The translations under genes were made by a program, and so were the position numbers. From Bryum argenteum (lineage: Eukaryota > Streptophyta > Bryopsida > Bryales > Bryaceae): DNA of 64,000 nucleotides. The notes beneath the pieces were generated by a model. That model had not been told where the DNA came from. It saw only the letters and a list, made by a program, of their open reading frames with translations, and did no database searches. Below are positions 1 through 64,000 of the stretch, piece after piece (position 1 is the stretch's first letter; every line of letters starts with the position of its first letter). The stretch is taken from NCBI GenBank assembly GCA_037043015.1, contig CM073327.1:14924727-14988726 (forward strand), read 5' to 3'.

Positions 1-267
1 GTGGAGTGGATCGGTGACAACGAACGTGCATTTGCTAACGCAACAAGCGGATGCCTTGGCCAGTAGGCATCGATTGCCGCACGATCCACAATTGTTGGGA
101 TCGTAGGCCAAAGTGTGTCCCACGAGTTTGTAACACTCCGATCTCGACCAACAGCGACGCTTGTTAGCAAGGCAGCCTACCTTATTTTTACACCAGACAG
201 TGGCATGTACGCTTTCGCCACGGCGGGAGATCAGAATTGAAGTATCTACACATGGGGTACCTGGGGT

Positions 268-372
268 GCAAGCCTGTGCATATACCACCGAGATGTGAAG
301 AACAACAACATAGTACTGAACAATAAAGTGGTCGCTAAATTTGCCGATCTTGGACTCTCCAAATCTTGGACG
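268..372 (+). pseudogene. Receptor-like protein kinase fragment (catalytic loop)
   Basis: One frame from about 274 reads a protein kinase catalytic loop and activation segment: YHRDVKNNNIVLNN followed by KFADLGLSKSW. These match the HRDxKxxN and DFG (here DLG) motifs of plant receptor-like kinases. The similarity stops just after the DLG motif and nothing kinase-like follows before the MITE at 422. It is a short broken piece of a host gene, possibly captured by a transposon or clipped by the window edge. I recognise nothing in 1-267. Confidence 0.65.
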
Positions 373-421
373 ATTTTTCTTTGTAAATTTTGGGGCAGTT
401 TTTACCATTGGAAGGCTATTA

Positions 422-637
422 CATTAAATGGGTAGATTAGTGTTAGATTTTTATAAGATTTGAAAATGCTACAAGTTTTTACTTTTGGTAAAAAAAATTA
501 CCAAGAGTATTGATTCCAATACTATGTAAGGATCCTCATCTTGACCATTGCAGAGGGTAAAAATATTGACTAACAATAAAAACTTATAGCATGTTTATGT
601 AAATTAGTGTATCTAACACTAATCTACCTATTTAGTG
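422..637. mobile_element. Stowaway-like MITE, copy 1 (TA target duplication)
   Basis: A 216-bp element with inverted ends (left CATTAAATGGGTAGATTAG, right complementary and ending CCTATTTAGTG). It is flanked by TA on both sides (420-421 and 638-639). A second copy at 41972-42186 matches it along its length. A TA duplication with short inverted ends and no coding capacity fits Tc1/mariner-derived MITEs. The inner sequence is AT-rich and non-coding. Confidence 0.85.
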
Positions 638-2516
638 TAGTTGAGCCAAAATATTTTTTTGATGATTTTTTTAGAAAAAAAAGTGTTTTTAATTGAAAAT
701 AAACAAATTTCTAGTTTGTGATTTTTTATTGCAATTTTTATGTTGGTAGTATTTTCACTTCAAAGTGAAAATGACAAAAAAATTTAGCCTGTTTTGCGCA
801 CTAATACATCACAATCTCGCAATCGATGAGGTTTCATAAGTCAAGTTTTTGTCCACATGACCTACAACAACTCTACTACAAGTTTGTACGGTTGAGATCC
901 AAATTGCTTGTTTTCTTTTTCAACTATGACATTTAAAAAAAAAAAAAATCAGATTTTGACTTAAAATACCTCAGGACGTTTAGGGGTTAGACCAATCATG
1001 ATAGATTAAGATTCTAGAATATATTGTTGCATTTATTTATCATGAACTCAACTAAAACCTGTAAGAATGCTTTGCTTAAAAATATGTTCATGTCCTGAGC
1101 ACGAGTACGCGCAGTCGCAAACCTTTGAACTGTTTTTTTGAAATGAATGTGAGACAAGATGTGACATTTGATAATAATTTGGTGTTTATATCAAAAGAGT
1201 TAATTCACGCATTTTGGGAAATAGTGGTTTGAAGATGATTAATGTTATATATATTTTTTTTATGAATCTCATTGGAAGGTTACGTGAAAACTTGTTCGTA
1301 AAATGTTTGTGAACAATACAATGCACATAAATATTATGTATAAGAGAAATCAAAATATATTTCACATACAAAACCAATTGTAATATTATAAGTAGAAATT
1401 ACATGTTCGCGTAATATAATACCAAATGACAAAAATATAATATAACTTTTTGAACCTACAAAAAAATCTCTTAGGCATTGACAACATTTGATAGATCAAA
1501 GTATGTTTATAAAATTTAGGTTTTCAATCATTTACTTCGTATGCAACATAATAATTCTTGCGACAATGATCATCATTTTTTACGATCATAAGTCGCATAA
1601 ACTTATGAGAAAGATATGACACCAGTCTTATATTATCCCCTTTCATGTTTCATAGCAGATTCTTTAATAATGGTCATTCCCGATTGGGGATCTATCACTT
1701 CCCTATTTATTCGTTCGTATTAAATTTTTGATTAATGGTATGCTTGAAAAAACACATTAACTCTTTCAGGGTTCACGTTTACGAAAAACTTCTTAATGAT
1801 ACCAAAAACTGATATTTAACTAATTATGGACAAATTCATAATCGAGAAATAATGTATGTTGTCCGCCGATATTACCTTAAGACTCTATCAGTAATATTTA
1901 AAAGGTCATAACTTAGTCATATTTTGTCCAAATTAAACATATGCGGTGTTTTTTGATATCTAAAAAAAATCTAGATGTCAAAAACACCTCATATGTTTGA
2001 TTTGCAACGACGCTAGGAAGTGAGCCTAGAAATGCGAGCTTGCGAGCAATGAGCATGACTTTGTGAGCTTGAGGGAAAAAATATGTTTTTATAATTATAT
2101 TTACAGTGAATAAAAACGTATATCATTATTAGATAAATTTATTATGTTGACAATAGATAAATTTATTATTTTAAGTAGAAATATACCCTAAAACCGTGGG
2201 TCATGGTTGTACCTATAACCGTGGAAGTAGACAAATTTTGTAGAAATAAAATAAGATAACTGATTGTAATGATTGTAATAATTTGCTAAATGCTTCATTT
2301 TACAGATCCACTCACCTCAAATGTAGTATCTAAAACCGCGGAAATACAAGGATAATGTAGGAGACAAGTGACATACTTGCTATGTCAATATTAAAGAGAA
2401 TATCACATACTCATACTTATAGAAAAAAATCAAGGAGTAGATCTCCTCAACATGTAATAATAAAATCTAAGCATTTAGTTGCTAAGTATATAAGAGGTGA
2501 GGCTATGACTCTAAGG
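638..2516. other. AT-rich non-coding region, probable end of old MULE
   Basis: No gene is supported; open frames here are short and low-complexity. The stretch lies downstream of the decayed transposase, so the missing left end of that element should lie here. Motifs of the type AAAACCGTGG at about 2190-2340 resemble the subterminal AAAACCGTGGA of the MULE copies near 30450 and 58430. A clear GAGCGGT array was not found, so the end is not placed. Confidence 0.4.
1929..2004. repeat. Hairpin-forming inverted repeat
   Basis: Arms at 1929-1961 and 1973-2004 are near-perfect reverse complements (core AAACATATGCGGTGTTTTTT against its complement), separated by about 11 bases of A/T. It could be a tiny MITE or a hairpin near the left end of the old MULE. 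No flanking duplication was identified. Confidence 0.6.
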
Positions 2517-5500
2517 CTATAGCTGCAATACAAGAAATAAGGCTACAATTTCAAGCCTATGAAATAAATCTAAATATTCTCTATGATGATTTGGGCGCGT
2601 AGATAGAAGGAGTTGCTTCACTTCGTTGAAACTCAAGCTTGGGTAGTGGATGAATGTATCATCCTCACAATTCATCTTGCAGAAATAGCAAAAAATGTAA
2701 TAAATATGTTTACAATTAACATATTGCCCACGTTTTCCAATCGATGACACAGCCATGTTTTGGAAATCTGGACACGTACACTCTGGGAAGTGGCTGATAG
2801 AGATTCGATAAACCTTTTTGTTTGGATTTGATCCAAATTCCAACGAGATTATTGCACCAAGACCTGGAAATGGAAGAAGTGTCACACTTGTGATGGTACC
2901 TTTGATGTTGCGTGCGCTTTCCCACTTATTCCGGTGTTCAGCAGTTGGAGCGCGTCCGTTGCGGCGAATGGACTTACTATTCCGAGTTGTTGGAAAAATG
3001 TCCGGATTTACCAGGCTTGGATGATTAAAGACATGTGCGTCAACATAGTTGGCCAATGAGAACATACGTCGAGGTGACATCTTTTTATGATCTTGAAGTG
3101 TAAACCCTACCTCTTGTAGAAGAAGAGTTTCATGGCGCGTCAAGTGAGTGCCACTCAAAACATGCCATACTTCCGGAACATGAGGCCAATCTAGAACCCA
3201 AGGTCGTTTGCTACCCTTTACACAACGCTCAATATCGTCTGGACAGAATCAGAAATCGGTAACAATCTCCTTGTTTCCACCGTACTGAGTTTTTCTACCT
3301 CTGTATGTTGGTGCAGGGGTTCCCTTTGAACCCTTTGCAATACGAGCACTACACTTAATATTTGTCGCTGCTTGTTGGACATGACATTTACAGCTCGATT
3401 TGTGAGAGATCCTAGCTATATGCCACTGTGACACATCACAATCAGACTCTAATGCTGTCGTCACATGAGGATTATCTTCGTGTGTTGTAAGAAGTATAGA
3501 CCCTTCTCTAAATTCTCTATGAGATGCTGCAGACCTAGTTTGTATCCGGGGTTGTGAAAAGTTTACCTTGTCAGGTCTATGTGAGTCTCTATCATCACCG
3601 GGCGGAAGATCTAGTTTCCTTTTTGTGCTACCAAAGATTTCTTCCCCCTCCAGATGAGGAACACGAGTATTGGCAACCTCAGCACCCGGAAGTTGGCCAA
3701 CTGCTTCAGCAATTTTTTTTGGGTCACGAGAACATGTTGCTGCACGTAACTTTAGTTCCTGCTTTGATGGACCCGTACCTGACAGATTGCCCTTCTTCTG
3801 GTACGCCTTGTAGTTGGTCATTTGCAATACTGCTCGGATCATATCGTCGCAAGTGGCTACATAGAGGTCATTGCCACGATTCCCTGACTGTTGCAACCAC
3901 TTGTTGTGAACAGCTTCTGACAAGTTACAGGAGGGCATGTCTGCCAATTCTTCAAGGCTACGTCCCTGCATCAACACATACACAAAAATTTAACATAAAT
4001 ATTGCATATCACTGTATATATATGCAATTATGCAACCATATGAATATCTAAACAGAAGATGAAGATTGTACCATTTGCATAAAGCCTCCCCATTGACGGT
4101 AACGAAAGTGCCAGAATGCTAGCCAAAGATTTAAATCTCAGATAGATTCTTCAGATGCAGCTCCTGATGAAAGCCACCACGCCCGAATAGCTAGGTACTT
4201 TGACTCTGCATCGTCAAGTGTCTTCGAATCCTTATATTGCTTACAAAGGCGGTTGTGTTGCTCCTGCATGTTGGGCTTGATGTACTTCTGAGTATGCCGA
4301 ATAAGCGACGTGGTCCAATGCAAAAGGCATGTTCGCTCTCTGCCCTCCATAGGTATCTTTGGATTGCCACTTCCGTAAATAATGCGGACTGCGTTCCAAT
4401 TAGCTTGTGCACTGTCGGCCATGAATCCCTTCAAATTGGTTTTTTCCACACTGTGACGTTGCATAACTTCATTGAGCTCCCTCCACATGATACATTGAAC
4501 CTTAGTGTCTTCCGATTGCATGTCACAAACATCAATCGTCATAACTTTGCAATATTTTGTGTCATACACATGACACGCCATTGTAGTCCAGTCCTGAACA
4601 CGTTTGACATGGTCAAACATGAGCCAAACGTTCTGAAGATCACCTCTTGGTTGCATGCATTCAACAAGGTTGACACCACTACCCGGACCATCTTCCAACA
4701 TTCTGAATAAGTAAACCTTGTCCTTCCGTTGGCCCGGAAATACACTACTTTGTATGTACTCAAGTGTATTGTACCTCTTCATTGCAAGAATGTTATCAAA
4801 TGCACTGCCCTTGCCCCCGCCTCTATTCAATGAAATCATGTTTCTCAAATTTGGGGAACTGAGGTACTCAAACTTATCCAACACATTCTCCAAGTCTTTC
4901 CCTCGAAGCATCTCTTTTGCTTCAGATCCACTGTGAATGAGGTACTTATCTAAGAACTCTTTACTTGCAGCCATAGCTATCGCTGAATTCTTCGCAGTTG
5001 GTGTTTTTGCGACTTTTTTAGCAATTAGACTGGATATTGTGCTCACAGACTCACGACAAACACCGGTAGACACCGGATGGGTAATTATGCACCCCTAAAT
5101 GGATGCACGCCCTCGTCATATCGTTTGTACTAAGGACGTAGTATATACGACCGTCACAGAAACTAAGACATGTTGGAGGAACTTTGCAAACTTTGCAAAC
5201 TAAAGTAGATGTAAGAGGACGCGTTGACCCAGCTTTAAAAGGAGTGTTGGTTTGGCCAGACCACTCTGTTTCATTCTTCTTTCTTGCTCTTGATAAGAAA
5301 TAGCATGCATTATTCTCACAGACCAAATGACCGACACAAGAAGACTTTCTAAAAGTTAGTCCTTCTTTGTTGTGAATATTAGTTGTTATAGTTCGACACC
5401 ATGCATGACCATCATATCGCTTATCCATACCATCCATTTGATTCCTTGAACCAGGTATGGAAGAATGACTAGGAGGCAACTCAAAGATGACATCTCCATT

Positions 5501-5660
5501 GTATACTGGAGGGAGAAATTGGACTTTATGATACGTAATCTTGTCATAGTCAATAGACGCAAGTTTACTTCTAATAGACGCAACAAAAATAGAAAGCGGC
5601 GCAAACCAAACCTTAGGTGAAGTATATGTTATTGATAATGGTTGTTTATGATTAAATCAA
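2517..5660 (-). pseudogene. MULE transposase with SWIM zinc finger, decayed copy
   Basis: Read on the minus strand, homologous throughout to the copy at 39799. In order: MDGMDKRYDGHAWCRT with a Cys/His cluster (NxCVGHL, CYFL) typical of GCM/FLYWCH-like DNA-binding fingers; a DDE-like core with VMTIDVCD and FMADSAQANWNAV, then a CLLHW block as in MULE transposases; then the SWIM finger CTCPDF...CKHIYY near 2700-2770. An intron lies at about 3967-4070. It is broken by a frameshift near 5060 and in-frame stops near 4138 and 3249, and the first about 220 residues seen in the other copy were not found. It should be inactive. It would have cut and pasted its own element. Confidence 0.8.
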
Positions 5661-6041
5661 GTAAGGAGAATTAGAAGTAGGTATGCGTATCTGTGGTAAC
5701 ATGTGAAATGTCAGCAATCATATTATAAACAGAGAATATAACGCCAAAAATATATTTTTGGTAAGACGCCAATATGATTTTAGAGTAGCCGTCAAGTTAC
5801 TGACAATATCTAGATATAGAATTAATTTTTTGAAATTCAAATTACGTAGCCGCATGTTGTTCCGCGGAAATTCCGTACTCGTTTTCTGACAATTAACGCG
5901 GATGACAATATCTGAGTAACGGTGTTCAATTGTGAATGTGGTAGAATGTATTGGAGCTTGGAGTTTCAGTCATTCTCAAATGCTTCGTGTAGGCACCACT
6001 TAACGCACCTTAGCCGTCGTTGTGAAAGCTATTGGGGACAC

Positions 6042-6738
6042 ATGAAAGAGGGTAGTCATATTGTTAATCAATCGACGGAAGCAACACGGAAGCGGAAGAA
6101 ACGAAGAGGTGGCACTAGTTTTAGTGGCTCTAAGGAGAGGAGGCGTAGGGAGTTAAGGAAGAAGGCAGTTTTGAGTGAGATTTGTGGGGAGACTATAAGA
6201 ACGGTATGTGAGATTGACGACAAGAGGGTTAGATCAAGTAGAAATTTTAAGAGTGGTACACTAGATATCGCGGTTGTTGAGAAAAGTGAAGAGGAGGAGA
6301 AGGGAGTGCGATTTAAAATATTGTCAACAATGAGTTCGGAAATCGAACGTGCGCCAAAGAGCTTTGTAGAAGAGAGTGATTCTGATGATGAGACGGCAGG
6401 CGGGTCCATAGCCACGGTAAATAGTCTTCTTATTCAGTAAATTGCATGTCATATTGACAATGTATTCTTAGATCTTATGTACATGAAGTGAATCATTTAG
6501 TGAAGTGATTGTTTTCAAAGAAATGGTAGCTTTATGAAAATACTAAAGTTTTTGTGTATTTTGTACTGCACCTTTACTTTTGTTTAGGGAGGTGGCGGAA
6601 TTATATGCGCCCAAGAGTACGACATGGAAGAGTCGGATAATGACGAGGTGAATAAGGATGATCAGATCAAGACTAATGAAGCAACAACAATGAAGTTATT
6701 GCCTTCCAAGAAAAGAGCTCATCTGTCACACGCAAAGG
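6042..6738 (+). CDS. MULE accessory protein, basic then acidic (divergent from transposase)
   Basis: I do not recognise a known family. A first exon from the ATG at 6042 to about 6415 encodes a basic block (RKRKKRRGGTSF, then SKERRRRELRKK) and an acidic stretch (EESDSDDET). It ends at a GTAAAT donor. A second exon at 6590-6738 is acidic (YDMEESDNDEVNKDD) and ends at GTAGAA. The same basic block (RKKKRRGGTKF) occurs in the gene at 38605-39246, also divergent from a transposase, so this is a conserved component of the element. The lysine/arginine block could act as a nuclear localisation or nucleic-acid-binding segment; that is inference. Downstream exons were not identified. Confidence 0.55.
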
Positions 6739-7172
6739 TAGAAGAGACTTTATTTATGAAGGGTTAAATAAATAATGGAAGTTTTCTAAAAATTTAAAGC
6801 GATGATACTTGAAGTTGGCTTAGAATATGGAAAAGTATGATACATTTTATTCATGGATTGAGATTTTATTTCATTGAAATGTAATATCACTATTGTTTAG
6901 TTTGTAATTACTGCTTGCATTGGAAAGTCAAAGCAAATTATTATCTTAGTATTCTACAAAATGCTCATGTGTTATATTCTTGTATTCTAATGAATTAAAA
7001 AATAAAATAAAAAGAATTGGCTCAATTAGAAGATATTCCATTAAGGCACTTACGTACTCATCCACTTACCTAAGCACCTCCCAAACCCCATCCACCAACC
7101 ATACTTTCTCAATAAACCTAATTTTCATATTAGATCTAGGATTGGCGGCTTGGCGGCTTTAGGTTTTAGGAA

Positions 7173-7284
7173 TTTAGGGTTTAGGGATTAAAGGTGAGGT
7201 GAAGCTTGTTCACTTCTTGGTTATCTTGTTTTGAGTTTTGAGTTTTTAGTTTTGAGTTTTGAGTTTTGAGTTTTGAGATTTGAG
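7173..7284 (+). promoter_or_regulatory. Telo-box and GAGTTTT repeats upstream of ParB-methyltransferase-like exon 1
   Basis: Two head-to-tail TTTAGGG units (7173-7186), a motif common in plant 5' regions, are followed by about seven copies of a 7-bp GAGTTTT-type unit (7229-7284). Both lie just before the ATG at 7313. They probably belong to the promoter or 5' leader of that gene. The preceding 6739-7172 is AT-rich, with nothing else I can name. Confidence 0.4.
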
Positions 7285-7312
7285 TGTGTGCTTATTGAAG
7301 GAGAGGAAAGAG

Positions 7313-7414
7313 ATGGAAGGCGAAGATAGCGTGGTTATGGCAAGCGTGGTTATGACACCGGATGAGACTCAAGAGGAGCATGAAGTGGAGAGAAAAGAAG
7401 CTGCAACACCCAAG
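7313..7414 (+). pseudogene. First exon of the split ParB-methyltransferase-like gene
   Basis: The ATG at 7313 opens 34 codons (MEGEDSVVMA..., acidic, ending EAATPK) that end in a complete codon at the donor GTTAGT. The acidic composition matches the N-terminus of the related genes at 35583 and 63477. The next exon of the same phase begins at 50351 with DGGPILHIPE, corresponding to VNVGNLHMP of the copy at 35583. The intron between them was hit by the 42.8-kb compound insertion. The joining is inferred from gene order, strand and phase, not from a transcript. Confidence 0.55.
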
Positions 7415-7498
7415 GTTAGTAGTGAACAAATAGCTACTATATGAACAAATTTCTAGTACAAGATGTGAGCTTTTTAAGAATTGTGAATCGCGAATCTG

Positions 7499-7522
7499 GA
7501 GCCTTTCGTTGACGAAAGCCTC
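7499..7522. repeat. 24-bp direct repeat, left copy (contains hairpin)
   Basis: An identical 24-bp sequence occurs at 50253-50276. Its core CTTTCGTTGACGAAAG forms a 7-bp stem with a TG loop. The two copies bracket the compound insertion in the first intron of the ParB-methyltransferase-like gene. They may be a long target duplication, a preferred target, or element ends. A partial copy (GCTTTCGTTGACGAAATGC) lies at about 50150. Confidence 0.7.
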
Positions 7523-8055
7523 CTTCAATGTGTGCTGGGCGGAGCGGGACATTGTGTGCTGGTCGAGGCGGGACACTGCCAGCCGGCGGGGCCGTGCGTG
7601 GGCCGGGGGGGGGGGCTAGCTGGGCGTGGGCCAGGGGATGCTGGCTTGGCTGGATGTGAGGGAGGCTGGCCTGGCTGGGTCTGGGCCAGGGCCAGAGCAT
7701 GCTGTTGCCAGTGCCAGGGCTAGGGAATGCCAAAAGGGCCATTTAGGGAATGCCAAAAGGGCCATTCCAGGGCCATTTCCCCAACCCCGGGCATGCTTGG
7801 GTGTGGCCCGGGGTAGATTCCATACACCCCGGGGAAGATTCCATACACCCCGGGGAAGATTCCATACACCCTGGGGAAGATTCCATACACCCCGGGGAAG
7901 ATTCCATACACCCCGGGGAAAATTCCATACACCCCAGGCAGGATTTCTCGAACAAGATTCCCCGGATATCAATATGGGATTTTCCCCTGCCCGCCCATTT
8001 TGACCCTGCCCGGTCTGCCCGTTGTGCCCATTTCCGGGCTGCCCGTTTTACTGAA
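7523..8055. repeat. GC-rich foldback arm with 21-bp minisatellite
   Basis: Six near-identical 21-bp units of the form GGGGAAGATTCCATACACCC lie at about 7810-7935. They are preceded by CCCCAACCCCGGGCATGCTT and GGAATGCCAAAAGGGCC blocks and followed by CTGCCCGTTGTGCCCATTTC. The same blocks appear in reverse orientation at 19080-19270 and at 44590-44766 plus 49827-49905, and forward at 19280-19575. These are inverted terminal arms of the integrase-HECT elements. Long open frames on both strands here come from the multiple-of-three repeat and are not genes. Confidence 0.7.
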
Positions 8056-8370
8056 TTTCAAGTCGGTCCTGACCGAAGCTGATGTCCTTCGCCTGAGTGG
8101 GCTCGCACTGCAACTGGAGCACGCACAGCGTGAAATGCGACGCGGCAGGAAATGTGCAGCAGCTCCGAGTATACCATGTAGTTTTGATAGAAAGCATCTT
8201 CAGTAGCACATACTCTGGCCAATCACTGTGGCCAATCGGTATCACGAGTACAACTGCTACACGATGTTATGAAAACCCTAACAAGCGTGAGTTTTACTAA
8301 ACTGCACTCCGAGATTCATTCTGAAACTTATCGCACTGCGACTATGACATGAAAACTAAATAAAAGGACA

Positions 8371-8556
8371 GTAGGCCGTCTACGCGCGCTCGGGCTCACG
8401 GGCACCGTCACTCCGACGCTCAATCAACTCTCGCAACTAACGTACCTGGAGCTTAACTTCAACTCCTTCACAGGCACGATGCCGTCACTCGCGGGGATGT
8501 CGATGCTGCAAACCGCCTTTCTCGATGACAATGAGTTTGACACCATTCTTGCATTT
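8371..8556 (+). pseudogene. Leucine-rich-repeat fragment of a TMK-like receptor kinase
   Basis: The plus frame reads VGRLRALGLTGTVTPTLNQL, then QLTYLELNFNSFTGTMPSL and LQTAFLDDNEFDTI. These are two to three leucine-rich repeats, and the P-S-L spacing is like that of the TMK family of plasma-membrane receptor kinases. It is an isolated piece, absent from the matching place in copy B (around 19700), so it entered copy A separately. No start, splice context or kinase domain is present. Confidence 0.6.
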
Positions 8557-8559
8557 GCT

Positions 8560-9540
8560 CGCATTTGCTGGTTGCTGCGCCCCTGCAGGAATTCCGCCAT
8601 TGATCAACGCTTAGTTCAAATCAGGCTCCGTCTCGCACCGTGACAATTAAACCCAGTTGAGTTCACCAACTCCACCAACGTGACTTCGTTCCGAGCACTT
8701 GGTGATCACCGCGGTCGTGGAGAGGCTCCATGAGCTGGTAGGTCAGTCGGAAGCCCAACTCGAAATATATGCAGCACGAGTCTGTTGGCCAGCATCGCAT
8801 TGGCAGCCATGGCAAGCCTCCTAAACCCCAGAATACCAAAAAATTGCTTTAACCTCCAATGCACCTAAAACCCAAAACCCACGGCAATTTGATGAATGGA
8901 GTTGAATTTGTTACCGCATGGTGTGCTAGAATGCTGAAGAAGCTTATTGCCATTTTAGCAGGTTCTTGAATTGGGGTGCGAAAATTGAATTGAAGGATCT
9001 CGTTCGTGACGGAGGTGTTCCACTACAAGGTCTGGCAAATGGACAAAGGTAAGTCAAGCTTTGGAATGTGTGTGTCCATGAAATCTCACTCCGAATGTGC
9101 TGTAGCCTCATCTTATTTCCGCTCAGTGCACCGCTGCAGTTATAATACAATGTATTGAGAATTTGATTCAAGTGGACAAAACAAGTGAAACTTCTTCTTT
9201 TGGTCAGATTCGAGAATAAAAAAAGCGTCACTCCACATGATTTTCATTGGCACATATGATATGTCCACCTTCAACGAAATTGAGGTTGAATGCAAAATTT
9301 CACGTTGTAAGGGCTGTGATTTTAATCCATTATGAATTCGATTAGTGTAGGGAAAGTCACAATTCACTAAGTCTCCATTTGTCATTAAGTTGTACACCTG
9401 GGTCTTGTTAAAAATAAGACATACAGATTGGTATTCACATTCATCAACAAATGTAAAGTATGGTTAAATTGAATTGATTGTAAAGGTGTTCGACCTGGAT
9501 ATTGTCGAAGTAATTGAGCCAGAGAGGAAGTAATTGCATT
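8560..9540. other. Region upstream of integrase A: captured host pieces
   Basis: 8565-8620 and 8786-9000 match 19727-19780 and 19815-20020 in copy B. In copy B the minus strand reads an N-terminal-looking peptide (MAANAMLANRLMAAPSS...). In copy A the same sequence is interrupted and shortened. 9000-9540 differs from the corresponding part of copy B, and I see no gene in it. Confidence 0.45.
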
Positions 9541-9689
9541 AATATATCCATTTTTCTTGTTTTTGCAGGAGGCAACCATTGAGCAGCTTCTTTGCCCATT
9601 TTTCTAGCTCTTCTGAAGGATGAGTTTCCTGATGTTTCCGCTCTGGTGCAAGAATGATTGATAGTACTGTCTAGACACGTCTTCTCGAC

Positions 9690-12186
9690 ATGGAGCAACC
9701 AGTTGACCTAGTGGATTACGTTCACAACATGTTGGCCGAAGGAGTTCCATTGAAGCGAATTTCGGAGGCCTTGAGCATCTCTGATCCTAGGCGCTTGAAA
9801 AGGCTCCTATCGAAGGCACTAGGTCGCAAATTTCGAGTGTTCGATAGTTTGACAATTGATGAGGTCTCTGAGAAAATTGAAGCCCTCATTCCAATTCGGG
9901 AGCATGGAGCCAATTGGGGCATCCTTCATGTGAAATCTGCACTTGCACGTTTGAGCTTGAGACCTCCTAGGAGGAAGATTGCAAGAGCTTTGCAGATCTT
10001 GGCAGGTATGCTTTGAAGTTGGAAACTATCATTGCTATGGCCTCTACCATTGCCATCGCTATGGCCTCTACTTGTACAATCATTGATAGAATTCCTCAGA
10101 CTGTGATACATTAATTCTATCAAGTTATAATGAAGTTTTTTGTGCAGGGGCTCATTACGAAAGAAGGCGTCGGGGGTTGCCTTTGGCAAGACGACAATAC
10201 AACGTTACGACGCCCATGGCGCTTTGGCATATTGATCATGAGTCCCTACAACCCTAACAATACGGGTACTAAGATTTTTGTCTAATCTCAAAACTAAGAT
10301 TTGTTTGCTTGATTACACCTACGACAAGCTAGCCATGTATGGATTGCGAGTGCATGGTCAGTATAGATGGGGCGTCGCACTACGTCTCAGACGCGAAGGT
10401 AGCTTCGGACAAGACTCAAGAGACAGTCTTTGAGCCATTTAGAAGAGCCGTGGAGAAATTTGGGGCCCCATCTGCGAGTCCGATCGGACTTTGCGTCGAG
10501 CATGCGCTCATTCGCCGACTCATGGAAGAAGTGCGTCTTGACACAAGGAATCTTTTTCTTGTGGGTTCCTCTGTTCATAATCAGGTAAAAGATTCTTTGT
10601 ATTTGTTTTGCTATTGAATACGACAACATATTTATACTTACTTCTACTCATCCTTAGCTCCAAACAAAATTGCACGTAGGGTACTTTAAAACATAACACT
10701 AAATCTGAGACTACGGTAATTTCTTTGGAAGAAGAAGAATCTATTGGAATTGGTGCAATTATTGTCTTCAAGGAGATACAAAGAGCATTAATTGCAATGG
10801 TGGCCCAAATTGAACACAAATCTTAAGAATGTTGAGAAATACTGTCATGTTTGACTTTCAGTAAATAACACTAATCTTCATATAACACTAATCAGCAACT
10901 CTGGTCACATACACGTTGGTTCTTTGACAAAAGAAAATCCCAGAATTCCCCCAGTGTACAAACTGGGTTAAAAAAAACGGATCTCCAATTAGATCACAAA
11001 TGTCGCCGCTCACTAAATCCAATCCATGTTCCCCACTTGGGGGGCGCCCCAGTTTTTTTATTTTCCATTTTTGACCTCCTTAAGGTCATTTTTTTTAATT
11101 TTTTTTTTTGAAATTTGGAGTCTGCACCCCCATTTTACCCTAGGGGGCCTCTTCTTGGAATTTTAAGGCCTTAAACACAAAAAAAATACCGGACAGCCTT
11201 TTATTAGCCTCCCTCCATATTTGGAAATTCCAAGGGGAACATGGATTGGATTTAGTGTCCGGCACAAATGTCAAGTTGTCACATGCTTTCTGTCCTGATT
11301 CCATTAGCAGGGGATTTTCTTGCAGCTGTTGGCTTTGTCTATGCCATCTCAAATCAATGATTAATGTCAGGACGTCTCACTTTCGAGGTTTTGGTATATT
11401 TTTCTTCTTAATTTTATTAAGTTTACTTTCAATCAATGGCTGATCATACTTGATGCAGAGAATTGAACATTGGTGGAGGCACCTCTGGGAAAAGGTTATT
11501 TGGTACTATAAAAATGCCTTCAAAGTAATGGTTTCTGAAGGCTTATTTACCCCAGACGATCCCTTTCAACGAGCTTCATTCATAGCTGTCTTTCTTCCAG
11601 TATTACAACAGGTGGTGGACGAGTATGTAGGTGTATGGAATACGCACCTTGTTCGCCAAATCAACGAAAATGGTAGATATCGTCCTTCCCACGTCCCGGC
11701 TCGTTACTTCCGGGAGTATGAGAGGTTACATGGGTGGGTCCCCAAGAACTTAAACTGTAATTCACATTTTACAACAATGTCATTGCAATTGTAAAAAATA
11801 TTGATTTCTTGTGTTGGTGGTTTTCCAGATGGACCTCGCATATTGAAGATGTGCATATTGCAGATGATCTTCATCGCATAGGAACGCAAGACTTGGGGCC
11901 ACCTGGTTTGCAAACATGGAGGGCCCGTCGGCGAGCCCCAGACCACACCATGTTTCAAATACCTGAGTTGCCACATGGGCTTACTGTGTTGCGAGATTTG
12001 GCGTACGCAAGGGGAAAAGTAGGACGAGACAATCTCCAGTGCTTTCATTTGCATTACTATTTGTCACATTATTGCTACGTAGCCCATGAGAGTCACATGT
12101 ATGTGAATCAGGTGACTGCTCTAGACCATTCAGTTGAAAGTAGAGATGCTTACACTCTTTTACTAGAGTCTGCAGTTATTAGCTAA
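9690..12186 (+). pseudogene. DDE integrase (integrase core domain), copy A
   Basis: Five exons. Exon 1 (9690-about 10008, MEQPVDLVDYVHNML..., a helical DNA-binding-like region) ends at GTATGC. Exon 2 (from about 10149) contains GAHYERRRRGLPLARRQYNV and TTPMALWHID. Exon 3 carries YDKLAMYGLRVHG and DGASHYV; exon 4 starts RIEHWWRHLWEKV; exon 5 ends at 12186. The order WHID...DG...VRSD...RIE is the DDE triad of retroviral-type integrase cores found in repeat families of animals (known family; exact name from memory only). In this copy both splice sites of intron 2 are lost (donor GT to AT near 10239, acceptor AG lost near 10319), and two opposite indels near 10470-10495 take the second catalytic Asp out of frame. 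Exons 4-5 look clean. Introns 3 and 4 contain nothing notable. Confidence 0.8.
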
Positions 12187-14008
12187 GATACAACTCCAGG
12201 CCAGATGTGATGCCAAGCACTTTCTCCAACCATGTCTCCTGTAGAGCAGAGCCCTCTCTTGACTAGCCTAGCCTAATTAAGGTGGATAACGATCATGGTC
12301 AGTTTTCAATTTCCAGACATACCAGCACCTCTTTGCTTGAAGGATGGAGGGATGTCCGCTTAAATTGCCACATGGAGATTGATATAATGGGCTTCAAAAT
12401 CTGGATTTATCATTTTTGGACTGTTCCAACATTTGTTAGAATGTTTAGAATGTTCACATTGAGAATTAACCTACAATGTTGTTATGTACATTCATGTACA
12501 CTTAGGTACCACCTATTATACTAAAATTTATGTTTAGTGTTGGATGACAATTAGTGTATTTATCACCATCATGTCCACAACACTATTTGTCATTTTGTGC
12601 ACAATTAGTGTATGTGGCCACCACTTTTTAATGGGAGCCTCCTTCTAGCCGTCACTTTGTTGCAAGTTGCATAACACTAAATGTCAACTTCTAACACTAA
12701 ATGTCAACTTATTCATTTATTAAAAGTGCATATAAAGTACAGAAAAAGTGCATATTAAGTGAAATGAAATTGAAAAATGAATTAAAGTGACAGACAAATC
12801 TCCAGAATTACAAATTAGTTTTATATGAAGATTAGCGTTATTTACCAAAAGTTACCCGTTACACTATTTCTCAACTCTTTTGGGATTAGTGTTCACTTTG
12901 GGCGCCTTTGCAATCAATGCTCCTTGTCTTCAATGCTCCTTAAACTTAGACAGCCCCATAAGGCTTAGTGAATGCATCATAAGAAAATAAGAAGAATAAT
13001 ATAAAAAAATAAGTGAGAAGTTGAATACATAAATAGCTACAAAGAAACAAGTCTCTCTAGCTTCTTTTGTAATTTAAGGGTCAACAAGATTAGAGAATAA
13101 TTTAAAAGACCTCGGTAATTAACGAAACAACCAATTTCAACAAGTAGGGTTAGCGCTAAAAGTTAAATAATAAATTCATAACATTGCCAAAAAACACCAA
13201 GAAAATTTAGGGGTTAAACAGTGTTGCATGTACTTCCGCATGTACATGTGGTGTATGAAGCGGTAAGACAAATAATTTTCTTTGAGTAAGGGAACCTAAT
13301 TCTTATATTAGCCTAATTTCACTATTTAATGTTTGTGGTACTTTGGTGATATTCATGTGATATATTGTTGGTGAATTTTTGAAGTTTGTGCACGCTGATT
13401 GTTTCTAGGCAAATTTGGAGAATATATGGGGAATTAATTCACACCCTCATCATGCTCAACCTTGGAATGAGTTTATTATATATCTAAGTCACTTATGAAC
13501 AAGGTTCAAACACACATAAAGTTTATATTAATTTTTTTTATTATAGTATATGCTTTATACAAAATAGGAACCTTAGTTATACTTTAAATATGAAATCGAA
13601 CTATTGCATATATCACAAGTACTTGAAAAATTGGTACACACCTTGACAAACTATGCACATGAACCAACCATAGACGTCAATTGCATCTGAGTTGAGAGCT
13701 GATTGAACAGGGGACATTTGAGGTGAAATTTTTCATCCATATTTGGTCTCATCCGAGAGTCTCATCCACAATCGATTCTCCGCGATTGATTCTCCGCGAT
13801 TGACCTAGCGTACTTGGCCCGTCTGTCACTACCTCCTTCGCTTCCCCCTCCCATCCTCGCCTGCTCACAAATCCTAATGCTAAAACATGGAGGCACAATC
13901 GTGAAGTCTACCAGCATCTACGGGCTCAGGCTTATTGGGGTAACATTCTGAAAACTAGCAACAAGTAATGATATCTATTATAAATGCTAATCTATCTTTT
14001 CTTTTAGC
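12187..14008. other. Intergenic region between integrase A and HECT A
   Basis: No gene is supported. 12530-12900 holds scattered TTAGTGTT/AACACTAA motifs and a block (about 12835-12900) repeated at 24005-24085, possibly an old MITE. From about 13730 onward the sequence matches copy B (about 24535) and probably contains the HECT promoter and leader. Confidence 0.5.
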
Positions 14009-14090
14009 AGGTGGGCAGGACATCTCGTCTACTCTTCTCGAAATTTCTTCCGTCTCCTCCACTACAACACGAGTTGTAACCAAACCCAGT
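14009..14090 (+). other. Probable 5' exon of HECT gene A
   Basis: The acceptor TTTTAGCAG is followed by GGGCAGGACATCTCGTCTAC and, about 80 bases later, by the donor CCCAGTAAGT. The same arrangement is at about 24857-24935 in copy B. It could be an untranslated or short coding first exon (reading GGQDISSTLLEISSVSS). The link to the ATG at 14358 is inferred. Confidence 0.4.
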
Positions 14091-14204
14091 AAGTCCAAAC
14101 CTCATTACCCAAGACTCCACTCTCTCAAGTCCCTGCATGAGAAATCAGCAGTCACAGATTGTGAAGAACTTGACAAAATCAAGCATACCCATCTCGCATA
14201 TTAA

Positions 14205-14290
14205 ACAATTCAAGCATAGCCATAAATCAATTCCAACATAGCCATGAATCAATTCCAGCATAGCCATGAATCAATTTCAGCATAGCCAAG
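14205..14290. repeat. 22-bp tandem repeat upstream of HECT A
   Basis: About four units of CATAGCCATGAATCAATTCC, repeated with minor changes. The same array lies at about 25056-25135 in copy B. It is non-coding and just upstream of the start codon. Confidence 0.7.
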
Positions 14291-14357
14291 AAAATGAATA
14301 TGAAAAAAATTCAAGAACTAGGGTCTAACCTTCTAATTGGTACACACAACTAATAAG

Positions 14358-17300
14358 ATGGAGGAGGATTCAGAGAGTGACGAATTTGTTGCACCAAGGA
14401 TTCAAGGCAGTCCTGCACCAAGGATTCAAGGCAGTCCTGCACCAAGGATTCAAGGCAATCCTGACCTTAGCTCAGCAAGAATTCGCACTACAGTATTCCC
14501 TCTACCTATTGTGAATAGTGCACAGGATTTCTCCTATAACCCAGCATTTGGAAGGGGAAGGGCTACTTCATCACGAGGAAGGAACATTTCTTCACAAGGG
14601 AGAGGCACTCCATTTCAGGGAAGAGGGGTTTCATCTGGGGGAAGAGGGGTTCCATCCGGGGGAAGAGGAAATTCCACACAACCTATTCTAACAAGATCAA
14701 TATACATATTCCCCACAAATGCAGTGTGGGTGAACAAGGGAGAAGATACTATACCTTTTGTAGACTCATGGGCTCTTGACTCCCCAAGCATTCTTGTCAA
14801 GTTTCCTGCAAGCACAACATGGGAAGGAGGGTTTGAATCTTTTCCAAGTCATAGTGTTGAGCATGGGATTGCTTTAGCCTTTGCAAGAACTCTTGAATTG
14901 AGTATAAACACTAATTTCTCTGGATTATTCTACAAGAGGAGCAAAAAACGCAAAGGCATGGGGGAGGAGAGAGGATTCTACTTAGAGCCTTACCATAGAG
15001 TGAAGGGTTCCCTCTTTGGAACCCTTGCGGCTAACGCAAATGTCATCTACTGCCCTGATCTATCCCAATTGCCAGAGTTAGGGGTTGCTAGCTACATGAG
15101 AAAATTAAATGCCTCAGCACATACCATCAGCAGCATGCCTTTATCAGTCCTTGCTCCTCCATCCAGGGTAGGATCAACTCTAGCTGCACTTCCCAGCTGC
15201 AGAATGCCCTCGGCAGCCCCAACTCCTCCGTCTTGGGCAGCATCAGATAGAGCAGTTCATGTTCAATCTGCATCATCCAGAGTAGCGACAGCCCCAGCTG
15301 CACTTCCCAATTGCAGAATGCCCTCAGCAGTCCCAACTCCTCCATCTTGGACAGCATCAGATCTAGCAGTTCATGTTCAACCTGCATCATCTAGCAGATC
15401 ATTGACAAGCTCATCAGCATAACCCATTGATTTAACAAGCTTCATTGATGAAGACATATTCTTCCATGAAGAAAGCTTAGACCAGCTCTCTGAAGCATGG
15501 CTAAAGGCAGAAGAGGCATACTACATAGCATTGGAAGGCAGAAGAGGCATACTACATACCATGAGTTTCCAGCATCAACCTGCAGCTGAGGCAGGACAAA
15601 GCACCTCCTTTTGGTTGGCAATGAAAGAGTTGGAAAACACAATTCTACATGCCCCTGCAGATCACCAATCACAATTTCAGTCAATTACTCAAACGTTGAT
15701 AAAGTGCAGGGACAAGAGATGGGGCCTGTCATGCAAGGAAAGCGACCTGATAAAGTTAACAAGTCATCCAGCTTTATGTATGTATGCATCATCAGACATA
15801 CGAAGAGAGTTCGAATCTGCAGCCAGACCATTTTGGAATGAATGGGCTGAATTTGAAAGAATTCTCACCTTTCTTCCAGAAGATGCAACTTGTAAGGGTC
15901 ATGCCCAATTACTTCTACAGACCTATGGAGCAAAGGGCAAAGATAGCCTCTACAAGTTAGAGGAGTTCTTTGCACTTCCTTCAAACAAAAAGATTACAAG
16001 AAGTCTACTGGAATTGATGTGCAGCTCCAATTTAACTCCTGATCAGGAAGAAGAGGACTTGTTCAACAAAAGAAAAGAAGTTGAATTAGCCTTGCTTGAA
16101 TACCAAAGGCATTTCCTAAAGAATTCAGTGTTTCAATCAATCAAGCAATTCATGGAGACATCTTATCTTGTTCAAGAGCATCACATCAAGGTATAATCCT
16201 CCTACTCTATTGTACATCTTTCTTGAATAAAATTTTTGAATACATTATAATTCTAATGATTAAGGCCAAATGCAGGTTTATCAGGGGCGTGAATACAATT
16301 CATTCTGTGAAAAATGGAGGGAGGTGACTTTGGAGAACAAGGCTTGCTACAAAGTCAAGATTGATTTTGTTCACAAGAGTGGAATAGCAGAAACTGACAC
16401 AATTGACTTAAATGGGTTGACACATGCATGGCTTACCAATTCATGGAAACAGTTCTTCTCCATGCCCTTTGTGAGTTACTTCTTTCCATCTTCTCTTTCT
16501 TTTGTAGATCATATTGACCCTGCATTATTTCAACAAAACCACTCATGAGTACATGTGATATTGCAAAATCAGAACTACAACAGCATCTTTGAATACCCCA
16601 ACAACCGAGAGGGATCAATTCTGCATCCACTTAAAGACTCAGAAGTTGTGCGGCCAGACTTACAACTGGACACTGTAAGCTACTTACAAACTTATTCATT
16701 TCTTCATTACAAACTTATATTGTGATATAACTGTGGATGTACAAAATGTAACTGTACAGGCAAAAATGCTGGGCCACCTCATTTGGATGATAGCTGCAAG
16801 CGGCTTGGAGGTCAATCGACCCTTTACATTCTCAACTTTGCTAATGATATGCAAGCAAGTTCCAGACTCTCAAGACTTATCCCAAGGGGTGGATCAACAA
16901 CTAAGAGCCACTCTGGAGTGGGATTTTCGTCTGTGCTATCCTTCAAAGTAGAACATCCTACGCCAACTGAGAAAATCACTTGAAGAAGCAAAGAATTTCA
17001 TTTCTCACCTCTCCGCTGAAGAAATTGATGAAGATATTGGATGGTCATTTGTTGGCTTTACTCTTGTTGATGAAGAATGGGCTGCTCAGGTTGAAGCCAA
17101 AATTGGGGCTATTATCTGGTCTCATCTCTTCAAAGAGAGAGAGTTGATTGGTGCTGCTCTCCGAGAGGGCTTCAAACTAGCCATTGAGACAGCCCCAACA
17201 TCTGCAACAAGGAAGGCAGAGTTTCAGTCCAACATCAGTCTTCTAAACCCTGATTGCTTGAAGATAATTTTTTCAGGAGCATGCTCTGTTGAGCCAGCAG

Positions 17301-17599
17301 AATTCCTGAAGGTGATTGAATTTGACGATAGCATTACTGAGCAACAACGAACCTGGTTTTGTGCTGCAATCCATCGTATGACAAATTCGGAGAGAACAAG
17401 GCTTGCTGTGTTCATTACTGGTTTGGAGTTCTTCACCACCTCAAAGATCAAGGTCAGTCTATTGGACAGGGATGATGAGCCCTGCATTCAATCCAGCACA
17501 TGTTTCAGTACATTGTCTCTTCCACCATACAAAAGCTTGGAGAATATGGTCCAAAAGATCAACTACTCTACTATGGATTCTAGCTATGGCAGACCTTAG
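14358..17599 (+). pseudogene. HECT-type E3 ubiquitin ligase-like gene, copy A
   Basis: The ATG at 14358 (MEEDSESDEFVAPRIQGSP) starts an exon with three APRIQGSP repeats, an Arg-Gly-rich RGG-like region (14560-14680) and a duplicated Pro/Ser segment. The C-terminal exon (about 16760-17599) gives the HECT C-lobe: LLNPDCLKIIFSGACSVE, EFDDSITEQQRTWFCAAIH, AVFITGLEFF and SSTCFSTLSLPPYKSLE, with the catalytic Cys codon at 17501. HECT ligases accept ubiquitin on this Cys and pass it to a target protein. Exons in between: about 15423-16194, 16275-16469, 16508-16675. Inactivating stops: TAA at 15421 (GAA in copy B), TGA near 16545, TAG near 16950 (TGG in copy B). It follows the integrase on the same strand. 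Confidence 0.75.
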
Positions 17600-18299
17600 G
17601 ACCTGAGTAGCAGTTGGATTAGTTCAATAGCAGTAGAATATAGGTCATACAACATGAATCCAAGCAGACTCCCAAAATAAAGGTCATTCAGCATAGGTCC
17701 AAGCAAACTCTCCTACTTTCTTTGTTAAGTCCAATGAGGTAGTCTTCAATCACCCAAATTACACTATGTACACACGATCAACCACACTGGAATTTGGGTC
17801 AGCAATCTGGACGAAGGTGACACTGTGTTGAAGTAAACCTCGGCTGACCCTGAGGACTTGCAAGAAACTCATGCATTTCTATACAGATCATCTCGTTTGT
17901 GATATTCCCCACTGTGTCCCAAACATGAGAAAGCCACACTCTCGCCAAGCAAAGTAGCGTACCTCTCAATCTGCTCTAATCTCTGCCCACCATGATCGTG
18001 CTTTGCTTCATATCCTCATAGCTTCATATCCTCTTATGGCTCAACCACTGTCCTTCAGTGTCCTAATGTTCAGTGTTTTACCATTCATCGTGCATCGCCC
18101 CTACAGCATCAAGAATCGAAGTCAAGTAAAGAGAGCAACAACCAAGACCTGTACACAATCGATCAGAGTATGACAAGGAAATTTGAAAGAGTGATGTGTA
18201 ATCGTTTCTGTTCATCAAGCCACAGGAGAATCAAAGTCAGGTACAGATGAAGCATTTCAAGCAGGTTTTCAAGGAAAAAATGAAGGAGGTGAGCTGTGT
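17600..18299. other. Downstream flank of HECT A
   Basis: 17600-17730 still matches copy B (28440-28573) and then the two copies diverge. The rest holds no gene I can recognise. Confidence 0.4.
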
Positions 18300-18542
18300 C
18301 TATGTACCAGGCGAGTGGCGTCTGCCCTTGTTCCAAGGCACTTTGCCTTTATTGGCTTTTGCAATCCTGTCCCGCCCATCGGCAACGTCTGCCCCGGTTC
18401 TCCCTGAACCCCTTTTTCCATCTCTTCGAAACTTTGCCCTCCTGTACACAACGTGGAAGAATACAACTCTGCGCCACGCACCGTTCCTTGCAAATCTAAA
18501 GTGACCATGCCATCCGCGGAAAGGCCTTTGCACCAACAACAC
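18300..18542 (-). pseudogene. Captured host exon with NUMOD3 motif
   Basis: The minus strand reads DGRDRIAKANKGKVPWNKG, then RRHSPG, immediately followed by a GTACAT donor-like site. The pattern IxxANKGKxPWNKGRxHS is the NUMOD3 motif of plastid/nuclear plant proteins and GIY-YIG-associated nucleases. No other part of such a gene is nearby, so this looks like an exon picked up by the element. The N-terminal part is of unclear reading frame. Confidence 0.5.
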
Positions 18543-19079
18543 CCAAAGTCCTCAACATCAAGATGGGAAGCGCTGCAATTGAGAAAAAAGGACCGATGGT
18601 CCAGATCCAAACCTTAGTTGTGAGTATGAATATACTCAAATGTTGAGTGCTTTGATCACCTTCTCTTTACTCACGTCCCATGGTACACCACAATTTCAAG
18701 TGATTAGAATGAAAGCTTGATTAGGGTGCTCGCCGCCGCATTGATCGAAGTGCTAGAGAGAGAATGTGCGAGGTGCTCAGTTTAGTACCTCTCGGTAGAA
18801 CCCCCGCCCAAAGAGGGATGAAGTTGGAGGCGTAGTCGCCTGTCCTTAGCCGCAATCGCGAACCGCGCCTTCACAGTGTGGTTCCCCAGTACCTTGCAGA
18901 ATTTCTCCACGTCTAACCCCTGCAGAATGGCCGCCTTGGTTCCTCATCGTTTGCTTCAATTGCGAGGAGCAGCGCTGCAGACAAGAGAACGGAGACCAAA
19001 ACTACAACCTTGGAACCGTTGGAGCTTGCGGAAACCCTAAGACAGGCGAGACCGGAAACGCGCACAACGGGCGGACTCG
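18543..19079. other. Unassigned host-like segment next to the right arm of copy A
   Basis: GC content and short reading frames (minus: LRVSASSNGSKVVVLVSVLL near 19000) suggest a captured host gene 5' end, but I cannot identify it. It occupies the same position as the NOP56-like piece beside the right arm of copy B. Confidence 0.35.
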
Positions 19080-19575
19080 GAAATGGGCGCAGGGCGGAGA
19101 CCGGAAATGGGCACAACGGCGGTCCGGGCAGGTCCGGAATGGGCGGGCATGCCAAAAATAAATCGATGGTTGTTCAAGGAATCTTCCCGGGGTGTATGGA
19201 ATCTACCCGGGCCACACCCATGCATGCCCGGGTTGGGAAATGGCCCTGGAATGGCCCTTTTGGCATTCCCTAGCCATTCCAGGGCCCTTTCCCCAACCCC
19301 GGGCATGCTTGGGTGTGGCCCGGGGTAGATTCCATACACCCGGGATAGATTCCATATACTTTGGGAAAGATTCCATACACCCCCGAGGAAGATTCCATAC
19401 ACCCCGGGGAAGATTTCATACACCCCTGAGGAAGATTCCATACACCCACGGGGAATATACTCCGTAGCAGATGAGTTTTATTTTTGGCATGCCCGCCCAG
19501 TCGGGACCTGCCCGCCCATTTGGGACCTGCCCGGCCTGCCCGTTGTGCCCATTTCCGGGCTGCCCGTTTTACATG
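19080..19575. repeat. Central palindrome joining elements A and B
   Basis: A GC-rich inverted repeat centred at about 19270. The left arm runs GGAATCTTCCCGGGGTGTAT ... GGCCCTGGAATGGCCCTTTT; the right arm repeats these in reverse complement with five degenerate 21-bp units. It corresponds to a right arm of copy A fused to a left arm of copy B, so the tandem copies share one junction. It can form a long cruciform. Confidence 0.7.
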
Positions 19576-19850
19576 CGGATTAGACTAGCGGAATGCTGCA
19601 AAGCCGGGAAAAAGCCAGCGTGCTCTTTGAGCAGAGTGACGCCGACGGAATCCGCAACCTTCAACTTAACAAGCTGATGTCCTTCGCCTGAGCTCGCACT
19701 GCCAGGCTTCTTCCCTTGCGCACCCGCATTTTGCTGGTTGCTGCGCCCCTGCAGGAATCCCGCCATTGACTTCTTGGACGCCACTGCCGTCGTCGACGAG
19801 GGCGCGGCCATCAGCCTGTTGGCCAGCATCGCATTGGCAGCCATTGCAAG
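19569..19850 (-). pseudogene. Captured host 5' exon, unidentified
   Basis: The minus strand reads MAANAMLANRLMAAPSSTTA, then SKKSMAGFLQG, and continues open for about 90 residues. The start fits an organelle-targeting-like N-terminus. A shortened, interrupted copy exists in element A (8565-8830). I do not recognise the protein. It lies upstream of integrase B in the opposite direction. Confidence 0.35.
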
Positions 19851-20639
19851 CCTCCTAAACCCTACAATACAAAAAATTCCTTCAACCTCCAATGCACCTA
19901 AAACCCAAAACCCACGGCAATTTGATGAATGGAGTTGAATTTGTTACCGCATGGTGTGCTAGAATGCTGAAGAAGCTTATTGCCATTTTAGCAGGTTCTT
20001 GAATTGGGGGTGCGAAAATGTGCATGAGAGCTTTGGCCCATGTTTCAGCTGCTCGTGGGTGGCAGCATTTGCCCCTCCTCTCTAATTTGCTCGGACAGCG
20101 GCTTCAGCTTTGAACTTATTCATTGCAGCGGAGCTTCCATTTTAGCGGCTTATACTCCCTTTGGTACGATTATCAGACTTTTAATTTCTTGTCATGATAG
20201 AAGATCACGATTTGAAATGAAATAACTCACTTCGAAATGTTCGACTCTGTCTCCTCTTCCCTTGGCAGAGCTCGCATTTGCCATCAAGGACATGTAAGTG
20301 GAGCGAGGCAGACTTTCTTGTAGGTTGCAGTTTATGAATCACTTTTCTTCAGCAATTTTGAGCTTTGAAAATCGACTGCATTGGCCATGTCCTTCCTCTT
20401 TCCGATTTCCTACATTGCTTTAGGATGTGCATTGAACGAGGCTATGAACTGCCTTACATTTGCCTGAACTTCCTTACATTGAAAGCCATTAATATATCCA
20501 TTTTTCTTCCTTTTGCAGGAGGCAACCATTGAGCAGCTTCTTTGCCCATTTTTCTAGCTCCTCTGAAGGATGAGTTTCCTGATGTTTCCGCTCTGGTGCA
20601 AGAATGATTGATAGTACTGTCTAGACACGTCTTTTTGAC

Positions 20640-23540
20640 ATGGAGCAACCAGTTGACCTAGTGGATTACGTTCACAACATGTTGGCCGAAGGAGTTCCAT
20701 TGAAGCGAATTTCAGAGGCCTTGAGCATCTCTGATCCTAGGCGCTTGAAGAGGCTCCTATCGAAGGCACTAGGTCGCAGATTTCGAGTGTTCGATAGTTT
20801 GACAATTGATGAGGTCTCTGAGAAAATTGAAGCTTTCATTCCAATTCGGGAGCATGGAGCCAATTGGGGCATCCTTCATGTGAAATCTGCACTTGCACGT
20901 TTGAGCTTGAGACCTCCTAGGAGGAAGATTGCAAGAGCTTTGCGAGATCTTGGCGGTATGCTTTGAAGTTGGAAACAATTTTGTTCAATTCTCATCTTCA
21001 TGCGTGCCTTACATCTTAATGTATTAATCGGACACAGAGAACTTGAATTTAAGACCTTAATTAATGAATATAGCCCTGTCTAGCAAACCGCTTGCAAGCG
21101 TGTGATTGATTGGAGCGAAAGTATGAGTGAGACCTCGAATTGAGAGTCCTTGGAAGGCCCAACTATACTCGAGAGACAGTCTCATCGCACCATGATCGAT
21201 CTAGCTATGGCCACAATCATCAACTAGCTATGGTCCCCTAACTATGACTACAATCATCGATAGAATTCCTCACGATCATCAATCCAATCAAGTTTGTGTT
21301 CGATCTAGCGTGTTCATCGATCATCATTTCAAGAGAGAATTGAACACGAGATGAGAGGGAAATGTAGTAAGAAAGTCAATGTATCCCTGTCTTAAAAAAT
21401 TGTAGCATCGCTATGGCCTCTACTTGTACAATCATGGATAGAATTCCTCACACTCTGATACATTAATTCTATCAAGTTATAATGAAGTTTTTGTGCAGGG
21501 GCTCATTACGAAAGAAGGCGTCGGGGGTTGCCTTTGGCAAGACGACAATACAACGTTACGACGCCCATGGCACTTTGGCATATTGACTGTGAGTCCCTAC
21601 AACCCTAACAATACGAGTACTAAGATTTTTGTCTAATCTCAAAACTAAGATTTGTTTGCTTGATTACAGCCTACGACAAGCTAGCCATGTATGGATTGCG
21701 AGTGCATGGCTGTATAGATGGGGCGTCGCACTACGTGCTGTACGCGAAGGTAGCTTCGGACAAGACTCAAAAACAGTCTTTGAGCCTTTTAGAAGAGCCG
21801 TGGAGAAATTTGGGGCCCCACTGCGAGTTCGATCAGACTTTGCGTCAGAGCATGCGCTCATTCGCCGACTCATGGAAGAAGTGCGTGCCGACACAAGAAA
21901 TCCTTTTCTTGTGGGTTCCTCTGTTCACAATCAGGTAAAATATTCTTTGTATTTGTTTTGCTAGTGAATATGACAACATATTTGTACTTACTTCTACTCA
22001 TCCTTAGCTCCAAACAAAATTGCACGTAGGGTACCAAATGTAAATTTATACAGTATCTGTAACCTCCAAATATGTAAATATTTCTATAGTTTATGTACCA
22101 GAATACCATAATTGAATTCATGTAAGATAAACATGGACGAGCATCACATGAGGCCCACTGGGGGAAAGTACAACCATGTGCACCACATTGTAATATAAAC
22201 AATTGTTTACTTAGGTTAGGGTGGTCGGTTTCTGTAGTATGTACATGCTACATAATATAGGTTAGCAGTACACAAGGATAATGCAATTTTAAGTATAGTT
22301 TGTGTATTGCACAAAATATTATACCCCATTTTTTGTAAGGAAAGTTTGTACGTCATGTGGTTATTTAGGTCTGATTGTGTGCATAAACAATTATGCACAT
22401 TGAAAAAGTACGACACACCATATAGTGATTGTGTTGTAATAGATTCTCGATAAGTTTACAATTTCTGTACACATGTTGATAGCGCAGATAAATAAAGCTT
22501 GGGTTGTGACATAATAATTTATTCACGTATAGGGAGAAAAAAACAATATTCGAAAACGTCCATGTTAATGTGATACACAGTTTAATGTTCGAATGGCCAA
22601 GGGAATTCTTTTTATAGACATGTGCAAAGCTTGTAGGAGACCGATAAAAGTGAAATCATATGTATTGGACTCTTTACAACTAATTGTGTAATTTGCATAA
22701 GTAATAGAGAGTAGGGGTTTCCTGAAGTGTCCACCTTCAAATATTGAGAGTGGGTACACTGAATTTTGCAGTTTTTAACCACTTGTCATTCATTTCTATG
22801 CAGAGAATTGAGCATTGGTGGGGAGGCACCTCTGGGAAAAGGTTATTTGGTACTATAAAAATGCTTTCAAAGTAATGGTTTCTGAAGGCTTATTTACCCC
22901 AGACGATCCCTTTCAACGAGCTTCATTCATAGCTGTCTTTCTTCCAGTACTACTGTACTACACCATGTGGTGGAGGAGTATGTAGGTGTTTGGAATACGC
23001 ACCTTGTTCGCCAAATCAACGAAAATGGTAGATATCGTCCTTCTCACGTCCCGGCTCGTTACTTCCGGGAGTATGAGAGGTTACATGGGTGGGTTTCCAA
23101 GAACTTAAATTGTAATTCACATTTTACAACAATGTCATTGCAATCGTAAAAATATTGATTTCTTGTGTTGGTGCTGTTCCAGATGGACCTCGCATATTGA
23201 AGATGTGCATATTGGAGATGATCTTCATCGCATAGGAACGCAAGACTTGGGGCCACCTGGTTTGCAAACATGGAGGGCCCGTCGGCGAGCCCCAGACCAC
23301 ACCATGTTTCAAATACCTGAGTTGCCACATGGGCTTACTGTGTTGCGAGATTTGGCGTACGCAAGGGGAAAAGTAGGACGAGACAATCTCCAGTGCTTTC
23401 ATTTGCATTACTATTTGTCACATTATTGCTACGTAGCCCATGAGAGTCACATGTATGTGAATCAGTTGACTGCTCTAGACCATTCAGTTGAAAGTAGAGA
23501 TGCTTACACTCTTTTACTAGAGTCTGCAGTTATTAGCTAA
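20640..23540 (+). pseudogene. DDE integrase (integrase core domain), copy B
   Basis: Nearly identical to copy A in its coding parts. Here intron 2 is intact: the donor after WHID (GTGAGT at 21590) and the acceptor before YDKLAMYGLRVHG (near 21669). The spliced protein reads WHIDSYDKLAMYGLRVHG. The first catalytic Asp codon is at 21585, the second (VRSDFASEH) at 21836, and the Glu (RIEHWW) at 22810. That spacing is DD34E. A 2-base insertion just after RIEHWW (about 22817) breaks the frame at the start of exon 4; exon 5 is intact to the stop at 23540. Intron 1 is longer than in copy A (about 530 against about 140 bases). Copies A and B are thus damaged in different places. Confidence 0.8.
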
Positions 23541-25200
23541 GATACAACTCCAGGCCAGATGTGATGCCAAGCACTTTCTCCAACCATGTCTCCATGACTC
23601 CTGTAGAGCAGAGCCCTCTCTTGACGAGCCTAGCCTAGCCTAACTTTTTTTGCAATCCAAGTATAGAAGAGTTGTTGATTATGGTAGAGTGCCGAAAATA
23701 GCTCAATTTTCAGATCTAGAAATCTACAGGGATGTCACAAGTACTAGCAATTTTCATACATGTGGAAAATTAGTAGAAAGATAGAGCAAGTGGAATCATC
23801 ATTTTTGGACTCCTCTACAATGAGTTATAAATTTTTGAAGTTGGAAATATAGGTGTTCCTAAAATGGTGCCCTAAAGTGATACCCAATAATGTCTGCTAT
23901 AAGTACATGATACTATTGCATGTGGGAGCTATTATGTACCTCTGACTCAAGATTGCTAGGGCTCCATTTTCGGCACTGCGCCATTTTCGGCACTCTACCA
24001 TAGTGTTATATGAAGATTAGCGTTATTTACCAAAAGTTACCAGTTACACTATTTCGCAACTCTTTTGAGATTAGTGTTCACTTTGGGCCGCCTTGGCAAT
24101 CAATGCTCCTTGTCTTTTCTTCAAGTCACCAATTGCACCAACTTCAATAAATTCTTCCACTTGTAAGAAAGTTAGCATGCTCTCACATTTAGTGGATTCT
24201 CCGCAAACTAAGGTAGGAGCACCTTAAACCAAGACAGCCCCCTGAAGGAATCTGTAGACTCACCTTGCCGTAGTTACAAGCGGGACTTTCACTCTTAAAT
24301 GACAATTCATGGCCTTTTCAAGTAGCTTGAAAGTAGATCACAACATCTTTTGTATTTGGGCATTATGAATGTGGCACGTCAAATGAACAACATAGTTTTA
24401 GGTCATTCTTCCAAAAATCAACATAACAGTAATCAAGTGGTGATTCAGAATCCCCTCTCAGCGATTCATCTAAGCCCTCCGGAGATTAAGCTAAATTACC
24501 AATGCGGTGGTGAAGTTGGATCCCGACCGCATCCATTTGACGTGAAATTTTTCATCCATATTTGGTCTCATCCGACAGTCTCATCCAGAGTGATTCTCCG
24601 TGATTGACCTAGCGTCCTTGACCCGTCTGTCACTACCTCCTTCGCTTCGCTTCCCCCTCCCATCCTCGCCTCCTCACAAATTCTAATGCTAAAACATGGA
24701 GGCACGATCGTGAAGTCTAGCAGCGTCTACGTGCTCAAGCTTATTGGGGTAACATTCTGAAAACTAGCAACATCTCTTGAATGGCCTTATGGACCGGATT
24801 GTGCCCAACAAGTAATGATATCTATTGTAAATGCTAATCTATCTTTTCTTTTAGCAGGTGGGCAGGACATCTCATCTACTCTTCTCGAAATTTCTTCCGT
24901 CTCCTCCACTACAGCACGAGTTGTAACCAAACCCAGTAAGTCCAAACCTCATTACCCATGACTCCACTCTCTAGTCCCTGCATGAGAAATCAACAGTCAC
25001 AGATTGTGAAGAACTTGACAAAATCAAGCATACCCATCTCGCATATTAAACAATTCAAGCATAGCCATGAATCAATTCCAACATAGCCATGAATCAATTC
25101 CAGTGTAGCCATGAATCAATTTCAGCATAGCCAAGAAAATGAATATAAAAAAAAATTCAAGAACTAGGGTCTAACCTTCTGATTGGTACACACAGCTAAC
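23541..25200. other. Intergenic region between integrase B and HECT B
   Basis: No gene is supported. 23640-24000 has inverted motifs related to GCCGAAAATAGC / CGGCACTCTACCATA, suggesting a MITE absent from copy A. About 24005-24085 repeats 12835-12900. From 24535 on it matches the HECT upstream region of copy A, including the 22-bp repeats at 25056-25135. Confidence 0.45.
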
Positions 25201-28200
25201 ATGATGGAGGAGGATTCAGAGAGTGACGAATTTGTTGCACCAAGGATTCAAGGCAGTCCTACACCAAGGACTCAAGGCAATCTTGATCTTAGCTCAGCAA
25301 GAATTCGCACTACAGTATTTCCTCTACCTATTGTGAATAGTGCACAGGATTTCTCCTATAACCCAGCATTTGGAAGGGGAAGGGCTACTTCTTCACGGCG
25401 AAGGAACATTTCTTCACAAGGGAGAGGCACTCCATTCCAGGGAAGAGGGGTTTCATCTAGGGGAAGAGGGGTTTCATCCGGGGGAAGAGGGGTTTCAACC
25501 GGGGGAAGAGGAAATTCTATACAACCTATTCTAACAAGATCAATATACATATTCCTCACAAATGCAGTGTGGGTGAACAAGGGAGGAGATACTATACCTT
25601 TTGTAGACTCATGGGCTCTTGACTCTCCAAGCATTCTTGTCAAGTTACCTGCAAGCACAACATGGGAAGGAGGGTTTGAATCTTTTCCAAGTCATAGTGT
25701 TGAGCATGGGATTGCTTTAGCCTTTGCAAGAACTCTGGAATTGAGTATCAACACCAATTTCTCTGGATTGTTCTACAAGAGGAGCAAAAAACTCAAAGGC
25801 ATGGGGGAGGAGAGAGGATTCTACTTAGAGCCTTATCATAGAGTGAAGGGTTCCCTCTTAGGAACCCTTTCGGCGAACGCAAATGTCATCTATTGCCCTG
25901 ATCTATCCCAATTGCCAGAGCTAGGGGTTGCTAGCTACGTGAGACAATCAAATGCCTCAGCACATACCATCAGCAGCATGCCTTTATCAGTCCTTGCTCC
26001 TCCATCCAGGGTAGGATCAACTCCAGCTGCACTTCCCAGCTGCAGAATGCCCTCGGCAGTCCCAACTCCTCCATCTTGGGCAGCATCAGATCCAGCAGTT
26101 CATGTTCAACCTGCATCATCCAGCAGATCAGTTACAAGCTCATCAGCAGAACCCATCGATTTAACAAGCTTCAATGATGAAGACATATTCTTCCATGAAG
26201 AAAGCTTAGACCAGCTCTCTGAAGCATGGCCAAAGGCAGAAGAGACATACTACATAGCATTGGAAAAGAAAAAATCTAATACCATGAGTTTCCAGCATCA
26301 ATCTGCTGCTGAGGCCAGACAGAGCACCTCCTTTTGGTTGGCAATGAAAGAGCTGGAAAACGCAATTCTTCATGCCCCTGCAGATCACCCATCAGAATTT
26401 TAGTCAATTACTCAAACCTTGATAAGGTGCAGGGACAAGAGAAGTGGCTTGTCATGCAAAGACGGTGACTTGATAAAGTTAACAAGTCATCCTGCTCTAT
26501 CTATGTATACATCAACAGACATAAGAAGAGAGTTCGAATCTGCAGCCAGACCTTTTTGGAAGGAATGGGCTGAATTTGAGAGAATTCTAACCTTTTTTCC
26601 AGAAGATGCAACTTGCAAGGGTCATGCCCAATTACTCTGCCGCACTCCTATGGAGCAAAGGGCAAAGATAGCCTCCACAAGTTAGAGGAATTACTTACAC
26701 TTCCTTCAAACAAAAAGATTACAAGAAGTCTACTACAATTGATGAGCAGTTCCAATTTCACTCCTAATCTGGAAGAAGAAGAATTGTTCAATGCATTTAA
26801 AAGAAGTTGAGTTAGCCTTGCTTGAATACCAAAGACATTTCTGAAGAATTCGATGTTTCACTCGATCAAGCAATTCATAGAGTCATCTTACCTTGTTCCG
26901 GAGCATAACATCAAGGTATAATCCTCCTACTCTATTTTACATCCTTCTTGAATACAAGTTTCAAATACATTATTCTAATGATTGAGGCCAAATCCGGGTT
27001 TATCAAGGCGTGAATACAATTCATTCTGTGAAAAATGGAGGGAGGTGATTTTGGAGAACAAGGCTTGCTACAAAGTCAAGATTGATTTTGTTCACAAGAG
27101 TGGAATATCAGAATCTGATACAATTGACTTAAATGGGTTGACACATGCATGGCTTACCAATTCTTGGAAACAGTTCTTCTCCATGCCCTTTGTGAGTTAC
27201 TTCTTTCCATCTTCTTTTTCTTTTGTAGATCATATTGGCCCTGCATTATTCCAACAAAACCACTCATGAGTATATGTGATAATGCAAAATCAGAACTACA
27301 ACAGCATCTTTGAATACCCCAACAACCGAGAGGATCAATTCGCATCCACTTAAAGATTCGAAGTTGTGCGACCACTGGACTTACTGACTTGACACACTGT
27401 AAGCTACTTACAAACTTATTCATTTATTTTTTACAAACTTATATTGTGTTATAACAGTGGATGTACAGAATTATCTGTAGCTAGAAGGTGAACTGGATCA
27501 CCAAGTACATTATCTTTCCACCACTTGGACAAGTGGATATATGTCGGCACTTACGACAATTTAATGTACCCCCACCATCCTACATTTTTGCTGTACAGGC
27601 GAAAATGTTGGGCCACCTCATTTGGATGATAGCTGTAAGCGGCTTGGAGGTCAATCGACCCTTTACATTCTCAACTTTGCTAATGATATGCAAGCAAGTT
27701 CCAGACTCTCAAGATTTATTCCAAGGGGTGGATCAACAACTAAGAGCCACTCTGGAGCGGGATTTTCGTCTGTGCTATCCTTCAAAGTGGAACATCCTAC
27801 GCCAACTGAGAAAATCACTTGAAGAAGCAAAGAATCTCATTTCTCACCTCTCCGTTGAAGAAATTGATGAAGATATTGGATGGTCATTTGTTGGCTTTAC
27901 TCTTCTTTGATGAAGAATGGGTCGCTCAAGTTGAAGCCAAAATTGGAGCTATTATATGGTCTCATCTCTTCAAAGAGAGAGAGTTGATTGGTCTTTGCTC
28001 TCCGAGAAGGCTTCAACCTAGCCATTGAGACCCCAACAACATCCGCATCAAGGAAGGCGAGTTTCAATCCAACATCGATCTTCTAAACCTTGATTGCTTG
28101 AAGATAATTTTTTTCGAGCATGCTCTGTTGAGCCAGCCAGAATTCTGAAGGTGATTGAATTTGACGCTAGCATTATCGAGCAACAACGAATTTGGTTTTG

Positions 28201-28426
28201 TCTTTGCAATCCATCGTATGACAAATTCGGAGAGAACAAGGCTTGCGGTGTTCATTCTTGGTTTGGAGTTCTTCACCACCTCAAAGATCAAGGTCAATCT
28301 ATTGGACAGGGGATGATGAGCCATGCATTCAATCCAAAGACATGTTTCAAAGACATTGTCTCTTCCACCATACAAAAGCTTGGAGAATATGGTCCAAAAG
28401 ATCAATTACTCTACTATAGATTCTAG
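25201..28426 (+). pseudogene. HECT-type E3 ubiquitin ligase-like gene, copy B
   Basis: Same architecture as copy A: the MMEEDSESDEF start at 25201, an RGG-like region, a Pro/Ser segment (one unit instead of two), a middle exon and a HECT C-lobe. The position of the copy A stop is open here (SSAEPIDLTSF), and so is LCYPSKWNILRQL. However, a TAG at about 26401, several frameshifts (near 26640, 26800, 27905, 28125) and TGA near 27268 break it. The catalytic-cysteine segment survives as PKTCF near 28343. An extra about 100-base stretch (27480-27590) sits in one intron. Confidence 0.75.
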
Positions 28427-28613
28427 CTATGGAAGACCTTAGGACTTGAGTAGCAGTTGGATTAGTTCAATAGCAATAGAATATAGGTCATACAACATGA
28501 GTCCAAGCGGACTCCCAAAATAAAGGTCATTCAAAGATAGGTCCAAGCAAACTCTCCTACTTTCTTTTTTAAGTCCAAGAGAAATGCAGGAATCATTTTG
28601 ATTAGCAACATAC

Positions 28614-28683
28614 CTCAAGTTGCTCATGGAGCTTGTTCTGCACCTCCATCTGCATTTGTAGTGCTTGTGCAATCTGGTGGCTC
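28614..28683 (-). pseudogene. Captured exon of a MYB-CC (PHR-like) transcription factor
   Basis: Between a TTTACAG acceptor and a GTATGT donor the minus strand reads SHQIAQALQMQMEVQ, then NKLHEQLE. That is the conserved coiled-coil with the LHEQLE motif of plant MYB-CC/GARP regulators such as PHR1. Only this exon is present. It is correctly bounded by splice sites, as expected of genomic capture. Confidence 0.7.
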
Positions 28684-29109
28684 CTGTAAACAGAGAAAGC
28701 AAACATTAGCTCGCGTTTTCTCAATAGAAAATGCAGTAAATCCGTGATCAAAGGAGAATGAGGTGCTTGATAAATTCAAGATACTAGCAAACCGATTCCA
28801 ATTTTGTTACTGCTTGCACATTCAATGAACGTGCTGTTACAAAAGCCAAATTTCCTCATTCAATAACAGTCTTTCAAACTACATGTAAATGAAGTATTAA
28901 GGCAACATCAATTTCACTTTAAAATCTATAAACAAAACACACATTCTTCATTATCATGGCCATGCATGCAGTGCAATTGGTGAACTTTCTAACATAGTAG
29001 GCAGAACGGAGGTGCAGTCACGAAACTACTTGAACCATATTTTCACAAGCACAGGTTAATTTCAACAGCTCCAAAACTGCAAAAAACTACCAACATCCTG
29101 AAAGAATAG
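28684..29109. other. Non-coding stretch between captured exons
   Basis: Possibly intron sequence of the captured MYB-CC gene. I see no coding or repeat structure. Confidence 0.35.
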
Positions 29110-29720
29110 CAAAAACTCACAAGTATTCTACACAGTGTACATGTAAAGCTGTGCAGTGAAAGGAGAGCTCCATGTTGTGCCAATGACATCGGGAGCAGCA
29201 CTGGGAGCCAATCCTCCCATGGTTGCACCCATCAAAGCGTACTTATGCTCCCCTAATGAAGGATTCCTGCCATTGTACCACACATTTGCACTTGTTAGTG
29301 AAAATCCCAAACTCATTCAAAGTTTTCTACTCTTTAAGATCTAATTGTTAATGTTAAGCAAACCTACACAAAGATCAGCGGTCTGGTTTTCTTCATCCTC
29401 CAGTCATGTTTCCCATCAATAAACTTCTACGTGACGAGTTTTTCAACATCACATTCTATTCCGATCGCATCATACTCAGTCTGAAAGACATGCTTCAAAA
29501 GGGGAAGTTTTGGAAGATTGCCTGTGGCATGCCTCGCTCTCTGCAGTGATATCTTCTGGCAGGGGCCTAGGGGTTTTAATTTTCAGCTTGAACTTCTCCT
29601 CAAAGTTTTGTAAAGCCCCACTCATCCCAGTAACGTCAGTGCTAGGATTTAGGCGCTGGAGAAGTTCATGCAGAACCCTATTTCAGGCAAAATACAGTAC
29701 AAGGCACGGTGCACGGTAAC
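29110..29720 (-). pseudogene. Captured host gene 3' exons, unidentified
   Basis: Three minus-strand pieces look like exons of one gene: VLHELLQRLNPSTDV...SGALQNFEEKF (about 29570-29680), LPKLPLLKHVFQTEYDAIG...FIDGKHDWRMKK (about 29380-29520, with a stop near 29430), and a C-terminal exon NPSLGEHKYALMGA...TAQLYMYTV ending at a stop near 29133. The composition is that of a real conserved protein, but I cannot name it. It is broken, and no promoter or 5' part is visible. Confidence 0.45.
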
Positions 29721-30216
29721 GCAGGAATGTAACGTGCTCAAAAAATTAGAGAGTTGTCTGCACTACACATGCCGGGGACCTCGGAGAAGCTCAGAGAAGA
29801 ATCAGTTTCTTCGCTTGGAGAAACATCACATAACGATAATAAATACCATCTTCACACCCCATCGATCACCGGCCGGAGCTCGTCAATCATCTGTAGATCC
29901 CAAAATCTTCATCACCAGTGATCAATCACACGAATGACTTCGTTAACTACAAAACCCCAATCCACCAATCATTACACACTGCTCGATCGATTCAAAATCT
30001 GTCAAAAAGATAGGACAAAGCTAGGGCATGCTGATCTTTCTAGTATTTCCAAAAGTTCAACTTTTTGCTTGCAATAAGTACGCAGCCTATCGAAACATTG
30101 ATTATGATACGATATCGTCTAGCTACGATTGGGAGTCATACAGACGGACAGACAAGATCATGTTGCTAAGGGCGATAATTGCGGTCTGGCTATGGAGGAC
30201 TAGTAATGGAACTCAC

Positions 30217-30292
30217 CTTCGGTACCGGAATTGCACAGCTCCAAAGCGTCAGCAACTGACGTGAAGGGACTAAAAGCCAACAACTTCACCAC
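30217..30292 (-). pseudogene. NOP56: NOP56-like exon, 3' half (split by MULE insertion)
   Basis: The minus strand reads VVKLLAFSPFTSVADALELC, then NSGTEG, followed by a GTGAGT donor. It corresponds to the N-terminal exon of NOP56, a core protein of box C/D snoRNPs in the nucleolus (plant NOP56 has KVVKLxAFxPFxSAxDAL and VSEG here). The 14-kb MULE is inserted in this exon. Joining 30292 to 44311 with one copy of the 10-bp duplication restores the reading TRFSKVVKLL. A stop (RK*VSDF) upstream at about 44350 shows that the exon was already a fragment. Confidence 0.65.
30283..30292. repeat. Target-site duplication, left copy (ACTTCACCAC)
   Basis: An exact 10-bp direct repeat with 44301-44310. 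The bases immediately outside differ, as expected for a target duplication. Ten bases fits the 8-11-bp duplications of Mutator-like elements. Confidence 0.85.
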
Positions 30293-30309
30293 GGGGAAAC
30301 CACCGGTGT

Positions 30310-30352
30310 GAGCGTTGAGCGGTGAGCGGTGAGCGGTAAAGTTTGAGCGGTA
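30310..30352. repeat. GAGCGGT terminal array, left end of complete MULE
   Basis: Six positions in a 7-bp register: GAGCGTT, three GAGCGGT, AAAGTTT, GAGCGGT. The register is kept across the aberrant unit. The same array begins the copy at 58261 and, inverted, ends the element at 44249-44287. Confidence 0.85.
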
Positions 30353-31265
30353 AGTGAAAAAAAAAATTAAAGTTAATGGCCCTATTACCATGGAATGGGT
30401 GGTTTAGAATTTTTGAAATGGTCATTTTTAGGCATAAAAGTACCCAAAACCGTGGACATTGGTCATACAATATTTCAAAAATTATCCACACTTGTAAGTT
30501 TAAATAAAAGTTAATTAAATTATGGGCTAGCATCATCATGTGTAACCAACACAATTCAAATCGTATCCATAATATAAACGGAAATTTGGGATGATCCATT
30601 TAGGTAATCAATAAGTTTTATTTATCGACAGTAAGCTTTAGAGACTAATTAGGGCTGACGTCATCAATAGCGTATTGCACTTGTTAGAATTATATGTAAA
30701 TGCTTCGGCATATATTATCTGAAAATTATCACTACACGTCGTCTTTCCGTGTCTCCTTGTAAGGTGTACGAAAAGACATTCACGTGGCATTGCAGTGGTC
30801 CGAGTTCGATTCTCCTCGGCCTCGTTTGAGCGTTGCACTGCGTCTTAAATCAGCTATCCTGAGTTATACAAATACTGCACTATAGCCCCTACCAACATTG
30901 GCAAAATTCAATAACACCAATGGAAATAAAAAAAGACCTTCTCAAACTTTTAGTCTGCATTTAGTTTAGAACTTAAGCATTTACATACACCGGTGCATCG
31001 AAACTGGAGTTTAAGAAGTTACATCAAAATTAGGGCTGTCGTGTTCATTACAGGCAAGCATGGCTTTAGATGACATTGTAGTGAGATACTTAAAGTAATA
31101 CTTGAAACACTTAGTGTAGCTTAAGCTATAAACGATAATCACAATAAATAAATATATAAAACCATATATATTGAAAAACACAAATACATGCTATAGCAGT
31201 AATAGATCGAGGTAAACGAATACTCCAGTACCATGTCCATTACCTATCAGAAAACAAATCACACT
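30353..31265. other. Left subterminal region of complete MULE
   Basis: Non-coding, and homologous to 58337-59175 in the next copy (shared CCCTATTACCATGGAATGGG and AAAACCGTGGA). At about 30781-30820 it holds GGTCCGAGTTCGATTCTC, resembling a tRNA T-arm/Pol III B-box. Confidence 0.6.
30781..30820 (+). other. tRNA T-arm-like motif
   Basis: GTGGTCCGAGTTCGATTCTC followed by CTCGG resembles a tRNA TpsiC arm (GTTCGA core). The same motif is at 58830-58856 in the other copy. I find no convincing acceptor stem or anticodon arm, so it is at most a tRNA-derived relic. Confidence 0.3.
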
Positions 31266-34200
31266 CTAGGCAGAAGGTGTAGAACCGTTAAAATGCTGAT
31301 CACACTGATCAGCCTCAAAGTCTATAAACTTAAGCACACTATTGCTATAACGTCGACGTGGAGTGTCAGCGAGAATGGGAGATGGAGCTTGAACAAACTC
31401 TTGAGCAAGCCGCTCAGCGTACGATGGTAGGGTGAATTTTGATGGAGGGCTCTTGTAGAGATGAGCGTTGCGAGTCAATCGCTCCTTCAGACCTGCGATC
31501 CTAAAATTGCAAAGAAAGTCAGTCCAACAGATTCGTAAGTGCTAAATACAAAATCGAGAAAAAGAATACAAGATGGAATTACGCACCAATGAACTTCCGT
31601 GGCTTCTTCACGACCGGTTCGTCAGAGTCATAATCAGCGGGAGGGGCAGATTCTCCACTTTCTTCATCACCGGGAGGACCATTCTTGTAATCGACTAGCA
31701 CACCATCGAAGATTTCTTCGTCAGGTTCCATGGCGATGAGGTGTCGGTTGGAGCGCGCGCAAGCAATGACAGATGCACCTACAAAAACAGAAGCCCACGT
31801 TAGAAAAGCGAAATGTATAAACGAACTCAAATGTAGTGATTACAGAAACATTACCTGTACTAGCGCTCCAATCGAAGACTATACCTCCGTCGTCCGTGAG
31901 ACAATCGACGAAACACTGAATGAAGGAGGGGTCCTTCTCTCGTGAGCCACGCCACGGCGTACCGTCCGGACGATAACGTAATGTCTCTTTCTCTGCAAAG
32001 TTACAGAGGTGGTCTTCCTCATCAGGTACGATTGCCACACCCCTGTATGCGTGTGCCACTTGCCGAGTCTGGAACTTCGAAACGTACTCTTTTCGAACAT
32101 AGACTTTGATGTGGAAGCAGTGAGTCTGCAAAACACATGAAAAAACACCTTAACATAAAAGCATAGTAGGTTTAAATCATAAATCGTCAAATTTTTAATT
32201 AGAATCTGTTACGTACCTCTTTCGGTTTGGGTACGGTAGAGGCCATAGGAAGGGGATTATATCCCCACCAGTCTCGAACCAGACGAAAACTATATGTTGC
32301 AGACTCAGAATCGAGAGTACGCTCGATTCTACGACATTTTGGATGCATCAAAAGTATGGCTCCAACGTCCGTCAAATGATAAGCGGCAAACACAAAGAGG
32401 CTCTCAAAGTAGGTTTTGTCACGCCGATTCCAGGATGGAATTTTTGTTGGAGACACACCCGGAACAGGCAAGTTTTCGGGAGCATCTGCAAAAATAAGAT
32501 CAATTCCTGGATGCTTGGGTTCATACTCCATCGCCGAACACGGGTACTTACGGTCTTTGCCAATCTGAGATACAAATCAAATATTAGATAGTGGCAAATA
32601 GATTTACAAGTAAGATTTATAAGTAGGAGATTATAAATGACAAATGTAAGAACTAATACCTTTCTGATGTGCTCGACGATATCGAGGATTTGCAAATCCC
32701 ACTTTGCAGTCTTCGACGACTGATGAACTAAATCTCCAATGTTGCCCTTCTCGAGATACATTGGCAGAGTGACAGAAATCTTTGACGACGAGCTGCTACC
32801 AATGTGATTGGGTTTCGGAAGAGGGCGTTTCGGAAACAATGGCTGGCTGATGCGACGCGGAGACTGCTGTGAGTTGTGGTCCACGGTGAACGATTGAGGA
32901 GGGGACCCTGCATTCGTAAGTCCACCAGTAGAAAGTTGAGTCAGTCTCCCACTGCGTCGATTTGCAGTGTTTGTCGCTCCCTCTGAAGCCTGAGTCAAAT
33001 CAGCATCTTCTGGCCCTGCAATGTCATCTAGAAGGGGAGCAGTTTCTTCGGATTCTTGCTCAACATCTACAACGGGTTCAGCAACAGCGTTACGTCGCTT
33101 CCTGGTTGCACGAGACTTAGGCACTGCAACTGGTGAAGAAGGTGACGAGATTGGATCAGGTGCATCTGGTAAAATGGACAGTTCGTCATCATCATCGTCG
33201 TCAACCTCCATCGGTGCAGAGTCCGCAGGATTTGAAGCCAGGTGACGAAGAAGATGCTTCTCTTCCTTGTGCACGTAGTTGTCGTCGCACTCAAGGAACC
33301 ATCCACCGGTCGTCAATTGGGAGTTAGTAAACCGCTCTTGTTGGGCTGATGAGAAGAAGCTACGGGGATCATTCGTCACTGCAACGTCCTCGAACTCCAT
33401 TGGAATGGAGAACGAAGGTAATGCTCCCTTGGCAACGAGCTCTTGTTTTAGGTACCTACAAGCAAGTAAACAATTTATATAGGGAAAATATTTAACTGTG
33501 AACGACATCCTATAATGTTTTACAGGCCAGGGAAATCAATACATACCGGAATAAAAGCCTCTTAATTGTTGCTTTGCCTCCAGTAATTTTTCGAAGGTCC
33601 GAGCCTTTAATGAACTTCGGACTTGCATTCGGAGCAAGATAGTTGCCGAATGCCTTCTCCCATAAGAGCAACCTCCACTTCTCGATATACGCTGATGGCT
33701 TTAGGACAACACTAGACCATTCAATGTTGAGGTTCTCGTTGTCAACCAGATACTGCAAGTCACTTTCAAGTGATTGCTCAAGCTGAGAAAACAGGAAACA
33801 TGTTAATATTTGAAGTAACATATGAACCTGAAATTGTGTAATCATGGAATGAATAAACAAGTTACCTGTGCCCAAAGAGAAGCACGGTGTAGAAATGCAA
33901 CCAAAGCTTTATCTTTCATTGGGCGATCTTCTGGGAAGCGAAATGATCGTCGAACTTCGTTTGATGCGTTCCACCAATGCAGCCACTTCGCTTTGAAATC
34001 GAAGTGAACATTCGTAGTGGCGACCATGTGTAAGCGATCAAGCGTCATGTCGGGTTTCAGGTTTTGGCTGTAATGAGAATTAATCTGCACGTCGCATACA
34101 CAGTTTTGATGAGAGTGATAAGAGTTTTGATGAGAATATAAAATGACATAAATACATTGACATAAATCATAGCACGCAGTCACTAATACCTCTTTCGCAA

Positions 34201-35583
34201 ATTGCTTCCCGAGTTTGTTATTGGCCACAGCGACCATCTTGTCGAAATTCTTCCCACGTATGGACTTGATTTCAGCCTTGATTGCGTTATCCATGGCACT
34301 CCATACTCCCGGTCCAGTTTGTTTGTCTTTTGGAACCGTGGCATAGTACGTAGCTTCAGCGTCGTCGGATTTTTTCGCTAACCTCCTCTATATAACAATT
34401 ATAACACAAATGAGAAGTTGTTTAAAATAAATTTGAAGAAGAGGAGTCTAGCACATATGTAATGAACTTACCGCGTATAGAAATTTTACAAAAACATCTA
34501 TTGTGACAGGATACCAAGTCTCTCTTTTAGCTTTGGCGTTCTTACAGATCCTGTAATCATCTGCAGAAATGAGGTCCTTGAAATCTTCGAGTTTCAATTT
34601 ACCAAACTTCCTCATGCGTTGAAGTTTTGCACATAAACTGTCTTCGACGTGATCATGTTCAGTCGACCTACAACAAAGAACGAACGATGAGGATATCGAA
34701 AGATGACAGAATCATAAAAGAAACAATTTAAAGAAAATTTGACATTCACTTACCAGTTAATGTCGTTCATAGCATCGAGGAGGAGATTGCTCTCACCACG
34801 GGCATCGAGTACGATGCAATCAACCGAAATGTACCACGAGGGATCATTCTTGTGGTATCTCTCGATATGGCGCATCCACGCTGTAACTCGATGGTTACCT
34901 TCGTAGACATAGAAATATTTGTCACAAAGGTTACGAAGATCTGGATCGTTACGCAGCGTACTCTCAAACTCTTCATTCGCTGCTGTCCAAAGCGGGTTCT
35001 TCCAAAGTTCATCTTCAGTGTCAACAATTTTCTCCCGGCCTTTCCTGTCGAAGGGAGACACGTACATTACCCGATCACCTTTGCGGTATCCCTTGTTGAA
35101 CTCATTCTCGAGTTTTCTGAAGTCTTGTTCTGAGATCGGGCGAACCTTCGGATAACAAACGAGGCGACAAAGTGGAATTAGCATACGAGACTTCTTAACA
35201 GGTTTGTAGCGTAACCTGTTGATGACTGCAATCGAATCACTCTTGTGGAGCATGCGCATCTCGTTTGCACTCCAGTCGGGGTCCTTGTTTTCAAGGTGTG
35301 TAGGCATGTGAAGATTTCCAACATTTACACCTTCAGGCAATGTAGATTCTTCATCATCCGAATGGGATTGGTGCTCATCATGGTCTTGAGTTTGCAATTC
35401 TTCAACTTCGGCATTCTGACCTGATCTTCCATCGCATCCACGTTCCACATCTTGTTGTAGCGTCTGTTTCGTACCATCCCAAAGGATGGCATCATTGACG
35501 TTGGGCGCCGAAAAGGCCATTTCGTTTGGGGGAAGAAGAGTGTCTTGTCCGTCTTGAAGGGAATCCACTTCACATGATATCAT
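31266..35583 (-). CDS. ParB-like / N6-N4 DNA methyltransferase-like fusion protein, copy 1
   Basis: About ten exons: 35583-34757, 34672-34473, 34388-34190, 34084-33866, 33782-33547, 33455-32660, 32564-32217, 32126-31855, 31778-about 31590, 31492-31266. The start is ATG 35583, just after a CAG acceptor, so an upstream leader exon is likely. The N-terminus is acidic. A ParB-like domain follows: MLIPLCRLVCYPKVRPISEQ, YVYEGNHRVTAWMRHIERYH, WYISVDCIVLD. A long middle part has an Asp run and basic RKRRN. The C-terminus resembles beta-class N6/N4 methyltransferases: motif IV-like PGIDLIFADAPENLP, then PWRGSREKDPSFIQCFVDCL and motif I-like GIVFDWSASTGASVIACARS. In active enzymes these read DPPY and DPFxGxG. 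All exons look open. It may bind DNA and possibly AdoMet; catalysis is doubtful. Confidence 0.75.
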
Positions 35584-35719
35584 CTGACAGTCCAAAAACC
35601 AAGTACAAGGCACCCAGAAAATAAGAATATATCAACATAAAAATAATATGTCATTAGAAATATATATTTGTCTCAGACTGCAAACGTTAACATATGTTTC
35701 ATCTACTATAAGTAGATAT

Positions 35720-37575
35720 CTAATAAGATGTAGTTTTGGTTGAAAGTCGTAGTGATCGACGTGGTGTAATTCTAGCAAATTCTATTGCTTGAAGACGACG
35801 CGCCTTCGCATCTGCATAATAATTCGGTCTTGTGTAATTCCCTTGTGAAAATTGATCAACGTCGGCACTAAAAGTGCAACGGACAGGAGTTGCTGGAGAG
35901 GGCGTATCGGGAACGGCGGACAAAGGTATTGCTAATCGTCGAGACTCAACTAAATCTTTGACCTTGACTCTCAAAGAGGATAGATCACTATCCGCATCCG
36001 AATCTTCTTCTTCCACAACATGTGCACGCTTTAGAGGGGCCTGCCATACGCATGAAAAATTTAGAAAAGATAGATCTTACAAAATATGGAAAAAAAAACC
36101 AAGGTAAACTCAGAATATCTGTAGGAGCCAAAACCAAGCATCACACACGAACTCCAGCACTTCGAACAAGTAACCCACACGAACACATACAACCCAAAAA
36201 CAGCAATATCAAAGATCGCTTGGTCAAGGCTCAAGCAAGCTCAAGCAAGCTTCAGCCGCCATGTATGAGACGTCACGGGACGACCACGAGGCTGTGAGCC
36301 AGGCACAATCCACAGCTCAGCCTCGGCTTCATGGCTGGGTGACGAGGAATCTTGAATGGCCCAGCTGTGAGCCCGGCAATCCACAGCTCAGCCACCTTCT
36401 GAACTCACAGGGGACCTCGGGAGGCTCGATGCCAAGCACCGCCCAACAACCTCCATCTCCCTCGAGCGTTTCCGAGGAGGTCGGCACCCTGAGCAACGAC
36501 AAATCCACCAACAACAAAGAACCACCCCGAAAGCAGCAAGCTTAATAAGAAAAAACGCAAAAAAAAGCATGAAGGTGTTAGACAAGGGCCAGACTTGCGT
36601 CGACGCAAGTCTGGCCCTTGTCCGACCACTTCAAATTTTCAAAGTGCCAGCCATCCGTGAACACCCCAGATTTGCACCACCAACTGCTCGGGAGCTCGAG
36701 GGAGAGGACTTCTGAGGCTGGCTCGGCAGAATGCTTCATTGCCAACCAGCGACGTCACGGGGACGAGCACGGGGCTGTGAGCTAGGGACACTCCACAGCT
36801 CAGCCTCAGCTTCATCGCTGGGTGGGCTGAGGAATCTCGAACGCCCGGCTTCAACACTCACAGGGGACTCGGGAGTCACTCCGCCATGTATGAGTCGTCA
36901 CGGGGACGAGCTCGAGGCTGTGAGCCCGGCAATCCACAGCTCAGCCACCTTCTGAACTCACAGGGGACCACGGGAGGCTCGATGCCAAGCACCGCCCAAG
37001 AACCTCCATCTCCCTCGAGTGTTTCCGAGGAGGTCAGCACCCTGAGCAACGACAAATCCACCAACAACAAAGAACCACCCCGAAAAACAGAGTGCTGAGC
37101 TACGAGCTGGCTTACTTTCAGCGTCGTCGGCCTCACCACATCACCGCATCCATCATCACAAACAAGAACTGAAAGACAGAAACTTCGAAGTAGTTGGTGT
37201 AGGGTTTACAGTACTCCATACCTTCATAGTTTTGGAGTAGGCCGGAGTCTTCTTCGCTTGGCCCCAATTCGGATCTGTCCTGTAAATGAAAGAGAAGAAA
37301 CTCGATTCTGATGATTGAGTACTCACATTCTCTTCATTTCTCGCGGCTTGCTCCTCTCCTCGTATCACGACCTCCTCCTCTCCTCGCACTAGTGTCATCC
37401 GATCGCAGACTTCATCTGACATTGTTCCTTCTGCTTCGAACTGAGCAACTCTCTCCTTCAATTCAAAAATCAAACAAGTAAACCAACTACGGTGCGAAAC
37501 ACAGGCGTGTAACAAAATTCTGCAAGTTCTCAATAAAGTCCTGCATTCTACATTCAGCACTGACAGCCATCTTGA
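35720..37575 (-). CDS. Small MULE gene upstream of ParB-methyltransferase-like gene
   Basis: I do not recognise a family. The best part is the terminal exon 36040-35720 (APLKRAHVVEEEDSDADSDL, LRVKVKDLVESRRLAIPLSA, ending ITPRRSLRLSTKTTSY). It has a clear counterpart at 63617-63937 with the same acidic start, VESRRL, PDTP and PRRSxRL ending before a stop. Likely upstream exons: a start MAVSAECRMQDFIENLQNF at 37573, LKERVAQFEAEG...DEVCDRM up to a GTGAGT at about 37328, and a short exon near 37220-37280. A repeat block (36260-37090) separates them. It is probably a nuclear accessory protein; function unknown. Confidence 0.45.
36260..37090. repeat. GC-rich repeat block inserted between exons
   Basis: Three related units (about 36272-36545, 36749-36880 and 36894-37088) share CCACAGCTCAGCCACCTTCT, GGGAGGCTCGATGCCAAGCA and CGACAAATCCACCAACAACA. 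The first and last are over 90% alike by eye. The open frames in them are repeat-driven. They are absent from the corresponding part of the MULE at 58261. Confidence 0.65.
36581..36622. repeat. Perfect 42-bp palindrome
   Basis: The left half is GACAAGGGCCAGACTTGCGT plus C; the right half is its exact reverse complement, with no spacer. It lies between repeat units in the GC-rich block. A shorter related hairpin (GACTTGCTGTGACGCAAGTC) lies at about 42302. Confidence 0.85.
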
Positions 37576-37679
37576 TGATGCTTTTGTCAGCTTAGATCCC
37601 GCAGCTTAGATCCCGCCCCTATTTTTAAAATACGACGCTACAAGCTACCCACTCCTCCAAACAGCGGCGTTTCGGAATC

Positions 37680-38270
37680 TGCAGTTAGGGTTTCATTAAA
37701 TTTTTTTGTCGTAAAATCCGTCTGCAAGTTGGGCTGATCGACCCTCTTCCGGCCAGCCACACACACGACGACCCCGAAGGGATCGCCCCTTCAGCGCACC
37801 AGAATCGGCGCATTGGAAAGGTCAAGTTCACGATTCTCGAGCCTGAGGTCTGACGGATTGCCATCAAGGCGGTCTGCGATCAAGGTGGACTGCCATCCAT
37901 GGCTTGCCAATCGGGGGAAGATGAAGACGCTCCTACGCCGAGCAGCGCCGAGCTTACCGGTCCTGGCGAGACCCGGGTTAAACACCCGCGCGCACATACC
38001 CGACCTTGTGCTACCCCGCCGATCGTACCCAGCGCCCGCATATCCGAACCATCGCCGATGATACCTTCGCCGCACATACCCGGGCCGTCCCTACCCGGGC
38101 AGACCCTTTCCTCGCCGACTGTATGGAGCCCGTACGTACCCGGCCCGACCCTGGTCTGGCAGGTCATACCCTTCCCGACCATACCCAGCCGATACATACC
38201 CGGCCCGACCTATCCCAGCCCATACCTACTCTGCCTAACCTTACCCACCCGGTACATAAGCGGCCATTCG
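37680..38270. repeat. GC-rich low-complexity block
   Basis: Irregular repeats of the type CATACCCGGCCCGACC fill about 37970-38260, in the region between the small gene and the accessory gene. Open frames on both strands reflect the repeat. No gene is supported. Confidence 0.5.
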
Positions 38271-38604
38271 AAAATGTGAATAATTCGAGTAAAGAATCAC
38301 TCATTTTTTCTTGCACTAATAAGTATACGCAAAAATTGGAATGAACTTCAATATCATTTTCAATAGTAACATAATGAAGAAGTACAAACTGTAGATCCAC
38401 ATGTACTTAAATGTTACATTCAACTTCGATTCCAAGACCCGCAAGTACGATGTTTAGACTCAGTTCTAAGTCCATATGTATCTAGAAACTATATTATATC
38501 AACTATCCAAGCTACATCGAACCCATGAATGGACTCTCGTTGATTGTATACTTAATCAACCCTAAGTCCCCCCAATAAACCAAAAAGTAAGGTTTCTCAT
38601 GTAC

Positions 38605-39246
38605 CTCCTCTAACTCTTCAGCACTTGTCTCAAATCCGTCCGTTGTATCATCCGTTGTTTTCCGTCGAAAATCAGCTTCTGCTCTCCCGCCCGAATCATT
38701 GACTCTTTTCTCCTCAAACATTGTTGTACAATCACCGGATCGATTGTCCTCCTCTTCCGATCCTTTGCGGCCCTAAAGACATCACATGTCTTTGTCAATC
38801 CATATACTTAATTGGTTATAGATTAATCTTTACGAATATAGACAAATTAATTGCATACAAAACTTCAATACCTCATGTGTAGAGTCTACACCTCCATCGT
38901 CATCGCCTTTCTCGCAAACAGGATCGCTAGAAGTCTTGAACTGCTTTCTACGCTCTTCCTCCTCCTGTTCATCAACTTCCTCCGTCCAGACACTCTCTGG
39001 GACACTGTCAAGGTTGAGCGATCGCATTTTGATTGTCCGCCTGAATGGTGGTAGCACATCGTCGTCGATCAAGATATCGTACCCGTCTGGTTCTTAATCA
39101 TCGCCGCTAGAGCTTCTCCCATCGCGCTTTCGCAAAGCACTACGCCTCTGTGCTTTGGAATTAGTAAACTTCGTACCACCCCTCCGTTTTTTCTTCCTCT
39201 GACCTATCTCCTTTCCTCTCTCACTAGCGCCCGCGGTTTCGTCCAT
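38605..39246 (-). pseudogene. MULE accessory protein, basic then acidic, second copy
   Basis: From ATG 39246: MDETAGASERGKEIGQ, RKKKRRGGTKFTNSK, RRSALRKRDG, then acidic stretches (VDEQEEEERRKQ, EKGDDDGGVDSTHE) to a donor at 38872. The second exon 38772-38605 is acidic and ends at a GTACAT donor. The basic block matches the gene at 6042. An in-frame TAA at about 39095 (SSGDD*EPDGY) breaks it unless that part is spliced out. It is transcribed away from the transposase, with about 550 bases between the two start codons that probably hold both promoters. Confidence 0.55.
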
Positions 39247-39798
39247 GTTGCTTGCAAAGAGACTACTTATGACACGTCCCTCCCTACAAGTCCAACTGTT
39301 CTCACAACAAATGAAGAGGTCGAACTATGGGTCTCAACTCCAATATATAAGTTCCCCCATGCTGCTAAGAAACCCTAATCAGCCACCACGTATTCCCTAA
39401 CATCCCGCTATGACCGTCTCTGACAAACCTAATTATGCTAACTTTTGAACGCATCTATAATCCAAATAAATTTCTGACAATGACGGCCCGCCGTCACTTG
39501 AACTTATACACCTACTTATTATATCGACGGATCTCATTTTTTAAATCCTACGTACTTAATGTAATTATGTCAGTCCGAATATTTAGAGTATTATAAGTAT
39601 CGTGCTTTCAAATCATCATACTGACAATTAAGAGTACCGAGTATATGTATGTTGTATTATATGGAATTACGTCTCGTAGGTATTCAGTACGTATGCAAAT
39701 ACCTTCCACCAATTTCTTGTATTTGAACATTTGAAACGCAGATCAATCTCTCTTTCTCCTTGCGCATATTGAGGTTCTCTTCCTCGCTTGCATCTATC

Positions 39799-42700
39799 AT
39801 GGCATCTGCCGCTCCCCTGCCTCTCGCTGCGGACGTCATTGCCATTAGGTCTGGGGACTTAAGTCCCCCAATCTGTATTCCTTTGGGGGTAGATGGAGTA
39901 GCAGATGTCACTCCGTCTTGGCTAGCAATTCGATTCGGGTTTGATGAGTCGTCTCTGTGGTTAGAGAAACATGTCTTAGATCCAAACACTCATCATGTCG
40001 ACTACTCTGTCCTAGTCGAACCAGTCGCCCTCGAAGGTAACTGTAAAGTGTATAAGCTACGGCCCGGACAGTATCGACTGTTCGGCTTGACAGAGTCTGT
40101 CATGAACGCCTCCACCGTCCTCCTCACTCCTCGTAGTTCTTCAACCATCTCCACTGTTGTTCTAGTTCTTGCTCGTGTCAAGGTCGAACCCGGACTCGAA
40201 GTCCGAATCGATATTTCAGATTCATCTGATGATGAAAGAAAAGAGTCCATCCAGTCCCGCCGACTATCGTCAATTCTGCCACCCCCCTCGTCCGGTTCTG
40301 AACACAGTCTCAGATCCACCCCCTCTTCTCTTCCCCCGTCCAATGTCGATAAACATAAAAACATTCTTTCCGCGCTCCGTAGACTAGGTAGTATGTCTCG
40401 CAACAAAACTATACTCAAAAAAATCGATTTCCATTCCATTCGTACTTACAACGTCTCTTTCCTGCCTCCCACTTTCAACGGTGATGTCCTCTACATTCTC
40501 CCTCCCGTTTTGCCAACTACCGCTGTCAAGGTAGCAAAATCTATGGAAGGGATGGACAAAAGATACGACGGTCATGTGTGGACGAGGACTATGACTACTA
40601 ACATAAGTAACAACCTCGGTTTGTCTTTCCGTTACTCTAACTGTGTAGGGCATCTTCAATGCCACAATGACAAGTGCGGCTTCTTGCTACGACCTGACCG
40701 CAGAGCACAAGTCAATGAGGTGGAGTTCGAGGGCTTTACCAAGGACCCCTTCTCTGTCGGCCAGGCGCCTCCTCCTTCTTCAACACTGGTCTGTAAGATC
40801 TGCAAAGAACCTCCCGTCTGTGTTGCTCTATGCCCTTCAAAAATATTTTACGTATTCGGAGAGGAGAATCAAGAGAGGGCGTGTGTGCATATCGGTACGC
40901 ACGTACATCCTGTCAAAGTTGGAGACTATAGATGTGCACGTAAAAAAATTGATGAGTTAATAGAGGAGCACGTAGAACGTAACCCACAAGCTACCACGTC
41001 CAAAATAGTCATGGAGGCCAGCAAGGACTTACTCGGAAACTTACTTCTCCGTGAAGAAGGTGACCCTGTAACCTCCAAGCTCACCCTCGAGGAGCTAGAA
41101 CCTATCTTCGATCAGTGTAGGGAGCTTAACTCTCCGAGCGTCAGGAATCGTATAACCACTTTTAAGCATTTGCGCAGATACGGTGTTCTTGATGGGATCA
41201 CCAAGCTTCGAGGCCTCAGCAACTGGGCTTACATCCAACGTAACCAGTTCCCCGGCCAAGGAGATGAAAGTGACAAAGTGTTCATTTTCAAGATGTCCGA
41301 GGTCGGCCCCGGGAGCGGTGTTGACCTTGTTCGTCGTATGCAGCTCGGAGGCGACTTGTCACATGCATGGCTGATGTTCGACCATGTCAAGCGTGTCAAG
41401 AACTGGACCACCATGGCGTGCCACGTTTATGACTCAAAAATCTGCCGCATTCTAACTATTGCATCTCGTGATTTCCCGATCAAGACGGAGATGCTCAAAT
41501 CGTCTTCCGGAAGAACCTAAACCACGTCATGGCGCGGAGCGAACGGAGCGCCGCCGCGATTTCAAGGTTCATGGCCGATGGTGCTCAAGCCAATCTGAAC
41601 GCAGCGTGCGGATCATTTATGGCTCGGAGACCCTAAAGTGCCCATGGAAGGCCGCGAGCGGACTTGCTACTTTCATTGGACGCAATCTCTAGAGAAACAC
41701 ACCAAACAATACATCGTGCACGAACTGCAGGATCAACATCGACATCTTTGTAAACAATACAAAGATGCACGCACCATGGCTGAGGCGGAGACAAGATACT
41801 GGGCGATCCGAGCGTGGTGGGCGTCGGCGCAGGCCACCTCCGAAGTTGGATTAGGTCACCTCGAACACTGGCTTGCATTCTGGCATTTCCGATATAGGCA
41901 GTGGGGTGGCTTTATGGAACTGGTGAGTCCACAGTCACTGTAGCAATTATGTACACGTGATTTGATGTCTACACTAAATAGGTAGCTAGTGTTAGATTTT
42001 TATAAGATTTGAAAATGCTATAAGTTTTTACTTTCGATAAAATAAATTACCAATAGTATTGATTCCAATACCATGGAAGGATCCCCATCTTCGGGAATGT
42101 AGAGGGTAAATTTTTTGACCAATAGTAAAAACTTATAACATATTTATATGAATTAGTGTATCTAACACTAATCTACCTATTTAGTGTAGTAATTCTTTAA
42201 AATATATTTACTTTTTAGTATCGAATATTCTGCTTTTTTAAATCTTCTTCAGTAACAGTTATAATCATAAAAAATTGAAAATTGTTCTATTTTTAGATCA
42301 GACTTGCTGTGACGCAAGTCTAACCCGCTCTGGATATCGTGGTCAACTGTTTTTGTTATTAAGTCAGAAGTCTGTGCACCTTGCAGGAAAATAAATTTTT
42401 AGCAGAGGAGTTGGCGGAGATGCCTTCATGTAACCTTGCAGAATCTATACATAACAAATGGTTGCAAGCGTCCGGCAACAAGGGTGAGGACTTGTACGTT
42501 GCAGCTGTTGATGATTATGTTCGTGCTTTCCTCCAAGTAGTAGGTTACCACGACTTCAACGGAGGTGGCAAGGGTGGTAGTGGACCAACATCTAAAGAAC
42601 TATTACTTCGTGTTGCCCATAAAGCTCAACGAACGGGCGATCCATCAAGCCTTACAAAGGCAGTTTCTGACTATCCAGGAGCTGAAAATATTTGTACCCG

Positions 42701-43826
42701 AGACGCCCACCTTGAGGGGGCCGAGGTGTTCGGTTCCAAGAAACGTAAGGTTGATGTTCCGATTGGAGCTGATGATGAAACGCACAGACCTGACACCGTG
42801 AGCTACTCACGTCCCCGAATTGGGAGAAGGGTTACCCGAGCTTGTGCTGAAAATCTGAGTACTATCCATGAAGAAGATGAAGTTGAGGAGCTACCGACAT
42901 TACCATCCACTTTCGCTGGACCTAGTATTGAACGGGTGACCGCTGTTCAGGAGACTAAAGTAGACGAGAGGTTGTGGCACATTGCCCGTTTGAGGGAGAA
43001 TTCAGCCAAGGCTTGTTGGGGTATCATGCGAAAGAGTAAAAAAAGATGTGACTCACGAATTATTCAGAAGGGGAAGGCGACCGCAGCTCCAACTTACACC
43101 GGAGTATGGCAGCGCCCTCAAGAGGGGCCAAGAAAAATTGATCAGTTCTTTTTTTGTGCGGATGATATTGATAGGTGTGTGAAGGGTCATCGTCGCAAGT
43201 GGATTGAGCCATTCTCTCTAAGTGAGGATAGACCCCCTATTCCTTCAATATGGCCTGTTAAGATAGGGACTAATCTTACACGTGATGAGATGGAGGCGTT
43301 AGAGAATGCGGGCTTTCGACTACCACAAAAACAGCAGCTTCCTAGGAACCGTACATTCAATAATGCTGCCCCACCAAGAGACTTGTCCCATATTCCAGTC
43401 CCGGAGAAGCCAGACGTGTTCCCTAGGTCAAGAAGATCGAAGAACATGAAACGCATTCCAGCTATGACTTCAAAGCACATGAAGATTATTGAGTCTGCCA
43501 CGTCAATGCAGGCCAGAATTCTGAGGGTGACCATGATCCCGCAGCCTGGTTTTGGGTGTATCGTAGACTTGGAGTCTGATTCAGATGCAGTTTATAGACT
43601 TTCTATAAGTAAATTCCCGGATTGCTCATGCCCAGTGTTCAAGAAAACAATTTCTACGTTAGGAAGGAGAGATCCATATCGACCGTGCAAGCACCTATAC
43701 TTCATCACGGTATTGGTTTGCAAATTTGATCCGGATGCTGACCTCTTCATCCACGCGGCCACTCTTAGTTTCAACGAGGTGAAGAAGATTCTGGAGGGAG
43801 GAATCCTAGACCATGCTACAGATTAG
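39799..43826 (+). pseudogene. MULE transposase with SWIM zinc finger, copy in complete element
   Basis: Start ATG 39799 (MASAAPLPLAADVIAIRSGD). Order: an N-terminal region of about 230 residues; GCM/FLYWCH-like Cys/His segment (GMDKRYDGHVWTRT, NCVGHLQCHNDKCGFLL, LVCKICKEPP); a DDE-like core with ICRILTIASRDF, RFMADGAQANLNA and MEGRERTCYFHW; WLAFWHFRYRQWGGF; an intron (about 41925-42386, containing a MITE); then a last exon with SCNLAESIHNKWL and the SWIM finger CSCPVF...CKHLYFI (about 43625-43705). Frameshifts near 41489, 41598 and 41630 disrupt the core, so it is inactive as it stands. The last exon is intact to 43826. Confidence 0.85.
41972..42186. mobile_element. Stowaway-like MITE, copy 2 (in transposase intron)
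   Basis: 215 bp, ends CACTAAATAGGTAG and CTACCTATTTAGTG, flanked by TA at 41970-41971 and 42187-42188. Highly similar to 422-637. It sits between the donor after GGFMEL and the acceptor before ENKFLAEE, so the spliced message would not be affected. Confidence 0.85.
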
Positions 43827-44248
43827 AATGCCTTATATCTCCTCATCTACGTACGCTATGTGTTAGTCTTATGATTGGGTGCTCCACACTATATGTGATA
43901 TTTTTTCACAACTTATTAAAAATTATTATACCAGTACCTACGAGTACAGCAAACCTTGCAAATTTGTCTAACTCGGAGTACTATTCACTTAGAAATATTA
44001 AATTAGAAACCTCTTGACATTTAAAAATTTGTGATTTACTGTAGAGTTTTGTAGCTCAAGTCTCACAAATTCAGGAAATTTAAGCCTTATTTCCACGGGT
44101 TTGGGTCACTAAATCCACGGTTATAAGTCTCGAATATTCGAATATTCTTGAGAATATTTGCAAATTATTCTCAAATTTTTTTTAAAAATCTATTTTTAGA
44201 TTTTTTAAAACTAAAAATACAAATTCAGCCCTAAAAATACTAAATCTT
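43827..44248. other. Right subterminal region of complete MULE
   Basis: AT-rich and non-coding, with CCACGGTTATAAG-type motifs related to the opposite subterminal region. It leads into the inverted GAGCGGT array. Confidence 0.5.
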
Positions 44249-44287
44249 ACCGCTCACCGCTCACCGCTCACCGCTCAACGCTCACAC
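44249..44287. repeat. Inverted GAGCGGT array, right end of complete MULE
   Basis: Read on the minus strand it is GAGCGTT followed by four GAGCGGT, the same order as at the left end. The terminal 13 bases (to 44300) end the element before the target duplication. Confidence 0.85.
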
Positions 44288-44300
44288 GGTAGCAACGTCC

Positions 44301-44310
44301 ACTTCACCAC
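44301..44310. repeat. Target-site duplication, right copy (ACTTCACCAC)
   Basis: Identical to 30283-30292; marks the right boundary of the 14-kb MULE. Confidence 0.85.
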
Positions 44311-44545
44311 CTTGCTGAAGCGAGTGCGGGACTGCCGATTCTCCACAAAGTCTGAAACCTATTTCCGATCGAATCTCACCACACCCATGTCGCCACTCTC
44401 CGGAAATGCGATGAAGAATCTTTGTCCCATTCGTGAATACGCCACGGTGGGTGGTGGTGGTGGCGAGGTCGGCAAAGAACGAAGACGAAATCTCCAAGCT
44501 TGGCGAACGTTGGAGCTTGGCATTGGAAAACCCTAAGGCTACAAA
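44311..44545 (-). pseudogene. NOP56: NOP56-like exon, 5' half and flank
   Basis: Continuing the frame of 30217-30292 across the insertion gives VSDFVENRQSRTRFSKVVKL, after a stop and MGVVRFDRK. In NOP56 the region before KVVKL is also VSDL...RF. The remaining sequence to about 44540 (ending in AAACCCTAAG) looks like a host 5' region. The exon was already degenerate before the MULE entered. Confidence 0.45.
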
Positions 44546-44589
44546 ACGGACGGCCGGGATGATCTCTTATGGGCGGTCAAGATAGATCA

Positions 44590-44774
44590 TCAGGCGAGAC
44601 TCCGAAATGGCGGGGCCGGGCAGTCCCAAATGGGCGGGCGGTGTCCCGACCGAGCGGACATGCCAAAAATAAGCTACGGAGAATCTTCCCGGGGGTGTAG
44701 GGAATCTATCCCGGGGTGTATGGAATCTACCCGGGCACACCCAAGCATGCCCGGGTTGGGAAAGGGCCCTGAAA
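44590..44774. repeat. Right foldback arm of copy B, first part
   Basis: Shares GGCGGACATGCCAAAAATAA, GGAATCTACCCGGG and AGCATGCCCGGGTTGGGAAA with 19130-19250. It is cut at 44774 by the hAT-like element and resumes at 49827 (CCCTGGAATGGCCCTTTTGG), exactly as in the uninterrupted arm at 19240. Confidence 0.7.
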
Positions 44775-45125
44775 CGGGGATGTCGCGGCGTCCAGGCGTC
44801 CGGACGTCCGGTGGGCGTCCGTCGGACGTCCGCGGGGTTATGGGAGCGTCCGTGACTTAGAGATTTTGGACTATTTACTTAAGGTAAAAGGGCGACCGAT
44901 CTTGGCTGGGCGACGGGTCTTTGGCCGGGCGACCGGTTTTGCCCGGCGATCGGGCCCGCCGACCGCCCAACCCGGGCGACCGTAGTAGAAGCGATGGCCG
45001 TCTGATCGGTCGGTCGGTCGACCCGATCGGAAAAAATAAATAAATAAATAAATAAATAAAAAGGTGATGGGCGATGGCGGGCCGTCGATCGGCTCGGCGG
45101 TCGACCGACCGGCGGTCCTCCCGAC

Positions 45126-45161
<36 letters not shown>

Positions 45162-45179
45162 AAAAAATAAAAAAAAAAA

Positions 45180-48100
45180 ATCTAAATTTAGAATCCGGTC
45201 GCTCCGTCCGGCGGTCGGGCCGACCGATCAATCGCCCGACCGATCGGACGGAGCGACCGGATTCTAAATTTAGATTTTTTTTTTTTTATTTATTTATTTA
45301 TTTATTTTTATTTTATTTTTTTTTTTATTTTTTTTCTTTTCCCCGGACGGCGTGGGCGTCCGAAGCCGCCTTGGTGGGGAGCTAAGGATGGTGGCCACTC
45401 CTCTTAACCCTAACCCTATTCCAATTTATTTCAACAATCATTTTGAATTTCTTGAACTCCCCCCCACCCCCCTAAAGTTTTTCAAGACCCAGATTACACT
45501 ATTTGGGGTTCCCGCTCAAATAAGATTCTCCTTGCTTTGAGCATTACGATCTCACTAATGGAAAAGAATCGACGGTTTAAATTTTACAAGTCACTAAAAA
45601 TTCAAGTTAACTTTAAGATCCTACGGTTGGATCTTTCTAAACATTGCTTCAAATGAGGCTTTTCAAGCATGAAGAATTTTGGCAATTTCGCATCAAGGAT
45701 ATCTAGGGATTAAGATCTCTTTATTTTATCTAAAATTTAACCATACTTAAATTACTTTTGTGAATTGATTGATGATTCATTTAATCTTATTATCATGGTC
45801 CGAAAGATATTACCTACTTCGTACTACTTATGGTATGTACTACCTAGTTTGGAATCATGAATTTTTCACACCAACCCCTTTAATCACAAACATGACAAGG
45901 TTTGCTTAATATTGAATAACTTATTATAAAAGGAGACTAATAGTATCTTCATAGATAAGTATTGGCCTTTATCATGTAAGATAAAACTTAAGGAAACCAT
46001 ACAAATAAATAAGTACTAAGAATAGAAATGAGAATTTTATTTTGCTATTGAAAGTTTAGGTGTCTTTAATCTATTACAAGAGAATTATTAATTGTTAATT
46101 ATGAGGATTTCAAGTTTTCACCTACAACAATTTAATCTTAGAATTAAGGTTTTTATATTGTCTTTGGGAAGAAAGTTTACAAGAGTTTGAAAACTCACAT
46201 TTCTTAATACATTTATTTTTCCTTCAAACCCCCCTAGCCTTTAGGGGTTAAATAAACAACCACCCATTTGGATTCAAATAAAATTTGCTTAGATACTTGG
46301 ATCCGTAAATGGTTAGTAACTATAATATTTTTCATTATCATAAGTCAATGTGAATATATTGCAAATTCTATCAAAGCATGACATTGTACACCTAAAGAAT
46401 TCCAAGTGATTCATGGATAGTTAGGATTCATATGAACAATGAGGGTTATTTATAATAAGTTCTATTTTTCATGTGTGTCCAAGCCCATAAGATCTTTTGA
46501 GTAAAACATTCCCTTCTATGAAAAGAAGATCTTCCCGACATTCCCCTGACAAAATCCGCATGTGGATTAATGCCCTGATTTAGATTGTAGGTACAATGTC
46601 AGGTACCTAAAAATAGACAATTCTTAGATGCAAGCAAGAGGAGGAAGAAGAAGGGAGAAGTGGAGAGATGAGGGAGTGTTGGTGAGTGAGAGAGGAAGAG
46701 AGGAGCGCAAGACACCGACCGGTCGATCGGTCGGTCGCTCGGTCGGTCCATCGGTCGGTCGCTCGGTCGGTCGCTCGGTAGGTCAATCGGTCGGTCCGTC
46801 CGTCGATCGGTCGCTCGGGCGATAAGCCAAAGTTTTTTTTTTTTTTTTCCGAATCGCGCCGTCCGACCGATCGGTCGGCCAGCGACCGCGTCCGATCGAT
46901 CGACCGACCGAGCGATCGACCGATGGACCGACCGAGCGACCGACCGATCGACCGGTCGGTGTCTTGCGCTCCTCTCTTCCTCTCTCACTCACCAACACTC
47001 CCTCATCTCTCCACTTCTCCCTTCTTCTTCCTCCTCTTGCTTGCATCTAAGAATTGTCTATTTTTAGGTACCTGACATTGTACCTACAATCTAAATCAGG
47101 GCATTAATCCACATGCGGATTTTGTCAGGGGAATGTCGGGAAGATCTTCTTTTCATAGAAGGGAATGTTTTACTCAAAAGATCTTATGGGCTTGGACACA
47201 CATGAAAAATAGAACTTATTATAAATAACCCCTCATTGTTCATATGAATCCTAACTATCCATGAATCACTTGGAATTCTTTAGGTGTACAATGTCATGCT
47301 TTGATAGAATTTGCAATATATTCACATTGACTTATGATAATGAAAAATATTATAGTTACTAACCATTTACGGATCCAAGTATCTAAGCAAATTTTATTTG
47401 AATCCAAATGGGTGGTTGTTTATTTAACCCCTAAAGGCTAGGGGGGGGGGGGGTTTGAAGGAAAAATAAATGTATTAAGAAATGTGAGTTTTCAAACTCT
47501 TGTAAACTTTCTTCCCAAAGACAATATAAAAACCTTAATTCTAAGATTAAATTGTTGTAGGTGAAAACTTGAAATCCTCATAATTAACAATTAATAATTC
47601 TCTTGTAATAGATTAAAGACACCTAAACTTTCAATAGCAAAATAAAATTCTCATTTCTATTCTTAGTACTTATTTATTTGTATGGTTTCCTTAAGTTTTA
47701 TCTTACATGATAAAGGCCAATACTTATCTATGAAGATACTATTAGTCTCCTTTTATAATAAGTTATTCAATATTAAGCAAACCTTGTCATGTTTGTGATT
47801 AAAGGGGTTGGTGTGAAAAATTCATGATTCCAAACTAGGTTTTGTAATGTAGATGAGGTTTTCAACCCATCTTACATCTCTGAGGTAAAAAATAAGTCCA
47901 ACAAGAATCCTTTTTAAATCAGATACATCTTGTCAAAATTTGGAATAGAGTACAAAATGGTTGATTGGGCCTTTAGTAGTTGAGCGTTAGAGTGAATATC
48001 CAATCATGTACTATATTGAAAGGCTATTAGCATCATATAAGTATATAAATATGTGAAGGAAAAAGACATATAACATAAAACTTACAATACAAATTCATGC

Positions 48101-49237
48101 ATCCCAAATCTAGAAGAACAATACTACAAAGTATTATGTGCTAATATTTGTCTTTCAAGTGTATGTGTGCGTATGAAGATTATATTTCTATAAGACTCTC
48201 CTAAACATTTAACAAGTTATGTAGTGGTAATGTGTAAATATAGATTTTTCATTTAATTGATCTTGGTAGATGTTCATAACTCCTGAATAAATATGAGCCA
48301 TGTCCACGTTTATGGCGTATGTTATTTTTTATTTTTGTAGAAAGTGATGTATCTTCAATATCTTATCATAGCAATTCATAATACTACATGATCAAATATA
48401 CAATGATATATTATTTTAAGATGCGATTAGTTGATATTGACCCATTTGATTTATATGGCAATAAAATTTGTATTGAATAAAAATAATCTTTGTGGAAGCG
48501 TTTTCTTATCCTCAAGTAAAGATTTTTTATTTAATCTTATTTGACCCTTATGATGCTATGTGTTTTTGGCAAATGACACTAAGAACTTACACTCCAAAAA
48601 TACCAAGTGCCCTTCACAGTGAATTAAGACATTAGGCTTGTTCCTAAAGTTTGCAATTTGGGAATTAAAGAAAAATACGTAATTTAAACTAAAAAACACA
48701 TGAACATCATCCTATTTTCTCTTTTAAGTTGTTAAACATCAACATGCCATAAGTAGTACAAAGTAAGTAACATCTTCCGGACCATGATAATAAGATTAAA
48801 TGAATCATCAATCAATTCGCAAAAGTAACTTAAGTATGGTTATAATTTATAGATAAAATAAAGATATCTTAATCCCTAGATATCCTTGATGCGAAATTGC
48901 CTAAATTCTCTATGCTTATAAAGCCCCACTTGAAACAATGTTTAGAAGATCCAACCGTAGGATCTTAAAGTTCACTTGAGTTTTTAGTCACTTGTAAAAT
49001 TTAAACCGTTGATTCTTTTCCATTAGTGAGATCGTAATGCTCAAAGCAAGGAGAATCTTATTTGGGCGGGAACCCCAAATAGAGTAATCTGGATCTTGAA
49101 AAACTTTAGGGAGGGAGTTGTTAAGAAATTCAAAATGGTTGTTGGAATAAATTAGAATAGGGTTAGGGTTAAGAGGAGTGGCCGCCATCCTTAGCTCCCC
49201 ACCAAGGCGGCTTCGGACGCCCACGCCGTCCGGGGAA

Positions 49238-49272
<35 letters not shown>

Positions 49273-49350
49273 AATTTAGAATCCGGTCGCTCCGTCCTGA
49301 TCGGTCGGCCCGACCGATCGGACGGAGCGACCGGATTCTAAATTTAGATT
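45180..49350. repeat. Long inverted repeat (arms about 1.7 and 2.5 kb)
   Basis: The sequence from 45180 (ATCTAAATTTAGAATCCGGT) is mirrored to 49350, with the centre near 46840 in a T-run flanked by CGGTCGGTCGATCGG repeats. Shared landmarks in both arms: GGACGGCGTGGGCGTCCGAA, TTAACCCTAACCCTATTCC (telomere-like), GACATTCCCCTGACAAAATC. Each outer end has its own local hairpin (45187-45276; 49271-49349). Arms look about 95% alike apart from one insertion. Confidence 0.8.
47841..48744. other. Asymmetric about 900-bp segment in the right palindrome arm
   Basis: The left arm reads directly from the sequence opposite AACTAGGT to that opposite CCATAAGTAG. The right arm has about 900 extra AT-rich bases there. 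Either an insertion in the right arm or a deletion in the left. I see no genes and no clear ends. Confidence 0.5.
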
Positions 49351-49905
49351 TTTTTTTTTTTTTTTTTTAATTTTTTTTTTTTTCCTTAAATTTCGGTCGG
49401 GCCGTCCGACCGGTCGACCGCCGACCGATCGACCGCCGACCGACCGATCGACTGCCGACCGACCGGTCGACCGCGGACCGATCCGTCGACCGCCGTCCGA
49501 CCGGTCGACCGCCGACCGATCGGTCGACCGTTATCAATCTAACGGTTGTGGATCTCCGAATCAAATCCCATGGTCACCACGACCTTCGGTCGCCTCGACC
49601 GGGCGCCGGTCGGAGCGAATTTTCTCGGTCGCTCTGAAGAAGATCAGATTTGAACGGCTTAGATGCGAGCTCCAAGAAGATCTAATGGTTGAAATTTTTA
49701 CTGTTGTCGTAGTAATTCCATTTTACCCCCCCGGACAGACGTCCGGACGGTCCTGGACGGACGTCCGGACGGACGGACGGACGTCCGACCAAAAAAACTC
49801 AAAAGACGTCCATATTGACATCCCTGCCCTGGAATGGCCCTTTTGGCATTCCCTACAGGGCATGCTGCTGCCAGGGCCTCACAGCCAGCCCCCCTCCAGT
49901 CACTC

Positions 49906-50252
49906 TTTTTTATTTTTAAATTTTTTTTGGTTTATTTTTGCTTTGTTTTTTTTCTGTTTCTCTTCATTTTTTCTTTACAGTATTTGTTTTTTGTAATTTC
50001 TTTTTGTATTTGCATTTTTAGGCATTTTTAGGCATACATACACATGTTTTTTTTTTTTTTTTTTTTTTCTTTCTTCTGATGTGATATAAATTCTTCCATT
50101 TAGTTGTCAAATTTTGTAACATCAACATTGTTTCATTCTTATGCATATGTGCTTTCGTTGACGAAATGCAATACTTTCTGTGTGTTTTGTGGCATTTCAA
50201 TTTGAGGTAAATGAATGTGTAAGTCATTGGGTTGGTTGAATTACATGTTGTA
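49906..50252. other. AT-rich stretch before the right 24-bp repeat
   Basis: T-rich low-complexity sequence with a 22-base T-run (about 50047-50068) and a partial hairpin copy at about 50150. No gene. Confidence 0.5.
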
Positions 50253-50276
50253 GAGCCTTTCGTTGACGAAAGCCTC
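50253..50276. repeat. 24-bp direct repeat, right copy
   Basis: Identical to 7499-7522. The second half of the split ParB-methyltransferase-like gene begins 75 bases further on. Confidence 0.7.
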
Positions 50277-50350
50277 TTCTCATGATTTGATCATTCTAAT
50301 CTTTAGTACTAATTATCCTTATGTTATGGTGTTTTGTTATGTTTTATTAG

Positions 50351-53300
50351 GATGGAGGTCCAATCCTTCATATACCCGAGTGCCCAGACACAGAAAAATG
50401 AGTGAGATCGCCCTCCGCAATATACAGAAGGTGGATTCGATCAATGTAATCAATCGGTTGCGAATCAAGCCTTCATCTAAATCACGGTTTCTTATTCCAT
50501 TATGTCGTTTGCGGTGTCTTTCTCTTGTACGTCCTATTAGTGAAGTTAACGTGCAGCGGTTGGAGAACGATTTCGTTATGGGATATCGAGATGGAGATCG
50601 AGTCCTCTATGTATCCATATACAATGGTGGAGATGCCGAGTTGACGGTTACAGAAGAAATTTGTGCATCTTGGAGTGCCCATTGGAAAGCAGCAAACGAT
50701 GCATTTGAAAACTTTCTAGCTGCAGATGAAGATCTCAAGGTTTTCAGCAACAAAATGTTTTTGTGTATGAGGGAAACCATCGACTGTCTGCATGGTTTCG
50801 CCACATCAACAAACATCATGGGGGCAATCCTGCATGGCATATAAGTGTTGATTGCATCGTTCTAGATGCACGGAAACAAAGTGGCATTCTTCTTAACGCC
50901 ATGAGCGATATTAATTGGTATGAATTTGTACTTGTTTATGTATTATAAATCTAATTGAATTATCATTCACGTAGTTATTATTTAATAATTTTTTATATTG
51001 TTTGTGAAGGTCTACCGAAAACGATCATGTGAAGGCCGACTTAACATCCATATTACAACGTATTCGTACGTTTGGTAATTTGAAGCTTGAGGAGTTTAAA
51101 GATCTTATTTCAAAAGAAGAGTACGCCATTTGTAAAAAAGAAAAAGAAAAAAATCCAACATGGTATCCATTGACAATTGATATTTTTGTTGCATTTCTTT
51201 ACAAGGTACAATTTTTCCATTCATTTCCTTTTTCTTTCATGACTATAATTGTATTTTTTAATTTTTTGATACTATAAGTCATGTACTACTGTTGCAGAGA
51301 GAGATTTCTGCAGAGCTCTGCTGATGAAGTTGCTGCAAAGTATCGGGAGAATACACCTCTGAATGAAAGAACAACCCCTGGAGTTTGGACAGCAATGACA
51401 GATGCTTCTAAGTTAAAGGTGAAAAATTTGCGATCAAAAGCTTTTGACAAATACCTAGCGGTGGCTAACAAAGACAACGGAGACGCCTTCTTTGATGAGG
51501 TATTTGTTTATTCATTTGCAATTCTCTGATTTATATGTACTTGGTTATATATATATATGGTTCTAACTTAGTGTTTTCTAAATGTGTTATTTGTGTAGAT
51601 AAATTATCATTTTGCACACATGACCAATCCGGAAATGACTATTGAGAAGTTACAGAAGATAGTAACTACTCGAGTTGAACCAAAATATAAGACACGATGG
51701 TTGAAGTGGTGGAACTCTTCTAAGGATGCTCGAAGAAGTTTCAAATTTCCTGATACAAAATCTCTTAAGGATACAACTCTTGATACATGGCTTATCAAAG
51801 CATCCTTTCGGGTACATGTGAGTTTCTATTTAATTTTTATGTTCAACTATTTTGTCACTTATAATACTTTGGTTTTCAATAAAGTTTCGATTTATTGCAG
51901 TTGGAAGAGGCAATTGTAACTAGGTTTGTCGAGAAGGAAAAAAGTTGTGTTCGTCCCATTCAGAAAGACGTTTGTGGAGGTCTTTTTAGCCTTGCTGAAT
52001 TTGTTGATCGGTGGCGTACTATTCTGTGGGACAAAGCTTTTTTGCCATTGATTGCAAAGTTTGCAAAGTCTACAGTTCTTACGGCATTTAAGGGTGGAGA
52101 CATGGCTATCAATCGTGTGATGTACCGGTATGATATGGCATCACCTTAAGAAACAATTAATTTTTCTTTTTCTTTTCTTTTAAAATTCTAAGTGTTTCAT
52201 GTTGATATTAATTCAGGTATTTTTATCGTGAAATAGTGACGAAGAATGCTCTTTCAGCAAAATTCGTCCCACCCATTCTTCAAACTTTCTTGGATTCTAC
52301 ATCCGAAGAATTCATGTATACACCTTTTCAATCTCGGAAATTTCTTGTTTCTCATCTACGAGCAGGAAGGTGGTATCTTGATTGTGTGCACGGATTTATT
52401 CCTCCTGGCGAGGAAAGCCTTGTTCAATCTCTTGACGAAATTCCGGATCTTCATTTGGAGAACTTCTATGTGATGTGGAGGAGCAACCTAAATGAAAACG
52501 GTCCAAGAAGACGACCAACACAACTCCTGCCGTTGCAACTCGCTCTACAACAAAGGCAACCTCACGAGACTCTCCAGCAAGTGCTACGGTAGGATGCTCA
52601 ATAGCTGGTCAGTTAGCCATTGTTTCAGTACCTTTACAGCCTAACTTGACGATTCCTACTTTAGGCTCTGAGGTATCCAAGCGCAAAGAGACTGAACCCA
52701 CTACAACTGTTACTTCTTCTAGTACAATTCGTTCTTCCACTCTTCTTGAAAATGCAGACTTGGAGGAACTTATTGAGTTCAAGCAAATGAACGGTGTTCA
52801 TAATCCTATTAACGAGCGCATCCAGAAATTTATATCGGATGTGAGTTACTTATCACCTCTTTCTACTTTATGTATTGCAATCTACATTATTTAGAAATTG
52901 TGGCTAATAATTGTTGTCTTTTTAGGTTCGTACATCGCGACCTCATGGTACATCAAACATGACCGCAAATCATTCCGGACTTGACCTCATTATAGCGGAT
53001 GTACCAGAAAACGTGCCAGTGCCACTTGTCTCAAGCACTACGGTACCTGAATGGAACAAGCGCTCAGAAGGTTACTTTGAGTACTTATTTTCATTTGCTG
53101 CTGCAAACTTGCATGACGATGCAATGTTGCTTGTAGTTCATCCAAATGATCCTGCTTTGTTACTTGATTTGCGAAATTGGACTTATACTTTTGAGTTTGA
53201 GCTGCTACACGATTGGTGGGGTCTAAATAACCTCCATCTTTTTTCTTCGGTTGATCGTTCACAAAAGGTGCAAATTTCATTCCATAAACTTCTATTATTC

Positions 53301-53752
53301 TTATGTCATTTTACTTCAATATTTGTATTCCTAATATTTACAATTTTTTTGTTTTGTAGACTTTGCGATTTTTCATCAAGGTTGATACTCGCACTGGTTC
53401 CAAAGCCTCTATTCAAGAAGCAAGTTCTTGGTCGAACTTGGGATTTTCTCTCGAAAATGATGGCTACCTTCTGAACTTCACAAACTCAAAGTGTCAACTC
53501 ATGAATGATACGATTCTGTGGAGAGGGGCCCGTGAGAAGCATCCTAAGTTCATGCAGATTCTTATTGAGTCTCTTACAAAAGAAGGAGACATTGTTCTTG
53601 ACTGGCAAACCAATACAGGTACTGCTTTTTTTTTTCCCAACTAATAATTTTTTATATGTTGATTTTCTTCTTTTTGTTTTAACACTTTAATTTATATCTT
53701 GATGTTCATTTTATACAGGTGCCTCAGTTTTAGCTTGTCGTGACGCTGGTCG
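50351..53752 (+). pseudogene. ParB-like / DNA methyltransferase-like gene, copy 2 (3' part, truncated)
   Basis: Exons at about 50351-50917, 51010-51205, 51298-51499, 51599-51815, 51901-52128, 52217-52840, 52926-53268, 53361-53619 and 53719-53752 correspond one to one to those of copy 1. The ParB-like part reads SRFLIPLCRLRC, VRPISE, YEGNHRLSAWFRHI and WHISVDCIVLDA. The methyltransferase-like part reads GLDLIIADVPENVPVP, ILWRGAREKHPKFMQI and IVLDWQTNTGASVLACRDAG. Frameshifts occur near 50393 and 50757 and near 52480-52640. The last exon stops after ACRDAGR where a hAT-like element starts. The first exon is probably 7313-7414. Confidence 0.75.
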
Positions 53753-53859
53753 CAGGGATGTCAATCCGGACGTCTTTTGGGTTTTTCTGGACGGACGGAC
53801 GTCCGTCCAGGACCGTCCGGACGTCCGTCCGGGGGGTAAATCGGAATTACTATGCATGT

Positions 53860-54410
53860 AGTATATTTTTTAACCGTCAGATCGTATTGAAAATCGCATC
53901 GGAGCCGTTCAAATAGTGTTGTGAGGGTAGGTGATTATCGTTGGATTGAATCGGGCGGCCCTGGACCGTCCGATTGGCCTTGCCGACCGACCGGTCGACG
54001 CCGTTGGATCGGTCGCTTGATCGCCCGCCCGGCCGTCCGATCGGGTCGCGGGTTGGCCGGCCGTCGGATGGGCCCGTCAAGGCGTCGGCCGTCCGATCGG
54101 TCGCGATCGGCGTCGGCCGACCGACGGTCGCGCTCGCTCCGTCGGCCGGCTTGGTCGCCGTCCGTCCGACGGTCGGGTCGGCCGCCCGGTGATCGGTCGG
54201 GTCGGCCGGGCCATCGGTCGGGCTTGTCGGCGCCGGCCGTCCGATCGGCGATCGGCCTTGGTCGCTTGATCGCGCCGGTCGGGCGCTGGCCGTTCGACGG
54301 CTCGGTCGGCCGCGGCGACGGGTCGCGCCCGGCCGGCGCCAGGCCGTCGACGGCCGGGCGATCGGCCATCGGCCGTCCGATTTAGGTCGCCGGTCGGCCA
54401 TGCGACCGCG
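53860..54410. repeat. GC-rich CGGTCG/CCGTCC low-complexity region
   Basis: Dense CCGATCGG and GGCCGTCC motifs resemble the 45-49 kb element and 58140-58260. Long open frames on both strands have a biased Arg/Gly/Pro composition and overlap each other, so I do not call genes. It probably forms the subterminal binding region of the hAT-like element. Confidence 0.6.
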
Positions 54411-54412
54411 GC

Positions 54413-54420
54413 CTATATAA
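54413..54420 (+). promoter_or_regulatory. TATA box for the kinase gene
   Basis: CTATATAA just inside the GC-rich region, followed about 30 bases later by a pyrimidine-rich CTCCTCACTTC stretch suitable for transcription initiation. It lies about 170 bases before the first ATG. Confidence 0.6.
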
Positions 54421-54583
54421 GGCCGACCGGCCTCCACTCTCCTCACTTCTTTCCTTCGTTATCGAGTGCGGAGTAGTCAGAGGTTGGAATTTTTTAATTT
54501 TCATCCACTGCTCACTATCCTCGCGGAGGAAAGAAGTCTTTTCATTTGTAAGGGGAGATTTTGCTTTTTTTTTTTTCACAAAG

Positions 54584-56079
54584 ATGCCCAAAGATGGGGT
54601 CAAGGTAGGTAGTGGGGGAATCGAGGTCGGAGACCAAGGGTTCATAGACATTTGGAGAAGTGGGAGCACCCATCCAATAAGTGCAAGAACTTTCTTCGGG
54701 AGAATGTAACGTGCGATTTTATGAGGCTAACAGGTCTTCCACGTTTGTTTAGCAAATACGTGAGATACAAAGAGGAAGTTGTGGCCAAATTCAAGGACGA
54801 CATGATGGACCTCATGATGGAAGCGCTCCAAGATCCGGTGTGGAGAACGGAGATTGATAAGCGTGGTTTTACGGACTGGATGGAGGATAGATTAGTTGAT
54901 GCTATCTGGAATGCTGTCGCCATATTGAAGAGGTATGAGAGAACCACTCGAGCGGGTGATGAGGAGTTCAGGGATGTGGTATTGAGGGCGGAGGCTTTTC
55001 AAGAAGCGATGAAGCCGTATTCCAATAATGCAAACCGGGTTGGTTCCATAGGATGGTGGCGCACGGAACAAGGAAGTTTAATGGAGCTGGTTCGTACGAA
55101 TAATTTGGTGGTAATTCCTATGACGGCCCGTATCATCGAGCTTGAGAAGAAGACTCTAAGGGGAGGATACGGCACAATTTCCAAAGTTCACATAAGAGGG
55201 GTTGCGGGTATTGAAGAGTTTTGGGAATTTGCTGCTAAGACTCCCATCCATGCTGTGACACGACCAGACTTGGCCAAGGTGGAGCATCAGAATGAGGCGC
55301 TTGCTGTGAGGATACAACATCCTGGTGTTATTCGTTTTATAGCCATTCATGCAAATAAATTCCAAGGCTATACGTATTGGTGGAATGGCGGCACGATTCG
55401 ATCGATGTTGGCTCTTGATGCAAGATATGGAGATGATGTTCATGGAGAGATCGGACTCTCACCTCATTCTGATGATGAGCTTATTCGAGCTTGGCAGTTG
55501 GTCCGGTTCCGCAAAAAACAAACAGAGCTTGCTTGGGCTTTAGTGCATATCATGTGTGAAGTCCACCGGTTGAACTACCTCCACAACGATGTGTCTCCAG
55601 AGAACATACTTCTTCACTTTCCTCAAGATGAATCACGGGTGTATATTGGAGTATGTGATTGGGGGCTAAGTACGAGCATGGATGATAAAATGAGGTCCTT
55701 GTATACGTTTACAAAACCCCAAGAGCGAATTGATACTCTACAAGCACGATATTGGGTAGATCCTCGGGTGGCGTACTTGTACAAACGGAGTGATGACATT
55801 CACATTATTCCCGTTCTTGATTGCGCTTGGAGGAGTTTGCTGCTACGGCGACGAATAGCACAACGCATCCTCAAGAAGAGCATGTCGAAGGCCTACGAGA
55901 ATTGCCAAAGTACAACGGGGCCTGACCGGTGGTGCAATCAAGACTTGGCAAATGCTTTTGACCAATACTTGGAGATGGTGGCTGATGCAAAGTATACGTT
56001 GACCCACGTTGTCAACCGCTTCATGGAATCATTCCATTGGCCCGTGCCAAATGATCATTATCGCACCAAGTATGATTAG
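54584..56079 (+). CDS. Protein kinase-like gene in hAT-like element
   Basis: A single open frame from at least 54652 to 56079. Kinase landmarks in order: glycine-rich loop LRGGYGTISKVHIRG, beta-3 lysine EFAAKTPI, alpha-C glutamate QNEALAVRIQHPGVIRF, catalytic loop YLHNDVSPENILLHF (HND for HRD), and VCDWGLSTS (DWG for DFG). The tail ends NDHYRTKYD. The first in-frame ATG is 54721. A more natural start is ATG 54584 (MPKDGVKVGSGGIEVG), whose frame overlaps and would join after a one-base shift near 54700, so a small frameshift is likely. The catalytic Lys, Asp and Asn are present, so activity is possible. I do not recognise the subfamily. It may be a captured host gene or a transposon accessory gene. 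Confidence 0.7.
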
Positions 56080-56785
56080 CAAATTAGTTATGCGCATTTC
56101 TTTTAGTTCTTCCGGCTTTATTAGATTTTTAGATTCTTCATTGAAGTTCTGATGTAGATGTAGGCAAATTTTTTGTGGTAAAGTGTATTACATGCCTTCT
56201 ATATGTATCGGCTTCAAGTACATTCTTGTTTATATATACCTTGCACCAATGACTTCTTCTCCATTGTTTGTTATTTTATTTTATTACTTCTTACCTTCAA
56301 TAGAAATATCTCCAAATCTTCATGAACAATATTTGAGAATGTATAATGAATTGTGGAACTTCTTCATTACATCAACCTTGCCTAGTTGCGATATTAATGG
56401 TTTGTCCGAAGTCAGCTCAAGCATAATATGACTTTTCTTACATATGCTTTTTTTTGAATGAATTGATGAACATATTATATGTTGGTGAGAGTGTGAGACT
56501 GTGAAAAAAGGCTTAAAGCCAAACAGAAGAAATTATTACCACCAAGTGAACTTATAGTATAAAATACAAAGAAATTGCCATAAAATCCTTGAAATAACAA
56601 ATTACATAGTATATTAATATAGAACGATATAGTCTGATATTGGATAATCCATTCATAAATAAAATATGGATTTCTATATCCTCAAAATTGGCCCCTAGCA
56701 AGGCGAGAATGGTGTAGACATTATCCGCTGCCACAAACTACATAACCTTCACTACAATGACACTATGTATAATGATTTGTCATTC
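56080..56785. other. Intergenic region between convergent genes
   Basis: AT-rich, no gene supported. Holds the 3' ends of the kinase gene (plus) and the transposase-remnant gene (minus). Confidence 0.5.
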
Positions 56786-58115
56786 TTAATCCGATTCTTC
56801 ATCATCGTCTTTACGACTTGGCCCAGCGCCGTAAGAAGGTGGTCCTCGAGAAGATTCTCCAAACAAGTACGTTTGCCTAAAGTTTCTTTCGGCCTCGAGC
56901 TGTTCAATGTATTCCTGCTGACTTAGAAGTGTGGCTTGTTGCAGATCTTGTTGGTACCTCGCCTCTTCGTCCTCCGGAGATAGATAAGGTGCTGAAGGCA
57001 TGTCGTTACTTCCGTATGCATTCTGACCATATCCATAATTTGTGTAGCCAACAATGTCTGATCTTCTATCATATTGACCTCCATACTCGTATGTTTCCTT
57101 CGGGTGTGATGGCCTACGGTACTTGGGACTTCTGAATGTTGTACCGTATTGGTTCCCACGATTGTATGGGTTTATATGATGAGTTGGGCTTGAGTTGCAT
57201 TGAGCATTGGATCCGCTACCCTGCTCACCTCCTAAACCATGTGTACCTCCTGTATACATTGGAGATGGGTAGTTTGAACTAGATCCACCTCTACCGTACT
57301 CGCGTTCGGCTCCGTGTTTTGCTGATGAGGTGGCATATAACTCACCGGAGTACCGAATTGGTGGTTTCCATGGTAATACCCCTCACTTCCTGTGCCAAAG
57401 GATACTGGTGCTTGACGATCGTCATGGTTTGAGTCTTGCTGAGTGCCCCCATATGCCCTTGGAGTTCCATGTTGTTGAAGTTGGGCATCCATATCAGCTG
57501 AACGTTTTGAATACGTAGTATAACAATCGCTTGGTCCCATCCAATTTGTGGGAATGAATCGGTTGCTGCGATCCAATAAATGCACGTTCAAACCTATCAC
57601 AGTGGTCCAGTCAATATCCTTGTGCAGGACTATTTCACCACACCATGGCCATGGTAGAATACAACATCAATTCGGCCTTGTGTTCTTGATTCCAACCGCA
57701 ATTGTGACTTCGTGATATCGTGCGCAAAATGGTCGCTCTTGCAACTCTTCACCGGGCCTTCACGACGAGGACCATATTTCTACCCGTGCCGCGGCCATAA
57801 CTTCATGATGTGGTACATCTTCACGTACTTCTTGCACATGGTGCAATTCCAAATGTCCGCCCTCTCCTCACGCCAACCCGGCTCTGCAACACAGTTTGGG
57901 TTACTCCATGCTTCCCAATCCATTTTTGGAGGGTCGCCCTTTGGTCGTGGAGACTTGGCCTCGCCCCTCGAACGTGAAAACTTCGGCGCCATTTCCAGCA
58001 GCGACAAGTATGCACAGTGAGGGCGTGGGTGACCCACGCGGACTCTGAGTAACGCAGTCGATGCAGCTTTAAAAAAAGCCGCAACGCACAGCTCGTTCAC
58101 TAGAGTGAGGGACAA
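56786..58115 (-). pseudogene. hAT-like transposase remnant (ends only)
   Basis: A minus-strand N-terminal exon (58004-57780: MAPKFSRSRGEAKSPRPKGD, MDWEAWSNPNC, and a Cys pair with a downstream His, WNCTMCKKYVKMYHIM, like a BED-type finger) is followed by DIDWTTVIGLNVHLLDRSNR, NWMGPSDCYTTYSKRSADMD and a Tyr/Gly/Gln-rich tail ending KDDDEESD at 56786. A frameshift occurs near 57310. The central catalytic and dimerisation region of a hAT transposase is missing. Assignment to hAT rests on the finger, the tail style and the element ends; it is not certain. Confidence 0.45.
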
Positions 58116-58127
58116 TGAGCCCCTCCC

Positions 58128-58140
58128 CTTCTATTTATGC
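58128..58140 (-). promoter_or_regulatory. TATA-like box for the minus-strand gene
   Basis: On the minus strand GGCATAAATAGAAGG lies about 130 bases before the MAPKFS start, at the edge of the GC-rich terminal region. This mirrors the kinase promoter at the other end. Confidence 0.45.
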
Positions 58141-58277
58141 CGATCGGGATCGGACGCCATTGGCCAGCTGGCCTTGGCCGTCCGATCCCGGCCGACAGCC
58201 GTCAAATTGGCGATCCGGCGGCCGGCGACCGGCCGGTACGACCGATCGGGGTCGCACGTCGGGGAAACCACCGGTGT

Positions 58278-58336
58278 GAGCGGTGAGCGGTGAGCGGTGA
58301 GCGGTGAGCGGTGAGCGGTAAAGTTTGAGCGGTAAG
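58278..58336. repeat. GAGCGGT terminal array, copy 3
   Basis: Six GAGCGGT units, AAAGTTT, then GAGCGGT, in one 7-bp register. It has two more perfect units than the complete MULE. Confidence 0.85.
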
Positions 58337-59175
58337 GAAAAAATAAATTAAAAGTTACTGGCCCTATTACCATGGAATGGGTGGTTCTGAAATTTTGAAA
58401 TGGTTGTTTTTAGGCATAAACGTACCCAAAACCGTGGATATAGATCCTTCATTCATTTATTTTCATGGTATTGAGGTCATATAATATATAATAAATTATC
58501 CACATTTGCAAGTTTAAATAAAAGTTACTTAAATTAGGGCTGATATCATCATGTGTAACTCATATAATTCAAATCATATACTGGCCTCGTTCATTCATAA
58601 ATTCAAAACTTTAACCCAAATCTGAGAGGGCCCATTAGAACAACCATCAAATCACTTTAATGATTTGAAAGTTTAGATTAGAATTAGGGCTGACGTCATT
58701 AATTAAGTATAACACTTGTCAGAAATATATGTAAATGATTCGGGATATTTAATCTAAAGTTTATGATTACAAGTCGTCTCTGAGTGTCTCCTGGAAAGGT
58801 GTACAGAAAGACATTCACGTGGCATTGTAGTGGTCCGAGTTCGATTCTCGTCGGGCTCGTTTGAGCGTTGCAGTGCGTCGTAAAGCTATCCAGAGCTATA
58901 CAAATACTAAACCAGAGCCCCTACCAACATTGGCTAGATTCAATCACTCCAATTGAAAATAAAGAAACGTTTTGAAACTTTACGTTTGCATTGAGTTTAA
59001 AATTTAAACATTTAGATAGTAATTAAGATTGCATTAAACGTTCATAATTAATAGGTAAACGTCATAAATAGATATAAAAACGTATAATAAAACCACATGT
59101 AAGACCAATGCCGTGGGGCAACTGTATGACCCTACGTAGTCCAAACTCCAAACCAAACGAGATAAATAAAAACAC
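58337..59175. other. Left subterminal region of MULE copy 3
   Basis: Non-coding, homologous to 30353-31265, including the tRNA T-arm-like motif at 58830-58856. Confidence 0.6.
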
Positions 59176-62100
59176 CTACGATGCTGATGGTGAACGACCA
59201 TTAAAGTGTTGGTCACACTGATCAGCCTCATCGTCTATAAACGCAAGCACTCTCGAGCTAAAGCGTCGACGTCTACAACTGTCCGATAAGACGGGAGACG
59301 GGGCAGCCACAAATTCCTGAGCTATCCGCTCCGCATAAGATGGTAGAGTGAAAGTTTGCGAAGGACTGCTGTAGAGACTAGCGTCGCCAATCAAGCGTCG
59401 GTTTGAACCTGCGATCCTAAAAGTACATAAAAAGTCAATTCCAATGAATTATTAGCAAGTGAAGGTGACAATAGATGGGGGAAAAGTAAGATATAATTAC
59501 GCACAAAATGTTGGGCGTTGCTTCTTCTGAAGCGGTTCAGAAGTGTCGCTGTCGTAGTCATAAACTGGATCTGAATCGCCACTTTCTTCCTCAAAAGCAG
59601 TGCCATCCACGTATGCCGATAAAAGTCCGTCAAATATCTCCTCATCTACTTCAACAGCAATGAGATGACGGTTCGATCGCGCGCACGCAATCACAGAAGC
59701 ACCTACATACCAGCAACCAACATCAGAAATCCAATAGTGAATGAGTTAAATGAGAGTTGGTATAAGCAACAACTAACCTGTACTAGGGCTCCAGTCAAAG
59801 ACGATTCCCCGCTCGTCTGTGAGAGAATCAATGAAACATTGGATGAAGGAGGGGTCCTTCTCTCGCGAGCCACGCCACGGAGTACCATCTTCCTTCTTAC
59901 GAATGGAGTCATTGCTCGCGAAATTAAAAACATGGTCCTCCTCGTCGGGAAGAATGGGCACACCTGCGTACTCTTTCGCAACCTGTCTTATGGAGAATCT
60001 GGTGGCGAAAGACCTCCGAACGAAGACCTTAATGTGGAACTTGTGAGTCTGCAAAATTCATTAGATGTTAGAGAATTAAAGAGACGTTGTAAATAATTGT
60101 AACCGATGAATTGAATGCAGAATGAAGACTATACCGTTTTCACGTGCGGGTTCGTCGAGGCCATTGGCATGGGATTATATCCCCACCAATCTCTCACCAT
60201 TCGGAATTCGAAGGCCTTCGACTCGGCATCTAGGGCTTTCTCGACTCGACGATCCTTCGGATGCATAACAAGTATCGCACCCTCGTCTGTCAAGTTGTAG
60301 AAAGCAAAGAAGAACACACTCTCGAAGTAGCTTTTCTCTCGCTTGTTCCATGAAGGGATATCGACAGGCGACACGTCAAGCACGGGTAAGTTCTCCGGTA
60401 CGTCTGCGTAGATGAGATCAATGCCGGGATGCGGGTGTTTCTTGCCCATCTCCTTACATGGGTACTTCCGGTCCTTGCCAATCTGTGGAAATCACAAAAA
60501 CTTAAACATGTTGTAAACGATATGTTCCTAACAGAATTTCTGAATTAAAAGAATGTGATAAGAGATTTAAGACATAATACCTTTCTGATGTGGTTAATGA
60601 TGTCCATCACTTGCGTGTCCCAATCTTTCGTTTCGTGAGCTGCCTTTTGAACAGAAGCACCGATATCCCCTTTTTCCAAGTACATTGGGAGAGAAATAGT
60701 AATCTCAGAAGACGAGCACTCGCCAACATGCTTCGGTTCAAGAAATGGGAGTGAAGCGAACTTCTTTCCGGAGCTGTGGTCGACGGTGAAAGATTGAGGA
60801 GGGGACCCCGCATTCGTAAGAGCGCCTACAGAAATCTGAGTCAATGGTCGACCACGTCTACGAGCATTGTTGGTCGCTCCATCTGAAGCCTGAGTCAAAT
60901 CAGCTTCTTCTGGACCTGCAACGTCTTGATGGAGCGGACTGGTTTCATTGGGTTCTTGATCAAGATCAACGACAGGCTCCGCAGCGGCGTTGCGTCGCTT
61001 TCTGTTTGCTCGGGTTCTAGGATGTGCAATCGGTGAAGGAGGTTCGGAGGGTGACACAGTTGCGCTTGGTAAAATGGACACGTCGTCGTCGTCATCGTCA
61101 TCGATCTCCATAGGTGCATCGCCTGGTGCGTTTGAAGTGAGGTTTCGAAGCAGATGTCTCTCTTCCTTGTGCACAAAGTTATCGTTGCACTCAAGGAACC
61201 AACCACCGGTCAGCAACTGTGAGTTGGAAAACCGTGAGTGTTGGGCTTCGGAGAAGATGCTGGACAGATCATTTGAGACGGCTACGTCCTCGAGCTCAGC
61301 TGGAATGGACCAAGAAGCCAAGGCTCCTTTGCCAATAAGCTCATTTTTCAAGTACCTACAATGAACAAAACATAGAACAATGATAAACTTGAGTATATAG
61401 AACTGAATTTTGTAATGAGCAAAATGAATAGGAAATTGAAGAGCTAAGCGGATATATACCGGAATAAGAGCCGTTTGGTAGTAACTTTGCCACCACTAAA
61501 CTTCTGAATATCGGATCCTTTGATGAACTTGGGGCTCGCATTCTGAGCAAGGTAGTTCTCGAATGCCTTTTCCCGTAAAAGCAATCTCCATTTCTCCACA
61601 TACGCGGATGGCTTTAGTACCGCATCGGTCCATTGAATGGAAATTTTGCCATCCTCCAGAAGTTGTTGAATCCCACTTTCGAGGGATTGTTGTAACTGCA
61701 ATGAAGTAGAACCCGTTAGGAAAAGTAGGTAGTGGATGACGGGAATACATTAATGACAGAAGTTCAGTACAATATACCTGAGCCCAAAGCGAAGCGCGAT
61801 GCAGGAAGGCAAGCAATTTTTTATCCTTCATAGGGCGGTCTACTGGAAAGCCGACAGATAGACGCACATCATCTGGCGCATTCCACCATTGGAGCCACTT
61901 TCCCTTAAAATCAAAGTGGACATTGGTGGTGGCTACCATGTGCAACCGTTCGATTGTCATGTCGGGCTTCGGGTTGTGGCTGTAGTGAGAATTGATCTGC
62001 ACATAGAACAAATTGAATTAATTAATTACAGTAGTAATCAATAACAGTACTCGGTATCCTTAGAAACTAAGTAGACAAAATTATTTACCTCTTTCGGGAA

Positions 62101-63477
62101 TACTTTCCCAAGTTGTTTATTGGCCACGGCAACCATCTTGTCAAACTTTTTGTCACGAATGGATTTGATTTCCGCTTTGATGGCGTTATCCATGGCACTC
62201 CAAACTCCTGGCCCTGTTTGCTTTTCTTTAGGGGTAGAGGCATAGTAAGTAGCCTCGGCAAGATCCGATGCTTTCGCTAACCTCCTCTACATGGCAGATA
62301 AGCAGTAGTAAGAATTTGTAACATATAGAGTACAGGGTAGAAGTGTTAAGTACGTATTAAGAAGTCTTACCGCGTATAAGAACTTGACGAAGACATCCAT
62401 TGTGACAGGATACCATGTTTCTTTCTTTGCTTTAGCGTTTTTGCAAATTTGATAATCCTCCGGAGTAATGAGATCCTTGAAATCTTCAAGTTTCAACTTA
62501 CCAAACTTCCGCATGCGTTGCAGCTTCGCACATAAACTGTCTTCGACGTGGTCATGTTCGGTAGACCTATATAGCGCAAAGGTAGACCTGTATATGAGAA
62601 TACGTCGAGATAACAGAATTTGAAAGAAAAGTATTCGAAAAATTGTTAGAAGTACTTACCAATTTATGTCATTCATGGCATCAAGGAGGAGATTGCTTTG
62701 ACCGCGAGCATCGAGTACAATGCAATCAACTGAGATGTACCATGATGGATCTTTTTGGTGGTACCGCTCTATATGACGCATCCACGCAGTCAAACGGTGA
62801 TTTCCCTCGTATACATAGAAGTAGTGGCCACTGAGAGAATGAAGATCGGGATCTGACATCAAAGTCTTCTCGAACTCTTCATTTGCATCTCTCCAAAGCG
62901 GATTCTCCCACACATTGTCTGCTGCATCAACTTTTTTTTCTCTTCCTTTCTTATCGAATGGAGATACATACATGACCCGATCTCCTTCTCGGTAACCTTT
63001 GTTGAACTCGTTCTCCAGCTTCCGAACGTCTTGTTCGGAGATAGGCCTAACCTTGGGGTAAGACACCAAACGGCACAATGGAATTAGCATGCGAGACTTC
63101 TTTACAGGTTTGAATCGAAACCTGTTTATGATTGCAATAGAATCACTTTTGTGAATCATCCGCATCTCATTCGCACTCCAATCAGGATCTTTATTTTGGA
63201 GATGGGGTGGCATGTGCACGATGCCGACGTTGACACTCCCAGGCAAAGAAGATTCTTCGTCATCCGATGGAGACTCTTGTGCATCGGTAGCTTGCAAAGC
63301 CTCCAGAGAAGGTTCGGGTTCGATATGAGTATCACGTGGGGCTGGAGAAGGAATATGTTCCACATTTTCTTGTGGCAAGGGTGTGGTATCATCTTCTTCA
63401 GGAAGTTGACTTGACTCAAAGTTTTGAGGGGAGATATCTTCATCGTCTTGAAGAGATTGAAGCTCGGATATTCTCAT
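59176..63477 (-). CDS. ParB-like / N6-N4 DNA methyltransferase-like fusion protein, copy 3
   Basis: Start ATG 63477 (MRISELQSLQDDEDISPQNF) directly after a CAG acceptor, as in copy 1. Exon order matches copy 1, ending with 59408-59176 (PSYAERIAQEF, CDQHFNGRSPSAS). The ParB-like domain has MLIPLCRLVSYPKVRPISEQ, YFYVYEGNHRLTAWMRHIER and WYISVDCIVLDARGQ. The methyltransferase-like part has PGIDLIYADVPENLPVLDV, PWRGSREKDPSFIQCF, GIVFDWSPSTGASVIACARS and HLIAVEVDEEIFDGLL. That is the motif IV then motif I order of beta-class enzymes. The canonical DPPY is DVPE and the glycine loop is altered. All exons are open with good splice sites, so this is the best candidate for an expressed protein. Expected location nuclear; substrate unknown. 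Confidence 0.78.
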
Positions 63478-63616
63478 CTGAGAAATCAAGGAACAAAATG
63501 CAACATCGCACCAAAATCATAAGAATAAATCAATAAGATAATAAAATATTAACTGAATATTAAAACCATTCATAATAAAGAAGAATGTTAAAAGTATCTC
63601 ATAATTCGTCTAAGAA

Positions 63617-63937
63617 CTAAATGGATTTGAACTTCGCTGCAAGTCGCGGAGAACGTCTAGGTGCAACTCTAGCCAATGCTATCGTTTCGATACGTTTAGC
63701 TTTGGCATTATTCCTTTTAATTCTCATGTTAACCGCTCGTGCAATCCGATCAAAGTCATCACGTGAAGTGTGACTGACAGGTGGGGCAAGAGGCGGAGTA
63801 TCAGGAATCGAGGACATTGCAACTACTAAACGACGGGACTCTACTACAGACTGGACCCGATCTCTCAGTCTGGATAAGTCGCTGTCGGCATCAGAAGCGG
63901 CATCGTCTTGGACTGCCTTCACCTTCAATCGGCCCTG
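63617..63937 (-). CDS. Small MULE gene, terminal exon, copy 3
   Basis: Reads GRLKVKAVQDDAASDADSDL, SRLRDRVQSVVESRRLVVAM, SSIPDTPPLAPP and ends ARVAPRRSPRLAAKFKSI before a stop at 63617. It corresponds to 35720-36040, with ESRRL, PDTP and PRRSxRL conserved. The acceptor is at about 63938 (CTGCAG). Upstream exons lie outside the window. The role is unknown; the acidic and basic patches suggest a nuclear protein. Confidence 0.55.
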   Translation of the reverse strand, partial: QGRLKVKAVQDDAASDADSDLSRLRDRVQSVVESRRLVVAMSSIPDTPPLAPPVSHTSRDDFDRIARAVNMRIKRNNAKAKRIETIALARVAPRRSPRLAAKFKSI

Positions 63938-64000
63938 CATTCACACACACACACAACATCCATACCAAATATCAACCACAATCCACATGAGACATTACGA

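Follow-up and report, generated by a model that had tools for sequence, protein, structure and literature searches.

In the genome of the moss Bryum argenteum, a gene that joins a ParB-like domain to an N6/N4 DNA methylase-like domain is a recurrent, selected component of a large MULE-like transposon, in which it lies divergently to the transposase gene. The window analyzed here is a 64-kb stretch of contig CM073327.1 that contains three copies of the gene (Table 1). The gene and its divergent transposase were colinear in all three elements for which both ends were found, two of which (A and C) begin in the window, while the third (D) is on contig C1.

Gene copies and elements in the 64-kb window

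A preliminary description of this DNA had proposed three diverged copies of the gene, with about ten exons and common intron positions. Copies A and C were intact, and predicted splicing joined each of them into one open frame of 10 exons with no internal stops, GT-AG at all junctions and identical intron phases; these exon joins are predictions from the GT-AG junctions. Over 1170 aa, the two proteins had 68.9% identity. All four sequence marks that had been proposed were found in the gene: a YEGNHRxxAW box, a motif IV-like stretch, PWRGSREK and a motif I-like stretch. Small frames lie upstream of exon 1 in copies A and C, and both terminate at a stop before that exon. In the decayed and truncated copy B, nine exon pieces could be placed, and the eight intervening introns keep GT..AG at homologous junctions. 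Its reading frame is disrupted, and the copy passes into other repeat DNA near position 53757; in its aligned pieces, identity to copy C is 54% for the ParB part and 40% for the methylase part. A fragment at 7313-7414, which had been counted with the third copy, found no support as a piece of any copy: it gave no match to A or C (tblastn, E 1e-3), and the region 7200-7550, searched alone and loosely, gave a best E of 0.28, a search that a very short relic could escape.

Elements A and C begin with a common terminus, GGGGAAACCACCGG, and the similarity between them starts there. The remaining 10,189 bp of element C, including its transposase, extend past the window. Target-site duplications were present in all three elements with both ends, matching at 10/10 (A), 10/10 (C) and 9/10 (D) bases. 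The terminal inverted repeats are short and imperfect, at 42-49 bp counting the tandem repeats. With at most one mismatch, TGAGCGGTGAGCGG had 12 matches in the window, where 0.02 were expected, and every one of them lies at one of the three element ends.

Mutator-like (MULE) transposons typically have target-site duplications of 8-11 bp. The duplication length and a SWIM-like CxC...CxH pattern in the transposase, which was spotted by eye, point to a MULE-like carrier. In Pfam, SWIM was reached at E 0.5-0.6 only and the MULE models gave no match to the transposase, so the carrier is termed "MULE-like" only. The proposal of a MULE carrier thus held for the transposon itself, with its inverted ends and its duplications of 10 bp, and was not borne out at the level of a Pfam MULE model. 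The first long frame of the transposase is shorter in element A than in element C.

Table 1. Features of the two elements and three gene copies in the 64-kb window.
Feature	Position	Strand	Remarks
Target-site duplication, left of A, ACTTCACCAC	30283..30292	+	
Element A, MULE-like transposon, both ends	30293..44300	.	14,008 bp; termini, inverted ends, perfect 10-bp duplication
Left terminus of A, TGAGCGG tandem repeats	30293..30354	+	
Gene copy A, ParB-methylase	31266..35583	-	10 predicted exons, 1170 aa
Copy A, exons 1-5	35583-34754, 34667-34472, 34387-34190, 34084-33866, 33782-33547	-	
Copy A, exons 6-10	33455-32660, 32564-32217, 32125-31855, 31778-31587, 31492-31266	-	
N6/N4 methylase-like domain, copy A	31700..32564	-	Exons 7-9; limits approximate
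ParB-like domain, copy A	34754..35270	-	Exon 1, 3' part; limits approximate
Small frame upstream of copy A exon 1	35720..36076	-	118 aa stop to stop
MULE-like transposase gene, element A	39799..43826	+	Divergent to methylase gene; C-terminal SWIM-like CxC...CxH
Right terminus of A, TGAGCGG tandem repeats	44246..44300	-	Inverted relative to the left one
Target-site duplication, right of A, ACTTCACCAC	44301..44310	+	
Gene copy B, third copy	50398..53757	+	Decayed and truncated
Target-site duplication, left of C, GTCGCACGTC	58251..58260	+	Recurs 10/10 at right end
Element C, left part	58261..64000	.	Whole element 15,929 bp
Left terminus of C, TGAGCGG tandem repeats	58274..58336	+	
Gene copy C, ParB-methylase	59176..63477	-	10 predicted exons, 1163 aa
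Copy C, exons 1-5	63477-62660, 62566-62371, 62286-62089, 61996-61778, 61695-61460	-	
Copy C, exons 6-10	61355-60581, 60482-60135, 60048-59778, 59702-59505, 59408-59176	-	
Small frame upstream of copy C exon 1	63617..63940	-	107 aa

Distribution of the gene across the moss genome

The gene was found at no fewer than 39 places, 38 of them among the matches listed and copy A from its coordinate in the window. Two of the exon-1 starts (C3:10494000 and C9:13424400) were guessed via other exons, and several others are the ends of partial matches. When 16 further places were sampled, 10 had the same 22-base terminus as these elements downstream of the gene (8 exactly, 2 with one change), and the 10-base flank was different in each of these 10. 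The terminus was partly aligned at one of the 16 places and absent from the 1.5 kb examined at five. The preliminary description had named homologues that always lie away from transposons as the observation that would count against it, and the common terminus at 10 of the 16 places is the reverse of this. On these data, the reading as an ordinary host gene is unsupported.

With the best 90 of 1660 transposase candidates scored, a divergent transposase of the subfamily of element A was located within 16 kb of 10 of the 39 gene places, including A, C and D. One more place had the transposase in the opposite orientation; the chance expectation was 0.43 for either orientation. We also inspected the transposase side of six further copies. 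One had a transposase and an element end, another had a partial transposase (58% identity), and no transposase was seen in the other four within the 6-9 kb examined, starting 2-3 kb off exon 1. Residence in a whole element is therefore not established for every gene copy. One of these four stretches is full of tandem arrays, and the long frames present in another show no similarity to element C.

The moss Ceratodon purpureus has an annotated relative of the ParB part, with 59% identity. The genome has one LEAFY locus, bearing MRDYVHCYALHCLD and VGAWCQAC, which we take to be the moss type. TTTAGGG repeats gave 1221 matches on both strands, and their places among the matches listed are internal.

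Selection, decay and ages of the gene lineages

We calculated dN/dS for nine pairs drawn from eight of the nine spliced copies; many dS values exceeded 1 and are rough. The ratio was 0.03-0.09 for the ParB part (six of nine pairs, the other three having saturated dS), 0.04-0.11 for the methylase part (seven of nine), 0.14-0.46 for the linker (all nine) and 0.38-0.80 for the N-terminus (eight of nine). Both the ParB-like and the methylase-like domain are under purifying selection. Among the nine spliced copies, A and C were free of internal stops and the other seven each had between 1 and 26. Faulty alignment may account for some of these, because the exons of those seven copies were projected from C.

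The transposases of A and C are near-identical, with a dS of 0.18 (3' exon, 471 codons), and the dS of the gene was about 1.7. As young transposases are thus accompanied by gene lineages roughly 10 times older, we infer that gene lineages were exchanged between elements, presumably by recombination in the array region or by gene conversion.

The methylase-like domain

As judged by profile comparison, the C-terminal domain is homologous to the beta-class N6/N4 DNA methylases. PF01555 was matched by all three members (limit E 5; best E 0.001), with 19.5 bits against a Pfam cut-off of 26.7. NCBIfam PRK13699 was also matched by all three (E 0.0045), and the best PHROG methylase match was 1.1e-4. 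Phage methylases were reached at 1e-5 over 93% of the domain with 23% identity, and hhalign against the methylase of Lactococcus phage LW81 gave 1.5e-6, compared with 0.13 and 0.48 for the controls. In the PDB sequence set, DpnA was matched at E 0.0039 and CcrM at E 0.25; the DpnA score comes from the motif I part alone, its motif IV piece standing at -0.9 bits. Of 45 matches in a database search with the methylase domain, the first 27 lack any Pfam domain, and PF01555 is present in each of the last 18, which start at E 1.1e-3. Intron read-through is visible in three of the matches (P0001, P0002 and P0009). Motif IV precedes motif I, as in LW81 and in CcrM.

The N6/N4 methylase assignment of the preliminary description was thereby supported; the DPPY motif is altered, however. 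The catalytic motif of N6/N4 methylases is (D/N/S)PP(Y/F/W). The DPPYN of LW81, DpnA and CcrM aligns to D(V/A)PEN, and the DPPY position reads D(V/A)PE in all nine spliced genome copies. Counted by alignment column in alignment A4, where 24 of 28 rows have a letter at this position, the fourth residue is E in 18 rows, S in 2, D in 2, K in 1 and R in 1 (a row that is out of frame), and none of the 24 has an aromatic residue. The first and third residues vary too, in a few rows. Motif I has changed from DPFxGSGTT to DWSxSTGAS, with approximately DWxxxxTG in most A4 rows that cover it in frame.

Both changes favor a reading in which the methylase fold has lost catalysis and provides a scaffold that binds DNA or SAM; the protein would then act without methylating DNA, as an anti-silencing or chromatin factor like VANC. 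METTL14, a constrained methylase-fold protein that has lost its DPPW, is a parallel. However, the motif IV aspartate is mostly retained, as are the motif I G and the acidic residue past motif I, and the very low dN/dS of the methylase part is expected of an active enzyme too. We regard a dead fold as possible but somewhat doubtful; setting a scaffold without activity against an active writer as such, we would give the two similar odds.

The ParB-like domain

The assignment of the N-terminal domain to ParB draws on the GNHR box, on a fold predicted with confidence and on a precedent in print; it is plausible but weaker than that of the methylase-like domain. PHROG 1033 ("ParB-like partition protein") was matched by two of the three window copies (limit E 5; best E 0.0039) and by 6 of 67 relatives (limit E 0.1; best 0.0098), with the match at the box in the member shown. 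Across 67 rows, the box reads EGNHR in 55 and DGNHR in 5, and its arginine is present in 63. An AlphaFold2 model of the ParB part, computed from 67 sequences (copy C and 66 of the 120 hits listed), had a pLDDT of 89.1 and a pTM of 0.80; the ParB exon folded from a single sequence had a pLDDT of 40. The predicted order is strand-strand-helix-strand, an insertion, and strand-helix-strand-helix, with the GxxR box at a strand then helix, and may be read as ParB/Srx-like.

No ParB match appeared in the profile searches of Pfam, NCBIfam and PDB sequences. Comparison of P1 ParB with the ParB part by hhalign gave E 0.58, and the shuffled-decoy test did not report P1 ParB itself; used as a bridge, P1 ParB led to 47 loci, whose best segments had 97-100% identity to the query. 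The ParB part reached four phage records (best E 0.7), and PF02195 had no matches in the moss genome. A search with the full-length protein examined 6593 candidates, none at E 0.01, and no relative was confirmed by profile scans of viral contigs (alignments A1, A2, A3 and A5) or of genome contigs (alignment A5). The negative Pfam, NCBIfam, PDB and P1 ParB comparisons would fit a fold that is unrelated to ParB/Srx and has a GNHR box of similar type. We consider this improbable, because the model is confident and has the strand and helix order expected, and because the PHROG 1033 matches are accompanied by a ParB assignment in print for a protein of this kind, as far as that source describes it (PMC12477816). 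The ParB claim of the preliminary description is thus plausible from the predicted fold and the PHROG 1033 matches, the other profile sets being negative.

Possible role of the gene

In the reading that we prefer, and to which we would give an even chance, the protein is the product of a gene that a large MULE-like DNA transposon carries as an accessory, and it has a self-targeting DNA-modifying or anti-silencing role. The ParB/Srx-like N-terminal domain would bring the protein to the DNA of the element, where the candidate target sites are either the TGAGCGG tandem repeats of the two ends or the arrays inside the element. There, the methylase-like domain may write or hold a base mark, and either the mark or mere occupancy by the methylase fold would counter host silencing or time transposition. 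Since VANC is reported to bind at tandem repeats and to cause loss of silent marks (PMC10398659), an anti-silencing role is the nearest analogue. A more specific version holds that the moss MULE encodes its own sequence-targeted marker with a remodelled active site, which would recognize the end repeats, write an unusual base mark or hold the site open, and so escape silencing, its gene being swapped between elements as a module. This version is tentative, and we think it unlikely in all its parts.

The ParB part could instead be a nicking nuclease that, coupled to the methylase, nicks or processes unmarked DNA and spares the marked element, giving a modification-cleavage system in one protein. 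Such a reading would draw on the analogy of a Bacillus cereus ParB-methylase, for which nonspecific nicking activity is described (PMC5512222), but sparing by a mark requires an active methylase, and we hold it to be very improbable. A host gene, or a chance Pack-MULE-like capture with no role for the transposon, would accord with the stops or frame shifts in seven of nine spliced copies and the four of six flanks without a transposase, but is hardly credible for a gene at 39 or more places that has a common terminus at 10 of 16 of them, two old lineages with introns common to both, low dN/dS and parallels described in other transposons (PMC12477816).

Comparison with known systems

Transposon-borne ParB-methylases are already known from algae. 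The Ectocarpus element Sola1-1_Ec32 is described as encoding a 1104-aa protein with ParB-like and N4/N6-methylase domains opposite the transposase, and for green and red algae the same source refers to Iyer 2011 and Petroll 2025 (PMC12477816). As far as that description goes, the moss gene resembles it in both domains (the moss ParB assignment being provisional), in a length of about 1100 aa, in its strand opposite the transposase and in its giant DNA transposon. The Ectocarpus carrier is a Sola1 element of a brown alga, whereas the carrier here is MULE-like and its host a moss; the two are likened by description only.

Beta-class methylases of phages and bacteria (Lactococcus phage LW81, DpnA and CcrM) likewise have motif IV before motif I. 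They have DPPY, whereas the moss protein has D(V/A)PE and an altered motif I, and the LW81 gene encodes a 227-aa methylase without a ParB part. VANC is not known to be related in sequence to the moss protein or to have a methylase domain, and the two are compared by description. The likeness is that of an accessory gene on a transposon with tandem-repeat regions as targets: VANC proteins of Arabidopsis VANDAL elements are described as targeting noncoding tandem-repeat regions and inducing loss of silent marks (PMC10398659), and VANDALs are named as MuDR families elsewhere (PMC12730594). Dinoflagellate and charophyte retrotransposons with cytosine methylases (PMC5890265) are likewise eukaryotic transposons with a DNA methylase; according to the source they differ in having a C5 cytosine methylase, a host-derived gene and a retrotransposon carrier. 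Fungal DNA transposons with TET/JBP dioxygenases are reported as a case of a single DNA-modifying enzyme on several transposon lineages, the enzyme being a dioxygenase and not a methylase (PMC12730594).

The preliminary description knew of no plant transposon with this gene. Algal transposon cases are in print, and no moss or MULE carrier of a ParB-methylase was noticed among the open-licence papers listed, although Iyer 2011 or Petroll 2025 might hold one. Mosses are a plant group with laboratory genetics, and a testable question is whether plant transposons themselves write a base mark other than C5. The altered catalytic motif makes activity testable, as the old gene lineages on young transposases do for module exchange. 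As far as that literature shows, the new points are the MULE-like carrier in a moss host, the selection test, the age gap between gene and transposase and the altered motif. The transposon-borne ParB-methylase, known from algae, is thereby extended to a land plant and to a second superfamily of transposons beside Sola1.

Ages and internal structure of the elements

The dS between the two related MULE-like transposons, elements A and C, was approximately 1.7 for the ParB-methylase gene and 0.18 for the transposase (calculated on its 3' exon): within this one pair of elements, the gene and the transposase are modules of different age.

A segment of approximately 208 bp in the transposase region of element A (41972-42178) is missing in element C, and a similar stretch occurs at 420-641 of the window. 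In some elements (those in the DNA stretches L031, L033, and L096), long and variable tandem arrays separate the gene from the transposase.

Other features of the window

The remaining features are summarized in the table. Near the second transposase, a frame at 5916-6440 resembles by eye a frame at 339-860 of another DNA stretch, L098.

Additional repeats and coding features in the window
Feature	Position	Strand	Remarks
Large repeat with long open frames, two direct copies	9537-17734; 20487-28578		Larger pieces ~90-97% identical
Inverted repeat pair	45080-45838; 48742-49437		85% identical
Second, diverged MULE-like transposase	2517-5656	-	DNA pieces ~65-76% identical to element A transposase
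488-aa frame	54613-56079		Weak match to protein kinase PF00069 (E 7.7e-5, under the cut-off)
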